DNA of 58,419 nt, taken from contig JAGBCB010000016.1 in assembly GCA_017938145.1 (NCBI GenBank), forward strand, positions 1 through 58,419, given 5' to 3'. The notes below the pieces were generated by a model. The model was not told the DNA's origin, did no database searches, and was given only the letters and a program-made list of their open reading frames with translations. Origin of the DNA: Lachnospiraceae bacterium (GTDB taxonomy: Bacteria > Bacillota > Clostridia > Lachnospirales > Lachnospiraceae). Position 1 is the stretch's first letter; every line of letters begins with the position of its first letter. Both the position numbers and the translations under genes were made by a program. This document shows positions 1 to 58,419 of this stretch, one piece after another.

Positions 1-69
1 ACATTAGCAAGATTTGCCGTTTTTCAATCGTGGCATAAAAAATGTTTTCCAGTACCATTCACTACTCAT

Positions 70-400
70 GATTGTACTTCGGGGTATATAAGGAAAAATA
101 TGTGTTCCATACCCTGACTTGCTAAAAAAATATCCTGTATAGTACATTTTATCGGCTGCTAGATGGTATCTACAAAATTTTTCAGTCACAATACCCCGAC
201 ATACAAGAATAGCGGGGTATTGCATTAGGATTATTTTATAGATACCCCTTGCCTAATATATTTCTAGAGAAATGTGGCTTCACAGGGTATAGCATGGTAA
301 AAATGTTGTATATACCCCGGGTTCAAAAATGCTTTGCATTTTCCTCACTAGCATTGCGAATCACCTTTAGCGATTGGATCGCTAACTTCAAGTTTGTCGC
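70..400. repeat. Non-coding stretch with clustered ATACCCC-type motifs and two palindromes
   Basis: The first ~470 bases hold no convincing gene. ATACCC/GGGTAT-type motifs recur in both orientations near 76, 110, 191, 213, 241, 287 and 312. The pair at 190-198 and 213-221 is a perfect 9-bp inverted repeat (AATACCCCG / CGGGGTATT). A second perfect palindrome, TTAGCGAT-TGG-ATCGCTAA, lies at 367-385. A 73-codon minus-strand frame (4-225) runs through the motifs but has no ribosome-binding site and no recognisable sequence. It could be a decayed element or an operator cluster for a gene left of the window. Confidence 0.4.
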
Positions 401-477
401 CCTGATTATATCATAATTCTGTACTCCCGTCTATGCTCTGCGGAAGTTCCCCGATGCGAAAGTAAAATATAAGAAAA

Positions 478-506
478 CCTCCGCATCAGAAAACCTGACG
501 CGGAGG
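478..506 (-). terminator. Rho-independent terminator of gdhA
   Basis: CCTCCGC and GCGGAGG arms, extended by TCAG/CTGA around a short A-rich loop, are followed on the minus strand by a T-rich run (complement of 471-477). It lies ~30 bases past the gdhA stop codon. Confidence 0.85.
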
Positions 507-537
507 CCGTAAATATCATTATAAAAGTATGTACAAT

Positions 538-1887
538 TTAGAATGTACCCTGAGCAAGCATAGCATCTGCAACCTTCTTGAAGCCTGCGATGTTTGCACC
601 TGCAACCAGGTTGTAACCAAGACCAACTTCTTCAGCAGCCTTTGCGGACTCGTCATGGATGCTGATCATGATGCGGTGAAGCTTTTCATCAACTTCTTCT
701 GCTGTCCAGCTGTATCTCTCGGAGTTCTGGCTCATTTCGAGACCGGAAACAAGAACACCACCTGCGTTAACTGCCTTAGATGGAGCAACGATCATGCCCG
801 GCTGTTCCATTAAGAACTTAAGAGCATCGTTTGTGGTTGGCATGTTAGCAACTTCGATGTAGTACTTAACGCCGTTTGCAGCAATTCTCTTAGCCTGTTC
901 CATGTTAACGTCGTTCTGGGTAGCACATGGCATAACAACGTCAACCTTAACGCCCCATGGCTTTTCACCAGGGAAGAACTGGCAACCGAACTTATCAGCG
1001 TAATCCTGAACCTTATCACGGCCGGAGGAACGCATCTCAAGTAAGAAATCAATCTTCTCGTCTGTGATGATGCCTTCCGGATCGTAGATGTATCCGTCAG
1101 GACCGGATAATGTAACTGCCTTACCACCAAGCTCAGCAATCTTCTTAGCAGCGCCCCATGCAACGTTACCGAAACCGGAAATTGCAAAGGTCTTGCCTTC
1201 GATTGTATCGCCTTCATGCTTTAATACTTCGCATGTATAGTAAACTGCGCCGTAGCCTGTTGCTTCCGGACGGATTAAGGAACCACCGTAGGAACGGCCC
1301 TTACCTGTTAATGTGCCGTTTTCGAACGCACCTCTGATGCGACGGTACTGACCATAGAGGTAACCGATTTCTCTTCCGCCTACACCGATATCACCGGCAG
1401 GAACATCTACGTCAGGACCGATGTGACGATATAATTCTGTCATGAATGCCTGGCAGAATCTCATGATTTCGCCGTCGCTCTTACCACGTGGGTCGAAGTC
1501 GGAACCACCCTTAGCACCGCCCATAGGAAGTGTGGTTAAGCTGTTCTTGAAGGTCTGCTCGAAACCGAGGAACTTCATGATGGAAAGGTTTACGGATGGA
1601 TGGAAACGAAGACCACCCTTGTAAGGTCCGATTGCGCCGTTGAACTGTACGCGGTAGCCACGGTTTACCTGAGTCTGACCATTGTCGTCAACCCAAGCAA
1701 CGCGGAACTCAATAACTCTTTCAGGCTCACACATTCTCTCTAAGAGTGCAGCCTTTCTATATACTTCTTCATTTTTGTCTACTACCGGCTTTAAAGAAGA
1801 TAAAACTTCTTCCACTGTCTGTAAGAACTCTGGTTCATTAGCGTTCTTTTCCGATACTTTTGCGATGACTTCATCTACGTATGACAT
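538..1887 (-). CDS. gdhA: NADP-specific glutamate dehydrogenase
   Basis: Interconverts 2-oxoglutarate plus ammonium and glutamate in the cytoplasm. The 449-residue length is that of the hexameric bacterial NADP-type enzyme. Visible motifs are the substrate-binding segment GPYKGGLRFHPSVN (residues 87-100), the catalytic-lysine segment PMGGAKGGSDFDP (K126), and the Rossmann glycine motif SGFGNVAWGA in the second half. AGGAGG lies at 897-902 within 1897-1902, ten bases before the ATG. It is monocistronic: its own promoter lies upstream and a terminator follows. The assignment is firm; NADP preference is by family resemblance only. Confidence 0.97.
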   Translation of the reverse strand: MSYVDEVIAKVSEKNANEPEFLQTVEEVLSSLKPVVDKNEEVYRKAALLERMCEPERVIEFRVAWVDDNGQTQVNRGYRVQFNGAIGPYKGGLRFHPSVNLSIMKFLGFEQTFKNSLTTLPMGGAKGGSDFDPRGKSDGEIMRFCQAFMTELYRHIGPDVDVPAGDIGVGGREIGYLYGQYRRIRGAFENGTLTGKGRSYGGSLIRPEATGYGAVYYTCEVLKHEGDTIEGKTFAISGFGNVAWGAAKKIAELGGKAVTLSGPDGYIYDPEGIITDEKIDFLLEMRSSGRDKVQDYADKFGCQFFPGEKPWGVKVDVVMPCATQNDVNMEQAKRIAANGVKYYIEVANMPTTNDALKFLMEQPGMIVAPSKAVNAGGVLVSGLEMSQNSERYSWTAEEVDEKLHRIMISIHDESAKAAEEVGLGYNLVAGANIAGFKKVADAMLAQGTF

Positions 1888-1935
1888 ACTTTTTGTCCTC
1901 CTTTTTCTGAATCATATTTAACACTATGATGCTTT

Positions 1936-1964
1936 ATTATATTAGTCCGATAAAGTTTTTGCAA
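1936..1964 (-). promoter_or_regulatory. gdhA promoter
   Basis: TTGCAA (1959-1964), a 17-base spacer and TATAAT (1936-1941), reading leftward, ~50 bases before the gdhA start. A near-consensus housekeeping sigma promoter. Confidence 0.8.
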
Positions 1965-2001
1965 GAGGAAATTTAAATTTTTTTCAATTTTTTTTCATTT
2001 T

Positions 2002-2634
2002 TTATTCCCGACCGCCAAATTCGGTCAAAAAATCACTTTCGCAAGGTGCTAAATAGTACTTTTGAAGCAGGGAAACGCTGATTTGTTTCTGTGTTTCCAG
2101 GTCAGTGGTTTCCCCGAGGAGTTTCCTTGTCTCCTCTAAAATCTCTTTCCACTGCAGAATGAACTTCTCATAGGCCTTTAGATTCGTTTCACCCAGCCAC
2201 TTATCGATTTTAATTTTACTGCGGTTTTCCTTTTTGCATTCTCCGGTCATTAAAACATAAGAGAAGCCTCCGTCGTGATAATACCGTCCCAGTGGAAATA
2301 ACCGGCAAATTCCCGGTCGGAATGCATGGATACTGCAACGTCCCTCTCCGTTTAAGAACGGACATGCCCCTGTCTGATTTTCCATATTCAGGCTTGGCAG
2401 GATTAACCCGTCCACCACAGACAGCATCACCTGCTTGCCGACCATCTCCGAAAATGTTACTCCTACGCCCCTTGTCAACCGCCACACATCATAAGGATCC
2501 AAAACCACAGAATTTCCCATTCCCTTACAGCAGGCGGAGCATCCCTCACAGTCATTACAGCCAAGCCGGGCCATGTCACTGCTTCTATATAATTTCCCAT
2601 CGGTTAATGTGCTTAAATCACCGTCTCGTTTCAT
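2002..2634 (-). CDS. YkgJ family cysteine cluster protein
   Basis: A 210-residue protein with the N-terminal Cys cluster CNDCEGCSACCKGMGNS (about 26-42), then CPFLNGEGRCSIHAFRPGICRLFP. These spaced cysteines are the signature of the YkgJ (CxxCxxCC) family, thought to bind a metal or an Fe-S cluster; the biochemical function is unknown. The C-terminal third is helical and charged. AAAGGACG precedes the ATG. It diverges from the lipid kinase gene at 2734. Confidence 0.85.
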   Translation of the reverse strand: MKRDGDLSTLTDGKLYRSSDMARLGCNDCEGCSACCKGMGNSVVLDPYDVWRLTRGVGVTFSEMVGKQVMLSVVDGLILPSLNMENQTGACPFLNGEGRCSIHAFRPGICRLFPLGRYYHDGGFSYVLMTGECKKENRSKIKIDKWLGETNLKAYEKFILQWKEILEETRKLLGETTDLETQKQISVSLLQKYYLAPCESDFLTEFGGRE

Positions 2635-2653
2635 CGTTTCACGTCCTTTTTCA

Positions 2654-2682
2654 TTGACAACTTTTCTTCCAAATGTTATCGT
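2654..2682 (+). promoter_or_regulatory. Putative promoter of the lipid kinase gene
   Basis: Consensus TTGACA (2654-2659), a 17-base spacer and a weaker TATCGT (2677-2682), ~50 bases before the ATG at 2734. Confidence 0.5.
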
Positions 2683-2733
2683 AATACTGATAGAAAGAAT
2701 TTGTCAATACTGAAAACACACAGGAGAATCTTT

Positions 2734-3660
2734 ATGCTTTACTTTTTTGTAAATCCCGCTTCCCGTTCCGGCAAAGGTGCTGAAAAGTGGTATCAGGTAC
2801 AACCGATTTTAACCGAAAAGCAAGTTCCTTATCAGGTACATTTTTTATCCAATGAACCGTTTCCTCGTGCTATTATGGAAGATATTTTTGCCAAAGAAGA
2901 AGGAACCGTTTCCATTATCATTATCGGCGGTGACGGTACCATCAACCAGTGCGTGAATACTATTCCGGATTTTACCCGTGCGGAACTCAGTGTTCTTCCT
3001 ACCGGTTCCGGCAACGATTTTTGCCGCAACAAAGAAATTCCTAAATCTTTGGAAGAACAAATTGACAACATCATCAACAAGAAAAACACCCGCATGGTAG
3101 ACCGGGGTGTCATTACATATACACTGACCACAAAAGAAACCATCTCCCGAAGTTTTGTAGTCAGCACGGGCTTTGGGTATGACGCTGCCATCTGTCATTT
3201 AGCAGAACGCTCCAAGTTAAAAAAAGTCTTAAATAAAATCAAGCTGGGCAAACTGGTATATTTGGCAATCGGCATAAAAGAAATTTTCGGGGCAAAGCTT
3301 ACCGACATGGAGATTACCATTGACGGAGTCACCAAGCAATATAAAAAGGTATTCTTCATCGCCACCATGAACCAGCCTTTTGAAGGCGGCGGCGTTGCCA
3401 TGACACCAAGTGCTTCCGACTGCGACGAAACTTTAGACTTCCTGATTTTCAGCGGCGTTTCCAAATTCAAAGCACTTTGTACCATTCCGCTTCTGTATGT
3501 AAAGAAGCATGCCGGAAAGCCGGGAGTTACCCTGCTTACCGGAAAAACAGTTTCGGTTACTTCTTCGTCAGAAAGAATTCTGCATTTTGACGGCGACAGT
3601 TTAGAGGGCTGTACCGGCTTTGATGCAAAGTTAGATGGAAAAGTAAACGTTATATTTTAA
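2734..3660 (+). CDS. Diacylglycerol kinase catalytic-domain (YegS/DagK-like) lipid kinase
   Basis: A 308-residue soluble enzyme expected to phosphorylate a lipid such as diacylglycerol at the membrane face. It begins FVNPASRSGKG and carries the nucleotide-binding motif IGGDGTINQCVN (~70-81) followed by LPTGSGNDFCR (~93-103), the two hallmarks of the DAGK catalytic fold. A TTG codon at 2701 is in frame, but AGGAGA at 2722-2727 fits the ATG at 2734, so I chose that start. It stands alone between divergent promoters and a strong terminator. The exact lipid substrate cannot be read from sequence. Confidence 0.9.
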   Translation: MLYFFVNPASRSGKGAEKWYQVQPILTEKQVPYQVHFLSNEPFPRAIMEDIFAKEEGTVSIIIIGGDGTINQCVNTIPDFTRAELSVLPTGSGNDFCRNKEIPKSLEEQIDNIINKKNTRMVDRGVITYTLTTKETISRSFVVSTGFGYDAAICHLAERSKLKKVLNKIKLGKLVYLAIGIKEIFGAKLTDMEITIDGVTKQYKKVFFIATMNQPFEGGGVAMTPSASDCDETLDFLIFSGVSKFKALCTIPLLYVKKHAGKPGVTLLTGKTVSVTSSSERILHFDGDSLEGCTGFDAKLDGKVNVIF

Positions 3661-3667
3661 ACATTTT

Positions 3668-3704
3668 CAGGGTGTTCCCGGTGTTATTCACCGGAAGCGC
3701 CCTG
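3668..3704 (+). terminator. Terminator after the lipid kinase gene
   Basis: A long hairpin with CAGGG/CCCTG outer arms and a CCCGGTG/CACCGG core is followed by a T-rich run (ATTTTACATTCTTTTTTT). Confidence 0.85.
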
Positions 3705-3720
3705 ATTTTACATTCTTTTT

Positions 3721-4332
3721 TTATTCTAATATTTTACCGTCCGTAGAAATGATAACCACTCTCCACGGAATAAATTTGCCGCTGGCCTGCAATGCCCTTT
3801 TTGCAGCATTTTCAATTCCACCGCAGCATGGCACTTCCATGCGTACAATCGTCACACTTTTAATGTTATTGTTCCTAATGATTTCTGTCAGCTTCTCCGC
3901 ATAATCCACCGCATCCAGTTTTGGACATCCGATTACGGTAACATGGTTCCGGATAAATTCCTTGTGGAAGTTTCCGTAAGCATAGGCGGTACAATCTGCC
4001 GCAATCAAAAGGTTTGCCCCATCAAAGTACGGTGCACGGATTGGTAAAAGTTTAATCTGCACCGGCCACTGCATCAGTTCCGAGCTGCCTTTGTACTGCT
4101 TGGAAGCCAGCACTGCGGCTTCATCGTATGCAGGTGCTTCTCTCTCCTCAAAACTAATGGCATTGGTCGGACAAGCCGGCAAACAATCCCCCAATCCATC
4201 ACAGTAATCTTCACGGGTCAACTTAGCTTTTCCGTCAATCATTTCAATTGCGCCCTCATGACATGCAGCAGCGCAGGCACCACAACCGTTACATCTTTCT
4301 TCATCAATTCTAATTATTTTACGTATCATCAA
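3721..4332 (-). CDS. Ferredoxin-like 4Fe-4S binding protein
   Basis: 203 residues with two N-terminal Cys clusters, CNGCGACAAACHEGAI (~14-29) and CDGLGDCLPACPTNAI (~44-59). Both resemble bacterial ferredoxin 4Fe-4S motifs, but the second has extra residues between cysteines. The C-terminal half has more cysteines (AADCTAY, IGCPKLD, VPCCGG), suggesting a further metal or redox site. AGGAGA precedes the chosen ATG. It is divergent from a Crp/Fnr regulator, an arrangement common in clostridia for redox-responsive pairs. The electron partner is unknown. Confidence 0.85.
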   Translation of the reverse strand: MMIRKIIRIDEERCNGCGACAAACHEGAIEMIDGKAKLTREDYCDGLGDCLPACPTNAISFEEREAPAYDEAAVLASKQYKGSSELMQWPVQIKLLPIRAPYFDGANLLIAADCTAYAYGNFHKEFIRNHVTVIGCPKLDAVDYAEKLTEIIRNNNIKSVTIVRMEVPCCGGIENAAKRALQASGKFIPWRVVIISTDGKILE

Positions 4333-4357
4333 AAATTCTCCTTCTCATCATTTTACT

Positions 4358-4416
4358 TTGACTTCATAGGCATATTATATTATAATTTTTAAAACAAGTC
4401 TGTTGTTTTTACAACA
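4358..4416 (+). promoter_or_regulatory. Promoter and palindromic operator of the Crp/Fnr gene
   Basis: TTGACT (4358-4363), a 17-base spacer and TATAAT (4381-4386). The perfect inverted repeat TGTTGT-TTTT-ACAACA (4401-4416) follows at about +8 to +23, just before the ribosome-binding site AAAGGAG. Its position suggests repression, probably by the encoded regulator. Confidence 0.7.
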
Positions 4417-4431
4417 AAAGGAGCACTTTTT

Positions 4432-5091
4432 ATGGAGAAATATGTTGAACTGTTAAAACGCACACAACTTTTTTCAGGAGTAAAGGATACAGAAATCACT
4501 TCCATGCTGCACTGCCTACAGGCAAAACTGTTAACATTCAAAAAAGGGGATTATGTTTTCCGGGAAGGAGAACACATTGACAAACTTACCATATTGGCAG
4601 AAGGAAAGCTTCTGGTACAACGGGATGACTTTTGGGGAAATCGGAGCATTGTCAATGTTATCCGCATCGGAGAAATGTTCGGAGAAGCATATGTTGCACC
4701 GGAAAGCGGAAGTCTGCTCAATGACGTTATCGCAGAGGAAGACAGTACCGTAATCTTTTTTGATGTCCGCAGAATCCTTACCGTATGTTCTACCGCCTGC
4801 CGGTTTCATTCCATGGTAGTACAAAATCTCTTTTTTGCGATATCTGAGAAAAACCGGAAGCTGGTGCAAAAAATCGACCATATGTCCAAGCGTTCCACAC
4901 GGGCAAAGCTTTTATCCTATCTGTCCGAAGAAGCCAAACGGCATAACAATAACCGTTTCACCATTCCTTTCACAAGACAGCAGCTGGCAGATTTCCTCTG
5001 CGTTGACCGAAGTGCCATGTCCAATGAATTATGCAAAATGCGTGACGAAGGACTACTGCAATTTGATAAAAATAAATTCATATTGCTATAA
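4432..5091 (+). CDS. Crp/Fnr family transcriptional regulator
   Basis: 219 residues. The N-terminal half is a cyclic-nucleotide-binding-like beta barrel (FKKGDYVFREGEHIDKLTIL, then IGEMFGEAYV). The C-terminal winged helix contains TRQQLADFLCVDRSAMSNEL, the typical Crp recognition helix. No N-terminal Fnr-type Cys cluster is present, so direct Fe-S oxygen sensing is unlikely; the effector is unknown. It is divergent from the ferredoxin gene and preceded by a palindrome that may be its own operator. It ends three bases from the convergent GH31 gene with no terminator visible between them. Confidence 0.92.
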   Translation: MEKYVELLKRTQLFSGVKDTEITSMLHCLQAKLLTFKKGDYVFREGEHIDKLTILAEGKLLVQRDDFWGNRSIVNVIRIGEMFGEAYVAPESGSLLNDVIAEEDSTVIFFDVRRILTVCSTACRFHSMVVQNLFFAISEKNRKLVQKIDHMSKRSTRAKLLSYLSEEAKRHNNNRFTIPFTRQQLADFLCVDRSAMSNELCKMRDEGLLQFDKNKFILL

Positions 5092-5094
5092 AAA

Positions 5095-7368
5095 TTACAG
5101 CGTAATTTCCATCTCCTTGTTAAATACAAGTCCTCTGGCTCTTTCACCGTATCGTACTACTAATTTTCTGTAAGTGGACTGATATCCCTCATGATCCATC
5201 TTCATGGTAAGGGAGTTACCCTTTCTTACAAAGTGATATTCATTGTAAGCACCCTTCTGGTAATCTAAGGACTCACCGTCATCCTCATAATGCACATACT
5301 CAGACTCATCAGCCCCCGGTGCCAGGTAGAGGTGTAAATTTGTAATCTTGCTCTTTTCGATATGCTGTAATCCGGCAAACATCGGAATCATAGCGCCGGC
5401 CTTAATAAAGAGACCGGTTTCATTCAACTTCATTTGCACAATATATTCCTTGCCGCCTTCCAGCACTTCATTTGTAAAATAGTTCACCCACTTGCCCTCC
5501 GGCAGATAAACCACACGGGACTTCTGACCCTGGTTTACGATAGGCGCCAGCATCACGGAAGCACCAATCATTACCTGGTCATTGATTTCTTTTACGTTTT
5601 CGTCCTGTGGGAAATCATAAAACAGCGGACGATACAGCGGTGTACCATTCACATGGGCTGCACGGAGCTGGTCGTAAATGTATGGCAGGAACTCATATCG
5701 CAAATTCAAAAACTTCTTATAAATCTCTACAGTCTCCTCATCAAAGGCCTGTGGCTCTTGATGTCTGGTGTTCAGGGAAGAGTGATTGCGCAGGAACGGA
5801 TTGAACATATTTGCTTCCACCCAACGGATTAACAATTCCTTGCTGCACTCGTTACCAAAACCGCCAATATCCACACCGTTTACCACAAAACCGGACATAT
5901 TCATAGTCATCACCTGTGGCAGGGAAGTACGCAGATGATCCCACAGGGACTGGTTATCGCCATTCCAGGAGGTGGTGTACGGACTGCTTGTAGCAAATGC
6001 CGCTCTGGTAATTACTGTCGGACGCAGATTGTTGTTGGTAAATGCTTTTGCAATACATCTTGCCATATACTCACCGTACAGGTTGTGGACTTCGTCATGA
6101 TAATAGGTCTTATCGCCTGCTTTAAATTCCACATCATCCGGCAGCGGACCGTTAAAGGAGGCCGGCTCATTCATATCGCACCAGATGCCGGACATGCCGT
6201 ATTCTTTAATAAACTTATCCGTTACTTCTGTCAAGAAGTCTGCTGTTTTTTCCTCAAAGTAATTCGGATACTTGGAATCTCCCGGCCAAACCGCGTTGAT
6301 ATAATCTTCGCCGTCTTTGGTTGCCCAGCCATGATTCTTTGTTAAGGTGTCGTAAAGCTCATAGCCTTCTTCTACCTTTACTCCCGGGTCAATAATCGGA
6401 ATCATGCCGATACCGTCTTCCTTTAAATCGGCAATAAACTGCTTGGCATCGTCAAAATAACCTTCTGCAACGGTATATACTTTATAACGCTCCATATAAT
6501 TGATGTCCGCATGGATGTAATCAATCGGCATCTGGTTCTCCTTATGGAACTCACGGATGGCCTGCATTTCCTCCTGGGAATAGGACCAGCGGGACGCATG
6601 GTAGCCAAGGAACTTCATTGGTGTGAACAGGCTTCTGCCCACCAGTTCGGTATAGTTCTTGGTGATGTCTGCTGGAGTATCGCCAAGCAACAGGAAGTAG
6701 TCGTACTCGCCCTTCTGGGTACCGAGGTACATAAACTTCTTGTTGTACTTACCGAGGTTGATAACACATTTGTAGCTGGACGGATAAAACACACCGTAGT
6801 AGCTGGTCTGATGATGATTTACCAGCAAGTAAGTGATAGACTTATACAAAGATTTATAGTTCTCATTGTGCTGGGACGGGTCGTCGGTGTTCCAGGAAAT
6901 ATACTCATAGTCACGACGGTTTAAATGGGCCGCCTTGTCGCCAAGACCGTAAATCTTATCTTCATCATCGAAGAGACGGAAGGTCATCTGAGCCTTAAAG
7001 TCAGCCAGGGAAGCTTCTTCCTTGTGACCTTCTAATTTAGCTAAATCAAAGTCTTTGTCTTCTTCGTAGATTTTGGCATCTTCACCGGCATACTCTTCAA
7101 AATATGGCTGGCCTTTTCTCGTGATGCGTAATGTCAGAGCATCATCCACCAGAATTTCCACATTACCTGACTTAATAATGAAATTGTCGCCAAGTGTTAC
7201 CACCTTACTAGCCACAAGTTCGTTGCGGTAATTTAAATGCACCAGTTCTTCGCTGTTTTTCTTTTCATACACGCGAAGAAGTCCTTCGTGAATCCATTCT
7301 AAATGTTTTTCCTTTGTGCCGTTAGAAAGGCAGATATGATTGCCTTCCATTGTATAGTCAAGTTTCAT
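5095..7368 (-). CDS. Glycoside hydrolase family 31 alpha-glucosidase-type enzyme
   Basis: A 757-residue retaining alpha-glycosidase with the GH31 nucleophile motif GIWCDMNEPASF (Asp near 400) and the acid/base segment SWNGDNQSLWDHLR (Asp near 470). The N-terminal ~200 residues form the usual beta-sandwich, and the C-terminus has beta-domains. There is no signal peptide, so it is cytoplasmic and probably acts on imported oligosaccharides; alpha-glucosidase is the likeliest activity, alpha-xylosidase possible. A GTG 18 bases upstream is in frame, but AGAGGA fits the ATG at 7368. It follows the GTPase-nuclease gene by 32 bases, with a small hairpin at 7384-7398 between them. Confidence 0.92.
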   Translation of the reverse strand: MKLDYTMEGNHICLSNGTKEKHLEWIHEGLLRVYEKKNSEELVHLNYRNELVASKVVTLGDNFIIKSGNVEILVDDALTLRITRKGQPYFEEYAGEDAKIYEEDKDFDLAKLEGHKEEASLADFKAQMTFRLFDDEDKIYGLGDKAAHLNRRDYEYISWNTDDPSQHNENYKSLYKSITYLLVNHHQTSYYGVFYPSSYKCVINLGKYNKKFMYLGTQKGEYDYFLLLGDTPADITKNYTELVGRSLFTPMKFLGYHASRWSYSQEEMQAIREFHKENQMPIDYIHADINYMERYKVYTVAEGYFDDAKQFIADLKEDGIGMIPIIDPGVKVEEGYELYDTLTKNHGWATKDGEDYINAVWPGDSKYPNYFEEKTADFLTEVTDKFIKEYGMSGIWCDMNEPASFNGPLPDDVEFKAGDKTYYHDEVHNLYGEYMARCIAKAFTNNNLRPTVITRAAFATSSPYTTSWNGDNQSLWDHLRTSLPQVMTMNMSGFVVNGVDIGGFGNECSKELLIRWVEANMFNPFLRNHSSLNTRHQEPQAFDEETVEIYKKFLNLRYEFLPYIYDQLRAAHVNGTPLYRPLFYDFPQDENVKEINDQVMIGASVMLAPIVNQGQKSRVVYLPEGKWVNYFTNEVLEGGKEYIVQMKLNETGLFIKAGAMIPMFAGLQHIEKSKITNLHLYLAPGADESEYVHYEDDGESLDYQKGAYNEYHFVRKGNSLTMKMDHEGYQSTYRKLVVRYGERARGLVFNKEMEITL

Positions 7369-7383
7369 AATATCCTCTCTTTC

Positions 7384-7398
7384 CACCGGATTCCGGTG
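7384..7398. promoter_or_regulatory. Short GC-rich palindrome between two genes
   Basis: CACCGGA-T-TCCGGTG is a perfect 15-bp palindrome in the 32-base gap upstream of the GH31 ribosome-binding site. There is no T-tract, so it is not a standard terminator; an mRNA processing or stabilising hairpin is possible. Confidence 0.35.
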
Positions 7399-7400
7399 TT

Positions 7401-10160
7401 TTATAGTGTTCTCTTTCCTAGTCTTACTTCCTCCAAAAGCTCTGCCACTTCCGGCGACAGCCCCTTTAGCATGCTTTCTTTGCCGGGCTTCTTCACTTCA
7501 TCAAGCAGCCTGCGGATTTCTTTGTTGGTTTCCTGTACCTCCTGAAGCAATCCCTGGGCAGACATACGCATAGCGCCCGCACCCCAGATAATGACCTGCT
7601 CTGTGGCGTCGGAGGTTGCTACCGTCACCTTATATTTTTTCGCAATCTGGTGCACCGTTTTTTCGATGTACTGGTCTGCGGTTTCTGCTTCCTTGGTATA
7701 CACCACGTGAATGTTGTGATATTTCTGGACTTCTCCCTGGAAGCCCTCCACTTTGTAAGCGTCAAACACCAGAATCAGCGTACATTTCTTAAAGCCCTGA
7801 TAGTTGCAAAGCACATCCATCAGCTTTTGTCTTGCCGCCGCAATGTTGGTTTTGGACATTTCATTTAATTCATCCCAAGAAAAGATGATGTTGTAACCAT
7901 CCACCAAAAGATATTCCTCCTGGCGCTCCTGCGGCTTAATTTCCACTTTTCTCGGCATAGACGGACGATGAACCACACTCATCGGGTCGTAGGCATTGCC
8001 TGTTTTTCCTTTGGATTCCGACTTACCGTAGGTGCGGTTGAATATTTCCGCCAGTTCTTTGTCTTCCGCAGAGAATGCTCCAACGGCAGAACCGCCGGAT
8101 TTGCGAGATGCTTGAGTCTGGGCGTTTGCAGGTGCTGTATTACCGGCCGCAATTATGCTTCCGGCATAATTTTCTGCATCCTCTTCCTCCCATTCGGTCT
8201 CCACATGCATGTAGTTTTCCACTTCATCCCAAGGCACCACAAAACCTGCCCCGTGGGCACAGAATACGGAGCCGGTCGGATTCGCCAGGTCTGCCTCGGA
8301 ATCATAACCCATGGCGGCAATAACTTCCTCCTCATTATGACACGGTTCATACCCGCCCGGCGACAGGAAAATTCTTCCCTCGCCCTTGGTATAGGCCGCC
8401 ACCTCCATCGGATATTCCTGCATGGTAGCCACCGGCGCCGTACCACAGAGCACCGCGAAATTACCGTTCATTTCCGGGTCTGAAAACTTGCCCTGCATTT
8501 TACCGATGTCCGTCATGGCACGTCCAACACTTTCCTGCGGCACCTCCAAACGGAACTCATACACCGGCTCCAGCAAAATGCTCTTGGCTTTCTTTAAGCC
8601 TTGGCGCACCGCCCGGTAGGTAGCTTCCCTGAAGTCGCCGCCTTCGGTGTGTTTTTTATGAGAACGGCCGCCAATGACCGTCAATTTCATATCTGTAATA
8701 GGAGCACCCACCAACACGCCTTTGTGCTGTTTTTCCTCCAAATGGGTGAGCATCAGACGCTGCCAGTTTAAATCAAGCACGTCAGTGCTGACATCCGCGG
8801 CAAAGGTAAGGCCGCTGCCCCGTTCTCCCGGTTCCAGCAAAATGTGGGCTTCCGCATAATGGCGGAGCGGCTCATAATGTCCCACGCCCTCCACTGCTTC
8901 CGCAATGGTTTCTTTATACACGATGCATCCTATGCCGAAAGTCACTTCCAAGCCCAGACGTTCTTTTATCATATTTTTCAGAACCTCAATCTGTACCTCA
9001 CCCATGACCTGGGCCCGGATTTCCTTGGTCTGTTCCTCCCAAACCAGGTGTAGCAACGGTTCTTCCTCTTCTAACTGCATCAGCTTCCGGTATACCCCAT
9101 GTGGCTCCGCTCCTGGCGGAAGTATCAGCTGATAGGTTAACACCGGAGCCAACACCGGCTGCTCTAAGGATTCCTCGATGCCGAGGCCCTGCCCCGCATA
9201 GGTGGATTCCAGTCCGGTAATTGCACAGACCTCCCCCGCAAATGCCTCGTTTTCGGTGCGGAACTGCACGCCGGAATAAAAACGGATTTGGTCGGCTTTT
9301 TCTTCCCCGATAAGTTCCTTTACTTTTAAAGAACCGCCCGTCAGCTTTACATGAGTCAGACGGTTGCCTTTTTCATCTCTTGTTATTTTATAAACCCGGG
9401 CGCCAAAGTCCGTAGGGTACTTCTTTCGAATCGTTAACTTAACGAGACCCTGCAATAAATCCTCCACGCCCTGGATTTTCAGTGCAGAACCGAAAAAGCA
9501 AGGGAAGATATGGCGCATTGCAATAGCTGTCTTAATATCCTCCATGGCAACATCACCGGTTTCCAGATACTGCTCCATTAACTCTTCCGTGCACATGGCA
9601 ACGGACTCTTTCCACTCATCGTCCTGTGGCACGTCAAACGGAATACAGCGGTCGGCTAGCCGCTCCTGCAATTCCTTCAAAAGCTTTGCACGATTGGTGC
9701 CGCTTTGGTCCATCTTATTCACAAATAAAAAAGTCGGAATATGATATCTGGAAAGCAGCTTCCACAGTGTCAGCACATGCCCTTGAATACCGTCCATACC
9801 ATTAATGACAAGTACTGCATAGTCTAAAATCTGCAGGGTACGCTCCATTTCTGCTGAGAAATCCACATGTCCCGGCGTATCCATAAAGGTTACCGGAAGT
9901 TCCTGCTGCCCGGCTTTAATCGTCACTTCTGCCTGCTTGGAAAAAATGGTAATACCGCGGGCCCGTTCCATCTCGTTAGTATCCAAAAAGGTGTTTCCGT
10001 GGTCCACTCTGCCAAGGCTTCGAATATTTCCGGAGAGGTATAAGATACTTTCCGCCAGGGTAGTTTTTCCCGCGTCAACATGGGCTAAAATGCCGATTAC
10101 CTGACGCTTTGCAGGAAGGATTGATGTCTGTATTTGATTGTTGGTCTGTTCCTGCGACAT
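7401..10160 (-). CDS. TetM/EF-G-like ribosomal GTPase fused to a YacP/Rae1-like NYN nuclease
   Basis: A 919-residue protein. Residues ~15-660 are a translational GTPase of the TetM/TetO ribosomal-protection type: P-loop AHVDAGKTT (26-34), switch region RARGITIF, DTPGHVDF, NKMD, and EF-G-like domains III-V. After a low-complexity Ala/Ser/Gly linker (~660-745) comes a NYN domain resembling YacP/Rae1, with candidate metal-binding aspartates at D754 (DGYN), D800 (VFDAY), D829 (TADQYIE) and D851 (TSDAT). Stand-alone Rae1 cleaves mRNA in the ribosomal A site, so the fusion suggests GTPase-delivered nuclease activity on ribosomes. AAGGAG precedes the ATG. It sits among housekeeping genes rather than resistance genes, so tetracycline resistance should not be assumed. 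Confidence 0.85.
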   Translation of the reverse strand: MSQEQTNNQIQTSILPAKRQVIGILAHVDAGKTTLAESILYLSGNIRSLGRVDHGNTFLDTNEMERARGITIFSKQAEVTIKAGQQELPVTFMDTPGHVDFSAEMERTLQILDYAVLVINGMDGIQGHVLTLWKLLSRYHIPTFLFVNKMDQSGTNRAKLLKELQERLADRCIPFDVPQDDEWKESVAMCTEELMEQYLETGDVAMEDIKTAIAMRHIFPCFFGSALKIQGVEDLLQGLVKLTIRKKYPTDFGARVYKITRDEKGNRLTHVKLTGGSLKVKELIGEEKADQIRFYSGVQFRTENEAFAGEVCAITGLESTYAGQGLGIEESLEQPVLAPVLTYQLILPPGAEPHGVYRKLMQLEEEEPLLHLVWEEQTKEIRAQVMGEVQIEVLKNMIKERLGLEVTFGIGCIVYKETIAEAVEGVGHYEPLRHYAEAHILLEPGERGSGLTFAADVSTDVLDLNWQRLMLTHLEEKQHKGVLVGAPITDMKLTVIGGRSHKKHTEGGDFREATYRAVRQGLKKAKSILLEPVYEFRLEVPQESVGRAMTDIGKMQGKFSDPEMNGNFAVLCGTAPVATMQEYPMEVAAYTKGEGRIFLSPGGYEPCHNEEEVIAAMGYDSEADLANPTGSVFCAHGAGFVVPWDEVENYMHVETEWEEEDAENYAGSIIAAGNTAPANAQTQASRKSGGSAVGAFSAEDKELAEIFNRTYGKSESKGKTGNAYDPMSVVHRPSMPRKVEIKPQERQEEYLLVDGYNIIFSWDELNEMSKTNIAAARQKLMDVLCNYQGFKKCTLILVFDAYKVEGFQGEVQKYHNIHVVYTKEAETADQYIEKTVHQIAKKYKVTVATSDATEQVIIWGAGAMRMSAQGLLQEVQETNKEIRRLLDEVKKPGKESMLKGLSPEVAELLEEVRLGKRTL

Positions 10161-10182
10161 GGCAGTTCTCCTTGTTTACCCT

Positions 10183-10917
10183 TTATTCTTTTCTGCTTAC
10201 TCTGATATAAGCATCGTTCTTTTCTCTCTTTGCATAAATTTGTTCTAAAAAGCGGACAACTCCTGCTTTGGCTTTTACCGGTCTCTCCTCATGACTGGAG
10301 AAAATATTAGTTCCCGGCAATCTCTTTAACAATTCTATTTCTTCCTTTAGCAGTTGGGCATTATATACATAGCAGTCGCCCTCTACCTTGGAATACAGGG
10401 AATCGCCCACAAAAATAAATTCTTCATTTACCTGCAGAAGCAGGGAACCTTTTGCATGACTGTTTGGCACGTGGTGGATTTCTAAAGCAACTCCATCCTG
10501 TATTTTTACAGTATCAAACACCGTAACGTAACGGGAAAATTTCTTTTCCGTAGCGCTGTCATCTTCTGCTGTTCCTATAAGCGCCCCTGCTAACGCCGCA
10601 GGAAGTTCCGCGAACCGCTGCGCAGCATAATCCGGAATATAATGCTGGAAGTATTTCTCCGTATTAGCTCCAAAAAAAACATTTTCCCATTGTACCCGGC
10701 CAACGTTTCCCATGTGGTCCGTATGAAAGTGAGACAAAATGACCCGCTTCTTTTTCGGAATTGCATTTAAATATTCCGCCACCTGCTCATTATTTCCCAC
10801 ATCAAAAACGTAAAGGTATTCCTGCCCGTCCACCAAAATCACATCAGCCGACAGCGGATTATCTGAGGCTTTAATGTACGAAATCTGTTCTGTTATCTTA
10901 ATTTGCTCTACTGACAC
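10183..10917 (-). CDS. MBL-fold metallohydrolase
   Basis: A 244-residue protein with the metallo-beta-lactamase metal motif SHFHTDHMGN (HxHxDH), a later His in HHVPNSHAKGS, an Asp in FVGDSLYS, and a C-terminal SSHEE. It probably hydrolyses a small ester, thioester or phosphodiester; the substrate is unknown. An ATG at 10935 is in frame, but AGAGGA lies six bases before a GTG at 10917. That start overlaps the preceding gene's stop by 10 bases, implying coupled translation. Confidence 0.85.
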   Translation of the reverse strand: MSVEQIKITEQISYIKASDNPLSADVILVDGQEYLYVFDVGNNEQVAEYLNAIPKKKRVILSHFHTDHMGNVGRVQWENVFFGANTEKYFQHYIPDYAAQRFAELPAALAGALIGTAEDDSATEKKFSRYVTVFDTVKIQDGVALEIHHVPNSHAKGSLLLQVNEEFIFVGDSLYSKVEGDCYVYNAQLLKEEIELLKRLPGTNIFSSHEERPVKAKAGVVRFLEQIYAKREKNDAYIRVSRKE

Positions 10918-11405
10918 TGCAATTCCTCTTTCCATATCTGAATTAATTTTTCCAATGAAACCGCCGCATTGGCAGGGCTGGTGGATGGAAGCACAGTCGC
11001 CTTGATACCGGTGCTCTCTTCACAAAACTTTTTATACAAATTTCCTGCCGTCTTTCCGTTGGCGAAAATCCGTGTAATTTTTGTTTTTTGTAAAACACCT
11101 GCAATATCCGCCGGTACCACATTTTTAATGCTGCTGTCACTGGAACCGATAATGTCACAACAGTCAATTACATCCCAAATGGCGATGTGATAGTCGTGAA
11201 GCATGGACTTCTTTTCCTCTATGGTTCTGGGAACTTCACAATGACATACTGCTGCCAGCACTTTCCAGAACCGGTTCTGGGGATGACCGTAATAAAAGCC
11301 CTGTTCCCTGGATTTTACCGACGGAAAACTGCCTAAAATGAGTAATTCCGAGTTTTCGTCATAGACCGGCAAAAAGGTATGTGAAATGTGACTATATTCT
11401 CCCAT
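10908..11405 (-). CDS. DNA-deoxyinosine glycosylase (UDG superfamily)
   Basis: 165 residues with the uracil-DNA-glycosylase-fold motifs LILGSFPSVKSREQGFYYG near the N-terminus, HPQNRFWKVL, and the C-terminal LPSTSPANA loop. GSFPS plus FYYGHPQNRFW fits the hypoxanthine/deoxyinosine glycosylase (family 6) group, which starts base-excision repair of deaminated adenine. It overlaps the following MBL-fold gene. The assignment rests on motif resemblance; activity on other deaminated bases is possible. Confidence 0.85.
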   Translation of the reverse strand: MGEYSHISHTFLPVYDENSELLILGSFPSVKSREQGFYYGHPQNRFWKVLAAVCHCEVPRTIEEKKSMLHDYHIAIWDVIDCCDIIGSSDSSIKNVVPADIAGVLQKTKITRIFANGKTAGNLYKKFCEESTGIKATVLPSTSPANAAVSLEKLIQIWKEELQCQ

Positions 11406-11524
11406 CTTCGGCTCCTTTTGATTTTCTACATCTGTAGACTTTTAACAAATCAACTTCAAGAAAATCTCTTTGTAAATGATTTTATATACAATTGACACAA
11501 TTCGACAAATTCAAAAAGCAGATT

Positions 11525-12391
11525 CTATTTCCGCTCAATTAAGCTGGACACCGCCTCGGTAATCCGCCGTGCCACATAGGCATTGTTCATGGTATATAAA
11601 TGAATTCCGTCTACACCGTTTGCAATCAAATCCACAATCTGATTAATAGCATAGGCAATGCCCGCATCCCTAAGAGCTTCCGGATTGTTCTCGTACTTCT
11701 GCATGACTTTTACAAACTTTGCCGGAAGGCTGGCTCCGCACATGCTGACCATACGCTCAATCTGGCTTTTGTTGGTTACCGGCATAATACCTGCCTCGAT
11801 TGGCACATCAATGCCTGCAATCTGCGCCTTTTCCTGAAAGCGGTAAAAGGCATCGTTATCAAAAAACAGCTGGGAAATCAAATGACTGGCTCCCGCCTCC
11901 ACCTTACGTTTTAAGTTGTGAATATCCGCCACCATATCTTCTGCTTCGATATGACCCTCCGGATAACAGGCACCGGCAATATCGTAATCGCCACGCTCCC
12001 TGATAAAAGAAACCAAATCACTGGCGTAACGGAATTCCTTCTTTGGCGGAATATCCGGGTTGATATCCCCGCGCAGGGCCAAAATATTTTCAATACCACG
12101 TTTGTCAAGTTCCGCCAGTACCTCAGAAATTTCTGCCCTGGAATAATTAATGCACGGCAGATGAATCATCGGTTCCACCGCATTGCTCTCCTTAATTTTG
12201 GATGCAATGTCCAGAGCAAGGGCACTGTTTCCGCTACCGCCGGCGCTAAAGGTCACACTGATAAAATCAGGTGTCAGCCCTTCTAACTCTTCTAAGGTTT
12301 TATATACGGTATCAATACTGCTGGTTTTCTTTGGAGGAAACACCTCAAAAGAAAAGACAGTTTTTTGATCAAATAACTCGCGGATTTTCAT
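11525..12391 (-). CDS. metF: Methylenetetrahydrofolate reductase
   Basis: A 288-residue flavoprotein reducing 5,10-methylene-THF to 5-methyl-THF for methionine synthesis and C1 metabolism. Features of the TIM-barrel fold are the N-terminal FSFEVFPPKK, VTFSAGGSG, LALRGDINPD, the ACYPEGH segment and HLISQLFFDNDAFYRF. An in-frame start 60 bases upstream has no ribosome-binding site. AAAGGAGT precedes the ATG at 12391, and the protein then starts MKIRELF like its family. Its promoter overlaps inverted GTGCAGAG repeats. No companion methionine gene is adjacent. Confidence 0.95.
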   Translation of the reverse strand: MKIRELFDQKTVFSFEVFPPKKTSSIDTVYKTLEELEGLTPDFISVTFSAGGSGNSALALDIASKIKESNAVEPMIHLPCINYSRAEISEVLAELDKRGIENILALRGDINPDIPPKKEFRYASDLVSFIRERGDYDIAGACYPEGHIEAEDMVADIHNLKRKVEAGASHLISQLFFDNDAFYRFQEKAQIAGIDVPIEAGIMPVTNKSQIERMVSMCGASLPAKFVKVMQKYENNPEALRDAGIAYAINQIVDLIANGVDGIHLYTMNNAYVARRITEAVSSLIERK

Positions 12392-12417
12392 GAATGCCGG
12401 ACTCCTTTCAAAAAAAT

Positions 12418-12482
12418 AAGTGCAGAGGTTTCTGCACAAAACACTCTGCACCTATTATACGACATATTTTCTATTTTCTCAA
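12418..12482 (-). promoter_or_regulatory. metF promoter with inverted GTGCAGAG repeats
   Basis: TTGAGA (12477-12482), a 17-base spacer and TATAAT (12454-12459). Immediately downstream are AGGTGCAGAG (12444-12453), a second GTGCAG in the middle, and the inverse CTCTGCACTT (12418-12427), followed by ATTTTTTT. The outer arms span the expected transcription start and resemble a DNA operator. The inner GTGCAG/CTGCAC pair plus the T-tract could act as a short transcribed terminator. Confidence 0.6.
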
Positions 12483-12509
12483 ACTATATTTCACATGTAA
12501 AATACTTGA

Positions 12510-12686
12510 TTAGATTCTATAGTTTTCCGCCTCTTCTTTCGTCAATGGACGGCCTAATACATTTATCTTTTTTAACATTTTGCGATAATCATATACCTTG
12601 CCATCTGATGGTTCTGTTAATCTGCTGTCCGAACTGTACTGCTCTAAATTGACAATTTGATTGTATTCATTATTTGCATTTAACAT
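12510..12686 (-). CDS. 58-residue protein of unknown function downstream of the GNAT remnant
   Basis: The frame starts MLNANNEYNQIVNLEQYSSD and ends LTKEEAENYRI. AGGTGG lies just before the ATG and overlaps the end of the preceding GNAT-like frame, so the two are co-transcribed. The protein is hydrophilic, with no signal peptide or membrane segment. I do not recognise the family. Position and size fit the small partner of a two-gene accessory cassette, but an antitoxin role is only a guess. Confidence 0.6.
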   Translation of the reverse strand: MLNANNEYNQIVNLEQYSSDSRLTEPSDGKVYDYRKMLKKINVLGRPLTKEEAENYRI

Positions 12687-12694
12687 ATTACCAC

Positions 12695-13072
12695 CTACTT
12701 TCTAATATATTGATTAATTAATTTTTGGGCCTCTTTTTCAAATATAACCAATCTTCTTGGATAAATTTCTACTGCACCTAAAATTGTTTTATAATATTCT
12801 ACTAAATCTGATTTTGAGTCAAATGCAACCACACCATCACAACCATGTTCCAAACTAACCTGGCATGCTATCGCGAACAAATGACCGCCAACTCCTTCGT
12901 AAACTCCGTCATGTCCGTTTTTCTGTGTTTGACTCCAATTAAATTTCCAGTTTTTATATTCTTTCGGGGTCATAATATTATGGTACAGCTTGTATTCAGT
13001 TTCAACAAATTTTCATGTAGAATGCTCAATTAAACAATCTGTAAGTTTATCAATTTGTACATCAAGAAACAT
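12695..13072 (-). pseudogene. Degraded GNAT-like acetyltransferase with in-frame TGA
   Basis: A frame opens at ATG 13072 with a good ribosome-binding site (AGAAGG) and reads MFLDVQIDKLTDCLIEHST. It hits TGA at 13013-13015 (codon 20) and continues in the same frame as KFVETEYKLYHNIMTPKEY and on to 12695. The downstream part has a GNAT-like segment (GVGGHLFAIACQVSLEHG, then GAVEIYPRRLVIFEKEA). The distance between the N-terminal part and the acetyl-CoA-binding segment is short for the family, so an internal deletion is likely too. The remaining 92-codon frame from 12973 has no ribosome-binding site. Confidence 0.7.
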
Positions 13073-13150
13073 AATTACCTTCTTTCTTATTATAGCATAT
13101 TAGTACATAAAAATCCACTATTTACTTTATATTTGACTTATTGGATAGCC

Positions 13151-13165
13151 TGACAGACTCTGTCA
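13151..13165. promoter_or_regulatory. 15-bp perfect palindrome
   Basis: TGACAGA-C-TCTGTCA lies in the gap between the GNAT remnant and the ABC permease. It may be an operator; there is no T-tract. Confidence 0.3.
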
Positions 13166-13260
13166 AGATAACTAGATTCGCGAAATCCATATAAAAATTA
13201 TACGCTTTTATAAAGCAATTTGCAAATAGAAAAAAGAGATGTTTTTTTGTACAAATTTTA

Positions 13261-13290
13261 CAAAGGGATGTCATTCCCAACACCCCTTTG
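13261..13290 (-). terminator. Terminator of the sigma/ABC operon
   Basis: An 11-bp stem (CAAAGGG/CCCTTTG outer arms, ACAT/GTGT inner) followed on the minus strand by TAAAATTT. It lies 15 bases beyond the stop that would end the full-length permease at 13305, supporting that stop as the ancestral end. Confidence 0.6.
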
Positions 13291-13304
13291 CCTTAATACT
13301 ATAT

Positions 13305-14513
13305 TTATCTTCCGCCTACCTGAAATTTCAAATACGCTCTACTTCCAATCCACAAAAACACAGCTGCCAATACTGTATACAACACCGGTGCCACCTGATG
13401 TACATTAAGCTACCCTCTGAAAAACGGCACCAGACGAAAATCCGTAGCACTCCAAATAGCAATCACATTAATCGGATTTAAATCAAAAATCTGAGACAAC
13501 ACCCGGTACTCATAAGGCACTATTACCATCATCGGCACTAGCACCAGGACGACAATGACTGCCATAACTGCCACCGTACTGTTGCGGAATAGCTCAGAGC
13601 AGCAAAGAATTATGGAGCCGTACAAAAGAGCGGCAAGAATAGCCACCACATAGGTATACAGTATCATCTCACCGAAGGTCATCTGCACCATGCTGTTCGG
13701 TACAATTAACTGAATCGGTGCATTCCAGCCATCTGTTCCAAACATAATTAATTGTGGTATTGCAGTAGCCAGCAACACCAGCCCGGTACTTCCCATGGTA
13801 AACAACAATCCGGCTGTAATTTTTGCCATACATAGCACTTTTCTTCCGTTGCGGGAGCACAAAACAAGCTGATCCGTTTTCTTCTGGTGCTCGTCCGCAA
13901 ATAAGTTAGCAAGGCTTACCGCCAGCATCAGGGCAATCAGGACAATGGCGGTATACGCTGCCACCCACACAAAATGCACTCCCTGATAATAGTCATATTC
14001 CCACGGCACAGACTCTTCCGTTTCAAGCACATTGTGCCAATATTCCTTTTCTCCTTCGGTCAGATACTGACTCTTCAGTTTTTTTTCGATTTGCTGTCGT
14101 CTTGCCGCGTAAACAAACTCTTCCTCCGGGCTGATTCCTAATGCCTCTTTTGCTCCTTCCACACTACCTCTGCTGAGAGCCAGCGTATTGCTGCCACACA
14201 AATCTCTTACAAGCTCATTATAAAGTGTTCTATACGGCTGAAAAGATTCTTCGTCTGTTGCCATGGCAGCAAACATATCCTCCAAAAGCTCATCATTTAC
14301 CAAACGCCCGGCCAGCTTCTTTTCTTCTGCCTTTGCCTGCATTTCCTCCTCATGGGCAGTAACACGTACCCCATTTACTTCATGGGAAGCAAATGCTCTA
14401 TAGAACCCAAATGCCAGCATAATTACAAATACAATACCAACGGCAATCCAGGTGATTTTTCGGCTCAAAATTTTCTTTAATTCAAAACGGACTAAGGTCC
14501 AGAAATTTTTCAT
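13305..14513 (-). pseudogene. ABC-2 type permease with premature in-frame amber codon
   Basis: From ATG 14513 (AGGAGG nine bases upstream) the frame encodes 367 residues and stops at TAG (13410-13412). Past the TAG the same frame continues for 34 codons, including a hydrophobic helix (VAPVLYTVLAAVFLWIG) and a basic tail, to TAA at 13305-13307. The product has an N-terminal cytoplasmic segment and TM helix, a ~130-residue extracellular region, then helices that would form the ABC-2 core. The stop removes only the last membrane helix, so the gene may be inactive, read through, or truncated but functional. Its partner is the ATPase immediately upstream. Confidence 0.75.
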
Positions 14514-14514
14514 C

Positions 14515-15213
14515 TTATTTTTCCTCCTCAAACTGCTCCAGATAAAACTCCTCCAGGTCTCCCTTTGCTTCATCCCATGGTCCCTGATAAATCAACTGAC
14601 CGTCCTTCATCATTAAAATTTCATCGGCCACCCGCTCAATATCCGAGACAATATGGGTAGACAACAGCACAATACTGTCTTTTCCAAGTTCTCCGATCAG
14701 GTTGCGGAACCGTACCCTCTCCTTTGGGTCAATGCCAGCGGTAGGCTCGTCTAAAATCAGTATTTCCGGATCATTAAGGAGTGCCTGGGCAATGCCAAGC
14801 CGCTGCTTCATGCCGCCGGAATAAGTTTTAATTTTCTTTTTTGCCACATCGGTAAGTGCCACTAATTCTAAAAGTTCCTTTGCCTTTCGCTTTGCCTGCT
14901 CCTTCGTCAGTCCTTTCAGAGCTGCCATGTAAAGCAGAAAGTCCATGCCGGTAAATTCCGGATAATATCCAAAATCCTGGGGCAGATATCCAAGTACTGC
15001 CCGGTACTTTTCTTCACTGACATCCACACCGTCTAAGGTGATAGTGCCTCCCGTTGGCTTTAAAATGCCACAAAGCATACGCATCAGCGTAGTTTTGCCG
15101 GCACCGTTGGCACCAAGCAAACCATATACCCCCTTTTTCAGCGTCAATGAAATACGGTCCACCGCAATTTTATTCTGATATTGTTTCGTTACACGGTCTA
15201 TAACTAATTCCAT
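14515..15213 (-). CDS. ABC transporter ATP-binding protein
   Basis: A 232-residue ATPase with Walker A GANGAGKTT, the Q-loop region YLPQDFGYYP, signature YSGGMKQRLGIAQ, Walker [15 protein letters not shown] and switch His STHIVSD. The start is the ATG at 15213, with GGGAGG upstream; the in-frame TTG before it lies within the ribosome-binding site. It overlaps the preceding membrane-protein gene by 10 bases and the permease follows directly. It belongs to the DrrA/NatA-like export group; the substrate is unknown. Confidence 0.92.
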   Translation of the reverse strand: MELVIDRVTKQYQNKIAVDRISLTLKKGVYGLLGANGAGKTTLMRMLCGILKPTGGTITLDGVDVSEEKYRAVLGYLPQDFGYYPEFTGMDFLLYMAALKGLTKEQAKRKAKELLELVALTDVAKKKIKTYSGGMKQRLGIAQALLNDPEILILDEPTAGIDPKERVRFRNLIGELGKDSIVLLSTHIVSDIERVADEILMMKDGQLIYQGPWDEAKGDLEEFYLEQFEEEK

Positions 15214-15908
15214 ACAAATTCCTCCCAATGATTGATTGTTGTTCTATATTCCTTCACCAGTCCTACGAGTAATAAAAATACCGCAAATACCCACAGTATC
15301 CGGTTCTCCTGGCCATACAGCATTGGCACAACATACTTTAACATCGGCGCCAATACACAAACAAATGCACTGATGCTACCGCATACAAACAGCCCTTCTT
15401 TCCCTCGTATTCTGCGTACGGCAACTAGTCCCAATAATGCAGTCAATAAATACGGCACCAACAAATAAACTCCATTACTTATCAAGGTCATTCCTGCCAT
15501 CGGAACAGTAAGCAAAAGTCCCAGCATCTGCACAGCTCCCAGCATGACCATTCTGGCTAACAGGATGGTTCTTAAAGAAAATCTCGAAGACATCTCCAAC
15601 TCCGACATGCCGTAGGCAGAAGATTTTGCAAACTCAAGGATAAGCAGCAGTGCTGCAAACGGCATAACAGCCGACAATATCCAAACCACGTCCTGTTCCG
15701 CCATCTGTGCTGCCAAAGCTGCCAGTGCAAACAACAGAAACGATACCGCCCAAATCCACTTTCTGATATACGCTGTCTGGGACAAAATCAAAGTTCCTAA
15801 TCCAACCTCCTGTTTTGGCAGTGTCCGAAGAAAAGCGCGTTTTTTCTTTGGTGCAGGCACTGAAAATGCCTGTTTTAATAATTCTTTTTCCAGTTTACTG
15901 ATTCTCAT
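15204..15908 (-). CDS. Polytopic membrane protein of a sigma factor/ABC operon
   Basis: 234 residues: a ~55-residue basic cytoplasmic N-terminus (LEKELLKQAF, APKKKRAFL), then about six hydrophobic helices. I recognise no enzymatic motif. The ATG overlaps the sigma factor stop as ATGA, and the 3' end overlaps the ABC ATPase start by 10 bases, so the genes are translationally coupled. By position it could be an anti-sigma factor or a second transporter subunit. The long frame reaching 16088 is rejected because its N-terminal part runs inside the sigma gene. Confidence 0.8.
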   Translation of the reverse strand: MRISKLEKELLKQAFSVPAPKKKRAFLRTLPKQEVGLGTLILSQTAYIRKWIWAVSFLLFALAALAAQMAEQDVVWILSAVMPFAALLLILEFAKSSAYGMSELEMSSRFSLRTILLARMVMLGAVQMLGLLLTVPMAGMTLISNGVYLLVPYLLTALLGLVAVRRIRGKEGLFVCGSISAFVCVLAPMLKYVVPMLYGQENRILWVFAVFLLLVGLVKEYRTTINHWEEFVWN

Positions 15909-16360
15909 TTGCCTGCTCCTTTCTCCTCCAAATATCCTCTTAATTTCTTTAACACCTGCTTCAGCCTCCGGTTCAAAGTAAACCGGGAGCATTCCTGCAA
16001 TTCGCAGATGACCTTTACCGGCACCTCGTTGACAAAGCGAAGTAGTACCAATTCCCGTTCCATGGAAGTAAGCTTTGCAAGTGCGCACCGCATATCCAGT
16101 CCTTCCACAATAGCTTCCTCTGCACTCTCTATTGGCAGTTCTTCCGGTAATTCCTCCGACACCCGCTTCCGGTATTCATCTATACAGAGATTTCTGGCAA
16201 TGGTATATAAATAATTCAGTTCCTTTCCATTCTCTTTATATGTACTGTTTTCTAGAAAGCGAAGAAAGGTTTCCTGGGTAATGTCTTCTGCCACTGCCGC
16301 ATTGTTTACTTTATAATAACAGTAACGATAGATTTTATCATATTGTGCCTCGTAATCCAT
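15905..16360 (-). CDS. RNA polymerase sigma-70 family (ECF-type) factor
   Basis: 151 residues with region 2 (YDKIYRYCYYKVNNAAVAEDITQETFLRFL, given here in parts: YDKIYRYCYYKV and AEDITQETFLRF) and region 4 (LTSMERELVLLRFVNEVPVK). GGAAGGGGG fits the ATG at 16360 better than the upstream in-frame start. The region-4 helix-turn-helix is less canonical than usual (ICELQECSRFTLNRRLKQ). It heads a four-gene operon with a membrane protein and an ABC exporter. No classical zinc-binding anti-sigma gene follows. Confidence 0.9.
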   Translation of the reverse strand: MDYEAQYDKIYRYCYYKVNNAAVAEDITQETFLRFLENSTYKENGKELNYLYTIARNLCIDEYRKRVSEELPEELPIESAEEAIVEGLDMRCALAKLTSMERELVLLRFVNEVPVKVICELQECSRFTLNRRLKQVLKKLRGYLEEKGAGK

Positions 16361-16431
16361 GGTTCCCCCTTCCCTTTTTCTCAAAGAAAATCTGCCGGCG
16401 TTTTTCTTTCTATCCTGTTTAACGAAAATAT

Positions 16432-16450
16432 CCCCCGCAATGTGCGGGGG
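16432..16450 (-). terminator. Terminator of the LytTR-DUF3021 operon
   Basis: CCCCCGC-AATGT-GCGGGGG, a 7-bp GC-rich stem with a 5-base loop, followed on the minus strand by ATATTTTCGTT. It separates the DUF3021 gene from the sigma operon. Confidence 0.75.
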
Positions 16451-16471
16451 AAAGAAAAAAATTTTATATTT

Positions 16472-16927
16472 TCAAATTTCTTTTGCAAGCCTTGCGTTTA
16501 TCTCGGCCACTTCTTTTTTTGTAATATGGTACCCAACAATAGACATAACCACATAAGTCAATGCAAAACCACCAATGGTACTAACTAATGCCGCAGGATA
16601 GCGGTATAGCTGCCACACAAAACAGATGACAGGTATCCAAACCACCCCGGTGAGTAAAAAATAAATAATATTCTGCAAAATAAATCCAAGTTCGATCTTT
16701 TCGTAAATTATGGTTGCTGCCGCAAAGGTGGCTCCAATCAGCCCGTGGCACAGCACCGCAACTCCCAAGGCCAGCGTTTCCGACGGAAACAACGCCAGAT
16801 ATTCCGGCGTCATGCAGGAAAAATCATTCCGTCCCAATAATACATTGCCAACCAGCTCCAGCAACATATAAACTACCAGTCCGCAGCAGCAGGAAATGGC
16901 AAAACTAAAGGATATTCTTTTTAACAT
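16472..16927 (-). CDS. DUF3021 family membrane protein
   Basis: 151 residues with four predicted membrane helices: SFAISCCCGLVVYMLLELV, LALGVAVLCHGLIGATFA, FILQNIIYFLLTGVVWIPVI and LVSTIGGFALTYVVMSIVG. The size, topology and place right behind a LytTR regulator match DUF3021 proteins, which commonly accompany LytTR DNA-binding proteins and may modulate them. The gap to the LytTR gene is 18 bases. Confidence 0.85.
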   Translation of the reverse strand: MLKRISFSFAISCCCGLVVYMLLELVGNVLLGRNDFSCMTPEYLALFPSETLALGVAVLCHGLIGATFAAATIIYEKIELGFILQNIIYFLLTGVVWIPVICFVWQLYRYPAALVSTIGGFALTYVVMSIVGYHITKKEVAEINARLAKEI

Positions 16928-16945
16928 TACGTTCTTCCTCCCTGA

Positions 16946-17395
16946 TTACCCTTTGATACCAAGAATTTGCTTTAATTTCGTTACATTACGTCTGGACGTA
17001 TAGGTTTCCGTACCATCCGATAAAATTACCTTAATGGTTCCTGTGATGCTTAAATCCAACCGATTTATTTTCTTTAAATTTACTATTTCGGATTTGGAAA
17101 TACGGAAAAACTGCTCCTCATCCAGTCGTTCTTCCAACTCATACAGTTTTTCCTGGGTGCTGTAAATACCCTTGGCATCCTGCACCATAACCCTTTGGTT
17201 TTCTGTATAAATCCGTTGAATATCCCGGGTAGGAAGCATTATTTTTTCTCCCCTAAAATCTGTAACCGCAATCCCCTCATTTACAAAAGCGGAAATGTCC
17301 TCCACCAACTGCTGTACCTGAGGTGTCAGCTCTTTATTACACACCTGAATTTCCGGTATTTCAAAACTTTTATCAATCCGTGCCCTGACTTTCAT
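16946..17395 (-). CDS. LytTR family DNA-binding protein
   Basis: 149 residues with a short N-terminal region and a C-terminal LytTR domain (GEKIMLPTRDIQRIYTENQR, QFFRISKSEIVNLKKINRL, SRRNVTKLKQILG). It lacks a receiver domain, as is usual for LytTR-DUF3021 pairs. It is divergent from an ABC exporter, and two LytTR-type direct repeats lie in the 193-base gap. I infer it activates the exporter and possibly its own operon. Confidence 0.92.
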   Translation of the reverse strand: MKVRARIDKSFEIPEIQVCNKELTPQVQQLVEDISAFVNEGIAVTDFRGEKIMLPTRDIQRIYTENQRVMVQDAKGIYSTQEKLYELEERLDEEQFFRISKSEIVNLKKINRLDLSITGTIKVILSDGTETYTSRRNVTKLKQILGIKG

Positions 17396-17486
17396 GCGCT
17401 TCTCCCTATCTGTGGTACTTGCCCGTAAAAAGCGTACCTCTCCAGTACATTATCTAACAAAACATCCTTTGATGCAAGTACCAAAA

Positions 17487-17556
17487 CTACCGTTTACCTT
17501 TTAAAATCTACCGTTCACCCCAATATTGATGCTTTTTCAAAATAAAATGATATAGT
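17487..17556 (+). promoter_or_regulatory. LytTR direct repeats and weak promoter of the ABC exporter
   Basis: CTACCGTTTACC (17487-17498) and CTACCGTTCACC (17508-17519) are spaced 21 bp apart, two helical turns, and match the LytTR-type consensus. Downstream, TTGATG (17526-17531) and TATAGT (17551-17556) are separated by 19 bases. An over-long spacer is typical of activator-dependent promoters such as those used by AgrA. Confidence 0.7.
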
Positions 17557-17588
17557 TCTACTCATAAAACAACTTTTGGAGGAAAACT

Positions 17589-18314
17589 ATGGAAGCCATA
17601 AAGACCGTCAATCTGACTAAAAAGTATAAAGATTTCGTTGCTGTTGACAACTTGAATCTGCAAATCAATCAAGGAGAATTATTTTCTTTACTTGGCGTAA
17701 ACGGCGCCGGAAAGACAACAACCATCAAAATGCTGTCCTGCCTGACTAAGCCTACCGCCGGCGATGCTTTTGTTGGCGGAAGCAGCATCACACAGGACGA
17801 AATAAATGTAAAGCAGGTAATCGGTGTATCTCCGCAGGAGACCGCAGTTGCCCCTAATCTAACCGTAAAAGAAAATCTGGAGCTCATGTGCGGTATCCAC
17901 GGCTTTTCCAAAGAAAAAAGCAGGGAAAAAGTTGCTGAGCTTGCAACGCAGTTTAACCTTCAGAATATTCTGACCAAAAAAGCAGGAAAGCTCTCCGGAG
18001 GTTGGCAGCGCAGAGTCAGCATTGCCATGGCACTCATCAGTGAGCCATCCATTCTATTTCTCGATGAACCAACCTTAGGCCTTGATGTACTTGCCAGAAG
18101 CGAGCTGTGGGATGTTATACGAACCTTAAAAGGGAAAATAACCATCATTCTTACTACCCACTATATGGAAGAAGCAGAAGCTCTCTCCGACCGTATCGGA
18201 ATCATGAAAAACGGAAAATTATTAGTTACCGGAACAGCACAGGAACTTATGGAAAAAGCATCCACAGACCGGTTTGAAAACGCATTTATTACCATTGTAA
18301 AGGAGGCAAACTAA
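17589..18314 (+). CDS. ABC transporter ATP-binding protein
   Basis: A 241-residue ATPase with Walker A GVNGAGKTTT, Q-loop VSPQETAVAP, signature LSGGWQRRVSIAM, Walker B SILFLDEPTLGLD and switch His TTHYMEEAE. It groups with ABC-2 drug or peptide exporters. AGGAGG-like TTTGGAGGA precedes the ATG. It is co-transcribed with the permease one base later. The divergent LytTR gene suggests inducible export. Confidence 0.93.
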   Translation: MEAIKTVNLTKKYKDFVAVDNLNLQINQGELFSLLGVNGAGKTTTIKMLSCLTKPTAGDAFVGGSSITQDEINVKQVIGVSPQETAVAPNLTVKENLELMCGIHGFSKEKSREKVAELATQFNLQNILTKKAGKLSGGWQRRVSIAMALISEPSILFLDEPTLGLDVLARSELWDVIRTLKGKITIILTTHYMEEAEALSDRIGIMKNGKLLVTGTAQELMEKASTDRFENAFITIVKEAN

Positions 18315-18315
18315 G

Positions 18316-19047
18316 ATGAGAATGTTAACCTTTGCCAAACGCTGTACTAAAGAAATTTTACGCGACCCGTTAAATCTGATGTTCGGTCTGGGATTTCCGG
18401 TTATATTGTTACTGCTCCTTTCCGCCATCCAGGCTAATATTCCTGTGGATTTATTCCGAATTGAGCACCTGTCTCCCGGAATTGCCGTGTTTGGTCTTTC
18501 CTTTATGACATTATTCTCCGCCACCTTACTTGCCAGGGACAGAGAAACCTCCTTCCTGCAGCGGTTATACACTACGCCGTTAAAATCCATGGACTTCATT
18601 CTGGGATATATCCTACCGATTATCCCGATTGCATTAGCACAAAGCATCATCTGTTTTCTTATCGCAGTTTTACTCGGCCTGCCGGTTACTGTAAACATCC
18701 TTTTTGCGGTATCTATGATGCTTCCTGTCTCCCTTTTTTACATTTCCCTTGGACTTCTTTGCGGCAGTATTTTTAATGTAAAACAGGTTGGCGGCATCTG
18801 CGGCGCCCTGCTTACTAACCTTTCTGCCTGGCTTTCCGGCATATGGTTCGATTTGGAACTGGTGGGCGGAGCCTTTAAGAAAATCGCAAATCTGCTGCCA
18901 TTTATTCATGCCGTGGAACTGGAGCGTGCCATGATGAGCGGAAACTTCTCCGAGGCCTTCCCGCACCTCTTCCCGGTTCTCGCCTATGCATTTATTACTA
19001 CCATTGGCGCCATTTTACTATTCTTACGGCAAATGAAACGACAATAA
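18316..19047 (+). CDS. ABC-2 type transporter permease
   Basis: 243 residues with six hydrophobic helices and the ABC-2 arrangement of an N-terminal amphipathic region (FAKRCTKEILRDPLNLMFG) followed by paired helices. AAAGGAGG lies in the end of the ATPase gene and the intergenic gap is one base. It forms the membrane half of the exporter with the ATPase. The substrate is unknown. Confidence 0.9.
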   Translation: MRMLTFAKRCTKEILRDPLNLMFGLGFPVILLLLLSAIQANIPVDLFRIEHLSPGIAVFGLSFMTLFSATLLARDRETSFLQRLYTTPLKSMDFILGYILPIIPIALAQSIICFLIAVLLGLPVTVNILFAVSMMLPVSLFYISLGLLCGSIFNVKQVGGICGALLTNLSAWLSGIWFDLELVGGAFKKIANLLPFIHAVELERAMMSGNFSEAFPHLFPVLAYAFITTIGAILLFLRQMKRQ

Positions 19048-19050
19048 TAA

Positions 19051-19088
19051 AAAAGCTTTACATATGCGTCTGCATATGTAAAGCTTTT
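19051..19088. terminator. Strong bidirectional terminator
   Basis: A perfect 17-bp inverted repeat (AAAAGCTTTACATATGC and its complement) with a GTCT loop lies between the convergent ABC permease and HD-GYP genes. The A/T ends give a T-tract in both directions. Confidence 0.92.
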
Positions 19089-19104
19089 ATTTTGTTCCAA
19101 GTGA

Positions 19105-20298
19105 TTAAGCATAGTCTTTCTCTTCGATAATTCGAAGCATATATTTTACAATTTCCGGATCAAACTGCTTTCCGGCATTTTCCTGTAATTCTTTTTTAAT
19201 GGTATCCATAGAGAGACGCTTTCTGTAACAGCGGTCACTGTTCATAGCGTCGAAAGAATCGGCAACGCAGATAATCCGGGCATACAGCGGAATATCGGTA
19301 TCGCTTAATCCTTCCGGATAACCTTTTCCATCGTAACGTTCATGGTGATACAATGCACCATCACGGATTCCCGGAATAGAAGTCATGTTTTCCAAAATTT
19401 TACCGCCCAGAACCGTATGCTGCTCAATGATTTCGCGTTCCTCCGCTGTTAATTTATCCGGCTTATTTAAAATGTAATCCGGAATACCCATCTTTCCACA
19501 GTCATGCATTAAGGCAATGTAACTTAACTGACGTATTTCATCCTCTTCCAAATGCATTTTCTTGGCCAGCTTAACCGAATACGCAGATACTCTGGTGGAA
19601 TGACCTCTGGTGTATTCGTCCTTAGCATCGATAAAATTAGCCAAGGTCATCATGGTTTCTACAATGATTTTTTCATCGTTAATACGGCGCTGTTCCAACT
19701 TTCTGGTGCGGACAGCAAAGGCAATCTGCCATGCCAAAACAATGCATCCTGCCAGCAACAACACTAAGCCAATATACAGCAACGGATAAGAAGCAACTGT
19801 AGCGTATTTATGTCCGCGGACCACAAAATCAGTCAGTTCCAATACCTTGTTGGAGTATACAATAAAACCAAAGCCCTCTGTAGCATCCGGCTTAACCCAG
19901 GCAATATCTAAATCCTCCTGTGGCTTAAAATATATTTTTCCGTTTTCGTTGGTATATTCACCATTCCAGGAACTATCAATTTTTGCTTCTGAAGGAAGAA
20001 GGATTTCCAACTCCCAATTCATAAGTGCTGCATTCATATGGTTCTGAACAAAACCGTCATACTGGGCACCATAACACGGTCCCAAACCTATTTTGTCCTT
20101 ATCCTGCCAGGATTTTGTAACCTCAATCCACACAGAAACATCCTGCGAAGTTTCGTTTTCTGCTGAGATTTCCAAAAAGACTTCTTTATTACGGTCTGTC
20201 CATATTTGAATAGCAAGCCCCACGAAACACAGTACTGCCAAAAGCAATACTACACAGGCTCCTGTATACTTTTTCATTTGTTCCTTATGCAAATTCAC
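19105..20298 (-). CDS. Membrane HD-GYP domain protein, probable c-di-GMP phosphodiesterase
   Basis: 397 residues: an N-terminal TM helix (~11-31), an extracellular beta-rich domain (~35-165), a second TM helix (~170-192), then an HD-GYP domain. Catalytic motifs are intact: RGHSTRVSAYS, HDCGKMGIPD, HTVLGGKILE, HHERYDGKGYPEGL and ADSFDAMNSDR. HD-GYP enzymes hydrolyse c-di-GMP. The outer domain has WELEILLPSEAKI and SWNGEY, resembling a family-2 carbohydrate-binding module, so it may sense a glycan. A GTG start follows AGAGGT; an ATG seven codons later has AAGGA. It lies 13 bases after the DegV gene. Confidence 0.9.
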   Translation of the reverse strand: MNLHKEQMKKYTGACVVLLLAVLCFVGLAIQIWTDRNKEVFLEISAENETSQDVSVWIEVTKSWQDKDKIGLGPCYGAQYDGFVQNHMNAALMNWELEILLPSEAKIDSSWNGEYTNENGKIYFKPQEDLDIAWVKPDATEGFGFIVYSNKVLELTDFVVRGHKYATVASYPLLYIGLVLLLAGCIVLAWQIAFAVRTRKLEQRRINDEKIIVETMMTLANFIDAKDEYTRGHSTRVSAYSVKLAKKMHLEEDEIRQLSYIALMHDCGKMGIPDYILNKPDKLTAEEREIIEQHTVLGGKILENMTSIPGIRDGALYHHERYDGKGYPEGLSDTDIPLYARIICVADSFDAMNSDRCYRKRLSMDTIKKELQENAGKQFDPEIVKYMLRIIEEKDYA

Positions 20299-20311
20299 TT
20301 AGATTACCTCT

Positions 20312-21169
20312 TTATTCTCCTGCAATAAACAGAACACCCAGAGTTCCCGGCCCGCAATGGCTGGTAATTACACTGCCGGCGCGAGTAACAAGAATTTCAT
20401 TAAAATGGCCCAATGCAGTAAGTTCTGCCTTAACCGCATCGATAATTTCTGCTTCACATCCGGAATGGGTAATAAACACCCGATCTGCCTTTGCAAGTTT
20501 TAATTCTTCTTCCATGTCCTTCACATACTCAATGAGGACACGATTCATTTTACCACGATATTTCTTTCCTGGCAACATTTTACCGTCAATTACGGAAATA
20601 AGAGGATGTAATTTTAACGCTCCGCCTGCCAAAGCAGCAAGTCCGCTGCAACGGCCGCCTCTGTGAAGATAGGTCAGTGTATCCACCACGAAGCTTGCCC
20701 GCACTCTTGGTGTGATATTACTAATTTTCTCCACAATATCTTTTGCATCCATGTCCTGCTCCGCAAGAATCGCAGCTTCAATAATCTGAAGTCCGATTCC
20801 GGTGGACAAGTTCTTAGAATCTACTACGAATACTTTGTCTTCCGCTTCCAGCTCCTGCACTGCCAGGCGAAGTACATTTCCTGTAGAGGACATCTGGTCG
20901 GAAATGCAGAAACAGATAACAGATTCTGCATTTTTCAATGCTGCTTCCAAAACATCGGTAGCTTCCGCCGGCGAAACAGCAGAAGTCTTTGGAGTTGCTT
21001 TGTTTTCATCGGACCAACGGTAAATATCATCCGGTGAAATATCTACTCCGTCAGAATATTCTTTGTCTCCTAAATGAATATGTAACGGAAAGGTTTTAAT
21101 CTGGTATCTTTCCTTTAACTCTACTGATAAATCACATGTTGTATCTGCAATAATGGCTACCTTTTTCAT
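20312..21169 (-). CDS. DegV family fatty-acid-binding protein
   Basis: 285 residues starting IIADTTCDL, the DegV signature, with SPAEATDVL and the fatty-acid-pocket region TLTYLHRGGRCSG. DegV/FakB proteins bind a fatty acid and in some bacteria present it to FakA kinase; no fakA is seen here. It lies between c-di-GMP synthesis and degradation genes, which may be coincidental. A GGACAATTGTCC palindrome precedes it. Confidence 0.93.
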   Translation of the reverse strand: MKKVAIIADTTCDLSVELKERYQIKTFPLHIHLGDKEYSDGVDISPDDIYRWSDENKATPKTSAVSPAEATDVLEAALKNAESVICFCISDQMSSTGNVLRLAVQELEAEDKVFVVDSKNLSTGIGLQIIEAAILAEQDMDAKDIVEKISNITPRVRASFVVDTLTYLHRGGRCSGLAALAGGALKLHPLISVIDGKMLPGKKYRGKMNRVLIEYVKDMEEELKLAKADRVFITHSGCEAEIIDAVKAELTALGHFNEILVTRAGSVITSHCGPGTLGVLFIAGE

Positions 21170-21197
21170 TATTCTCCCTCGTCTTTCTGCTTTATTC

Positions 21198-21209
21198 GGA
21201 CAATTGTCC
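21198..21209. promoter_or_regulatory. 12-bp palindrome upstream of the DegV gene
   Basis: GGACAATTGTCC is perfectly palindromic and lies ~30 bases before the DegV ATG. A possible operator; no clear promoter is seen around it. Confidence 0.35.
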
Positions 21210-21257
21210 TATTTCCACAAAAAACACTTTATCACATGAATCTCAACTCAACTTCAA

Positions 21258-23105
21258 CTAGCGTTTTGCTTTTATTGCATTTTTCATTTCGTACATCAAA
21301 TTATCTGCCTTCGCCAGGTAATCATCCAGGTCCGCATCCTCTTCCGGATTTGTAACTACTATACCTATACTGACGGAAATGCCGGAACGTTCTACTTCCA
21401 TGAGTACATTCTTTTTATATTCTTCTGCTTTTTCTTTTGTAGCATACGGAAAGAACACCACAAACTCATCACCGCCAAAGCGGTAGGAATATCCGTTTTC
21501 CGGTTGCAATTCCAATAAAATTTTGGCAATTCTTTTTAAAATAGTATCACCAAACTCATGTCCCATGGAATCATTGATTTCTTTGAAATAGTTTACATCA
21601 AAAAAAGCCAGACAGCAAGCAGTCTTTTCTTCCTGATATTTTTTGAATGCAGGTCCTATCATCTCTGTATACGCCATACGGTTATATAAACCGGTCATCG
21701 GATCCCTGTTGTAAACCTCTTCTAAACGCTGGTTAATGGTTTCCAGCTGAATCTGCTTAAACATAGCTTCCAATGATCTGGCGCATCCGCTTTGAATATC
21801 ATAAAAATACGGATCATAATATAAAAAGCGGGCGTTCTTTACTATGGTATAACCCACCGTATACTGACGGAAATGCAACGGAGTAAACATATACGCTGTG
21901 CCCGGTTCTGCTTGTGCCAGGTGTTCATGCAGCGCTTCCGGACTTTCAAAGGAAACCGGAACGTTGTTTTCCGATGCATACGCCACCACCATCTGCTCTT
22001 TGGCATAGCCTTTGGTGGGCAATTTGCGTTCGTCTATACCTTCCCACAAACGCTTATCCAACACTGCATAAAACGCATCACTGTCGTGGTTTATCACATA
22101 ACGGGACATTTCATGGAAAATCCCGTAAAAGTCCGTGCAATCCGCCATACGGCCTTCCATTGCTACTCTTTGCTCGTCTTCTACCTGCGCCTGCGTATTG
22201 TAAATGATCTGACCCTTAATATACTGGCGGTAATCTACAGTGTTATTATTTGCACAACCGCAGCTTTCTCCGAAGGAACAGGTTGTCGGGACGAAATGGA
22301 AACTTTCCACCGCTCTTCCAGACCAAAGTTCATGGAACATATCAACAATAGACGCAGCGATTTTTCCCCTGTCATTATTTACCGTAGTAATCTGCGGATA
22401 GAAATACGCCGCCTTCTCCATATTGTCAAAGCCGGTAACAATAAAGTCCTCCGGTACACTGTAACCCAATTCCATTGCTCTGGCACACAAACCTGCAGCA
22501 ATATTATCATTTGCACAGATAATGGCATCCGGAAACGGTATTGCCTCATTAACCAGGCGGTCCATATACTTCACACCGCTGGAATACTCATAATCGCCAA
22601 ACCAGGTGTCCTGCTCAATCAATCCGTTTTCTAAAATAAAGCTTTTAAAAGCCGTCATTCTGGAGTAGTTTTCATAGTGTCCCTTAGGCCCTCCGGCATA
22701 TAAAAACCGTACACAGCCGTGCTCCTTATGCAGATGCTCCATCAGTTCCTTAATAGGCGTCGTATTGTCAATACCCACGTAATAACAATTGTCCATGGCG
22801 TGACCAATGCTGATTACCGGCACCTCAATTTTTTGAAGTATGCAGGCAAGCTCCTGCTGCCGTTCCTTGTCAGTTGTAAAATTGCAGTCCAACACAACAC
22901 CGTCAAATTCATTTAACTCCGGCAAACGGAAAATATTGTACTCACCTAAATTATATTTTTTCTCTCTGCGCCAGTTTCCGTAACAATTATACTGATATAT
23001 ACAAATGTCCTCATCCAACTCACGGATACGGTTAATAATTCCGTCTACCCAGGCGTATGTTACCATACGTTTCCAGCCGTCGGTAAGCATTGCTATTTTT
23101 TTCAT
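21258..23105 (-). CDS. Cytoplasmic diguanylate cyclase with LacI-type sensor domain
   Basis: 615 residues. Residues ~1-290 resemble a LacI/periplasmic-binding-protein fold (IAMLTDGWKRMVTYAWVDGI, then DAIICANDNIAAG and VPEDFIVTGFDN), without signal peptide or DNA-binding domain. A middle region of ~150 residues is followed by a GGDEF domain with DPMTGLYNRMAY and an intact active site FGGDEF. It should make c-di-GMP in response to a soluble ligand, perhaps a sugar. GGAGGT precedes the ATG at 23105, which overlaps the stop of the acetyltransferase gene as ATGA. Confidence 0.9.
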   Translation of the reverse strand: MKKIAMLTDGWKRMVTYAWVDGIINRIRELDEDICIYQYNCYGNWRREKKYNLGEYNIFRLPELNEFDGVVLDCNFTTDKERQQELACILQKIEVPVISIGHAMDNCYYVGIDNTTPIKELMEHLHKEHGCVRFLYAGGPKGHYENYSRMTAFKSFILENGLIEQDTWFGDYEYSSGVKYMDRLVNEAIPFPDAIICANDNIAAGLCARAMELGYSVPEDFIVTGFDNMEKAAYFYPQITTVNNDRGKIAASIVDMFHELWSGRAVESFHFVPTTCSFGESCGCANNNTVDYRQYIKGQIIYNTQAQVEDEQRVAMEGRMADCTDFYGIFHEMSRYVINHDSDAFYAVLDKRLWEGIDERKLPTKGYAKEQMVVAYASENNVPVSFESPEALHEHLAQAEPGTAYMFTPLHFRQYTVGYTIVKNARFLYYDPYFYDIQSGCARSLEAMFKQIQLETINQRLEEVYNRDPMTGLYNRMAYTEMIGPAFKKYQEEKTACCLAFFDVNYFKEINDSMGHEFGDTILKRIAKILLELQPENGYSYRFGGDEFVVFFPYATKEKAEEYKKNVLMEVERSGISVSIGIVVTNPEEDADLDDYLAKADNLMYEMKNAIKAKR

Positions 23106-23905
23106 CCGTACACCTCCATATACCATTCTTCCGGTATTGCATCTCTTTCAATAAAACAGTTTGGTTCCTTAGTCAGAATCCGCCCTGTCACTTCATATAG
23201 TTTTGCCGCTTCACACAAAATACATTCCGCATCACCCAGCCGTACGGTTTTAGCCGCACCAGCCTTTTCATATCCGCTCTTCATTTTATCATAATCTTCC
23301 GAAATATGCGGATTGATTCTGTTGTAATGGCGGTACATATCCACGTTCTTAACACTGCCGTCCGGCATCTTTATCTGAAACCTTACCTGCTTATCCGTAA
23401 AACGTTCCGGAATGTTGAAAGCCTCCTCAATGCTGTGGATATAAGTGTTTCTTGTATGTGTCACGCCCAGCAGTAAAATTTTTGCGTTAATATCCTTTAA
23501 CCGGCCCCAGCAGCCTTCCGGCGGACAAGGTGTAGTGCAGTTTTCTTCTCCTTTGATATATTCCTCTGCACCATTTCCGTACACTGCAACACTATGGGTA
23601 GGATGCAGGGAACGCACTACGCCCGGACGCTTTCTGAAAAGCTCCGGTAAGATACCAACACATACCGGTTCTGTTTCCGGGTCAAAGAACGAATACTTTG
23701 CGCCCATCTGCTGCCAGGTGTGGGTTGGCAAAATCAGAAGCCCCTCCGGTACTGCTTCCATCAAAGCGTCCAACACGGTATCAGCCCCCCCCTGTACCGG
23801 TCCTAAGGATTTCATGGAGGAATGTACCAGCAAATTATCCGTTGATTGAATCCCCATGTCACGAAGCTGCTGTAATAATTGTTCCTTTGTATATTCCTGT
23901 AACAT
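23102..23905 (-). CDS. AAC(3)-family aminoglycoside N-acetyltransferase-like protein
   Basis: 267 residues with AAC(3) family landmarks: LLVHSSMKSLGPVQGGADTV near the N-terminus, LLILPTHTW, RSLHPTHSVAVYG, and ILLLGVTHTRNTYIHSIEE. The family transfers acetyl from acetyl-CoA to the 3-amino group of aminoglycosides, but chromosomal clostridial members may have other substrates. AGGAGA fits the ATG at 23905. It is translationally coupled (ATGA) to the diguanylate cyclase, which points to a metabolic or signalling role rather than acquired resistance. Confidence 0.85.
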   Translation of the reverse strand: MLQEYTKEQLLQQLRDMGIQSTDNLLVHSSMKSLGPVQGGADTVLDALMEAVPEGLLILPTHTWQQMGAKYSFFDPETEPVCVGILPELFRKRPGVVRSLHPTHSVAVYGNGAEEYIKGEENCTTPCPPEGCWGRLKDINAKILLLGVTHTRNTYIHSIEEAFNIPERFTDKQVRFQIKMPDGSVKNVDMYRHYNRINPHISEDYDKMKSGYEKAGAAKTVRLGDAECILCEAAKLYEVTGRILTKEPNCFIERDAIPEEWYMEVYG

Positions 23906-23952
23906 TTTATCTTCTCCTGTTTTATGAACCAAATAATCCTCTATAATAAAAT

Positions 23953-23994
23953 ATACCGTAAACTCTCCTCTTTTTCAAGAAAAGTTTACGGTAT
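23953..23994 (-). terminator. Terminator of the acyltransferase-DUF6320 operon
   Basis: 12-base arms (ATACCGTAAACT and complement) are followed on the minus strand by ATTTTATTATAG, directly after the stop at 24000. Confidence 0.75.
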
Positions 23995-23999
23995 GTGTC

Positions 24000-24662
24000 C
24001 TAAATATGAAATCTTCTGTATAACTCCTGTCCTGCCCTTCTTCCGCCAATCATCAGAGTTCCTATAAACAAGAAAACCGATACAATCAGAGGCAGGAACG
24101 CCATAATAAAATTATGTTCCAACCCTATCAGATAAAGTATCGCCGGTATCAAGCTAAATAAAATCATGGCAATCTGCCACATCAGGTAGCTTTGCCAGTT
24201 GCGACGATTCCATATCATCAGGGAAATAATGATAACATCCACCAGAAGAATTCCTCCGGATGCCACATAATCCACCGACCAGCCCCGGTAACCGGTAATA
24301 AAATCCACCGCCACCGTAATCAATACCGCCAACAGCACCAGCACAATGGTTTTAGCACGGTAGCCGGACTTTCCAAGCACTGCATAACGCAGTACCGTAT
24401 ACACATATAACAGGCCCAAACCCACCAGAACGCTCCAATGCACCTGGTTTTCACCGTGAAAATCAATGATGACAAGCAGGAACTCTACTACCAGGGCACA
24501 GAACAGATATAAGCGGGTGACAAATTTTAATTTTTGCGTTTTTTGTCTGGCATCCGGATACATGTTTTCCAGTTCTTCCGTCTGCTCCAGCACCGAATGA
24601 CACAATGGACAAAATTCGGTTTCATCCAAAATTTCCACATTACAATTTCTGCATTTACTCAT
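24000..24662 (-). CDS. Zinc-ribbon membrane protein (DUF6320-like)
   Basis: 220 residues with an N-terminal zinc ribbon CRNCNVEILDETEFCPLCHS, followed by about six hydrophobic helices and a short basic tail. It overlaps the upstream acyltransferase gene by 8 bases, so the two proteins are probably made together. DUF6320-type proteins often accompany condensation/acyltransferase proteins in Lachnospiraceae. The biochemical role is unknown, possibly membrane-lipid or alcohol ester metabolism. Confidence 0.75.
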   Translation of the reverse strand: MSKCRNCNVEILDETEFCPLCHSVLEQTEELENMYPDARQKTQKLKFVTRLYLFCALVVEFLLVIIDFHGENQVHWSVLVGLGLLYVYTVLRYAVLGKSGYRAKTIVLVLLAVLITVAVDFITGYRGWSVDYVASGGILLVDVIIISLMIWNRRNWQSYLMWQIAMILFSLIPAILYLIGLEHNFIMAFLPLIVSVFLFIGTLMIGGRRAGQELYRRFHI

Positions 24663-25989
24663 AATTTACCCCGTTACTGTCAATTTCAACCGCAATACCG
24701 TCTACTGCCAGCTTACGGAAAAAGCATCTCTGAATGGAAACGTCCTTTAACGTGTAGCTAAAGGAAAAGGCCAACGTTTCTCCGTAGGAACACACCGTTC
24801 CCTTGATATCCTGCCCCTTAGACATGGCAAGAAAGGCTAATATCATCTCTACATACGGACGGTACGGTTCCTCTATCGGGATGTTTCCTATATTGGTCAC
24901 TGTAGACGTGTTAGCCAATGCGGACGCCGTATACACATGCTTCATGGCAATATTCTTCAACGGAAGCGGCACCGCTCTGGCAATCCAGATTTTCTCATTG
25001 GAAACATTATAAGAAAACAGTTTTTCCAAATGCTCCTTATCCATCTGGCTGCGGAGACTGTCGCGGATAATTTGTAATACTTCTTCAAAAGTATATGCAT
25101 CCTCGGTGGGATGAAATTCCGCCGACACCATAGCAAAGAAATTTTTTGTGGTTATGGAACCGAAGTACGGGCGAAGATTTACCGGCACTGCCACACGAAT
25201 CGGAAGCTTTGACGGCATGCCCTTTAAACATTCCTGATAAACGCTCCAGGCAAATACAGTCACCAGATACTCGTTAATGCTGACACCGTACTGCTTGCAG
25301 ACCGCCTTTAACTGCGGAATATTTAAGTAACCGTGCATCACACCAAACTCGCCCTGACGGAGTTTTTCGCCCTTAATCAGATAGGCCTTCTGCTTCTTAT
25401 ATCCGCTCTTTGCTGCCTGCTTGTAATTCTTTAAAAAACTGTCTTCCCGGTTCATGGAGGTGTGGGTTGCCAAAGAATCACTCATGGTATTTCCCAGCTC
25501 CGGATGACGCAGACGCAAATACTGATAGGTCAACTCCCGCAAAAAGTTAATGGCTCCCATGCCATCGGTAAGCACATGGAATACCTCCAAATTGATACGG
25601 TATTTATAATAGGTTACCCGAAACAGATAATTGTTGTTCTTGTTGGCATGAATATAGCGGCACGGAAAATTAGTTTCTTCCGCCACTCTTGGCGCCGGTT
25701 TCCCGTTTTCCTCAAAATAATACCAGAACACACCCTTGCGCATACGCAGATTAAAGCCGTCAAACTTTGGCAATACCATATCCACCGCCTGCTGCAACAG
25801 TTCCGGGTCAATCAGTTCGGTTAACGTCACACAAATACGGTATACGTTACTCATATTTTCGCCGGCAATGGCAGGAAATAAATGGGCCGTGTTGTCAAGC
25901 CTCTCCCAACGGATGTCCTTTTGCGCTTTTTTCTTCTTTTTATGTTGTACTTCCTGAAGCTCTTCTCCCGGAATTGATTTTTTTCTCAT
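24655..25989 (-). CDS. Condensation/alcohol-acetyltransferase-like CoA-dependent acyltransferase
   Basis: 444 residues with an HxxxDG active-site motif (FHVLTDGMGAINFLREL, about 137-153) of the chloramphenicol-acetyltransferase/condensation superfamily, and a C-terminal FSFSYTL strand. The N-terminus is a lysine-rich stretch. There is no carrier-protein domain, so a CoA-dependent acyl transfer to a hydroxyl group is likelier than peptide synthesis. It is coupled to the DUF6320 membrane gene by an 8-base overlap. Confidence 0.75.
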   Translation of the reverse strand: MRKKSIPGEELQEVQHKKKKKAQKDIRWERLDNTAHLFPAIAGENMSNVYRICVTLTELIDPELLQQAVDMVLPKFDGFNLRMRKGVFWYYFEENGKPAPRVAEETNFPCRYIHANKNNNYLFRVTYYKYRINLEVFHVLTDGMGAINFLRELTYQYLRLRHPELGNTMSDSLATHTSMNREDSFLKNYKQAAKSGYKKQKAYLIKGEKLRQGEFGVMHGYLNIPQLKAVCKQYGVSINEYLVTVFAWSVYQECLKGMPSKLPIRVAVPVNLRPYFGSITTKNFFAMVSAEFHPTEDAYTFEEVLQIIRDSLRSQMDKEHLEKLFSYNVSNEKIWIARAVPLPLKNIAMKHVYTASALANTSTVTNIGNIPIEEPYRPYVEMILAFLAMSKGQDIKGTVCSYGETLAFSFSYTLKDVSIQRCFFRKLAVDGIAVEIDSNGVNYE

Positions 25990-26000
25990 ATTATTCTCGC

Positions 26001-26420
26001 TTACAAATTTGCTTTGATTTTTTCAATCATCTCCGAATATTCTGCGTCGGTTAAATAAACCTTGCCCGGGTTCATCTGGAAGATGCCGCCCCATTCATCG
26101 CCGCCCTCATACTTTGGCACAAGATGCATGTGAAGATGACAGCCGGTATCACCGTAAGCACCATAATTTACCTTGTTTGGCTTAAATGCTGCGTGAAGCG
26201 CCTTTGCCGCACGGGTAACATCTGCCATAAATAAATTACGCTCTTCTTCGGAAATATCAACGATTTCGCTTACATGGTCTTTATAAGCCACAATTACACG
26301 GCCCGGCTTACTCTGCTCCTTAAATAAAATGAGGCTGCTGACCTGAAGGTCACAGATAAAAATGCCGAACTTGTCTAAAAGATCGCCTCTCATACAATAT
26401 GCGCAGTTGTTGTCTTTCAT
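26001..26420 (-). CDS. HIT family nucleotide-binding protein
   Basis: 139 residues with the histidine triad HLHMHLVP near residue 95 and an N-terminal CAYCMRG. HIT proteins hydrolyse nucleotide phosphoramidates or dinucleotides. AGGAG precedes the ATG at 26420, so I reject an in-frame start 33 bases upstream. It follows the HipA-like gene in the same direction. The segment EGGDEWGGIFQMNPGKVYLTD is appended after the triad. Confidence 0.92.
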   Translation of the reverse strand: MKDNNCAYCMRGDLLDKFGIFICDLQVSSLILFKEQSKPGRVIVAYKDHVSEIVDISEEERNLFMADVTRAAKALHAAFKPNKVNYGAYGDTGCHLHMHLVPKYEGGDEWGGIFQMNPGKVYLTDAEYSEMIEKIKANL

Positions 26421-26489
26421 ATCGGTTTCTCCTTTTGTTTTACTTATTTTCATTTTGGTATTACTTCTATTATGCTGTCTATTATTGTA

Positions 26490-27314
26490 TCATATTTTCC
26501 TTGCTGTTGTAAATAAATACTGATACTTTCTCATCTGTGCATAAATTATTTCTTCCACACGCCCTCTCACCTCTTTTGGATATATTGACGCTGTATCTAT
26601 TAAGTTTTTCACATCTTTTTGTGTGAAACTAAATTTCAAATGAGCACCATACAACATCTCCGATACATCCAATTGTTCTTCAAAACTGGCGCAAATTGTT
26701 TTTGCTTCTACCTCTTTCACCATCTTATATGCGTCTTCTTCCAACGGATAATCTATGGTAGTATCCGATAACAAACCTGCTCCATTATCAAAAATCGGAC
26801 AATAACAAAATTTTCCTGCCCCATTCATTAAAACAGCAATATTATGGGTATGCCTGTCTTCATTTAAAAATAATGCATCCAAGGTAAGCAATTTATTCAT
26901 ATATACACCATAATTCTTTAACCCGGTCATTCTCTCTACCTGACTTACTAAAAATATCATTCGGTCTTCTGTCTTTTCAATTTTATAAATGGACTTGTAA
27001 AGACTTTCTCCAAAAAAGTTTTTAAACAATCTCTCCAAGGTAATAATCTGCCAGTCATCTTCCAGGAAATCCATGCTTTTTGTCCCATGATACATCATAG
27101 ATTTATATTTTATTTCCTCTAATTCATATAACACATATTCTTCCTCTAATAGAGTCGATTTTTTTAAAAGCTGGGATATCATATATTCTGCCAGGCCTTC
27201 ATAACCTGTATAGTCCGCTTTATACCAATACCCATTAGTCGCCCATTTCAGTTGATTACCCTTAGAGGATTGTCTGTCATTGGTTCTGATATTCTGCTCA
27301 AATAATTCTATCAT
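26490..27314 (-). CDS. HipA-like kinase-fold protein (putative toxin)
   Basis: 274 residues. The C-terminal half has a HipA/CtkA-type kinase core: catalytic loop LNEDRHTHNIAVL (about 150-162) and the metal-binding segment CPIFDNGAGLL. The N-terminal ATP-binding part is short (KGNQLKWATNGYWYKADY includes a lysine suited to ATP binding). It lies 15 bases downstream of an XRE-type regulator, as hipA follows hipB. HipA kinases phosphorylate protein or tRNA-synthetase targets and stop growth; that activity is inferred here. Confidence 0.75.
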   Translation of the reverse strand: MIELFEQNIRTNDRQSSKGNQLKWATNGYWYKADYTGYEGLAEYMISQLLKKSTLLEEEYVLYELEEIKYKSMMYHGTKSMDFLEDDWQIITLERLFKNFFGESLYKSIYKIEKTEDRMIFLVSQVERMTGLKNYGVYMNKLLTLDALFLNEDRHTHNIAVLMNGAGKFCYCPIFDNGAGLLSDTTIDYPLEEDAYKMVKEVEAKTICASFEEQLDVSEMLYGAHLKFSFTQKDVKNLIDTASIYPKEVRGRVEEIIYAQMRKYQYLFTTARKI

Positions 27315-27329
27315 AACATCCTCCTGTTC

Positions 27330-27878
27330 CTATCGTTCAATCCGGAGCCAAAATTTATCCTCTGCCATTCTACCTTCTGTTTTTTCAATAATCAGAAAGG
27401 GATCATAAAAAGGAAGGCCCAAATCCTTCAAAACCAGCTTCAATTTGTCCCTGCTTTCCGGAAAGCATCTGGATTTCAGAAATTCCAAATAGGAATCATA
27501 GTCCGGCTCCTTTTCGTTTCCAAATGCGCAAAAAAACGGATTTTTTGTATAGTTTTTTATATTTACTTTTTTCTCAATTTCATTGACATCAATTATAGTA
27601 CAAACCGTTTGCTCATGCATATACCAAAGCCGGAGCGGATATACTTTAGGAGGAACTTTTAGTTCTTCCGCTATTGATAGATTATTTTCCAACAAAATCA
27701 ATAACAAGACTATATTTCCCTGAATTGGTTCCTCGGTAGTTTCCCAACGCTCCACCGTTGCTTTGGAACAATTTATCAACATGGCAAATTCCTTTTGGGT
27801 AAGTCCCAGTTGCATTCTTATTCTCTTTACTTCCTGTGCAGTTACATATTCCGGTGTGACAAACATATTATTTTTCAT
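27330..27878 (-). CDS. XRE-type HTH protein, putative HipB-like antitoxin with extra domain
   Basis: 182 residues. Residues ~14-60 are an XRE helix-turn-helix (VKRIRMQLGLTQKEFAMLIN, then SKATVERWE). The C-terminal ~80 residues (FLKSRCFPESRDKLKLVLKD, then YDPFLIIEKTEGRMAEDKFW) resemble the small domain at the start of some HipA proteins. This suggests a redistribution of HipA domains, as in HipBST systems. GGGAGG precedes the ATG. Its promoter contains a palindrome, consistent with autorepression. Confidence 0.75.
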   Translation of the reverse strand: MKNNMFVTPEYVTAQEVKRIRMQLGLTQKEFAMLINCSKATVERWETTEEPIQGNIVLLLILLENNLSIAEELKVPPKVYPLRLWYMHEQTVCTIIDVNEIEKKVNIKNYTKNPFFCAFGNEKEPDYDSYLEFLKSRCFPESRDKLKLVLKDLGLPFYDPFLIIEKTEGRMAEDKFWLRIER

Positions 27879-27897
27879 GCAAACACCTCCCGTTTTA

Positions 27898-27926
27898 TTT
27901 ATACCATCATTTTAATGGTTTGTAAA
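27898..27926 (-). promoter_or_regulatory. HipBA-like promoter with operator in the spacer
   Basis: TTTACA (27921-27926), a 17-base spacer and TATAAA (27898-27903). The near-perfect palindrome ACCATTAAAATGATGGT (27903-27919) fills the spacer. A second copy of the motif is centred 32 bp upstream (27943), about three helical turns away. Confidence 0.75.
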
Positions 27927-27930
27927 CAAG

Positions 27931-27955
27931 AAAAACCATCAAAATGATGGTTTTT
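27931..27955. terminator. Dual-purpose palindrome: hydrolase terminator and second operator
   Basis: A perfect 11-bp inverted repeat (AAAAACCATCA and complement, 3-base loop) lies just after the hydrolase stop at 27965. T-rich sequence follows in both directions. It shares the ACCATCA/TGATGGT core with the operator in the HipBA-like promoter. Confidence 0.7.
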
Positions 27956-27964
27956 CAAAAAATA

Positions 27965-29386
27965 TTATTTTATTTCTTCACAAAATCCCGAAAAAATATC
28001 CGCCAAATCGTCCGGAAAACTTATTTTTTTATAAACGGATGTTATGTCCTGTGTGTCAATTCTATACCCAAAATGACTGATATCATCAAAAACCATTATG
28101 GTAACCTTTTCATCATCTGCTAATTCCTGCTGCCACAGATTGATATCCGCATCATACACCTGATGATCAAACCGGCTATTTATCACCAATGTTTGAATTT
28201 CTAGTTTTTTAAGTGAATCCACAGTAGAAATTTCATTATAATCAGCCCAATAGTAATCGGAACAACCAAAATAATAATACCCTTTGGCCATATCCTGAGT
28301 AACATTCTTTGCTGCTTCCATATACTGTTGATAATAAGCAGCATTTACCGGGTCTATTTCACAATATTGGTCCTTTGCTATCTCCGCCAGATGTCGTGCA
28401 GAACCATTAAATAAAATCAGGCCCTTCACATTCTCCTGCTCAGCAAGCGAAACCGCTATTTGAGCACCTAAACTGTGTCCGAATAAAATAATATCACCGG
28501 ATTCATTGTTGTTTCTAATCCACTCCAGTGCTGCTTTGCAATCTATAAAGTATTCTTCATCAAGACCAGCCTCTACCGTAAATTCCGAGGCGTAACGGTT
28601 CGTTCTCTTTTCAAAACGCAAAGAATTTATTCCCCGTTCCGCTAACTCCAATGCTATATCTGCAAAAGTTGGTAGCAATCCTACAGTTTCATTGTAGTCT
28701 GCCACACCGGAACCCGGAATAAGCAGGACTGTTGGCGCATCATTTTTTTCTGTGTAAGTATATACTGCATTCAAATAATAATTGCCACTTTCAAGTAAGA
28801 AGAAAGATTCTGTTATTCCGTTCTTCAACTTATTCTCAAAATTAGTTATAAAGCGAACATCATAATTATAACCCGCTATTTCTAAATTGCTGATATACAC
28901 TTGAATATATGCTTCCACATGGTCAAAAACAAGGGTCGCTGTATAAATAGAGCTACCTCCATCTTTCGCACTTTTCTCATTTTCTATCTTTATGATATTT
29001 CCAAACTTGTTATTCAAGGTTAAGAACATGGAATTGAACTGCTCCGCATCCACCAATGTTTTCATTTCGTCAGAAGCATAACTATATAGCCCCGAAAGTT
29101 CCCCTGCTTTCCACTGTTCCATTAAGTAGTGATATAATTCATCGTTCGAAGTCGGCAAAATAATCTGCTCTATTTCTTGAGCCGGCAGACTGATTTCCGG
29201 AGCGTTCGTTGGCAAAGTAATCTCCGGAGCACTTGTTGGCAGTTTCTCTGTAATATATGTATCCGGTTGCTGAACGGATGGCGTTTCTTCTTCCATACTT
29301 TTTCCACAGCCGCACAGCAAAATAACTGCAAGTACCAAAAATACCTTTCGGCATATGTTCTTTCTCATTTGATACAATTTCTCCAT
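27965..29386 (-). CDS. Secreted lipoprotein with DUF3887-like and alpha/beta-hydrolase domains
   Basis: 473 residues. A lipoprotein signal (LVLAVILLCGCGKS) predicts lipid anchoring outside the membrane. It is followed by a Pro/Thr-rich linker with PTSAPEITLP-type repeats, a DUF3887-like helical domain (~80-180) and an alpha/beta-hydrolase domain with nucleophile FGHSLGAQ, a GSG oxyanion region and a C-terminal FDDISHFGY carrying the probable catalytic His. Substrate is unknown, perhaps an ester or peptide. It is downstream of a MerR-type regulator with a similar sensor domain. Confidence 0.85.
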   Translation of the reverse strand: MEKLYQMRKNICRKVFLVLAVILLCGCGKSMEEETPSVQQPDTYITEKLPTSAPEITLPTNAPEISLPAQEIEQIILPTSNDELYHYLMEQWKAGELSGLYSYASDEMKTLVDAEQFNSMFLTLNNKFGNIIKIENEKSAKDGGSSIYTATLVFDHVEAYIQVYISNLEIAGYNYDVRFITNFENKLKNGITESFFLLESGNYYLNAVYTYTEKNDAPTVLLIPGSGVADYNETVGLLPTFADIALELAERGINSLRFEKRTNRYASEFTVEAGLDEEYFIDCKAALEWIRNNNESGDIILFGHSLGAQIAVSLAEQENVKGLILFNGSARHLAEIAKDQYCEIDPVNAAYYQQYMEAAKNVTQDMAKGYYYFGCSDYYWADYNEISTVDSLKKLEIQTLVINSRFDHQVYDADINLWQQELADDEKVTIMVFDDISHFGYRIDTQDITSVYKKISFPDDLADIFSGFCEEIK

Positions 29387-29425
29387 CGTAACCTCTCTCC
29401 TTTCTTACTTCTCTACATGCTGTAT

Positions 29426-30097
29426 TCAGAAGCCATAGATTATTTCTCCACGAAATACATATTTCAGTCGAATAATCATTTTTTCAAAATGAAGATTCTG
29501 ATAAAAAATCGTATCAACCTTCGGCTCTTTCCAAGCATCTCCAAGCTTTATAAATGCTCCCATAGCAAAGGTTTCATCCCTCCACCTGTTTTGAAATGCT
29601 ACCGGTGGCATGTAATCCTTAATCTGCTGGCTAAAGTGCCGATACAGCCCTTCCAGGTTGCCTTGTATAATATATTCTGAGCAACATCGAACAAGCTGTA
29701 ATTTTTTTTCGTCGCTTTGTGACACCGAATAGTTTGTTTTCTGAAAGAAAACTTCCCCGCGGTCTATATTTACCAAGGCTTCTTCTAAAAGATAGATTTC
29801 CTGCTGTTTTGTATGAATAGAAGCATATATTTCCGCTTTACGCAAGTGTAACATTTCCTTTAAAGACATGTCACCATGAAGGAATTCCTGTATTGTTTTT
29901 ACCGAAAGACCAATCGCACGCAACGCCAGAATATCGCGGATTTTATCTATTTGCTCCTTACTATAACTTCTATGCTTACTTGAAGAGGTTCTGTTACTTT
30001 CAATTAAGCCCTTTTCCTCATAAAACCGCAGTGTACGGGAAGAAATATGAAATTTTTCACAAATCTCGGTAATATCAAACAGTTCTTCCATCGGCAT
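29426..30097 (-). CDS. MerR family regulator with DUF3887-like C-terminal domain
   Basis: 223 residues: an N-terminal MerR DNA-binding domain (FDITEICEKFHISSRTLRFY, EEKGLIESNR), a coiled-coil dimerisation helix, and a C-terminal domain (~130-223) containing GNLEGLYRHFSQQIKDYMPP and GAFIKLGDAW. This resembles DUF3887, the same type of domain as in the downstream hydrolase. I infer that the two proteins sense related ligands. AGGAGG precedes the ATG. Confidence 0.85.
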   Translation of the reverse strand: MPMEELFDITEICEKFHISSRTLRFYEEKGLIESNRTSSSKHRSYSKEQIDKIRDILALRAIGLSVKTIQEFLHGDMSLKEMLHLRKAEIYASIHTKQQEIYLLEEALVNIDRGEVFFQKTNYSVSQSDEKKLQLVRCCSEYIIQGNLEGLYRHFSQQIKDYMPPVAFQNRWRDETFAMGAFIKLGDAWKEPKVDTIFYQNLHFEKMIIRLKYVFRGEIIYGF

Positions 30098-30114
30098 TAG
30101 TACCTCCTGAAATT

Positions 30115-30145
30115 ATTATACCAGTTGACGTAACGTCAATGTCAA
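30115..30145 (-). promoter_or_regulatory. MerR-type promoter: 19-bp spacer with palindromic operator
   Basis: TTGACA (30140-30145) and TATAAT (30115-30120) are 19 bp apart, the hallmark of MerR-activated promoters. The spacer contains the perfect palindrome TTGACGT-A-ACGTCAA (30125-30139). Confidence 0.85.
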
Positions 30146-30198
30146 GAGATATTTGTTGTCTACAATCCGATTACCTCTTGGAGAACTGTCCATGCGTT

Positions 30199-30223
30199 AA
30201 AAAAGGTCCGGTGGACCTTTTTT
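30199..30223. terminator. Bidirectional terminator hairpin
   Basis: AAAAAAGGTCC-GGT-GGACCTTTTTT is a perfect 11-bp stem with a T-tract in both directions. It isolates the MerR promoter from the ribosomal operon. Confidence 0.85.
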
Positions 30224-30331
30224 AGCGTGGAGCCGTGCAAATTATATCTGCGATGTTTTGAGTGCTACCTCGAATCCGCTTCGCTACTTCTCGGTCCACT
30301 CAACCATTCTATGATGGTCAGAATATACAAA

Positions 30332-30366
30332 AAGAGCATCCCACAAGTATACTTGCGGATGCTCTT
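30332..30366 (-). terminator. Terminator of rplM-rpsI
   Basis: A 10-bp outer stem (AAGAGCATCC/GGATGCTCTT) encloses a CAAGTATACTTG palindrome and is followed on the minus strand by TTTTTGTATATT. Confidence 0.85.
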
Positions 30367-30395
30367 CTTTGCATATCCTGCCATCGCAGATATAA

Positions 30396-30788
30396 TTATC
30401 TCTTGGAAAACTGTGGTGCTCTTCTCGCAGCCTTTAAGCCGTACTTCTTTCTTTCCTTCATACGAGGGTCTCTTGTTAAGAAGCCTGCCTTCTTAAGTGC
30501 CGGACGTAAATCGCCATCCACCTGTAAAAGGGCTCTGGAGATACCGTGTCTGATAGCACCAGCCTGACCTGTGAAACCACCGCCGCGAACGGTTGTGATA
30601 ACGTCGTACTTGTCAGCTGTCTCTGTAAGAGCCAGTGGCTGACGAACGATCAGCTTTAATGTATCTAATCCGAAATATTCATCCATATCTCTCTTGTTGA
30701 TTGTAACCTTACCAGTACCAGGTACTAAATATACTCTGGCAACACTGCTCTTTCTTCTACCTGTTCCGTAGTATTTTGCCTTAGCCAA
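30396..30788 (-). CDS. rpsI: 30S ribosomal protein S9
   Basis: 130 residues, with the typical N-terminus [14 protein letters not shown] and C-terminus [17 protein letters not shown] that reaches the ribosomal P site. It lies 22 bases after rplM in the universally conserved order. Its 3' end appears duplicated at 30171-30189. Confidence 0.98.
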
Positions 30789-30810
30789 TGTTTTGTCCTC
30801 CTTTCAGTGA

Positions 30811-31245
30811 TTAGAACTTGATTTCTAATACTTCTGGTTTCTGAGCTGCGTGAACGTGCTCTGGGCCAGCGTATACATGTAACTTGTTAATCATGCTTCT
30901 TCCTAAAGGTCCCTTTGGAAGCATTCCCTTAACTGCAAGCTTGATAACTTCAGCGGAATCCTTAGCCATAAGTTCCTTTAATGTGGTTTCTCTCATACCA
31001 CCTGCGTAATCGGAGTGATTGTAGTAGATCTTCTGATCCATCTTCTTACCGGTTACCTTAACCTTGCTAGCGTTAACAACGATAACATAGTCACCTGTAT
31101 CAACGTGTGGTGTGAAAATTGGCTTGTTCTTGCCTCTTAAAACCTTAGCAATTTCTGCTGCGAGACGACCTAATGTCTGACCTTCAGCGTCAACTACGTA
31201 CCACTTTCTTTCAATGGTAGCTGGGCTTGCCATAAAAGTCTTCAT
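30811..31245 (-). CDS. rplM: 50S ribosomal protein L13
   Basis: 144 residues, starting [20 protein letters not shown] and including [27 protein letters not shown] precedes the ATG. It has its own consensus promoter and a ~100-base leader, separate from the upstream SLH-like gene. Confidence 0.98.
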
Positions 31246-31375
31246 TGCGTAATCCTCCTTAAAATCTTCTGTTATATGATACTGTAATAAACAGGCTCAT
31301 AAGTCACTTTAAATGCACCAAACCTCATTTGGCGCCAACGTGTTACATTATATCGAAGGGTCACACAATTGTCAA
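31246..31375 (-). promoter_or_regulatory. rplM-rpsI promoter and structured 5' leader
   Basis: TTGACA (31370-31375), a 17-base spacer and TATAAT (31347-31352) form a perfect-consensus promoter. The ~95-base transcribed leader contains a short GGCGCC-centred structure and self-complementary stretches. Firmicutes rplM genes often have an L13-binding leader; whether this is one cannot be decided by eye. The remaining stretch up to 31531 is A/T-rich, with a weak hairpin near 31460-31490. Confidence 0.75.
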
Positions 31376-31531
31376 CAACAATTTTCACTTTTTTTGAGGA
31401 TTTTTTCATTTTTTCTTTGATTATGTGTCATTTTATCTTGTGTCAAGTGATTTTTGTCTGCGTCTGAGAATTTTCTTTATTTTCAGACACTTTAAGCATC
31501 TCCGTTTTCTTAGTTTAACTCACGTTCCGGT

Positions 31532-32542
31532 CTATTTCCAGCACTGTTTTACTGCCAAAAGCCAGCTGTTTCCCGCTTCTGTTTTCAGTCCTGCTTCCGG
31601 ATAAAACATTTGTCCTTGCACCTGATATCCCTTTAATATCCCTGACTCATACAAATAGGCAATCGCCTTTCTTTCCGATGCGGAACAGCCGGAAATGTCG
31701 GTTACATACGCACCGGCACTTTTCGAAGAAGTGTCGCAGCCGTTCTCGTTTAACACCTGGGCTGCCAGCCACAGGCAAAGGGCAGCAAGGCGTCTTGGAA
31801 TCGGTGCATTGATATCCAGCTTTTCAATATCCACGCCACAAAACAGGGCTTTTATTACAAATTTGGTTAACAGGGAATTCATATTGAGTCCCCGGGCACT
31901 TACCACCGGCTCCATCATGGCAATTAAATCGTAGGCAAATTCAAAATAACTGACGTAAGCATCCGAACGGTTCAGCACCGGCACCTGTCCAAAAATCTGC
32001 GCCGGATAGGTAAGAGTCTGGGTTGCCGGAGCTTCCTGTGCCGGTTCTTTTGCAGGAGTCTCCGGAAGCTTTGGTACGTTTTCACCCGTGGAAGCCCACT
32101 GCTGCCCCAACGAAGGAAGCTTGTCCTCCGAAACATCTGCAGGTGTTTCTGCCACTTCCGGAGAAACTGTTACTGCCGGGATTTCTGTTGGCTTTGGAGA
32201 GATTGTTACCGTTGGTGCCACCGAAATCTCTACCGGAACTACGGTTGGCTGCGGTAAGTCCGTCTCTTTCGCCTTTTCCGTTGGTACAGGTGCACCCGGT
32301 GCTACCGTAACCGGTGGCAATACAGCCTCCACCGGCGTCTGTGCTATGGAATGCTGTTTTTGTGCCTCTTCTTCATCAAAAAACACGCTGTCTCCGGCTT
32401 CCCGGACCAGCGTGTTATCTTTTGTAATCGTATTCGGTTTTGCTCCATCACTGCTTGTCAAAGTAAATACTCCGTACCCGGCTAAAATTCCTGCCATGGC
32501 ACAAAACAAATACATAAACTTCCACAACAAACTCCCTTTCAT
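31532..32542 (-). CDS. Membrane-anchored, Pro/Thr-rich protein with SLH-like C-terminus
   Basis: 336 residues. An N-terminal hydrophobic segment (~8-28) acts as a signal or anchor, followed by ~140 residues of a Pro/Thr/Val-rich extracellular linker (motifs such as PTVTISPKPTEIP). The C-terminal ~150 residues include NRSDAYVSYFEFAYDLIAMM and a weak SLH-like segment ending FYPEAGLKTEAG. It probably spans or binds the cell wall. GAGG precedes the ATG. It is inserted between truA and rplM, which are adjacent in many Firmicutes. Confidence 0.7.
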   Translation of the reverse strand: MKGSLLWKFMYLFCAMAGILAGYGVFTLTSSDGAKPNTITKDNTLVREAGDSVFFDEEEAQKQHSIAQTPVEAVLPPVTVAPGAPVPTEKAKETDLPQPTVVPVEISVAPTVTISPKPTEIPAVTVSPEVAETPADVSEDKLPSLGQQWASTGENVPKLPETPAKEPAQEAPATQTLTYPAQIFGQVPVLNRSDAYVSYFEFAYDLIAMMEPVVSARGLNMNSLLTKFVIKALFCGVDIEKLDINAPIPRRLAALCLWLAAQVLNENGCDTSSKSAGAYVTDISGCSASERKAIAYLYESGILKGYQVQGQMFYPEAGLKTEAGNSWLLAVKQCWK

Positions 32543-32618
32543 GCTTACCTCGCTTCCGGGAGCTTATGTACCCCCTGATTTATTCAGAGGCATTTTCTTT
32601 GGAACAGTGAGATACTTC

Positions 32619-33365
32619 TTATTGCAGGTGTGGATACTCAATACCTACCAGTGTCAGTCCTTGCGCCGGTGCCGTCGGACCTGCTGCTTCCCTGTTTTCT
32701 GCCTCTAAAATAGAGGGTACACAGGTTTCGCTCATTTCATGCATGCCAATTTTAATCAATGTGCCTGCGATGATGCGCACCATATTATAAAGGAAACCGT
32801 TACCGCGGATGCGGATGGTAAGTAAATGGTCTTCTTTTAATATATCCAGGGAATAAATGGTTCTTACATGGTCCTGAACCTGGGTATGGGTGGAACAAAA
32901 ACTGGTAAAACAATGTGTGCCAAGGAAATCTGCCGCTGCCCGCTGCATGGCATCCACATCCAGGTTTTTATACACAAAATGGGTATATTTGCGGTTAAAC
33001 GGCTGAATAAAATCCGCATTCCAGATTTTATATTCGTAGGTTTTAATACTGTCGCAATGTCTTGGATGAAAATCTGACGGAACCTCCCGGGAGGACTGCA
33101 CCACAATATCCTCCGGAAGACTTACATTGAGCGCATAGCAAATCTTTTCCGCAGGGATTCTGGTTTCCGTATCAAACACCGCCACATTGCCCATGGCATG
33201 GACACCGGAATCGGTACGGCTGGCGCCGATAACCTCAATATTTTCAGTTAACAATCTGGACAGCTCCCGGTTGATAACTTCTTCCACCGTAATCTGATTC
33301 GGCTGGGACTGCCATCCGCAGTATTTGGTGCCCTCATAGGCTACCACAATCATTATTCGCTTCAT
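32619..33365 (-). CDS. truA: tRNA pseudouridine(38-40) synthase
   Basis: 248 residues, with the catalytic Asp in GASRTDSGVHAMGN (about 50-63) and FHPRHCDSIKTYEY, GNGFLYNMVRIIAGTL near the C-terminus. It converts U38-U40 of tRNA anticodon arms to pseudouridine. A longer in-frame N-terminus reaching 33536 overlaps ecfT and is rejected: GAGG precedes the ATG at 33365 and the family starts here. Confidence 0.96.
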   Translation of the reverse strand: MKRIMIVVAYEGTKYCGWQSQPNQITVEEVINRELSRLLTENIEVIGASRTDSGVHAMGNVAVFDTETRIPAEKICYALNVSLPEDIVVQSSREVPSDFHPRHCDSIKTYEYKIWNADFIQPFNRKYTHFVYKNLDVDAMQRAAADFLGTHCFTSFCSTHTQVQDHVRTIYSLDILKEDHLLTIRIRGNGFLYNMVRIIAGTLIKIGMHEMSETCVPSILEAENREAAGPTAPAQGLTLVGIEYPHLQ

Positions 33366-33394
33366 ATACGCCTCATATTCTATATCAGGTGAAA

Positions 33395-34210
33395 TTATGC
33401 TACAAACACATCCCAAAGCCTTGTTGCGGCCACTAGGACGATTAAATAAGCCACCAGGCACAGATATGCCATACCGTCGCGCTTTGTATACTTTAAAGGC
33501 TTCATGCGGGTTCTGCCCACACCTCCGCGGTAGCATCTTGCCTCCATGGCCATGGCAAGGTCGTTGGCACGATGGAACGCCGAAACAAACAGCGGCACCA
33601 GCATCGGCACCAGGGCCTTTACACGCTCCATAAGCTTTCCTTCTTCAAAGTCTGCGCCTCTTGCCTGCTGCGCCTTCATGATTTTATCGGTTTCTTCCAA
33701 CAGAATCGGGATAAACCGAAGGGCAATGGACATCATCATGGAAATCTCATGCACCGGAACGTGAAGCTTCTTTAACGGTGCCAGACCGGTTTCCAGACCA
33801 TCGGTCAGCTGGTTTGGGGTTGTGGTCAAAGTCATCAAGGAAGAACCGATAATTAAGAAGGTCAGACGCAGTGCCATAAAAATTGCAGTCTGAATGCCCT
33901 CAACGGTGATTTTGATAAACTTCCACTGCCACAGAACCGTACCGTCCGTCAAAAACAGGTTGAACACCACCGTAAACAGCATTAAAATCACAATGGTCTT
34001 TAATCCCCGTACGATAAAGGAAAACGGCACCTTGGATATTTTTATCATGGTTGCCAGGAAAATTCCGGCAATCACATAGCCTATTAAATTGTTAAACAGG
34101 AACAGGGAAATCAGGAAGGTTAAGGTTCCCACCAGCTTGACTCTCGGGTCAAGACGGTGAAGCACCGAATCCGCCGGATAATACTGTCCTATGGTAATAT
34201 CTCGAATCAT
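33395..34210 (-). CDS. ecfT: ECF transporter transmembrane protein EcfT
   Basis: 271 residues with about five or six membrane helices and the two ATPase-coupling motifs AQQARGADFEEG and AMEARCYRGG. It is the shared scaffold of group II energy-coupling-factor vitamin importers. The gene lies 21 bases after ecfA2; no S-component gene is in the window, as expected for shared ECF modules. Confidence 0.95.
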   Translation of the reverse strand: MIRDITIGQYYPADSVLHRLDPRVKLVGTLTFLISLFLFNNLIGYVIAGIFLATMIKISKVPFSFIVRGLKTIVILMLFTVVFNLFLTDGTVLWQWKFIKITVEGIQTAIFMALRLTFLIIGSSLMTLTTTPNQLTDGLETGLAPLKKLHVPVHEISMMMSIALRFIPILLEETDKIMKAQQARGADFEEGKLMERVKALVPMLVPLFVSAFHRANDLAMAMEARCYRGGVGRTRMKPLKYTKRDGMAYLCLVAYLIVLVAATRLWDVFVA

Positions 34211-34231
34211 TATTACTGCCTCAAATACTAT

Positions 34232-35089
34232 TTATATTTTCTTCCAAGCCTTTAAAATCTCTTCTTTAGCCTCTTCTACAGTTGTAGCATCTTCCACATT
34301 GGCACCCTGCGCCCGTAAGCTTTGCATAATATAGGTTACCTGCGGTGCCGCAAGCCCCATGGACTCCAACTCTTTATAATGTGCAAATACTTCCTTCGGT
34401 GTGCCGTCAAACTGCACACTGCCGTGGTCCATCACGATAAGACGGTCCACATACTTTGCTACATCTTCCATACTGTGGGAAACTAAAATAACGGTAATTT
34501 TGCGTTCCTTCTGGATTTCTGCAATGCGGTCTAAAATTTCGTCCCTGCCCATTGGGTCAAGACCTGCCGTCGGCTCATCTAAAATAAGTACCTCCGGCTT
34601 CATGGCAAGAACCCCGGCAATCGCCACACGGCGCTTTTGTCCGCCGGAAAGTTCAAATGGGGAAGCATCGTAAAGCTCCTCGGAAATGCCTACCATTTTG
34701 ATTGCCTCAAAGGTACGCATCTGCACTTCCAGCTGCGGCAGCTTCATATTCTTCGGACCAAATTCCACGTCCTTTACCACGGTGGTTTCAAAGAGCTGAT
34801 GCTCCGGATACTGGAATACCAAGCCCACCTTGGTACGAAGCTCCTTCATGCTGAAATCATCATCGTAAATATCATGGCCATCGTAATAAATGGCACCGCT
34901 GGTGGCCTTAATCAGACCGTTCAGATGCTGAATCAGCGTGGACTTACCGGAACCGGTATGCCCGATGAGCCCAATAAACTGCCCATCCGGAATCACCAGA
35001 TTGATGTCCTTTAAGGCATGCTTTTCGTAGGCCGTGCCTGCACTGTATGTGTAATTGACATGATCTAAAACTATTGACACTGTTTCCAT
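34232..35089 (-). CDS. ecfA2: ECF transporter ATPase EcfA2
   Basis: 285 residues, with Walker [11 protein letters not shown]-loop [10 protein letters not shown], signature [14 protein letters not shown], Walker [14 protein letters not shown] and switch His VSHSMEDV. It overlaps ecfA1 by 19 bases. Confidence 0.95.
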
Positions 35090-35925
35090 GCCTCCGTAAA
35101 TTCTTCTACTGTTAAAATGCCGTCCGGCATTGGCATACCTGCTTTCTTAAGCTCCCAGGCAAGCTCGGTTACCTGCGGTACATCCAACCGGTAGGACTTC
35201 ATTTTTTCCACCTGGGAGAATACTTCCCGCGGGGTGCCCTGCATCACGATTTTACCATCGTCCATGACGATGACTTTATCTGCACCAATAACTTCGTCCA
35301 TGTAATGGGTAATGAGCAATACGGTTACATTTTCCTTATCATTCAGCTCGTGCAGAGTCTTAATAACTTCTTTACGGCCGTTTGGATCAAGCATTGCCGT
35401 CGGCTCATCCAACACAATACACTTTGGCTTCATAGCCATAATGCCTGCAATGGCAACACGCTGCTTCTGACCACCGGATAACTTGTTTGGAGAATGGGTA
35501 CGGTATTCTAACATACCGACTGCCCGCAGTGCTTCTTCCACCCGCACCCAGATATCTTCCGTTGGCACACCAAGGTTTTCCGGTCCAAAGGCCACGTCCT
35601 CTTCCACCACAGACGCAATAATCTGGTTGTCCGGATTCTGGAACACCATGCCGGCCGACTGACGCACTTCCCACAGCTTGTCAGGGTCCGACACGTCCTT
35701 GCCGTCCACATACAAATAGCCTTCCGTTGGTTCCAAAATGGCGTTAATCTGCTTGGCAATGGTAGACTTACCGGAACCGTTGTGACCCAAAATGGCCACA
35801 AAATTCCCCGGCTGAACATCTAAAGTCACACCGTCTACTGCCCGGATGATGCCGTCTACGTTGCCTTCTTCATCCCGGCGGATATATTCAAATACTAAGT
35901 CTTTTGCTTCAATCATTTTTTTCAT
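35071..35925 (-). CDS. ecfA1: ECF transporter ATPase EcfA1
   Basis: 284 residues with Walker [11 protein letters not shown]-loop [11 protein letters not shown], signature [14 protein letters not shown] and Walker [14 protein letters not shown]. Start codons at 35925 and 35916 are both possible; AAGGAC lies ~13 bases before the first. The in-frame upstream extension to 35985 has no ribosome-binding site. A palindrome overlaps the promoter. Confidence 0.93.
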
Positions 35926-35954
35926 GGAGTTAGTTTGTCCTTTACTTCGGTTTG

Positions 35955-35974
35955 GCATACATGTATGCTTTATA
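35955..35974 (-). promoter_or_regulatory. ecfA1 -10 box with adjacent 14-bp palindrome
   Basis: TATAAA (35969-35974) is followed immediately by the perfect palindrome GCATACATGTATGC (35955-35968), which would cover the transcription start. No good -35 is seen, so regulated expression is possible. Confidence 0.5.
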
Positions 35975-36037
35975 GCATGGCGCATGGCAAAAAATGCCTA
36001 GTAACGCATTATGAGGTTTATGATAGCACAAAAAGAA

Positions 36038-36085
36038 AAAGAACACAAGAGGTTTCCAAAGGTTGGAAAGGGACTTGTGTTCTTT
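36038..36085 (-). terminator. Terminator after the small unknown gene
   Basis: A 12-base outer stem AAAGAACACAAG/CTTGTGTTCTTT with further pairing inside, followed on the minus strand by TTTTTCTTTTTG. Confidence 0.85.
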
Positions 36086-36094
36086 ATTCTTTTC

Positions 36095-36391
36095 TTATCT
36101 ATCCAGTATAATAGTATAAGTATTTTTCTCTCTATCAAATGTTACTTTTGCTTTACAGTTATAGTATTCCTGTACACATTTTTCTAAGAGAATCCTCATT
36201 TCATCATCTAACATAGGATGGCAACATATTTTCTTCTCTCGTACAGAAAATGCACAAATTCCTTTGCACTCAAATATGTTTGAATTATACTCATTCTGAA
36301 GAACCATTTTAGAATTCTCAAATATTTCATTCCAGCTAAATGAAGCTTGAATTTTTGAATCTTTGCATATAATTATTGTATTTTCTTCCAT
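36095..36391 (-). CDS. Hypothetical protein, 98 residues
   Basis: No recognised family. It is mixed alpha/beta with Cys residues in ECKGICAF, KKICCHPM and EYYNCKAKV, and no signal peptide or membrane segment. AAAGGA precedes the ATG at 36391; an ATG at 36409 lacks a site. It lies ~60 bases after the secreted peptidase gene and ends in a strong terminator, so it may be the last gene of that unit. Confidence 0.6.
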   Translation of the reverse strand: MEENTIIICKDSKIQASFSWNEIFENSKMVLQNEYNSNIFECKGICAFSVREKKICCHPMLDDEMRILLEKCVQEYYNCKAKVTFDREKNTYTIILDR

Positions 36392-36454
36392 GCCATCCTT
36401 TAGCTCCATTTTCTTTATACTTGTTCTTGAGAAGTTCTACTTGTGCCTATTGTA

Positions 36455-37582
36455 TTACTGCTTAACCGGAATAATCAATTCCCAAGTAGTATGTAATGTG
36501 TAACCGCTTGCTGCGTCTTCCAAACTCTTTACAACGCCACCCCATGGGTCAATAACCAGGAAATCATCTTTGCATAAATTGTTTCTGTCCGCATTCTTTG
36601 CCACGCCTACCAAGGTAACGCTATGACCACCGTCGCCCTTCTTAAGTCTTAAAATCACCGGAATATCCTTCTGCAAATAGTCATATGCGGCTACTAAATT
36701 ATTACTAGCATATCCAGTCCACTTGGTTTGTGGTCCCCAGGTTACTCCCACGCCCGTTGTCCACTTAATGGACTCACTATCCGGAGATAACATAGTATTG
36801 TTATAAATAGAATACGCCGTTGCAAGTGCAGTTGCTGTACAACCTACATTCTTACCGTTCTTCAAAAAACGATCATAATCTCTCTGATTGAAAATATAGT
36901 CTTCATTATAGCCTTCTACTAAAAGATATTCCTTTCCGTCATAGGTGTAAGAATCCGTCGCTGTTGGTTCCTCTGTTGTGGACTCAACCTCCAATTCCTT
37001 TACAACAAGCATACTGATATAACAATAAACATCTGCGCATGGTACATAGCAATATGCAACATTTGTGCCGTTACTATTTACAACCTTCTTTACAATTTGT
37101 AACTCTGTTCCTTCCTTTAAGCCACTTGGAACCGGAGTGCCTCCTGTAAATTCCTTGTTTTCTCCCGGGTAGTACTTCGTCCAGGTTCTGGTGCCAAAAT
37201 CAAGCACCGCATTCACCTCAGAATCTACAACAGTTTCTGTAGTTTCAACCTTCTTAAGATACTTTGCAGACACATAGCAGTTCTTCTTTAAATCTTCAGA
37301 ATAAACATACGCTACCTTATTTCCGTTCTTATTGACCTTTTCACTGATTACGGATAACTTTGCGCCCTGTCGGATTGTGCCTGCTGTTCCGCCGGTCATA
37401 TTGTAATTTAATCCGGTATTGTAGCTAGACCAGCCCTTAGAAGAAATATCTAAGGTTGCGTAATAAATATACTCCTGAGCATAGGCTACTACTGTAGGAC
37501 TATTACCCAGCTCACTAAAGCTACCTACTCCCAATAAAAATGCCACCAATAATGCTACTACTCTTTTTACGTTGTTCTTCAT
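36455..37582 (-). CDS. Secreted C39-like cysteine peptidase with N-terminal repeats
   Basis: 375 residues: a Sec signal peptide (~1-36, ending VVAYAQ), two similar beta-rich repeats (~40-110 and ~125-195, each with a W, K/G and AY motif followed by CYVSAKYLKK or CYISMLVVKE), a Glu/Thr linker, and a papain-like catalytic domain. Candidate catalytic residues are the Cys in NVGCTATALATAY, the His in GGHSVTLVG and the Asp in VIDPWGG. It may cleave peptidoglycan or a protein outside the cell. It lies downstream of the T7SS locus with its own leader, but association is only positional. Confidence 0.8.
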   Translation of the reverse strand: MKNNVKRVVALLVAFLLGVGSFSELGNSPTVVAYAQEYIYYATLDISSKGWSSYNTGLNYNMTGGTAGTIRQGAKLSVISEKVNKNGNKVAYVYSEDLKKNCYVSAKYLKKVETTETVVDSEVNAVLDFGTRTWTKYYPGENKEFTGGTPVPSGLKEGTELQIVKKVVNSNGTNVAYCYVPCADVYCYISMLVVKELEVESTTEEPTATDSYTYDGKEYLLVEGYNEDYIFNQRDYDRFLKNGKNVGCTATALATAYSIYNNTMLSPDSESIKWTTGVGVTWGPQTKWTGYASNNLVAAYDYLQKDIPVILRLKKGDGGHSVTLVGVAKNADRNNLCKDDFLVIDPWGGVVKSLEDAASGYTLHTTWELIIPVKQ

Positions 37583-37615
37583 AATTTTGTCCTCCTAATT
37601 CTTCTACTATTTCAT

Positions 37616-37639
37616 TCACAAGAGTTGTTTTTCTTGTGA
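37616..37639. promoter_or_regulatory. Palindrome in the leader of the secreted peptidase gene
   Basis: TCACAAGA and TCTTGTGA are separated by 8 bases, ~35 bases upstream of the start at 37582. A possible operator or mRNA hairpin. Confidence 0.4.
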
Positions 37640-37767
37640 CACCATCGTAACATATAAAAGAATAAGGAGGACACTTCTATGACAAAATGCACGTTTTCAA
37701 GGATGAATAACTGGTTTTGTCAAATCAGACCATCGTGCAACATCATACAAATAACGCAAAAATAAAC

Positions 37768-40700
37768 TTAATAAAAAATTATCTTTCGTGTTCTATATCT
37801 ATACTGCTTTTTATATATCGGTGAGTTAAGATCATCTACTTGCCGTTCCTCCTCGTTATACCAGAAAATCCATCTTCCGTCATCATTAAATCCCCAGCCA
37901 TAATAAGTTACACCTGACTTGTTTGTATACGGCTCGTATGATAATTGTACTTCTACAGTTTTTTCTTCGTATTTGTAACATGCCGAGGTATAATGATCCA
38001 ATGCTCTCTCATAACCGTCTGACCATCGATCACTAACCCATCTTTCATAATGCCATACCGTTTTCTTATTATAGCCAGCTATAACATCATCTGTTTGTAC
38101 ATCACAGCTTAAGGAGCTACTTACAGGTGCATCCTGCCATGCACTCCATTCACCATAGTCACTCCAGTAACCTCGCACATAACCACAGTTATTACAATCT
38201 AAATCTGAATCAGAATCATATCTATGTCCGATTGCATTTCCTTCTGTTGCTCCACACACCTTACAGGTCTTTGCACTCGTACAAGTTGCAGCATTCCAGC
38301 TATGTCCCGTTGCACTTCCTTCTGTTGCTCCACACACCTTACAGGTCTTTGCACTCGTACAGGTTGCTGCATTCCAGCTATGCCCCGTTGCAGCACCCTC
38401 TGTTGCTCCGCACACCTTACAAGTTTTTGCACTCGTACAGGTTGCTGCATTCCAACTATGGCCTGCTACACTTCCCTCTGTTGCTCCGCATACCTTGCAG
38501 GTCTTTGCACTTGTACAGGTTGCCGCATTCCAGCTATGGCCTGTTGCACTTCCCTCTGTTGCTCCACAAACCTTACAGGTCTTTGCGCTTGTACAGGTTG
38601 CTGCATTCCAACTATGGCCTGCTGCACTTCCCTCTGTTGCTCCACAAACCTTACAGGTCTTTGCACTTGTACAGGTTGCCGCATTCCAGCTATGCCCTAT
38701 TGCACTTCCCTCTGTTGCTCCACAAACCTTACAGGTCTTTGCACTCGTACACGTTGCTGCGTTCCAACTATGCCCTATTGCACTTCCTTCTGTTGCTCCA
38801 CATACCTTACAGGTCTTTGCACTCGTACACGTTGCTGCGTTCCAACTATGGCCTGTTGCACTTCCTTCTGTTACTCCGCATACCTTACAGGTCTTTGCAC
38901 TTGTACACGTTGCTGCGTTCCAACTATGCCCTATTGCACTTCCTTCTGTTGCTCCACACCAGCTACAGGTCTTTGCACTTGTACACGTTGCTGCGTTCCA
39001 ATTATGTCCTGTCGCATAAATCGGTTCTGTCCAATAATCACCACAACTGCATATATATTTTCTTAAGCCATTCGTAGTACAACCTGCAGATTCAACCACC
39101 TGTATATCCCAATAATAATTATGCACATGTGGAATCGGTGTTGGTGTACTCGTTGGTTTTGGTGTATTTGTCGGCTTTGGTGTATTTGTCGGCTTTGGTG
39201 TATTTGTCGGCTTTGGTGTATTTGTCGGCTTTGGTGTATTTGTCGCCGTTGGCTCTGGTGTTGGTGTATGACTAGGTGTCGGTGTTGGCGTCGCCGTTGG
39301 TTCCGGACCCTTACTGATTACAACAGTCAATAAGGTACCCTTATCTACTTCCTGACCTTCTTCAATAGACAATGACATAACTAAACCTTCTTGTACACCC
39401 TCACTACTATATGCATAATCCCAGTGTACATCGAGTGCAAGTCCAGCAAGTTTTTCCCTTGCTACGGCTTCTTCAGCAAGCCACAATTCAGGGATACGTA
39501 CCATTTCTTTACCAAGGCTGACTTCTACTGAAATCGTACTTCCTGCCTTTAACTCCGTGCCTACTGGAATATCCTGTGAAATAACACATCCTGCTGCCAC
39601 AGTATCAGAATAGGTTCTTGTGCTGGTATCCAGATAAATCGCTTCTGCTGCAAGAATATTCTGAACTTCCTCCACTGTCTTTCCGGTAAAATCTACAACA
39701 ACATATTTCTTTTCTTCCACAATAGTTGCCGGATCTATACCTTTGGAAACATATATAGTAACTGTAGTGCCTTCATCACATACGCTACCCACTTCACAAC
39801 TTGTCCTTACAACATTTCCTATTACAACTGCTGAATAAAGTTCTTCAACCAGAACCTGAAATCCGGTATCTTCCAGAGCTTTAATTGCTTCTGTTTGTGT
39901 TTTTCCTGAGACTTCAGGCATATAAATCTGCCGGATACCACCGGAAACAACAACACCCATTTTTTGGTTAGACGCCACCAGGGTTCCACTCTTATACGCC
40001 TGGGTTAAAATCAAATCCTTTTTTATATCTGCAGAATATTCACGTCCGGTAATCTCGATCTGAAGTTCTGCTTCACTCAAACGGGTTTGCGCATTCTCAA
40101 TAGTTGTATTTACAACAGAAGGAACTCTAGTTTTGCCGTCCTGAATACTAATGGTATCTGTAATTTTTTCAAAACCGCCTGCCGCAAATGCAACAACCAC
40201 AGCCGCACCTACTACTGCCACGCAGGAGAGAATTGCAATTTTTGCTTTCTTGCTCAGTTTTCCCACATCCATCTGTTTTACTGTGTCAATAATGCGGGCA
40301 ACTTCACCTTGAGATTCCCATTCTTTTAAAAACGCCTCTGCACTTTTTGTTCGGTTTTTCACTTGAACATTTAATGCATTCATAAGGGCAGTTTCTTTAT
40401 TTTTAGAAATACTGACTCCTAGCTTTGACGGTGGCTTCAATGTATCCTTTGCACGTCGTTCCAGAGATGTCGCCGGCGTAATACCGGTAATCATCTTATA
40501 CATGGTAGCCGCAAGTGCATAAACATCCGTCCAGGGTCCTTGTTCTCCACGGCTCTGGTACTGTTCCTCCGGAGCATAGCCCGGCTTATAGATTACCGAC
40601 AAACTTCTACTATGTGTAGCTGAAGCATATCTTGCCGCACCAAAATCCAAAAGTTTAACTCTTCCGTCCTTTGTCATAAAAATATTATCCGGTGCAATAT

Positions 40701-41262
40701 CTCTATGAATCAGTCCTATTTCATGCACACTATGTAAGGAACGGAAAATCGGAAGAATAATACGCTCTGCTTCTTCTACAGAAACCTTTTTCTTCCTATC
40801 CAAATATTGCTTTAAGCTTTCTCCTTCCAGTAATTCCATAATGATATACGCTGTATCATTTTCAGAAATACAGTCATATACATTTACTATCTCGGAGGTC
40901 TCACTTAACTTTGCCAGTTTTTTTGCTTCCTCAACAAATTTACTCATTCCAAGTCCAAATTGCTCAGTCTTTTCCCCAGAATAAATGGTAACCTTCGTCT
41001 GAGAAGGCATTCTGGTTGCAAATTCACTCGGAAGATACTCTTTGATAGCCACCTTTTTGTCTGTCAATTCATCATAACCGATATAGGTTACACCAAATCC
41101 TCCAAAACCAAGAACCTTTCCCACTGTATAACGTTTTCCTATCATAGTTCCCGGCACCAGATGAAAAGCTTCTTCCGGTAAAGTATTTTCTTCATATCCA
41201 CAGTGTGGACACATGTACACGTCATCTTTGTACAGTTCCATACATCCCATGCATCGTTTCAT
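37768..41262 (-). CDS. PASTA Ser/Thr protein kinase with extracellular Cys/His repeat array
   Basis: 1164 residues. N-terminal zinc ribbon (CMGC..CPHCGY); kinase domain ~45-310 with Gly loop GFGGFGV, Lys74, HRDIAPDN (186-193) and DFG (206-208), all intact; TM helix ~341-363. Outside are four PASTA-like repeats (~380-640), a Thr/Pro/Lys linker of TNTPKP units, ten 26-residue repeats (~752-1011; each GHSWNAATC then CKVCGATEG) and a C-terminal Trp/Tyr-rich domain. PASTA domains bind peptidoglycan fragments or beta-lactams. The repeats have C-x5-C-x2-C plus His and may bind metal. It closes the T7SS operon. Confidence 0.9.
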   Translation of the reverse strand: MKRCMGCMELYKDDVYMCPHCGYEENTLPEEAFHLVPGTMIGKRYTVGKVLGFGGFGVTYIGYDELTDKKVAIKEYLPSEFATRMPSQTKVTIYSGEKTEQFGLGMSKFVEEAKKLAKLSETSEIVNVYDCISENDTAYIIMELLEGESLKQYLDRKKKVSVEEAERIILPIFRSLHSVHEIGLIHRDIAPDNIFMTKDGRVKLLDFGAARYASATHSRSLSVIYKPGYAPEEQYQSRGEQGPWTDVYALAATMYKMITGITPATSLERRAKDTLKPPSKLGVSISKNKETALMNALNVQVKNRTKSAEAFLKEWESQGEVARIIDTVKQMDVGKLSKKAKIAILSCVAVVGAAVVVAFAAGGFEKITDTISIQDGKTRVPSVVNTTIENAQTRLSEAELQIEITGREYSADIKKDLILTQAYKSGTLVASNQKMGVVVSGGIRQIYMPEVSGKTQTEAIKALEDTGFQVLVEELYSAVVIGNVVRTSCEVGSVCDEGTTVTIYVSKGIDPATIVEEKKYVVVDFTGKTVEEVQNILAAEAIYLDTSTRTYSDTVAAGCVISQDIPVGTELKAGSTISVEVSLGKEMVRIPELWLAEEAVAREKLAGLALDVHWDYAYSSEGVQEGLVMSLSIEEGQEVDKGTLLTVVISKGPEPTATPTPTPSHTPTPEPTATNTPKPTNTPKPTNTPKPTNTPKPTNTPKPTSTPTPIPHVHNYYWDIQVVESAGCTTNGLRKYICSCGDYWTEPIYATGHNWNAATCTSAKTCSWCGATEGSAIGHSWNAATCTSAKTCKVCGVTEGSATGHSWNAATCTSAKTCKVCGATEGSAIGHSWNAATCTSAKTCKVCGATEGSAIGHSWNAATCTSAKTCKVCGATEGSAAGHSWNAATCTSAKTCKVCGATEGSATGHSWNAATCTSAKTCKVCGATEGSVAGHSWNAATCTSAKTCKVCGATEGAATGHSWNAATCTSAKTCKVCGATEGSATGHSWNAATCTSAKTCKVCGATEGNAIGHRYDSDSDLDCNNCGYVRGYWSDYGEWSAWQDAPVSSSLSCDVQTDDVIAGYNKKTVWHYERWVSDRWSDGYERALDHYTSACYKYEEKTVEVQLSYEPYTNKSGVTYYGWGFNDDGRWIFWYNEEERQVDDLNSPIYKKQYRYRTRKIIFY
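38230..39009 (-). repeat. Ten tandem 78-bp repeats inside the PASTA kinase
   Basis: Ten in-frame copies of a 78-bp unit (26 codons). Copies differ mostly in synonymous positions and at the last two or three residues (SAT, SAI, SAA, SVA, AAT, NAI). The first copy has CSWCG instead of CKVCG. Copy number probably varies between strains. Confidence 0.95.
39143..39250 (-). repeat. 18-bp tandem repeats encoding a TNTPKP linker
   Basis: Six 18-bp units (four near-identical, two degenerate at the ends) encode the Thr-Asn-Thr-Pro-Lys-Pro wall-spanning linker. Confidence 0.9.
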
Positions 41263-41283
41263 TGTAAATTCCCTTTCTTGTTT

Positions 41284-43122
41284 TTACTCCACTATATACT
41301 CTACTAAATTGTTCTTAAGATACTCAAATTCACTATATACCTGTAAATACTCCAGAAATGCATTTTCAGATATTGGCATATAGGAACTCTGATTCTGTAC
41401 ATGCAATGCATCCTGCGCCGCATCTGTCAGCATGTATTCCAACAAAGCCTCTGCCGCTTTCAGCTTATTTCCGCTCCGCTTGTAAATACTAAACTCCTCT
41501 GCCAAATGACTACGCTTATACTCCGGTTCAAACAACTGATATCTTCCGGCTGCCATGCTCTGCACCACATAATACTGTGTGCTATCACTGCTACTGTATC
41601 CTTGCTTTGTCTCCAAGAATTTATTAAATGGCTCTATTGAAAGCTGTGATAATTCTGCTCCTGTTTGTGCGTAAATCACATCAACATAAAAGCCTGTAGG
41701 TATACTAACTTCCGTCTCCGCAGTTGCTGCTAATACGCTAATTATATTACCTTCGACACGGTTCCAAATATCAGATGTTCCTGAAAGCATATTTTCTGTT
41801 GCCTTGTAGAAATTGACATTTTCAATAATATCCGGGCGTTCACTCTTCTCTAAATTCAAAAATTCATCTTCAATTGTCTTACTGTCTTTTACTACAACAG
41901 CCACCTCTATCTGTGGATATAATTGTCTAAACTGCTCGACAACCCCTTCATATCTTTGCTTTTCCGAGGCTCCATTTATCTCTGCGCCATCGACTGCCAC
42001 CCATAATATAATTTGGTCTTCAAAAATTTTATTTTTAACCAATCCAAAATAACCAGCTCCAAGTGCCACCGCTAAAAGAATCACTCCAACTGCTGCAAGG
42101 AAGCTTCTTCTGTTACGTTTCCGGCGTTTTAATTCTTCCTGCATGCTTCGTACTTTTTCTTTATGTAAATCGTCAATAAACTCTTTACTGCTTTTATACC
42201 GAAGCTCCGGTCGCACAGCCATCGCCCGCATTGTTACATTGTTTAATGCAGGAGAAACCATGGTAAGCATTGCCGGTTCCTGCATATTGTCTTCTTTCTC
42301 CCTGTCCGTACTTTCCAAAGGAACCTCATTCGTAAGCAGCCAATAAAGGGTTGCACCAACAGCATAAATATCCGTCCAAGGTCCAAGCTTACCATTTTCA
42401 CGATACTGCTCCGGTGGAGCAAATCCCGGCTTTAAAACAAGTTCATCCTCATCCTTCTGGATTTCCTTAGTTCTTGCTGCGCCAAAGTCAATTATTTTTA
42501 TCTTTCCATTTGGCATAATCAAAATATTGTCCGGTGCTATATCTAAATGAATTGCTTTTCGTTTATGAATCTCTTCAAGACCGAACAATACCTGCTTGAT
42601 AATTTCCAGAATTTCAGATTCCTGTAACCCGTTTTTCTTTTCTTTCACATACTGCTTTAATGTCTTTCCAGTCAAATACTCCATTACCATATAAGCAGTG
42701 CCATTTGCTCTGAATTTATCATAAGTGTTACACACATTTTCACAGTTATCAAACACACTCATAATATTTGCTTCCAGCCAAAAGTTATCTAAACCTCTTT
42801 TATATTCTGCTTCCCTTTTATTCGAAAAGACAGCTATGCTTTTTTCTCCTACAGACCTTGTTACCATGCTAACCGGAAAATATTCTTTAATAACTACCAC
42901 GCAATCAAGTCTCGTATCCCATGCCTTATAGATAATACCAAACCCTCCGGCGCCAACTACTTCACCAATAATATACTCTTTTCCCTGTTCCGTAGTTAAC
43001 ACCGTTCCCGGAGTCAAATAATACGGTTGTTTGCCCGGTTTCCCATCCACATAGCCACAATGCGGACACATACCGCCAACCGCTTCATACGTCCCAAAAC
43101 AGTTACAACATCTTCTTTGCAT
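41284..43122 (-). CDS. Transmembrane Ser/Thr kinase fused to an extracellular solute-binding-like domain
   Basis: 612 residues. Zinc ribbon (CCNCFGTYEAVGGMCPHCGY); kinase domain ~50-325 with GAGGFGI, Lys79, DFG (212-214) and a catalytic loop reading HLDIAPDN (192-199), so the usual HRD Arg is Leu; TM helix ~340-363. The outer ~245 residues start ILWVAVDGAEI and continue VVEQFRQLYPQIEVAVVVKD, with ERPDIIENV, resembling the N-lobe of an extracellular solute-binding protein. It is truncated relative to a full binding protein (about 400 residues). Loss of HRD Arg weakens activation-loop control but D194 remains. It could sense a ligand and signal to the T7SS. Confidence 0.8.
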   Translation of the reverse strand: MQRRCCNCFGTYEAVGGMCPHCGYVDGKPGKQPYYLTPGTVLTTEQGKEYIIGEVVGAGGFGIIYKAWDTRLDCVVVIKEYFPVSMVTRSVGEKSIAVFSNKREAEYKRGLDNFWLEANIMSVFDNCENVCNTYDKFRANGTAYMVMEYLTGKTLKQYVKEKKNGLQESEILEIIKQVLFGLEEIHKRKAIHLDIAPDNILIMPNGKIKIIDFGAARTKEIQKDEDELVLKPGFAPPEQYRENGKLGPWTDIYAVGATLYWLLTNEVPLESTDREKEDNMQEPAMLTMVSPALNNVTMRAMAVRPELRYKSSKEFIDDLHKEKVRSMQEELKRRKRNRRSFLAAVGVILLAVALGAGYFGLVKNKIFEDQIILWVAVDGAEINGASEKQRYEGVVEQFRQLYPQIEVAVVVKDSKTIEDEFLNLEKSERPDIIENVNFYKATENMLSGTSDIWNRVEGNIISVLAATAETEVSIPTGFYVDVIYAQTGAELSQLSIEPFNKFLETKQGYSSSDSTQYYVVQSMAAGRYQLFEPEYKRSHLAEEFSIYKRSGNKLKAAEALLEYMLTDAAQDALHVQNQSSYMPISENAFLEYLQVYSEFEYLKNNLVEYIVE

Positions 43123-43140
43123 GTCTTAATCCTCCGCACC

Positions 43141-43941
43141 TTATTTCTCTGCTTTTTCCCACATGAATTTTTCATTGCAAAATGGTACAAATAAAAATTC
43201 TGCCTCGCCAAGTTGGACTTTATCATATGCATTCAATGGTACAATTCCGGTAACCAAATCATCATTACAATAAGTCAGCCCTTTACCTTCTCCGCTTCTC
43301 AAAAGAAATTGGCGTTTCTTCGGTTCAAAAATAATATAGGCATGCTTTTCTCTTGAAATACTTCCTTCCTTTTTCATGCAGATATCCATAGATGAATCTC
43401 TGCCAATGGCACTCTGTCCGGATTTTATTTCAAAACTTTGACCGTAATGCGCTCCTTCAATACATACCAACCAGCCTGTTACCGGTTCTCCTCCGTCCTT
43501 TTGCGTATATATTGACGTTGTTTTCACAGAATCTATATCTCTATGCGTTTTGTTTTCCGATGTAGCAGCATTATACTCCGTGGATTCTTCCTGAACATCT
43601 TCTGCCACATCGGTATCATCTTCTTCAAAACTCCAAAACGAACGTGTCTTATGTTCTTCATTATCCGAATTACTTACTGATTTTTTGACACTCCGAACCG
43701 GCTCCTTGGAAACAGAAGAACTTCCGGAAGGATTAGGCTCCGTTACAACACTGTTCTTTACTTCTTTCTCAGACTTACCTTTACCAAAAATACTAAACCT
43801 TTTCTTTCCACTCTCTGAAACTTCACTATTTTCAACCTCTACTGTTATCTCCGCCTTAGCCTCCTGTGAACCACAATGCGGACACAGTGTACTGGCATCT
43901 ACATCATAAAAATGTCCTTTTACACATCTTACTTTTCTCAT
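43141..43941 (-). CDS. FHA-domain protein with N-terminal zinc-ribbon segment
   Basis: 266 residues. A short N-terminal Cys motif (CVKGHFYDVDASTLCPHCGS), a ~100-residue Ser/Thr/Glu-rich disordered region, and a C-terminal FHA domain with SAIGRDSSMDI and SISREKHAYIIFEP, which binds phosphothreonine. The threonines just before the FHA domain (KTTSIYT) are plausible kinase sites. It lies between kinases and phosphatases and probably acts as their phospho-dependent adaptor. Confidence 0.88.
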   Translation of the reverse strand: MRKVRCVKGHFYDVDASTLCPHCGSQEAKAEITVEVENSEVSESGKKRFSIFGKGKSEKEVKNSVVTEPNPSGSSSVSKEPVRSVKKSVSNSDNEEHKTRSFWSFEEDDTDVAEDVQEESTEYNAATSENKTHRDIDSVKTTSIYTQKDGGEPVTGWLVCIEGAHYGQSFEIKSGQSAIGRDSSMDICMKKEGSISREKHAYIIFEPKKRQFLLRSGEGKGLTYCNDDLVTGIVPLNAYDKVQLGEAEFLFVPFCNEKFMWEKAEK

Positions 43942-43953
43942 AAAGTACCTCCA

Positions 43954-44751
43954 CTATTTTAATCTTAAAAGAATAATACTTGTGTTATCCTGATATGAGC
44001 TTTTTTTCTCATTAGCTTTTTGCAATAAGCCTTCACCCACTCTACTAAGATCTTTAGGATTACGGGCAATAATTTCCAGCATTTCCTTCTCTGATAACAA
44101 CTTATACAACCCGTCTGACTGAAGACAAAGAACATGATTCCTATCAAGTAAAATAGGTTCCTCTGCTATATATTGTTCTTTTATCTCTCCCAGACCAAGA
44201 TAGCCCGTTAGTGCTGCCGCCTTGGATTGTTCCTTTTCGTATATTTCACGTGTAATTTCTCCGCTTCTCAGTTGCCTTTCTAATTGCTCACCATAATTAT
44301 GGTCCTGTGACATCTGAGTTAAACAATTACCATCGTAATAATAAATCCGCGAATCACCAACATTTGCATAGTACACCTTTCGTCCGGCAATCAAAGCAAT
44401 CAGAACCGTACAACCTGCCTTTAGTTGTCTTCCTTCCGGATTTTTCAAAAAATATACCTCTTCGTCTGCAATCTCAATTGCTTTGCGCAGAAATTCCTGT
44501 GGATTACTTTTCCAATCCTGTTCCGATGCAAACTGCATAATTTCCGATACGGCCTTTTCCGCAGCAGTTCTTCCGTTTCCCAAGCCACCCATGCCATCGC
44601 ACAAAACCAACACCATACCCATGTCTTGTTCCATGCATTCAAAAACGTCCTCTTGCTTATCGCAGGTTCCAATGACACTATAAGCCTCTACGGCGTAAAA
44701 TGAATTTTCCAAACTGTAATGACGGTTTGCATTCCTTCTCTGATCCGCCAT
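43954..44751 (-). CDS. PP2C-family protein phosphatase
   Basis: 265 residues with PP2C motifs: VLVLCDGMGGLGNGRTAA (metal-binding Asp and GG) and GCTVLIALI, VYYANVGDSRIYYY, QSDGLYKLL and SSYQDNTSIILL. It should dephosphorylate Ser/Thr targets of the neighbouring kinases. Its N-terminus is less canonical than the upstream PP2C: the usual first acidic motif (REKNED) is replaced by GTCDKQEDVFE. The gap to the other PP2C gene is 3 bases. Confidence 0.9.
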   Translation of the reverse strand: MADQRRNANRHYSLENSFYAVEAYSVIGTCDKQEDVFECMEQDMGMVLVLCDGMGGLGNGRTAAEKAVSEIMQFASEQDWKSNPQEFLRKAIEIADEEVYFLKNPEGRQLKAGCTVLIALIAGRKVYYANVGDSRIYYYDGNCLTQMSQDHNYGEQLERQLRSGEITREIYEKEQSKAAALTGYLGLGEIKEQYIAEEPILLDRNHVLCLQSDGLYKLLSEKEMLEIIARNPKDLSRVGEGLLQKANEKKSSYQDNTSIILLRLK

Positions 44752-44754
44752 ATT

Positions 44755-45489
44755 CTAATCCTCCTCTATAAACACAGCCCCTGCTGTATAGTTATCCATT
44801 TCTTTCCCTTTTCCGTTCTTTTCAACGATTCTTCTCATTTTTTCCAGCCACTCATCCGGTGTTTTGGACCACCTCAGACACCACTTCATTTGAGACTCCG
44901 TAATCAGTTCCCAAAAGCCGTCACTGCAAAGCAAAAACGCCTTTGTCTTTGCCACGTCAATTTCTTCCAAAAAGTCAATGGGATCGTTCTCCCACTCGCT
45001 TCCAAAAACACGAAGCAGGCTGCTCCTATCCTCATGATACCGTATATCTTTTTCTCTGATATCTCCGGCCAAAGCTAACATTTGCGGCACACTGTGGTCA
45101 ATCGTGCGTATGTATTTTCCGTTCTTTAAAAAAGCATATCCTCTGGAATCTCCTACGTACGCCAAATAAGCCCTATCATTTGTTAATGATAAGGCTACTG
45201 CGGTGGTTTTCATCGCATTCACTGCGTTTTCTTGTTTTTGCTTTTCCAAAAGACACTGCTGGGCCTCCCTTAAAGTCTCTGCCAGCCCTTCTTCATTGTC
45301 TTCACATAAAGTTCCCTTCTCAACAATTGTTTCTGCCACAATTTTTGATGCTACTTCTCCCTTATCATGGCCTCCCAATCCATCCGCTACCACAAGAACT
45401 AACTTTCCATTGCTCTCTTTAACGGCAATGGAATCCTCATTTATCTCTCTTGTCCCGGGTAGCGAAAGCGTTGCATATTTATACCCCAT
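44755..45489 (-). CDS. PP2C-family protein phosphatase
   Basis: 244 residues with REINEDSI, LVVADGLGGHDKGEVAS, AYVGDSRGYAF, LCSDGFWEL and DNYTAGAVF, all five canonical PP2C motifs. AGGAGAGAAAGG precedes the ATG. It is the first of the signalling genes after the substrate modules. Confidence 0.92.
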   Translation of the reverse strand: MGYKYATLSLPGTREINEDSIAVKESNGKLVLVVADGLGGHDKGEVASKIVAETIVEKGTLCEDNEEGLAETLREAQQCLLEKQKQENAVNAMKTTAVALSLTNDRAYLAYVGDSRGYAFLKNGKYIRTIDHSVPQMLALAGDIREKDIRYHEDRSSLLRVFGSEWENDPIDFLEEIDVAKTKAFLLCSDGFWELITESQMKWCLRWSKTPDEWLEKMRRIVEKNGKGKEMDNYTAGAVFIEED

Positions 45490-45513
45490 ATCCCTTTCTC
45501 TCCTCCTGGAAAT

Positions 45514-45798
45514 TTATTGCTCTAGATTTAAGTTTTCTCTTAATTTTCCTTTTCCAATAAGTTCCATAAGATTCTCATAGCTATTGTCTTTGTACCCCTC
45601 ATGAAGAATCTCGGTAATGTCTTTATGGTTAATAAAGAAAAACACCCTGCTGTCATATGCTCCCATTGGATATCTTACTGCTGAATAATCTCTGGTATCA
45701 CCCTCCTTATTTGTAGGAAAATACCCTACAATCATAAAGCATATTTTACTTTCTTTATCTAGTTTAATGATTGACCCAATTGGCAATAACCGTTCCAT
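45514..45798 (-). CDS. DUF4176 protein (T7SS-associated)
   Basis: 94 residues starting LLPIGSIIKLDKESKICFMIVGY, the DUF4176 pattern, followed by YSAVRYPMGAYDSRVFFFIN. DUF4176 genes accompany WXG/LXG-type secreted substrates and are thought to act in the cytoplasm as partners. It follows the second substrate gene by 15 bases and is a distant paralogue of the protein at 47233. Confidence 0.85.
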   Translation of the reverse strand: MERLLPIGSIIKLDKESKICFMIVGYFPTNKEGDTRDYSAVRYPMGAYDSRVFFFINHKDITEILHEGYKDNSYENLMELIGKGKLRENLNLEQ

Positions 45799-45813
45799 TA
45801 CATTTCCTCCATT

Positions 45814-47169
45814 TTAGCCAAAAATATTATCCCATAATTTTCCCGCACCATCTGCAATTGCTTTACCGGCCGAAGACAGTCCATCTCCAATTCCTTCAAC
45901 CATAATACCTAATCCGTTTGTCCAACTGTCCCATGAACTATTTTCCATAATCAAATCTTTCATTCGTCCGGTAGCATCAAACACTGCAGCCAGGCCCGTT
46001 TTATCCGAGACATTTTCATACATTGCTTCCAAATCAATTCCCACCATACCGGTCATCTGTTTTACCGGATAGTACCCAATCGCAAGGACCGATGGGTCAA
46101 ACACGGTATCCATTGCCACATCCAATGCAGAATGTGCAAATGTATTGTAATAAACCTCTTTTGTTGTAATTCCGTCCTGCGTAATACTTGTAAGCCAGTT
46201 TGTGACCATATTTGCTCCGTAATCGATAAGCATATTTGCTGGCTTAATTACCGAGAATTGGCAGTCTTTTGTTAATGCTTTTATGCTGTCTGTTTTCTTC
46301 AATGTACCGGAAATAAGATTTATAAATCCACTTGCTCCCTCTGCCATTTTTTCGGAATTTCCGGTATAAAGCCCCTCTCCATAATTTTTAATACTATCTA
46401 CTATATCCAAAGTTGTATCGATTGCATCAATAAACTCAAAACCCGCCTTTACTTCTTCCGGCCACTTAAACTTTTCCTGAGTCAATATCTCATAGGTTTT
46501 GGATATATTTTTGATTTTTTTGCTTTGAGACTTTATCCATGAAACATTTTCTTGTAGTTGCTCGTACGAATTTCCTTCCTGACTAAATAAAGATTTATAT
46601 TCCTTATAGCCATCGACAACAGCATATCCATACAGGCCTAATATTCCATCGTTAACGTCAATTATTTCCGACATTATTTTGCCACTTGGACCGCCCAATG
46701 TTTCCATACATTCTTCAATTTTATTTATAAAATCATTCTTTTCCTCTAATAACGTAGTAGAAGAAAACAACTCATCCAGTGTCTCCAATACATCTGCTCT
46801 GGATAACGGCTGATTTGATTCTACAAGCAGATTACTCAGGTATTCCAAAGCACTGTTTATATTCCAGCTCTCTTCTGCCACATTCCCGTTTTCATAAGTA
46901 TGTAAAATGCCCTGTTCCGTTTGCCGATATTCTGTCACACAATCATTAAGTACTGCGCTCAACCTTTTTAAGCCATTGTGTTGTTCAGAGATATCTTCTA
47001 TATTACTTTTTATACGATTTCTGATACTTGAGTTTGCCGCATCGTACTGTACAATCTTTGCCAATATACCGGTTACCTCTGAGCCTACGGAATTTATTTC
47101 AGACGCAATGTTCTTCTCCCTTTCCGCCAACTGCGTCACAATATCAATATGAACTGCAAACTGTCCCAT
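45814..47169 (-). CDS. Putative T7SS substrate, paralogue of the protein at 47546
   Basis: 451 residues. The N-terminal ~100 residues are helical and match the other substrate (AVHIDIVTQLAEREKNIASE, SSIRNRIKSNIEDIS, YRQTEQ). The rest is alpha-helical with Gly-rich hydrophobic stretches (GLGIMVEGIGDGLSSAGKAI near the C-terminus). No signal peptide and no WXG motif. The pattern (helical targeting region followed by a long variable region, with DUF4176 next) suggests an LXG-like secreted effector; the C-terminal activity is unknown. Confidence 0.7.
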   Translation of the reverse strand: MGQFAVHIDIVTQLAEREKNIASEINSVGSEVTGILAKIVQYDAANSSIRNRIKSNIEDISEQHNGLKRLSAVLNDCVTEYRQTEQGILHTYENGNVAEESWNINSALEYLSNLLVESNQPLSRADVLETLDELFSSTTLLEEKNDFINKIEECMETLGGPSGKIMSEIIDVNDGILGLYGYAVVDGYKEYKSLFSQEGNSYEQLQENVSWIKSQSKKIKNISKTYEILTQEKFKWPEEVKAGFEFIDAIDTTLDIVDSIKNYGEGLYTGNSEKMAEGASGFINLISGTLKKTDSIKALTKDCQFSVIKPANMLIDYGANMVTNWLTSITQDGITTKEVYYNTFAHSALDVAMDTVFDPSVLAIGYYPVKQMTGMVGIDLEAMYENVSDKTGLAAVFDATGRMKDLIMENSSWDSWTNGLGIMVEGIGDGLSSAGKAIADGAGKLWDNIFG

Positions 47170-47232
47170 ATCTTCCTCCTGCTTTTAATCAACTTTATAA
47201 AACATGCTATCAGACCATCGTATAATATAGCG

Positions 47233-47535
47233 TTACTCTTCTTTCGCTTTATTCACTTCCTTATAAAACTCACTCAGATTATAGATAAATTCCTGTCTTT
47301 CAATATCTTCAAATCCTCGGAAATGCACTTTCACCACATCTTCATGATTGAATAAATATTGCATCGTCTCCGACATATTTCCTTCCGGATACGGAACTCC
47401 TATATAGTCGTATTCCACGCCTTTATCAGGCACCGCCTGAATAATACCAAAAATCATCAATCTCTTTGTTCCGTTTTTTAATGTTACAATTGTTCCGATT
47501 GGTAATAAATCCCGTACTTTCTTTTCCATATCCAT
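47233..47535 (-). CDS. DUF4176 protein (T7SS-associated)
   Basis: 100 residues: DLLPIGTIVTLKNGTKRLMIFG near the N-terminus and YDYIGVPYPEGNM, then a helical tail. It lies 10 bases after its substrate gene (47546-48979), paralleling the downstream pair. Confidence 0.87.
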   Translation of the reverse strand: MDMEKKVRDLLPIGTIVTLKNGTKRLMIFGIIQAVPDKGVEYDYIGVPYPEGNMSETMQYLFNHEDVVKVHFRGFEDIERQEFIYNLSEFYKEVNKAKEE

Positions 47536-47545
47536 TAACCTCCGT

Positions 47546-48979
47546 TTACCATGCTAATAATGATTTAAATCCCTGACCAATAGAAGAAAAACCTGCTTTT
47601 GCTGATTCCCATCCGTCTTTTATAGCATTTCCAACACCAGAAACCACTTTCTGTGTCCCCTTGCAAATAGCATCACCAACTGCTTTTCCTGTTTCTTCTA
47701 CAAATTCACCGACTGTTTTAACTACATCAGAAGCAACCTCTAGGGTTCCTGCTGCAACATCAACAATCGTGTCTGAAACAACCTCAGTAAAATCTTTTCC
47801 AAACAATTTCTCAGAACCCCAATCGAGTAAGAATTTCGCTCCTACTGTACATGCACCCACCAGAAGAACCGGAGCTCCGATTGGAGTAGCTGCCAAAGCC
47901 GCTGTAACAGCTACTCCGATTCCCCAATCTACCGCAAAATCTACCGTCGTTTCTGTAACAGTTTCAAAAAACGCTCGTCCTGCACCAATTTCACCGTCCA
48001 TATATTCTTCATAGTTTTCATTGGCATTCATAGCAAAATCAACAACTACACCAGCATAGGCAAAAAATGTTTTTGAGCCTCCTTTGGAAAAGTCATCCAA
48101 GATTCCATCCTGTTTGCTTACATTTTCTGCAAATCTTGCACCCCAACTTCCTGCTGTGGATGCCGTACCTCCCATTGCATCAGTCATACCAAACAACCTA
48201 GCAATTTTTTCTTCCTTGGCCCAATTAGGAGCATATTTTGCTAATTTAGCCAGCTCCTCATTACCGGTCTGCCACTTACTCAGTGTTTTCATCATTGAAA
48301 ATCCGCCTTTCAATGTTCCCAATGATTCAGAATGCCACTCATCCTCGTCGAATTCTTCATTCGGATCTTTTGTTATCTGACCTCCGACAATCCTGCCGAC
48401 AAAAGAAGACAGAGCACCGATATATCCTGCTCCGGCTGCGTAGTCGTAAAGTGAACCAATTGCCTCATCACGAACAGAATAATCATTTTCTTTTTCTATC
48501 TCATTCGTTGTACTTTCTCGTCCAATCTCTGCTAACTTACAGAGTCCGGCAAGCGTAGTCATCCCTGCCGGTTGTAATGTATGTAAATATTTTAAATATT
48601 TTTCAATTTCACTTTGTGAATTTCCCTTTATTGCCGAAAATCCACCACCAAGAAAATGTGCAAAAACACCGTCTTCACCATTTTCCATCCACTGTTGCTG
48701 TAGTCCCAACAACAACATCTTTCTTTCTGTCTGCTGATACTCTTCTGCACACGATTCAAGAGTATTACCCATTTTATTTATCTCACTTTGGCATTCGGAA
48801 ATGCTTCTAATTGCATCTTTTAACCTATTCCTGATACTTGAACTTACTACACCTTCCTGCGTCATTCTACGCAGTGTTCCTGATACATTCGATGATATAG
48901 CGGCAACTTCTGATGCTATATCTTTTTCACGTCCAGCTAGTTGTTCCAATATATCAATTCGAACCTCAAACCGCCCCAT
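47546..48979 (-). CDS. Putative T7SS substrate with glycine-rich hydrophobic C-terminal half
   Basis: 477 residues. The N-terminus (FEVRIDILEQLAGREKDIAS, SSIRNRLKDAIRSI, EEYQQTERKM) is shared with the 45814 protein. Residues ~330-400 have an Ala/Gly-rich hydrophobic segment (VDWGIGVAVTAALAATPIGA) that could insert into a membrane. The C-terminus is an amphipathic helical repeat region (VVKTVGEFVEETGKAVGD). No catalytic motif is seen. It could be a pore-forming toxin or a structural substrate. Confidence 0.7.
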   Translation of the reverse strand: MGRFEVRIDILEQLAGREKDIASEVAAISSNVSGTLRRMTQEGVVSSSIRNRLKDAIRSISECQSEINKMGNTLESCAEEYQQTERKMLLLGLQQQWMENGEDGVFAHFLGGGFSAIKGNSQSEIEKYLKYLHTLQPAGMTTLAGLCKLAEIGRESTTNEIEKENDYSVRDEAIGSLYDYAAGAGYIGALSSFVGRIVGGQITKDPNEEFDEDEWHSESLGTLKGGFSMMKTLSKWQTGNEELAKLAKYAPNWAKEEKIARLFGMTDAMGGTASTAGSWGARFAENVSKQDGILDDFSKGGSKTFFAYAGVVVDFAMNANENYEEYMDGEIGAGRAFFETVTETTVDFAVDWGIGVAVTAALAATPIGAPVLLVGACTVGAKFLLDWGSEKLFGKDFTEVVSDTIVDVAAGTLEVASDVVKTVGEFVEETGKAVGDAICKGTQKVVSGVGNAIKDGWESAKAGFSSIGQGFKSLLAW

Positions 48980-49060
48980 GTTCTCCTCCCAATTTCGTTA
49001 TCTGGGATTCCCCGGAGGCTTTTTCCCCGGGGAATCCAAAACACCATACCACCTTACCTG

Positions 49061-49375
49061 TTATACGATAATATCTGCTGCGAGGGTATTCGCACGTTCT
49101 TCATTTAACTGCTCAGTATTGATGAATCTTTCAGCCATTTCATTTAGATCTTTTACATGCTCATTTACTTTGGCTGTCAACGTCGAAATATCATCCTGTA
49201 ACTGATTAAATCGATTGATATATGCCTGGGAAGCCTCCCCCTGCCACTTTGCGCCAAGTCCATTTACCTGATCTACCATCGTGTTTGTCATATTTTGAAG
49301 CTGAATCATTACGTTATTAAATTCAGTTGCTGTACTTTCTAATACTTCCGGAGTAACTAAAATTGTACCTTCCAT
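49061..49375 (-). CDS. WXG100 family protein (EsxA-like)
   Basis: 104 residues forming a helical hairpin with the turn motif GAKWQGEA at about 42-49. A secreted dimeric T7SS substrate by family. AAAGGAG precedes the ATG. Confidence 0.9.
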   Translation of the reverse strand: MEGTILVTPEVLESTATEFNNVMIQLQNMTNTMVDQVNGLGAKWQGEASQAYINRFNQLQDDISTLTAKVNEHVKDLNEMAERFINTEQLNEERANTLAADIIV

Positions 49376-49400
49376 AGTAATAATCTCCTTTCTCTTCTCA

Positions 49401-49700
49401 CTAATATCTCTTGGTCATTGCTGTATCTACATTAAGACTTTCTGCCTTTTCATATTCTGCAGCTATCTGTTCCAAGGTGTAACAATACTTTTCAATTTCA
49501 GCAATGAACTTGTCCATATACGCCTTATCATTCATAAAGGAAGCATGAAAAGCATCATGAGATGGACCGCTCCACTGACTGTTCAATGAAGACTCCGCTC
49601 CTTCTAACTGAGCTACCTGTGTTTTAAAATTAGAATTCTGTTCTCTCAGAGATGTTGCAGTAGCTCGTAATTCTGTTGGTGTTACAAGAATTTGTGCCAT
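49401..49700 (-). CDS. WXG100 family protein
   Basis: 99 residues, helical hairpin with the turn SQWSGPSHDAF at about 41-51. A C-terminal YEKAE resembles the YxxxD/E export signal. It may heterodimerise with the next WXG protein. Confidence 0.9.
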   Translation of the reverse strand: MAQILVTPTELRATATSLREQNSNFKTQVAQLEGAESSLNSQWSGPSHDAFHASFMNDKAYMDKFIAEIEKYCYTLEQIAAEYEKAESLNVDTAMTKRY

Positions 49701-49784
49701 AATTGTTTTCCTCCTAAATTCGTATTTTTATATATTTGAAGCATATCTGCCTCGTTTCCTGTAATTATGAGGCTAATAAAATTC

Positions 49785-50273
49785 TTAACCCCGTCGGCCT
49801 CCGCCTGCACTGTATCCGCCACCGGAGCTTCCTGATGTGCTTGCTTTTGCGGTATCAATGGACGATAATGTTTCTTTGAGTACCTCTGATGCTACTTTTC
49901 CTGCAACACCACCCGACATCCCAGCCACATTCGAAATAACATTGACAGTCTGTTTCGCCAACTCTCTCTGTTTTTCTTGATAAATGCGAAGATTTTCCAT
50001 TTCTGCCGCATATGTATTCTGCGCATTGCTCCTAATCGTAGCTGCAATATTTCTTAGTGCTTTTGCCGTGTTTGCAATATCTGCTTGAAGTGCTTCTCCT
50101 TTTCTCAGATATTTTTCTGCATTCTCACCCTTCCATGCCACGCGGAGTTCTTCAAAAACTCCTTCTAAGGAACCGTTTGCCAATTTGGTCAGGCGACCTG
50201 CTTCGTCTTCCAATTCAGAAGCATATTCTTTTGCCATTGCCAAATCGGCTTTAATCTGTCTTTCTGTCAGCAT
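49785..50273 (-). CDS. WXG-like protein with long helical and Gly-rich tail
   Basis: 162 residues. The WXG-type hairpin has turn RVAWKGENAEKY (~45-56); a longer second helix is followed by a Gly/Val region and a Ser/Gly-rich tail (SGSSGGGYSAGGG). Longer than a typical WXG100 protein; could be a distinct substrate or a component bridging substrate and channel. Confidence 0.8.
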   Translation of the reverse strand: MLTERQIKADLAMAKEYASELEDEAGRLTKLANGSLEGVFEELRVAWKGENAEKYLRKGEALQADIANTAKALRNIAATIRSNAQNTYAAEMENLRIYQEKQRELAKQTVNVISNVAGMSGGVAGKVASEVLKETLSSIDTAKASTSGSSGGGYSAGGGRRG

Positions 50274-50285
50274 ACATTCACCTCC

Positions 50286-50603
50286 TTATACCAATACATC
50301 TCCCGGCAATTCGTTCGCCAATTGTTCTAAATGAAGTTCTTTGTCACTATATCTTTGCGCAATTTCCAGCAAATCTTTAGGATGTTCCTCTAAGCGTTTT
50401 AAAACCGACTCCTGCTCTTTGATTGCATCCTGATACATTTCCCGGTAAAAGCTTCCTGCTTCTCCAAGCCAATAGCTTTCTGTTTTTTCTACCAAAGATG
50501 TCATTGTAGAAAACTTTTCCCGTATGCTGCTTACCTTTCTTTGCAGTTCGGAGGCCTTTACTACCAGTTCTTCCGGCTTAACACTAATTGTTCCTTCACC
50601 CAT
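50286..50603 (-). CDS. WXG100 family protein
   Basis: 105 residues, helical hairpin with turn ESYWLGEAGSFY (~41-52). A cluster of like proteins on both sides suggests specific heterodimers. Confidence 0.87.
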   Translation of the reverse strand: MGEGTISVKPEELVVKASELQRKVSSIREKFSTMTSLVEKTESYWLGEAGSFYREMYQDAIKEQESVLKRLEEHPKDLLEIAQRYSDKELHLEQLANELPGDVLV

Positions 50604-50623
50604 GCCTTTTTCTCCTCCCTACA

Positions 50624-50926
50624 TCATATCCGTAAACTATCTATCTTCTGTCCAACCGAACTCTCGCATTTTTCATAGGCCAATCTGGCATTCTGCATAC
50701 CCTTCAATATTTCCTCCATATTCACCTGCATATCCAACCACACCTGACGGTCCGCATTGTATTGCTTAGTAAAAACATTTTTAGCATCTCCCTGCCACAT
50801 CGTATTCAGCGAAGCAATCAGTGTATCCATTTCATCCATTTCCTTTTTTAATCCAGACAAAACCTCTTCCATATCCTGTGTATCCTGCGCCAGGCTACCG
50901 GTATTTACTTCAATCACATTCTCCAT
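50624..50926 (-). CDS. WXG100 family protein
   Basis: 100 residues, helical hairpin with turn LNTMWQGDAKNVF (~40-52). AGGAG fits the ATG at 50926; the longer frame overlaps the upstream gene. Confidence 0.87.
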   Translation of the reverse strand: MENVIEVNTGSLAQDTQDMEEVLSGLKKEMDEMDTLIASLNTMWQGDAKNVFTKQYNADRQVWLDMQVNMEEILKGMQNARLAYEKCESSVGQKIDSLRI

Positions 50927-50939
50927 TCGCGGCTCCTTT

Positions 50940-51302
50940 CTAAACAATCACCTGGTTAATAAAATCACGTATTTCATCTCTATATTCTACAACCAGCCAT
51001 GTAGGCTCGGTAACGTTTCTCCGAATATGCATTTCAAAAGATTCTAAAACATTGTCCTCAGTCTCCTCGTACTGTTCCACAATTTCCCGTAACAAGGAAA
51101 CCAGTGTCAAATAGGACATTCTTTCTCTCTGCAGTTCCTCCAGTGCTACTCTCATCTGTAGATTACATTCGCTTACTTCATTTTCTCCGGAGTATTTGGC
51201 AGTTGTTTCCTCAATTTCATATAAAACATGATTCATGACTCTTAACTGACTTTGCAGTTCCATAAGCAATGTTTTCGTTTTTCTCAAATCAACACAAAAC
51301 AT
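50940..51302 (-). CDS. Small helical protein, WXG-like with Trp replaced by Tyr
   Basis: 120 residues, nearly all helix. The expected WXG turn reads AKYSGENEVSE, so the Trp is Tyr. AAAGGGG precedes the ATG at 51302. First of the six small helical proteins to be transcribed; possibly a cytoplasmic chaperone or a degenerate WXG partner. Confidence 0.7.
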   Translation of the reverse strand: MFCVDLRKTKTLLMELQSQLRVMNHVLYEIEETTAKYSGENEVSECNLQMRVALEELQRERMSYLTLVSLLREIVEQYEETEDNVLESFEMHIRRNVTEPTWLVVEYRDEIRDFINQVIV

Positions 51303-51395
51303 TTCATTCCCCTTTCGCAAGTTCACTTTATCATGTCATTTCATGAATTTACCAAAAATCCGACAAGTGGTCATTTTCTTTGGACGAATGACCAA

Positions 51396-51644
51396 TCAGA
51401 CAAGAATCAAACGTGCTCCATCTGCAATTCCGTTTCCTGCCAAGGTGGTTCCTCTATCGAGTAAGCTTTCACCAAAGTACTGACACAAACAAAGTTTTTT
51501 TCTATCACCATGCAAAGAACAATGCTCCTTTTGGCAGATGATTTCTGTAATTTCTTCAATAAGTACATCCAATTTTGTATTTTCATCCAATTGAAATTCA
51601 TAATTATTGTTCATGCTTGGGACAAATACATCCACCAAAATCAT
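51396..51644 (-). CDS. YukD/EsaB-like ubiquitin-fold protein
   Basis: 82 residues, ILVDVFVPSMNNNYEFQLDE at the start and GTTLAGNGIADGARLILV at the end, the ubiquitin-like beta-grasp pattern of YukD/EsaB. EsaB is a conserved small cytoplasmic T7SS component. The ATG overlaps the upstream stop as ATGA. The internal cysteines (ICQKEHCSLHG, LCLCQYFG) are unusual. Confidence 0.85.
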   Translation of the reverse strand: MILVDVFVPSMNNNYEFQLDENTKLDVLIEEITEIICQKEHCSLHGDRKKLCLCQYFGESLLDRGTTLAGNGIADGARLILV

Positions 51645-52303
51645 ATAATTACTTCCTCCTCTGACATAGATATTATTCTTTGAAAAAAATCCTCAGGTGA
51701 ATAACGTAACAACCGATTTCCTGATAATCTCTGCTCAATCACCCAATAATTGTGGTCCGTGCGAATTAAATTAAACCATTTTTCAGCTTGTACCATCTCA
51801 TTCTCCACACATAACAGCCGATACTGATAACAGACCGGAAAACATACCATTTTTGCTTCTACTTCCTTATAATTTTCCAATTTAGCAAGTTCGGCATCCA
51901 ACAAAGACTCCGGAAGCAGTCCCTGCTCTGTTAACACAGTATACAAGCCCTCTTTACTACAAATACTAATTCGTAAAGAACCCTTATCGGCCAAACTTTC
52001 CTCCATACAGACAACTTCATCTCCAATGTAGTACCAGCAAATCTTTCCTTCTCTTTGACGCTTATGAACTGACAACACATATTTTGCAGAACAAAGAATT
52101 TGAAAAATCCTACGGTAAAACATAGAAACATTCAATTTGCCATTTTGGGGTTGCAGTATCCCACTTCTGGTCATCTCATGAATCTGATATGGAATTAACC
52201 GTTCTTCTGTTTTTTCGTAAGAAAGACCGTACACCTGTTTTAAGTGAAATGCTGATGCCAAAATCAATAATTCCTCTTGTTTCAATATACAAAAGTCCTG
52301 CAT
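51641..52303 (-). CDS. Unknown T7SS-locus protein
   Basis: 220 residues, mixed alpha/beta with no recognised motif, signal peptide or membrane helix. It starts DFCILKQEELLILASAFHL and includes a central beta region. AGGAGA precedes the ATG. Between the LytTR gene and EsaB, coupled to EsaB by a 4-base overlap. Length and place recall cytoplasmic ESX accessory chaperones of the EspG type, but no sequence link is visible. Confidence 0.7.
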   Translation of the reverse strand: MQDFCILKQEELLILASAFHLKQVYGLSYEKTEERLIPYQIHEMTRSGILQPQNGKLNVSMFYRRIFQILCSAKYVLSVHKRQREGKICWYYIGDEVVCMEESLADKGSLRISICSKEGLYTVLTEQGLLPESLLDAELAKLENYKEVEAKMVCFPVCYQYRLLCVENEMVQAEKWFNLIRTDHNYWVIEQRLSGNRLLRYSPEDFFQRIISMSEEEVII

Positions 52304-52311
52304 ATGCTCTC

Positions 52312-53019
52312 CTACTGTGATAATTCCATAATTATTCCACGGTAACTTCTGGAAAAAGGTACTTCTATTCCATCTGCCAGAATCAGCTGTCCTTGAGAAC
52401 GAAGAACTTTGTCAACCTTTTTCCAGTTCACCATAAAGCCTCTGTGACACCGGACAAACTGTTTTGGCACTGTCTCTTCCAATGCATCCAATGTACCGTA
52501 AAATGCATATCCTTCTTTCTTCAAACGGACAAACAGCTTCTTTTCCCTTGCTTCAAAATAGTAAATCTGTGAATAAGGAATCCTCATTTTCTCTTCTTTT
52601 GTATCAACTACAAAGACATCCTGTTCGGATTCCTTATTCAGGTATACTTCCATCAGACTACGTAATTTGCTTCTCAAATCATTTTCCTGAAATGGCCGTA
52701 ATATTAACTCCGATGCCAAAATATCCGGTTTAATGTATTCCATCGGCGACATATGATTATCAGCAACCAACATCACCTTCATTTCCTGATAAATTTTTCT
52801 TATCTCATGTAAAAACTCCAAGTTCTCTTTTTTCGTAACATCGTAGCATGAAAGATCAAGCAATGGAGTTTCTTCCAGGTAAGCCTCCAAATCACTTAAC
52901 AGCCGGAACGTCGGAATTTCCCACTTGTCCTCGCTCAAGTAAGCCGCCAAATCCTTAATCTGGTTTCGAATCAATTCCGCTTCCTGTTTGCTGTTATTGT
53001 AATTTAAAACAGAGACCAT
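52312..53019 (-). CDS. LytTR DNA-binding protein with degenerate receiver
   Basis: 235 residues. Residues ~1-120 resemble a response-regulator receiver without its acidic pair (the N-terminus is VLNYNNSKQEAE) and with RPF for the conserved Lys-Pro; an Asp in LSCYDVTK is near the phospho-site. Residues ~135-235 form a LytTR domain (IPYSQIYYFEAREKKL, KQFVRCHRGFMVNWKKVDKV, FSRSYRGIIM). No histidine kinase is adjacent. Second gene in the T7SS operon, so probably its regulator, perhaps modified by the Ser/Thr kinases. Confidence 0.85.
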   Translation of the reverse strand: MVSVLNYNNSKQEAELIRNQIKDLAAYLSEDKWEIPTFRLLSDLEAYLEETPLLDLSCYDVTKKENLEFLHEIRKIYQEMKVMLVADNHMSPMEYIKPDILASELILRPFQENDLRSKLRSLMEVYLNKESEQDVFVVDTKEEKMRIPYSQIYYFEAREKKLFVRLKKEGYAFYGTLDALEETVPKQFVRCHRGFMVNWKKVDKVLRSQGQLILADGIEVPFSRSYRGIIMELSQ

Positions 53020-53022
53020 CTT

Positions 53023-56000
53023 TTACCCCCTGACAAGCGGTATAACCACCTTAGAACATTCTTCTCCATTTCCTGTTGGCAACATGGCAATTCCTGCTTT
53101 TTGAACTTTTGCCTTCTCCACATACGGAATATTAGAAAAATCCATATAATTCAGACTTTCTACCGAACCACCGAGATGCATTCCAACCCGATAACTCAAG
53201 AAACCTTCTAATATCTTGGAACCCATTACCTTTCCGATGTTTGTTTGGTCCACGCCAATAAAGAAATAAATATTATGTAATTTACCCTTTTGCGCTATAT
53301 TTTCTACAAAGCCCCGAATATCCACAACTCCTTCTTTGGGATTGCTCATAGAAGTAATAAACGCTGCCATATCATCAATAACAACAAAGTATGGTTCCTC
53401 TTTGCGCATCTCTGCAAAAATTTCCGAATCGCTTCTTCCGTCTTCTAACAGTGCACGTTTTTTCATATTCCTTTCCTTAAACGGATTCACCAACGACGCA
53501 AAAAATTCTGCCTGTTGCTCCTGAGTATTAATGTACTGCGCACCTACAGCCTTTGCCGTTGACATTAATTCAGCAGAACTATGCTCAATAACAATAACCT
53601 TGCCACTCTTTTTGCTTGCGGAACGAATCAATGCCTTCTGTACATTTGTCTTGCCGGTACCAAGCTTGCCGGAAATTAAATAAGTAAACAGTTTTTCAAG
53701 ACTAACTCCATAGATTTCAGCACTGCTCATTTCATAACCGACCGGAAGCAGGTTTTCTTCCATATCCATCTGCTTTACTTCTGCCAGTTTTTCATAATCC
53801 TCCCAGGCAGGTTTTTCAGGAATCATAGGAATTATCTTTGCTCCATATCCGTTCCAATGGTCACGCATTGTTCTGCAAATTGCGTCAATCTGTTCCATAC
53901 GTTTAAAATCATCTTCTGCCTTCAATGCTACGGCTGCCTGGAACTCTAAAACCTTGCCGTCTACAACCACAAGACCTCTTCCCTTTACATTTGTTTCCGG
54001 AAGAACATCAAAATGATTTTGTCTTAACGCATCCCCATACGCAAATTTGTCGTTCATCTGCAGACACACTACTGTTTTAATATTATCAGCCATTTTCATT
54101 GTAATTTCTGCCGACGAAAATCCTCCTGCCGTCACAATTAAATAAATGCCATAGCTGATACCTTCTTTTAAGAGTCGTAAAATCTTATCATCGTATTTAC
54201 CATCCGTCTTTTCACGAAATGCACCGATATTATCCAAGGCAACTACTATCGCTGGCAGCACTACACCATGTGCCTGTACATACTGTGCGTAATTACCACC
54301 GCTAAAGATTTTCTTTCTTTCCTCTATGATGTGTTCCATCATGTAGAAGAACTTTGCAATCTTGTCCTCATCATCCTCGAAAACAACTCCTCCGACATGA
54401 GGTGCATTAACAAGCGAATTCAACATATGGCTACTAAAATCTATCACATATACGTTGACCCAATCCGGCTGATATTTGCTTATCAGCCCGAATAAAATAG
54501 TTTGCAACAATGTACTCTTTCCGCTAACAATACTTCCACAGATTGCCAGATGTCCACCCTCTGTCAAACTAACCGGTAATGAAAACTGTGCCTGGTTTTC
54601 CGGGTCATCACACAGACCTGCAAATACAGATAAATTCCATTTTCCGATCTGCTTCTTCCATGTTCCACCCTGAAATTCTTCATTTCTATACTCAGCAAGA
54701 TCGGACAGACAAATTTGTTTCGCTAACGGAGGCAACCATAATTTCATTTGCTCACCATAGCCTTCCTGCTTTGCAATTCTTCCCAAGTATTCCACTACAG
54801 CATCCAGTTGTGTTTTTCCCTTTGTTTCCGGAAGCTTCAGTCGATTTCTTTCTGCTATCAGAATGATTTCCCTTACATTATCTTCTGTAAGCTCTTCCTT
54901 GCTCTCAGGAATTCTTCCTGCAGCAATTTTCATCAGATTTTCAACTTTTCTTGCATTACTTTCTGTAAATTCAAACTCCAGACGGTTTCTTGCTGCATAA
55001 TCAAAAAATCTCTGAATACGGTTTTCATTCCGGGCATACTCCGAAACAGTTTCCTGCTCAGCGACAGCAGCATCATAAATTGTGAACAATACCTTCTTAA
55101 TCCACGTGATTTTAATTAACTCCTGTTGCTTTCTCTTTAGACTGTTTCCAATTAAGGAAGTTCGACCTGTTGTAGAAATCATGCGGGCAACTTCCGTTTT
55201 AACATTGCCGGTATCCTCATCATATACAGCACCACTGTAACCGGACTGAAACAGTTCATATACTTCATCATTGCCCACCTGAAGATAGCTTCGACCCGCT
55301 TGCGTAATATACGCTGCATCCGGCTTATGAAGCATATCATTACTATCCTGTCTGTCCTGTACCCGTAAACATAACCGGAATTTCGAGTTGCTCCAGATGT
55401 TATCATCAACGGTCCCGCTTGGTTTTTGCGTAGCTAATATCAAATGGACACCCAGGCTTCGTCCCACCTGTGCAACCGAGATTAATTCTTTCATGAATTC
55501 CGGTTCTTCTCTCTTCAACTCAGCAAATTCATCTACTATAATAAACATGTGAGGCACAGGAACTTTTGCTTCACCACTCTTATAAAGTTTTGTGTACAGA
55601 TTGATATTGTTTACATTATTCTCACTGAAAAGTTTCTGTCTCCTTCGATTTTCACTCTTGATAGAAACCATAGCCCGTCGTACCTGACTACCGGAAAGAT
55701 TTGAAATTGCACCAATCATATGCGGTAATCCATCAAACAAGCCTGCCATTCCGCCACCTTTGTAGTCGATAATAAAGTAACCTATATCATCCGGGCTGAA
55801 ATTCATAGCAAGCGAGAGCATATATGTCTGCAATGTTTCCGATTTACCGGAACCTGTTGTACCTGCCACAAGTCCGTGCGGACCATGATATTTCTCATGA
55901 ACATCCAAATAGCATGGCACTCCTCCTGCTTTAAATCCAACCATTGCTTTCATGTTTTCGTAAGTTCTGTTTTTCTTCCAGTTTTCTGCAATGTTTACTT

Positions 56001-57990
56001 CATTCAAGCTCTGAATTCCATACATTTCAAAAAATGTCAATGAATTTGGAATATCTCTTCCGCTTTCTCGCTCATTAACCTGAATAGAAAGTATTCTTCT
56101 GGCAAAACGTTCTACTTCATTCGCAGAAATCTTATCAAACAGAATGCTCTGTGTTTCTTCCCTGTTCAGATTATAAAAGCCGCAAAATTCATCATTATTT
56201 TTTAATATGTTTTCACAGTTGTTTGGAAGTTCTTCTTCATTCTCAACCAAAAGAAGCGTTGTCAAACCATAACATGGGGCCATTTCATAAATATATTTTG
56301 TGATTAATTCACCTTCTAAAAATTCAGGTTCCGAAACAACCATAACGTAATATGGTTTAGGCAAAGTAACTTTTTTACTTTCCTCATCCTCTGCTCGCAT
56401 ACGAAAAACTTGTAAAAGTTCAAAGAAAATATCACTTGCCTGTGACTTATTTGCTGCTACATATCTTGTTTTTTTGTCTTCTGACCAAACATGAGGAAAC
56501 CATCTGGCATATTCCCACTCCTCTGCTTCTTTAGTGCCATCATATACAAAAACAAGTTTTACATCCGTATAGCAATTGTTTGCAGCAATCTGTGTTGTTA
56601 ATGCACGGACAATTTCAAATGCCCCTTTCTTACGACTTCCTCCAACCACTCCAAGTAACTTATTTTCGTTTAATTCTAAATTTACCGGAACATCTTGAAG
56701 CAAACTGTACTTTTCTTTTATCTGTTTTGGTCTGTCAGCTAATTCATCAGATAAAACAGAAAACTTTTCTTTGGGAATACTGATTTCTAAAGGAAAACTA
56801 TATTCTCCTTTTCCTAACCTTACAGATAAAAAATCTTTATGTTTTTGATTTCTATTCCATAATTCAGAATTACTTTTTTCGTATTCTGCTACTATTGTAG
56901 CTTCTGGATACAAATCATTTAGATTTTTGCTATACTTTTCATATTGTCCTTTGATCTCATTTTCCCGTTCCTGCAAATATGCTTCATATGTTTCTATTCT
57001 CTGTTCTTCTTCGCGGGCCATTTCTTTCTTGTTGAACCGCAAATTAGCCAGTGCCCAATATACTCCGACCAGAGCCGAACCAGCTGCGGTAATAATTCCT
57101 GTGTACATATACACACTAGCATTACTTCCGGATGATCTTGCACTCAAAATTGCAATCACACTACCTGTAAGCATTGGAATCATCATAGTAAAAGATGGAC
57201 CAATTAACATCCAAATTGGTTTTTTGGCCATTCTTTTTGGAGCTGGCGGAGCTTCAATCTCAATCTCTTCTGTTTTTGGACAAATATAATTTCTCGGTGC
57301 TCTATGAAAATACTGTTTCTCCTTAACTTCAATTGTTGCATTTAATTCATTATCCCCTGCAAAATCCAGTTCCTGTAGTTTTTCATCTATCCGGTATACA
57401 TTTCCATCTCTACCACTAATTGCTAAGATTGTTCCAAGATATACAATTTTAAGCCCAAAAATGTTAATACAATCCCCTACATGTAACGCTTTACTTCCAT
57501 CAATTCTTTTTGCATTGACAAAAGTTCCATTTGAACTTGTATCCTTTATTGCAAACCCTCTTTCCATTCTCTTCAAAACTGCATGTTGTTTTGAAACAAG
57601 TGAAAGATACTGATATTGAATATCATTTTCAGGCTCACTTCCGATACTTAATTCCTGTCGTTTAGATATATCATACTTTTTGAAAACTGAAAACGATTCA
57701 TCTGTTTCACGAATAATACAGGAAATTTCCTCTCCGTTTTTTGTTAAAACATTAATTATGTCATCATGGCATAATTCACTATTATGCATACCATTCTTTT
57801 TCTTAAACTTATAGGAAGAAGACTTGACAATACGCCATACACCATCTACATTTTCGAGATCAATTGAAATATCTTCTTTGAACAAGAAAATATTCTTTTT
57901 CAAAATAATTTGTGTATCTGCATTATTAATTGCCGGGAGTAAAAAATCACAGGAAGCTTCTTTTGCATAAACCGAAATAACAAGACTCAT
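53023..57990 (-). CDS. essC: Type VII secretion FtsK/SpoIIIE ATPase with FHA domain (EssC-like)
   Basis: 1655 residues. The N-terminal ~200 residues carry an FHA domain (SIGSEPENDIQ, SKQHAVL, DTSSNGTFVN), the usual EssC pair (the first weak). Two TM helices lie at ~260-320 (WMLIGPSFTMMIPMLTGSV, GIITAAGSALVGVYWALA). Then come three ATPase domains: AGTTGSGKSE (~710), CGSIVSGKST (~1155) and SGKLGTGKTN (~1443), with Walker B IIVDEF in the first. It is the motor of ESX secretion, driving WXG substrates through the membrane. The upstream in-frame extension is rejected: AAGGAAGGGG precedes the ATG at 57990. Confidence 0.95.
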   Translation of the reverse strand: MSLVISVYAKEASCDFLLPAINNADTQIILKKNIFLFKEDISIDLENVDGVWRIVKSSSYKFKKKNGMHNSELCHDDIINVLTKNGEEISCIIRETDESFSVFKKYDISKRQELSIGSEPENDIQYQYLSLVSKQHAVLKRMERGFAIKDTSSNGTFVNAKRIDGSKALHVGDCINIFGLKIVYLGTILAISGRDGNVYRIDEKLQELDFAGDNELNATIEVKEKQYFHRAPRNYICPKTEEIEIEAPPAPKRMAKKPIWMLIGPSFTMMIPMLTGSVIAILSARSSGSNASVYMYTGIITAAGSALVGVYWALANLRFNKKEMAREEEQRIETYEAYLQERENEIKGQYEKYSKNLNDLYPEATIVAEYEKSNSELWNRNQKHKDFLSVRLGKGEYSFPLEISIPKEKFSVLSDELADRPKQIKEKYSLLQDVPVNLELNENKLLGVVGGSRKKGAFEIVRALTTQIAANNCYTDVKLVFVYDGTKEAEEWEYARWFPHVWSEDKKTRYVAANKSQASDIFFELLQVFRMRAEDEESKKVTLPKPYYVMVVSEPEFLEGELITKYIYEMAPCYGLTTLLLVENEEELPNNCENILKNNDEFCGFYNLNREETQSILFDKISANEVERFARRILSIQVNERESGRDIPNSLTFFEMYGIQSLNEVNIAENWKKNRTYENMKAMVGFKAGGVPCYLDVHEKYHGPHGLVAGTTGSGKSETLQTYMLSLAMNFSPDDIGYFIIDYKGGGMAGLFDGLPHMIGAISNLSGSQVRRAMVSIKSENRRRQKLFSENNVNNINLYTKLYKSGEAKVPVPHMFIIVDEFAELKREEPEFMKELISVAQVGRSLGVHLILATQKPSGTVDDNIWSNSKFRLCLRVQDRQDSNDMLHKPDAAYITQAGRSYLQVGNDEVYELFQSGYSGAVYDEDTGNVKTEVARMISTTGRTSLIGNSLKRKQQELIKITWIKKVLFTIYDAAVAEQETVSEYARNENRIQRFFDYAARNRLEFEFTESNARKVENLMKIAAGRIPESKEELTEDNVREIILIAERNRLKLPETKGKTQLDAVVEYLGRIAKQEGYGEQMKLWLPPLAKQICLSDLAEYRNEEFQGGTWKKQIGKWNLSVFAGLCDDPENQAQFSLPVSLTEGGHLAICGSIVSGKSTLLQTILFGLISKYQPDWVNVYVIDFSSHMLNSLVNAPHVGGVVFEDDEDKIAKFFYMMEHIIEERKKIFSGGNYAQYVQAHGVVLPAIVVALDNIGAFREKTDGKYDDKILRLLKEGISYGIYLIVTAGGFSSAEITMKMADNIKTVVCLQMNDKFAYGDALRQNHFDVLPETNVKGRGLVVVDGKVLEFQAAVALKAEDDFKRMEQIDAICRTMRDHWNGYGAKIIPMIPEKPAWEDYEKLAEVKQMDMEENLLPVGYEMSSAEIYGVSLEKLFTYLISGKLGTGKTNVQKALIRSASKKSGKVIVIEHSSAELMSTAKAVGAQYINTQEQQAEFFASLVNPFKERNMKKRALLEDGRSDSEIFAEMRKEEPYFVVIDDMAAFITSMSNPKEGVVDIRGFVENIAQKGKLHNIYFFIGVDQTNIGKVMGSKILEGFLSYRVGMHLGGSVESLNYMDFSNIPYVEKAKVQKAGIAMLPTGNGEECSKVVIPLVRG

Positions 57991-58080
57991 AAAACCCCTT
58001 CCTTGCACCTTTTTGTGGCGCAATTCCATCTTTTGAATAAATATGTTTCTTCTGTATAACACAATATCTTTATTTTACTA

Positions 58081-58109
58081 ATTATATCACTTTATTTCCT
58101 TTATTTCAA
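58081..58109 (-). promoter_or_regulatory. Promoter of the T7SS operon
   Basis: TTGAAA (58104-58109), a 17-base spacer and TATAAT (58081-58086), reading leftward, ~90 bases before the EssC ATG. No other strong promoter is seen until 37.6 kb, so the locus is probably one long operon. Confidence 0.8.
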
Positions 58110-58144
58110 CAACGATAAGTGATTCATTCCTACATTTTTCAGTA

Positions 58145-58171
58145 TTATGTAGTATACACTAAACTACATAA
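58145..58171. promoter_or_regulatory. Palindromic operator before the truncated HTH gene
   Basis: Perfect 9-bp arms TTATGTAGT / ACTACATAA separated by 9 bases, directly before the ribosome-binding site (AAGGAGG at 58170-58176) and between the divergent T7SS promoter and the HTH gene. Confidence 0.55.
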
Positions 58172-58183
58172 GGAGGTATTCTC

Positions 58184-58348
58184 ATGCAACCAGAAGAATT
58201 TATCGCAAGACTCACTCAACTTAGAATAAAACACGGAGTCTCTGCCAGAGATATGAGCTTATCGCTGGGACAAAATGCAATTGAACAAAATCGCTGCGCG
58301 ATGGCCTGCCAAGGCTGTGGCGTAGTTTTTCTACTTCTTCAAAAATAG
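58184..58348 (+). pseudogene. Truncated XRE-type HTH gene
   Basis: 54 codons from ATG 58184 with a strong AAGGAGG. The first ~32 residues (MQPEEFIARLTQLRIKHGVS, ARDMSLSLGQN) are an XRE helix-turn-helix start. After SLGQN the expected recognition helix is replaced by unrelated Cys-rich sequence ending at TAG. So the 3' part has been lost or replaced. The last ~135 bases of the window do not read as an HTH protein, and nothing else is recognised in them. Confidence 0.65.
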
Positions 58349-58419
58349 GCAGTGACAGGATTGTCCCAAGATAGTATTGTTAAAGTGCGACCAATAACAA
58401 ACTTCACACACGGGCTTAG

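Follow-up and report, generated by a model that had tools for sequence, protein, structure and literature searches.

We found that the window, which is the whole stretch of DNA that was analysed (58,419 nt, one whole contig of a genome that is 78% complete), carries a T7SS operon of a Lachnospiraceae-centred lineage. Gene content, gene order and the EssC tree show this lineage, and they show that the core gene order is common to the presumed T7SSi. We regard it as probable, with moderate confidence, that phospho-signalling gates export in this operon. Comparative evidence supports the view of the first-pass annotation that this is a T7SS variant with a kinase/phosphatase/FHA set and without EsaA, EssA and EssB. 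A variant T7SS with a kinase set is not new as an idea; it is already found in the sections available to us of Garrett, Higginson and Palmer (2024; PMC11217815), to which all statements about that paper are limited here. The additions to the described variants are the EspG-fold protein, the ordered WXG set and the exchangeable signalling cassette in this lineage.

Lachnospiraceae is a large gut family. Its system offers a place to test threonine-phosphorylation control of T7 secretion, a control that was raised as a possibility in PMC11217815.

Gene content of the operon

The operon consists of 19 genes, all located on the minus strand, and runs from 57990 down to 37768. The intergenic gaps from essC to the PASTA kinase gene range from −8 to 84 nt, and the following gene lies 185 nt away. 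The first half comprises essC and the genes for a LytTR regulator, a 220-aa EspG-fold protein, YukD, a 128-aa helical protein and five WXG100-type proteins, in this order. Then come a 477-aa LXG-like protein, a DUF4176 protein, a 451-aa LXG-like protein, a second DUF4176 protein, two PP2C phosphatases, a Zn-ribbon FHA protein and two kinases, of which the first is a Zn-ribbon kinase with a solute-binding-like ectodomain and the last a Zn-ribbon PASTA kinase. Profile matches, motifs and gene order agree with the inventory given in the first-pass annotation. The EspG-like protein, the two DUF4176 genes, the types of kinase ectodomain and the three Zn ribbons were absent from it.

Upstream of the longest essC ORF, 357 nt remain before the contig ends. 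A promoter-like site at 58081..58109 (minus strand), 5' of essC, matches at 11 of 12 positions, has TG ahead of its second hexamer and is the only such site scoring 11. Promoter-like sites as a class were not enriched (39 found versus 52.4 in shuffles), and the sequence of this site is only suggestive of an essC promoter.

The essC gene (tsxC, 53023..57990) encodes a membrane ATPase with its own N-terminal FHA domain, as had been proposed at first reading; it scores 1120.4 bits against TIGR03928 (EssC, cut-off 778.4) and 51.2 bits against the FHA profile PF00498. The longest ORF starts from 58062, while the ATG at 57990 fits the relatives, from which the start was taken. T7SSs are generally recognized by an EssC/EccC ATPase together with WXG100 proteins, and the operon has EssC and four WXG100 proteins over the cut-off.

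The next gene encodes a LytTR-domain regulator (52312..53019; PF04397, 75.6 bits). It is followed by the 220-aa protein (51641..52303), a TsxG candidate, which has an EspG fold according to fold comparison and may serve as a cytoplasmic chaperone. A profile search of the EspG-like family against the PDB returned four rows with E values of 0.13–0.56, none of them EspG. With a single sequence, the protein was found in only one of 295 genomes, the window's own, because the family diverges fast (12–24% identity); a profile reaches 64 of the best 80 of at least 545 loci. The YukD/EsaB-like protein (TsxB, 51396..51644) gives 24.5 bits with PF08817, below the cut-off of 27. Its earlier assignment as YukD-like thus falls short of the Pfam threshold, although the family is present in 71 of the same best 80 loci.

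Six WXG-like proteins had been claimed, and four of them are over the Pfam cut-off. We compared the array in the 62 loci for which 5 kb or more of downstream sequence was available. Position 1 is the 128-aa helical protein (50940..51326), which has no WXG100 match and no WxG motif and occurs in 26 of the 62 loci. Positions 2 to 4 form a trio: two WXG100 proteins (50624..50947, PF06013 27.9 bits, 57/62; 50286..50603, 42.2 bits, 59/62) and a 162-aa WXG100-like protein with WKG and a C-terminal tail (49785..50273, 59/62), whose 20.8 bits lie below the cut-off. The pair at positions 5 and 6 consists of WXG100 proteins (49401..49700, 49.8 bits, 57/62; 49061..49375, 49.5 bits, 56/62). The order 1-6 was found in 16 loci and the order 2-6 in another 16. 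About half of the remaining 30 arrays are permutations or duplications of the trio and the pair, and two lack any WXG gene.

Two candidate substrates follow in modules of the same layout, substrate and then DUF4176. The first LXG-like candidate (477 aa, 47546..48979) has a hydrophobic C-terminal part with a hydrophobic stretch near residue 354, sub-cut-off WXG100/EspC matches and six BLAST relatives among the related loci, and it adjoins a DUF4176 protein of the LXG export partner type (47233..47535; PF13780, 89.5 bits). The second (451 aa, 45814..47169) matches no family over the cut-off, has three BLAST relatives and adjoins the second DUF4176 protein (45514..45798, 68.2 bits). Neither candidate matches the Pfam LXG family at E ≤ 1, and one has a weak WXG-like N-terminus. 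According to the available parts of the sources cited (PMC11481500, PMC11322744), a DUF4176 protein is needed for export of the LXG toxin TelA and another binds TspA.

The last five genes form the signalling cassette, and the two kinases, two PP2C phosphatases and FHA adaptor named in the first-pass annotation are all over a cut-off, the adaptor by way of PF16697. The phosphatases (44755..45489, PF13672 57.4 bits; 43954..44751, PF00481 61.0 bits) both have the metal motifs. The adaptor (43141..43941) consists of a Zn ribbon, a linker and an FHA domain; it scores 35.6 bits with PF16697 (cut-off 33.2) and 20.5 with PF00498 (cut-off 20.7), and hydropathy shows no transmembrane helix. All our membrane-helix calls come from a plain hydropathy window and not from a trained predictor.

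The first kinase (41284..43122; PF00069, 135.2 bits) has a Zn ribbon, a Ser/Thr kinase domain, a hydrophobic stretch at residue 338, read as a transmembrane helix, and a solute-binding-protein-like ectodomain. This description of the ectodomain is based on the related kinase in locus L070, which matches SBP_bac_1 (37.8 bits, cut-off 26); the ectodomain in the window has no SBP match of its own in Pfam, and a PDB sequence search gave nothing at E ≤ 0.1. A structure prediction from four sequences was too poor (pLDDT 52) and was set aside. The second kinase (37768..41262; PF00069, 121.9 bits) has a Zn ribbon, a transmembrane helix, four PASTA stretches (PF03793, 131.6 bits) and nine CxxC repeats. 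Active-site motifs are present in both phosphatases and both kinases; the latter have the catalytic Lys, HxD Asp and DFG of the PknB/PrkC type, with a PASTA ectodomain in one of them. They account for two of the seven Pkinase matches found genome-wide; the strongest of the seven is on another contig and reads as PrkC-like.

EsaA, EssA and EssB had not been seen in the operon, and the whole-genome search found none of them over the cut-off in the window genome (78% complete). EssB (PF10140) was over the cut-off in none of 41 genomes, and the window genome reached 23.1 bits versus 27.4, in a match interrupted by one stop. The EsaA N-terminus (TIGR03929) was over the cut-off in none of 26 genomes; four had a weaker match, and the window genome was not among these. 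EssA (PF10661) was marginally over in one of 26 (25.9 versus 24.1 bits), with one more below, and neither is the window genome. Each genome set includes a 97%-complete genus mate. In 14 named control genomes, EssB and EssA matched only B. subtilis, over the cut-off, and EsaA matched four, including B. subtilis, with one of the four (not identified by name) over the cut-off.

Because about a fifth of the genome is unsequenced, a degraded or incomplete T7SSb with its EsaA, EssA and EssB genes in that part could be imagined. The searches above, with the 97%-complete genus mate included, make this explanation very improbable. The EspG-fold and LytTR content is also unlike published T7SSb; the ATPase tree contains no T7SSb EssC.

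Relatives of the locus and of the signalling cassette

We searched one genome for each genus of the family, 150 in all. Fourteen besides the window have an EssC match over most of the protein with 41–53% identity; in addition, G009 has an EssC fragment (55%) and G120 a match of 35%. A contig scan detected at least 545 EssC relatives, and the best 80 were analysed by script. Their titles are mostly those of Lachnospiraceae and other Clostridia assemblies. The nearest of the relatives listed is L112, with 59% identity over the best segment.

Loci were counted with six-frame profiles on the essC strand, and many of them are cut by contig ends. Conservation of the operon had been suggested as a check in the first-pass annotation, and the core genes are kept in 64–71 of the best 80 of at least 545 loci: LytTR in 69 (68 adjoining essC), EspG-like in 64, YukD in 71 and small WXG in 68. 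DUF4176 was found in 31 of these 80, a kinase in 48, PP2C in 31 and an FHA protein besides EssC in 69. An FHA protein of 60–260 aa lies immediately upstream of essC in 54 of the 80; the number falls to 41 when the protein must have a predicted membrane helix or be truncated by the contig start. A longer FHA protein (400–640 aa) with a predicted membrane helix is present in 37 of the 80. In two long FHA proteins checked in Pfam, FHA was over the cut-off, and vWA scored 32.0 in L051 and 22.0 in L112 (cut-off 27).

The EssC tree was a single FastTree run on 119 sequences, with EssC of T7SSa, T7SSb, T7SSc, named T7SSi, L298 and L299 left out. The window and L112 form a pair (support 1.0) inside a clade of 91 sequences (0.95). 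Another clade comprises L210-L217, L221 and L223 (0.976), and it joins the lineage of L069-L071, L083 and L224 (16 tips, 0.981) before the window side.

The cassette is found outside this operon as well. In L112, of the same EssC clade, the order kinase-PASTA kinase-PP2C-PP2C-FHA lies immediately upstream of essC. In L070 and L071, of a different EssC lineage, PP2C-PP2C-ZnFHA-kinase-PASTA kinase lies downstream of EssC. L298 and L299 have the window order beside EssC (L299 with one extra PASTA kinase), and L294 has it with one PP2C found. The cassette of L300 contains two small ORFs, and the 12.8-kb contig on which it lies lacks essC. Among the loci examined, the top three relatives of four of the five cassette proteins include L112, L070 or L071; the second PP2C has its best relatives in L159, L121 and L166.

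At E ≤ 1e-8, Zn-FHA adaptors occur in 23 of the 150 genomes from the bacterial family and, at the level of the order, in 46 of 392. In 12 of the 23, EssC searches gave nothing above FtsK level; in some others the adaptor gene and essC are on different contigs. Thus, the Zn-FHA family is not dedicated to T7SS.

One might suppose that the cassette of five genes is a self-contained passenger that lies downstream of several T7SS types by chance or mobility and plays no part in export. The cassette stands beside two EssC lineages, downstream in the window and upstream in L112, and other Zn-FHA/PP2C/kinase clusters have no EssC in the stretches read. Among the 41 of the best 80 loci that are flanked by 9 kb or more on each side, eight (L113, L115, L130, L131, L144, L153, L161 and L162) have neither kinase nor PP2C, and L113 and L115 are two of the nearest relatives. 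However, a kinase is present in 29 of these 41 loci, PP2C in 23, an extra FHA protein in 37, kinase or PP2C in 33 and any of the three in 40. The cassette in the window begins 24 nt after the second DUF4176 gene, and its own genes are 3–21 nt apart. Terminator-like sites showed no excess over shuffles (11 versus 11.9), and those on the minus strand within the operon fall inside genes. We therefore consider a passenger cassette unlikely.

Possible control of export by phosphorylation

Phosphorylation-gated export is plausible, and the following scheme may be proposed. EssC, YukD and the ordered WXG100 set would be the export core, by comparison with the T7SSa and T7SSb literature. The EspG-fold chaperone would deliver LXG/WXG substrates, aided by the DUF4176 proteins. 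The membrane kinases may fill the topological place of EsaA, EssA and EssB. The PASTA and solute-binding-type kinases would sense cell-wall fragments or an external ligand and phosphorylate threonines, which the Zn-ribbon FHA adaptor, and perhaps the EssC FHA domain too, would bind. In this way the EssC complex would be helped or allowed to assemble or to act. The phosphorylation would be reset by the two PP2C phosphatases, and the LytTR protein would set expression of the operon.

The FHA signature of the window EssC is kept (G141, S157, H160, N178, G179). In the 91 distinct EssC of its clade, G141, N178 and G179 are each kept in 89 of 89 and H160 in 86 of 89, and S or T stands at position 157 in 82 of the 88 with a residue there (S in 78, T in 4). 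Position 142 is Lys or Arg in 49 of the 89 relatives with a residue there. Because the window has Ser at 142, phosphothreonine binding by its EssC FHA domain may be weak. Besides this residue, the eight fully flanked relatives that lack both kinase and PP2C, and the Zn-FHA clusters without EssC, speak against gating.

The signature is lost in EssC of all eight loci L210-L217. In L210-L214, S157 is replaced by Lys in 5/5 and N178 by Lys or Arg in 5/5; L215-L217 likewise miss S157 and H160. No kinase, PP2C or FHA gene was found in the 14.8–19.9 kb read at L210-L217. The kinase-bearing L220, L221, L222, L070, L071, L083 and L224 keep S/T157 and H160 (L220 without N178). L069 keeps the signature; its own stretch has no signalling genes, and a cassette lies further along the same contig (L294). 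There are counter-examples in both directions: in L218 and L219 the signature is intact and the 12.1 and 6.7 kb read there contain no kinase gene, and L223, L074 and L075 have a degenerate EssC FHA despite nearby kinase genes. That the FHA signature of EssC and kinase genes in the vicinity are lost together, counter-examples included, is a checkable pattern.

An effect of the circuit on expression, by way of the LytTR regulator, is equally conceivable. The main rival explanation is that the kinases, phosphatases and FHA proteins are an envelope-stress unit, which controls transcription of the operon via LytTR and does not act on the export machine. The LytTR gene adjoins essC in most loci, as given above. 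The N-terminal part of the LytTR protein reads as a divergent receiver by sequence; no receiver match was over the cut-off, and no Asp was found among the invariant or near-invariant columns of 44 homologues, so that its input could bypass a histidine kinase. By analogy, IreK has been reported to control the T7SSb of Enterococcus (as cited in PMC11217815). The presence of the Zn-FHA family in genomes and clusters without EssC would also suit this explanation. However, EssC of the window clade keeps the FHA signature, which is lost in the eight T7SSi-side loci without local kinases, and the short FHA gene immediately upstream of essC in 54 of the 80 loci suggests physical contact. Control of transcription alone is hence a possible but less favoured explanation, and gating of export is the reading we prefer.

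A more far-reaching proposal can be made only tentatively, and we lean against it as a whole. The operon would represent a distinct T7SS subtype, frequent in Lachnospiraceae, in which the signalling proteins form the membrane layer, phosphorylation-dependent assembly takes place on the EssC FHA domain and the cassette is traded between EssC lineages. The outward-sensing kinases, together with the one-helix FHA and vWA-TM-FHA proteins of the relatives, would replace EsaA, EssA and EssB. The adaptor would possibly work as a GarA-like switch through an acidic-x-Thr-hydrophobic motif before its FHA domain. This motif, a pattern chosen post hoc, is present in the linkers of 10 of 10 adaptor homologues (28 overlapping matches, shuffle mean 0.9). 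As a general feature of FHA proteins it was rejected, since none of three comparison groups was clearly enriched: other soluble FHA proteins (4/7; shuffle mean 1.9, maximum 5), one-helix FHA proteins (8/34; 3.0, maximum 9) and longer FHA proteins with a membrane helix (8/36; 4.9, maximum 11).

Comparison with known secretion systems

Garrett, Higginson and Palmer described eight T7SS subtypes, T7SSc-j, with a kinase/PPM/FHA theme and a comparison to T6SS. The available main text of this RefSeq-based catalogue does not mention Lachnospiraceae. An open-access literature search of titles and abstracts, partly weak, found no work describing the EssC clade of the window.

T7SSi is reported in PMC11217815 only from Vallitalea, with a degenerate FHA in EssC and with YukD-like, EspG-like and LytR-like genes. 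NCBI taxonomy puts Vallitalea within Lachnospirales, and from gene content L210-L214 are taken as the T7SSi of Vallitaleaceae. The core of EssC-FHA, YukD-like, EspG-like and LytR-type proteins is also present in the window (YukD below the Pfam cut-off), and the gene order EssC-LytTR-EspG-like-YukD of the window recurs in L210-L214, which come from a single different family within the same taxonomic order. However, the window EssC is in a separate clade, assuming that L210-L214 are T7SSi, and it keeps the FHA signature, whereas the phosphothreonine motif is described as poorly conserved in T7SSi. The window also has a six-gene WXG-like array and genes for kinases, PP2C phosphatases and FHA proteins. 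In the 16.7–19.9 kb read at L210-L214 no signalling gene was found; three of these loci contain three or four WXG genes and two show none; over the whole of L210-L217, six have three or four and two have none in the stretch read. No TsiM, a T7SSi component, was seen in the window, whose contig ends shortly upstream of essC. Because the T7SSi-side EssC joins the L070/L071 lineage first, a core order in common does not by itself make T7SSi the closest kin.

T7SSe and T7SSj share with the window a membrane kinase, a PPM phosphatase, a separate FHA protein and the FHA signature of the ATPase. They differ in that the published FHA component has DUF6382 and in that the window has EspG-like and LytTR genes. 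Neither DUF6382 nor an Ig-type TsxI matched any of the 19 operon proteins; a protein with an Ig domain occurs in L070. Kinase, PPM phosphatase and EspG-like protein are common to T7SSc and the window, and the vWA component of T7SSc has a parallel in the vWA-TM-FHA protein of the relatives. In contrast, T7SSc is described with an EssC without FHA, a cytoplasmic vWA protein and no LytTR among its seven core components.

With T7SSb (Ess/Yuk), the window shares the EssC family with FHA, YukD, WXG100 and LXG-type substrates with DUF4176 partners. It differs by the lack of EsaA, EssA and EssB in its genome as far as sequenced, and by an EssC FHA signature that T7SSb does not have according to PMC11217815. 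With PpkA/PppA/Fha of T6SS only the logic is shared, that is, a kinase, a PP2C phosphatase and an FHA reader beside a secretion machine. The T6SS machine is unrelated to the T7SS of the window, and we claim no common secretion gene.

Distribution of essC within the genus

We searched three genomes of the same genus for essC, all of them fragmented assemblies, and a full-length essC of the window's type was found in none of the three. The search gave nothing beyond the FtsK level in G001, and the matches in G002 and G003 were partial only (31–53% identity), the one in G003 being on a 4-kb contig. A T7SS of this type looks to be accessory within the genus, as far as these fragmented assemblies represent it.

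The PASTA kinase and the flanks of the operon

Between residue 778 and about residue 1011, the PASTA kinase (37768–41262) contains CxxC pairs within a series of nine repeats of 26 residues each; by its position this region would be outside the membrane. To our knowledge, such repeats are unusual for a kinase. Downstream of the operon are genes for a secreted-looking protein of 375 aa (36455–37582), for which Pfam gives nothing over the cut-off, and a protein of 104 aa (36095–36409); neither has a relative among the loci searched. A short ORF on the plus strand (58184–58348) is divergent from essC; its first ~30 residues look like an XRE-type helix-turn-helix, a resemblance that fades before the stop. 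Because it lies near the contig end, it is probably a truncated gene or reflects the assembly edge.

Companion genes in related loci

In five T7SSi-like loci (L210–L214), the gene upstream of essC encodes a 442–503-aa protein with a C-terminal TM segment and likely occupies the TsiM position. Rather than a kinase, its sequence suggests a receiver combined with an ATPase of the MinD/TadZ type; Pfam gave no family over the cut-off for the one protein tested.

A vWA–TM–FHA protein is encoded in L051 (13548–15143) and at 20653–22308 in L112, the nearest EssC relative; none was seen in the window. FHA proteins of similar size occur in 37 of 80 loci (the best 80 of at least 545 relatives), frequently located between the WXG array and PP2C, with the vWA domain checked in two of them only (over the cut-off in L051, below it in L112). 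The protein is not among the T7SS components in the part of the 2024 catalogue consulted (PMC11217815).

Zn-ribbon FHA clusters

Another cluster recurs in L290, L293, L303, L302 and L291, and combines a Zn-ribbon FHA protein with proteins of ~140 aa and one of ~730 aa; in most cases PP2C-type genes with a predicted TM segment come after it. EssC is absent within the stretch read. The cluster differs from the window's signalling cassette, and is possibly another phospho-controlled machine in Lachnospiraceae.
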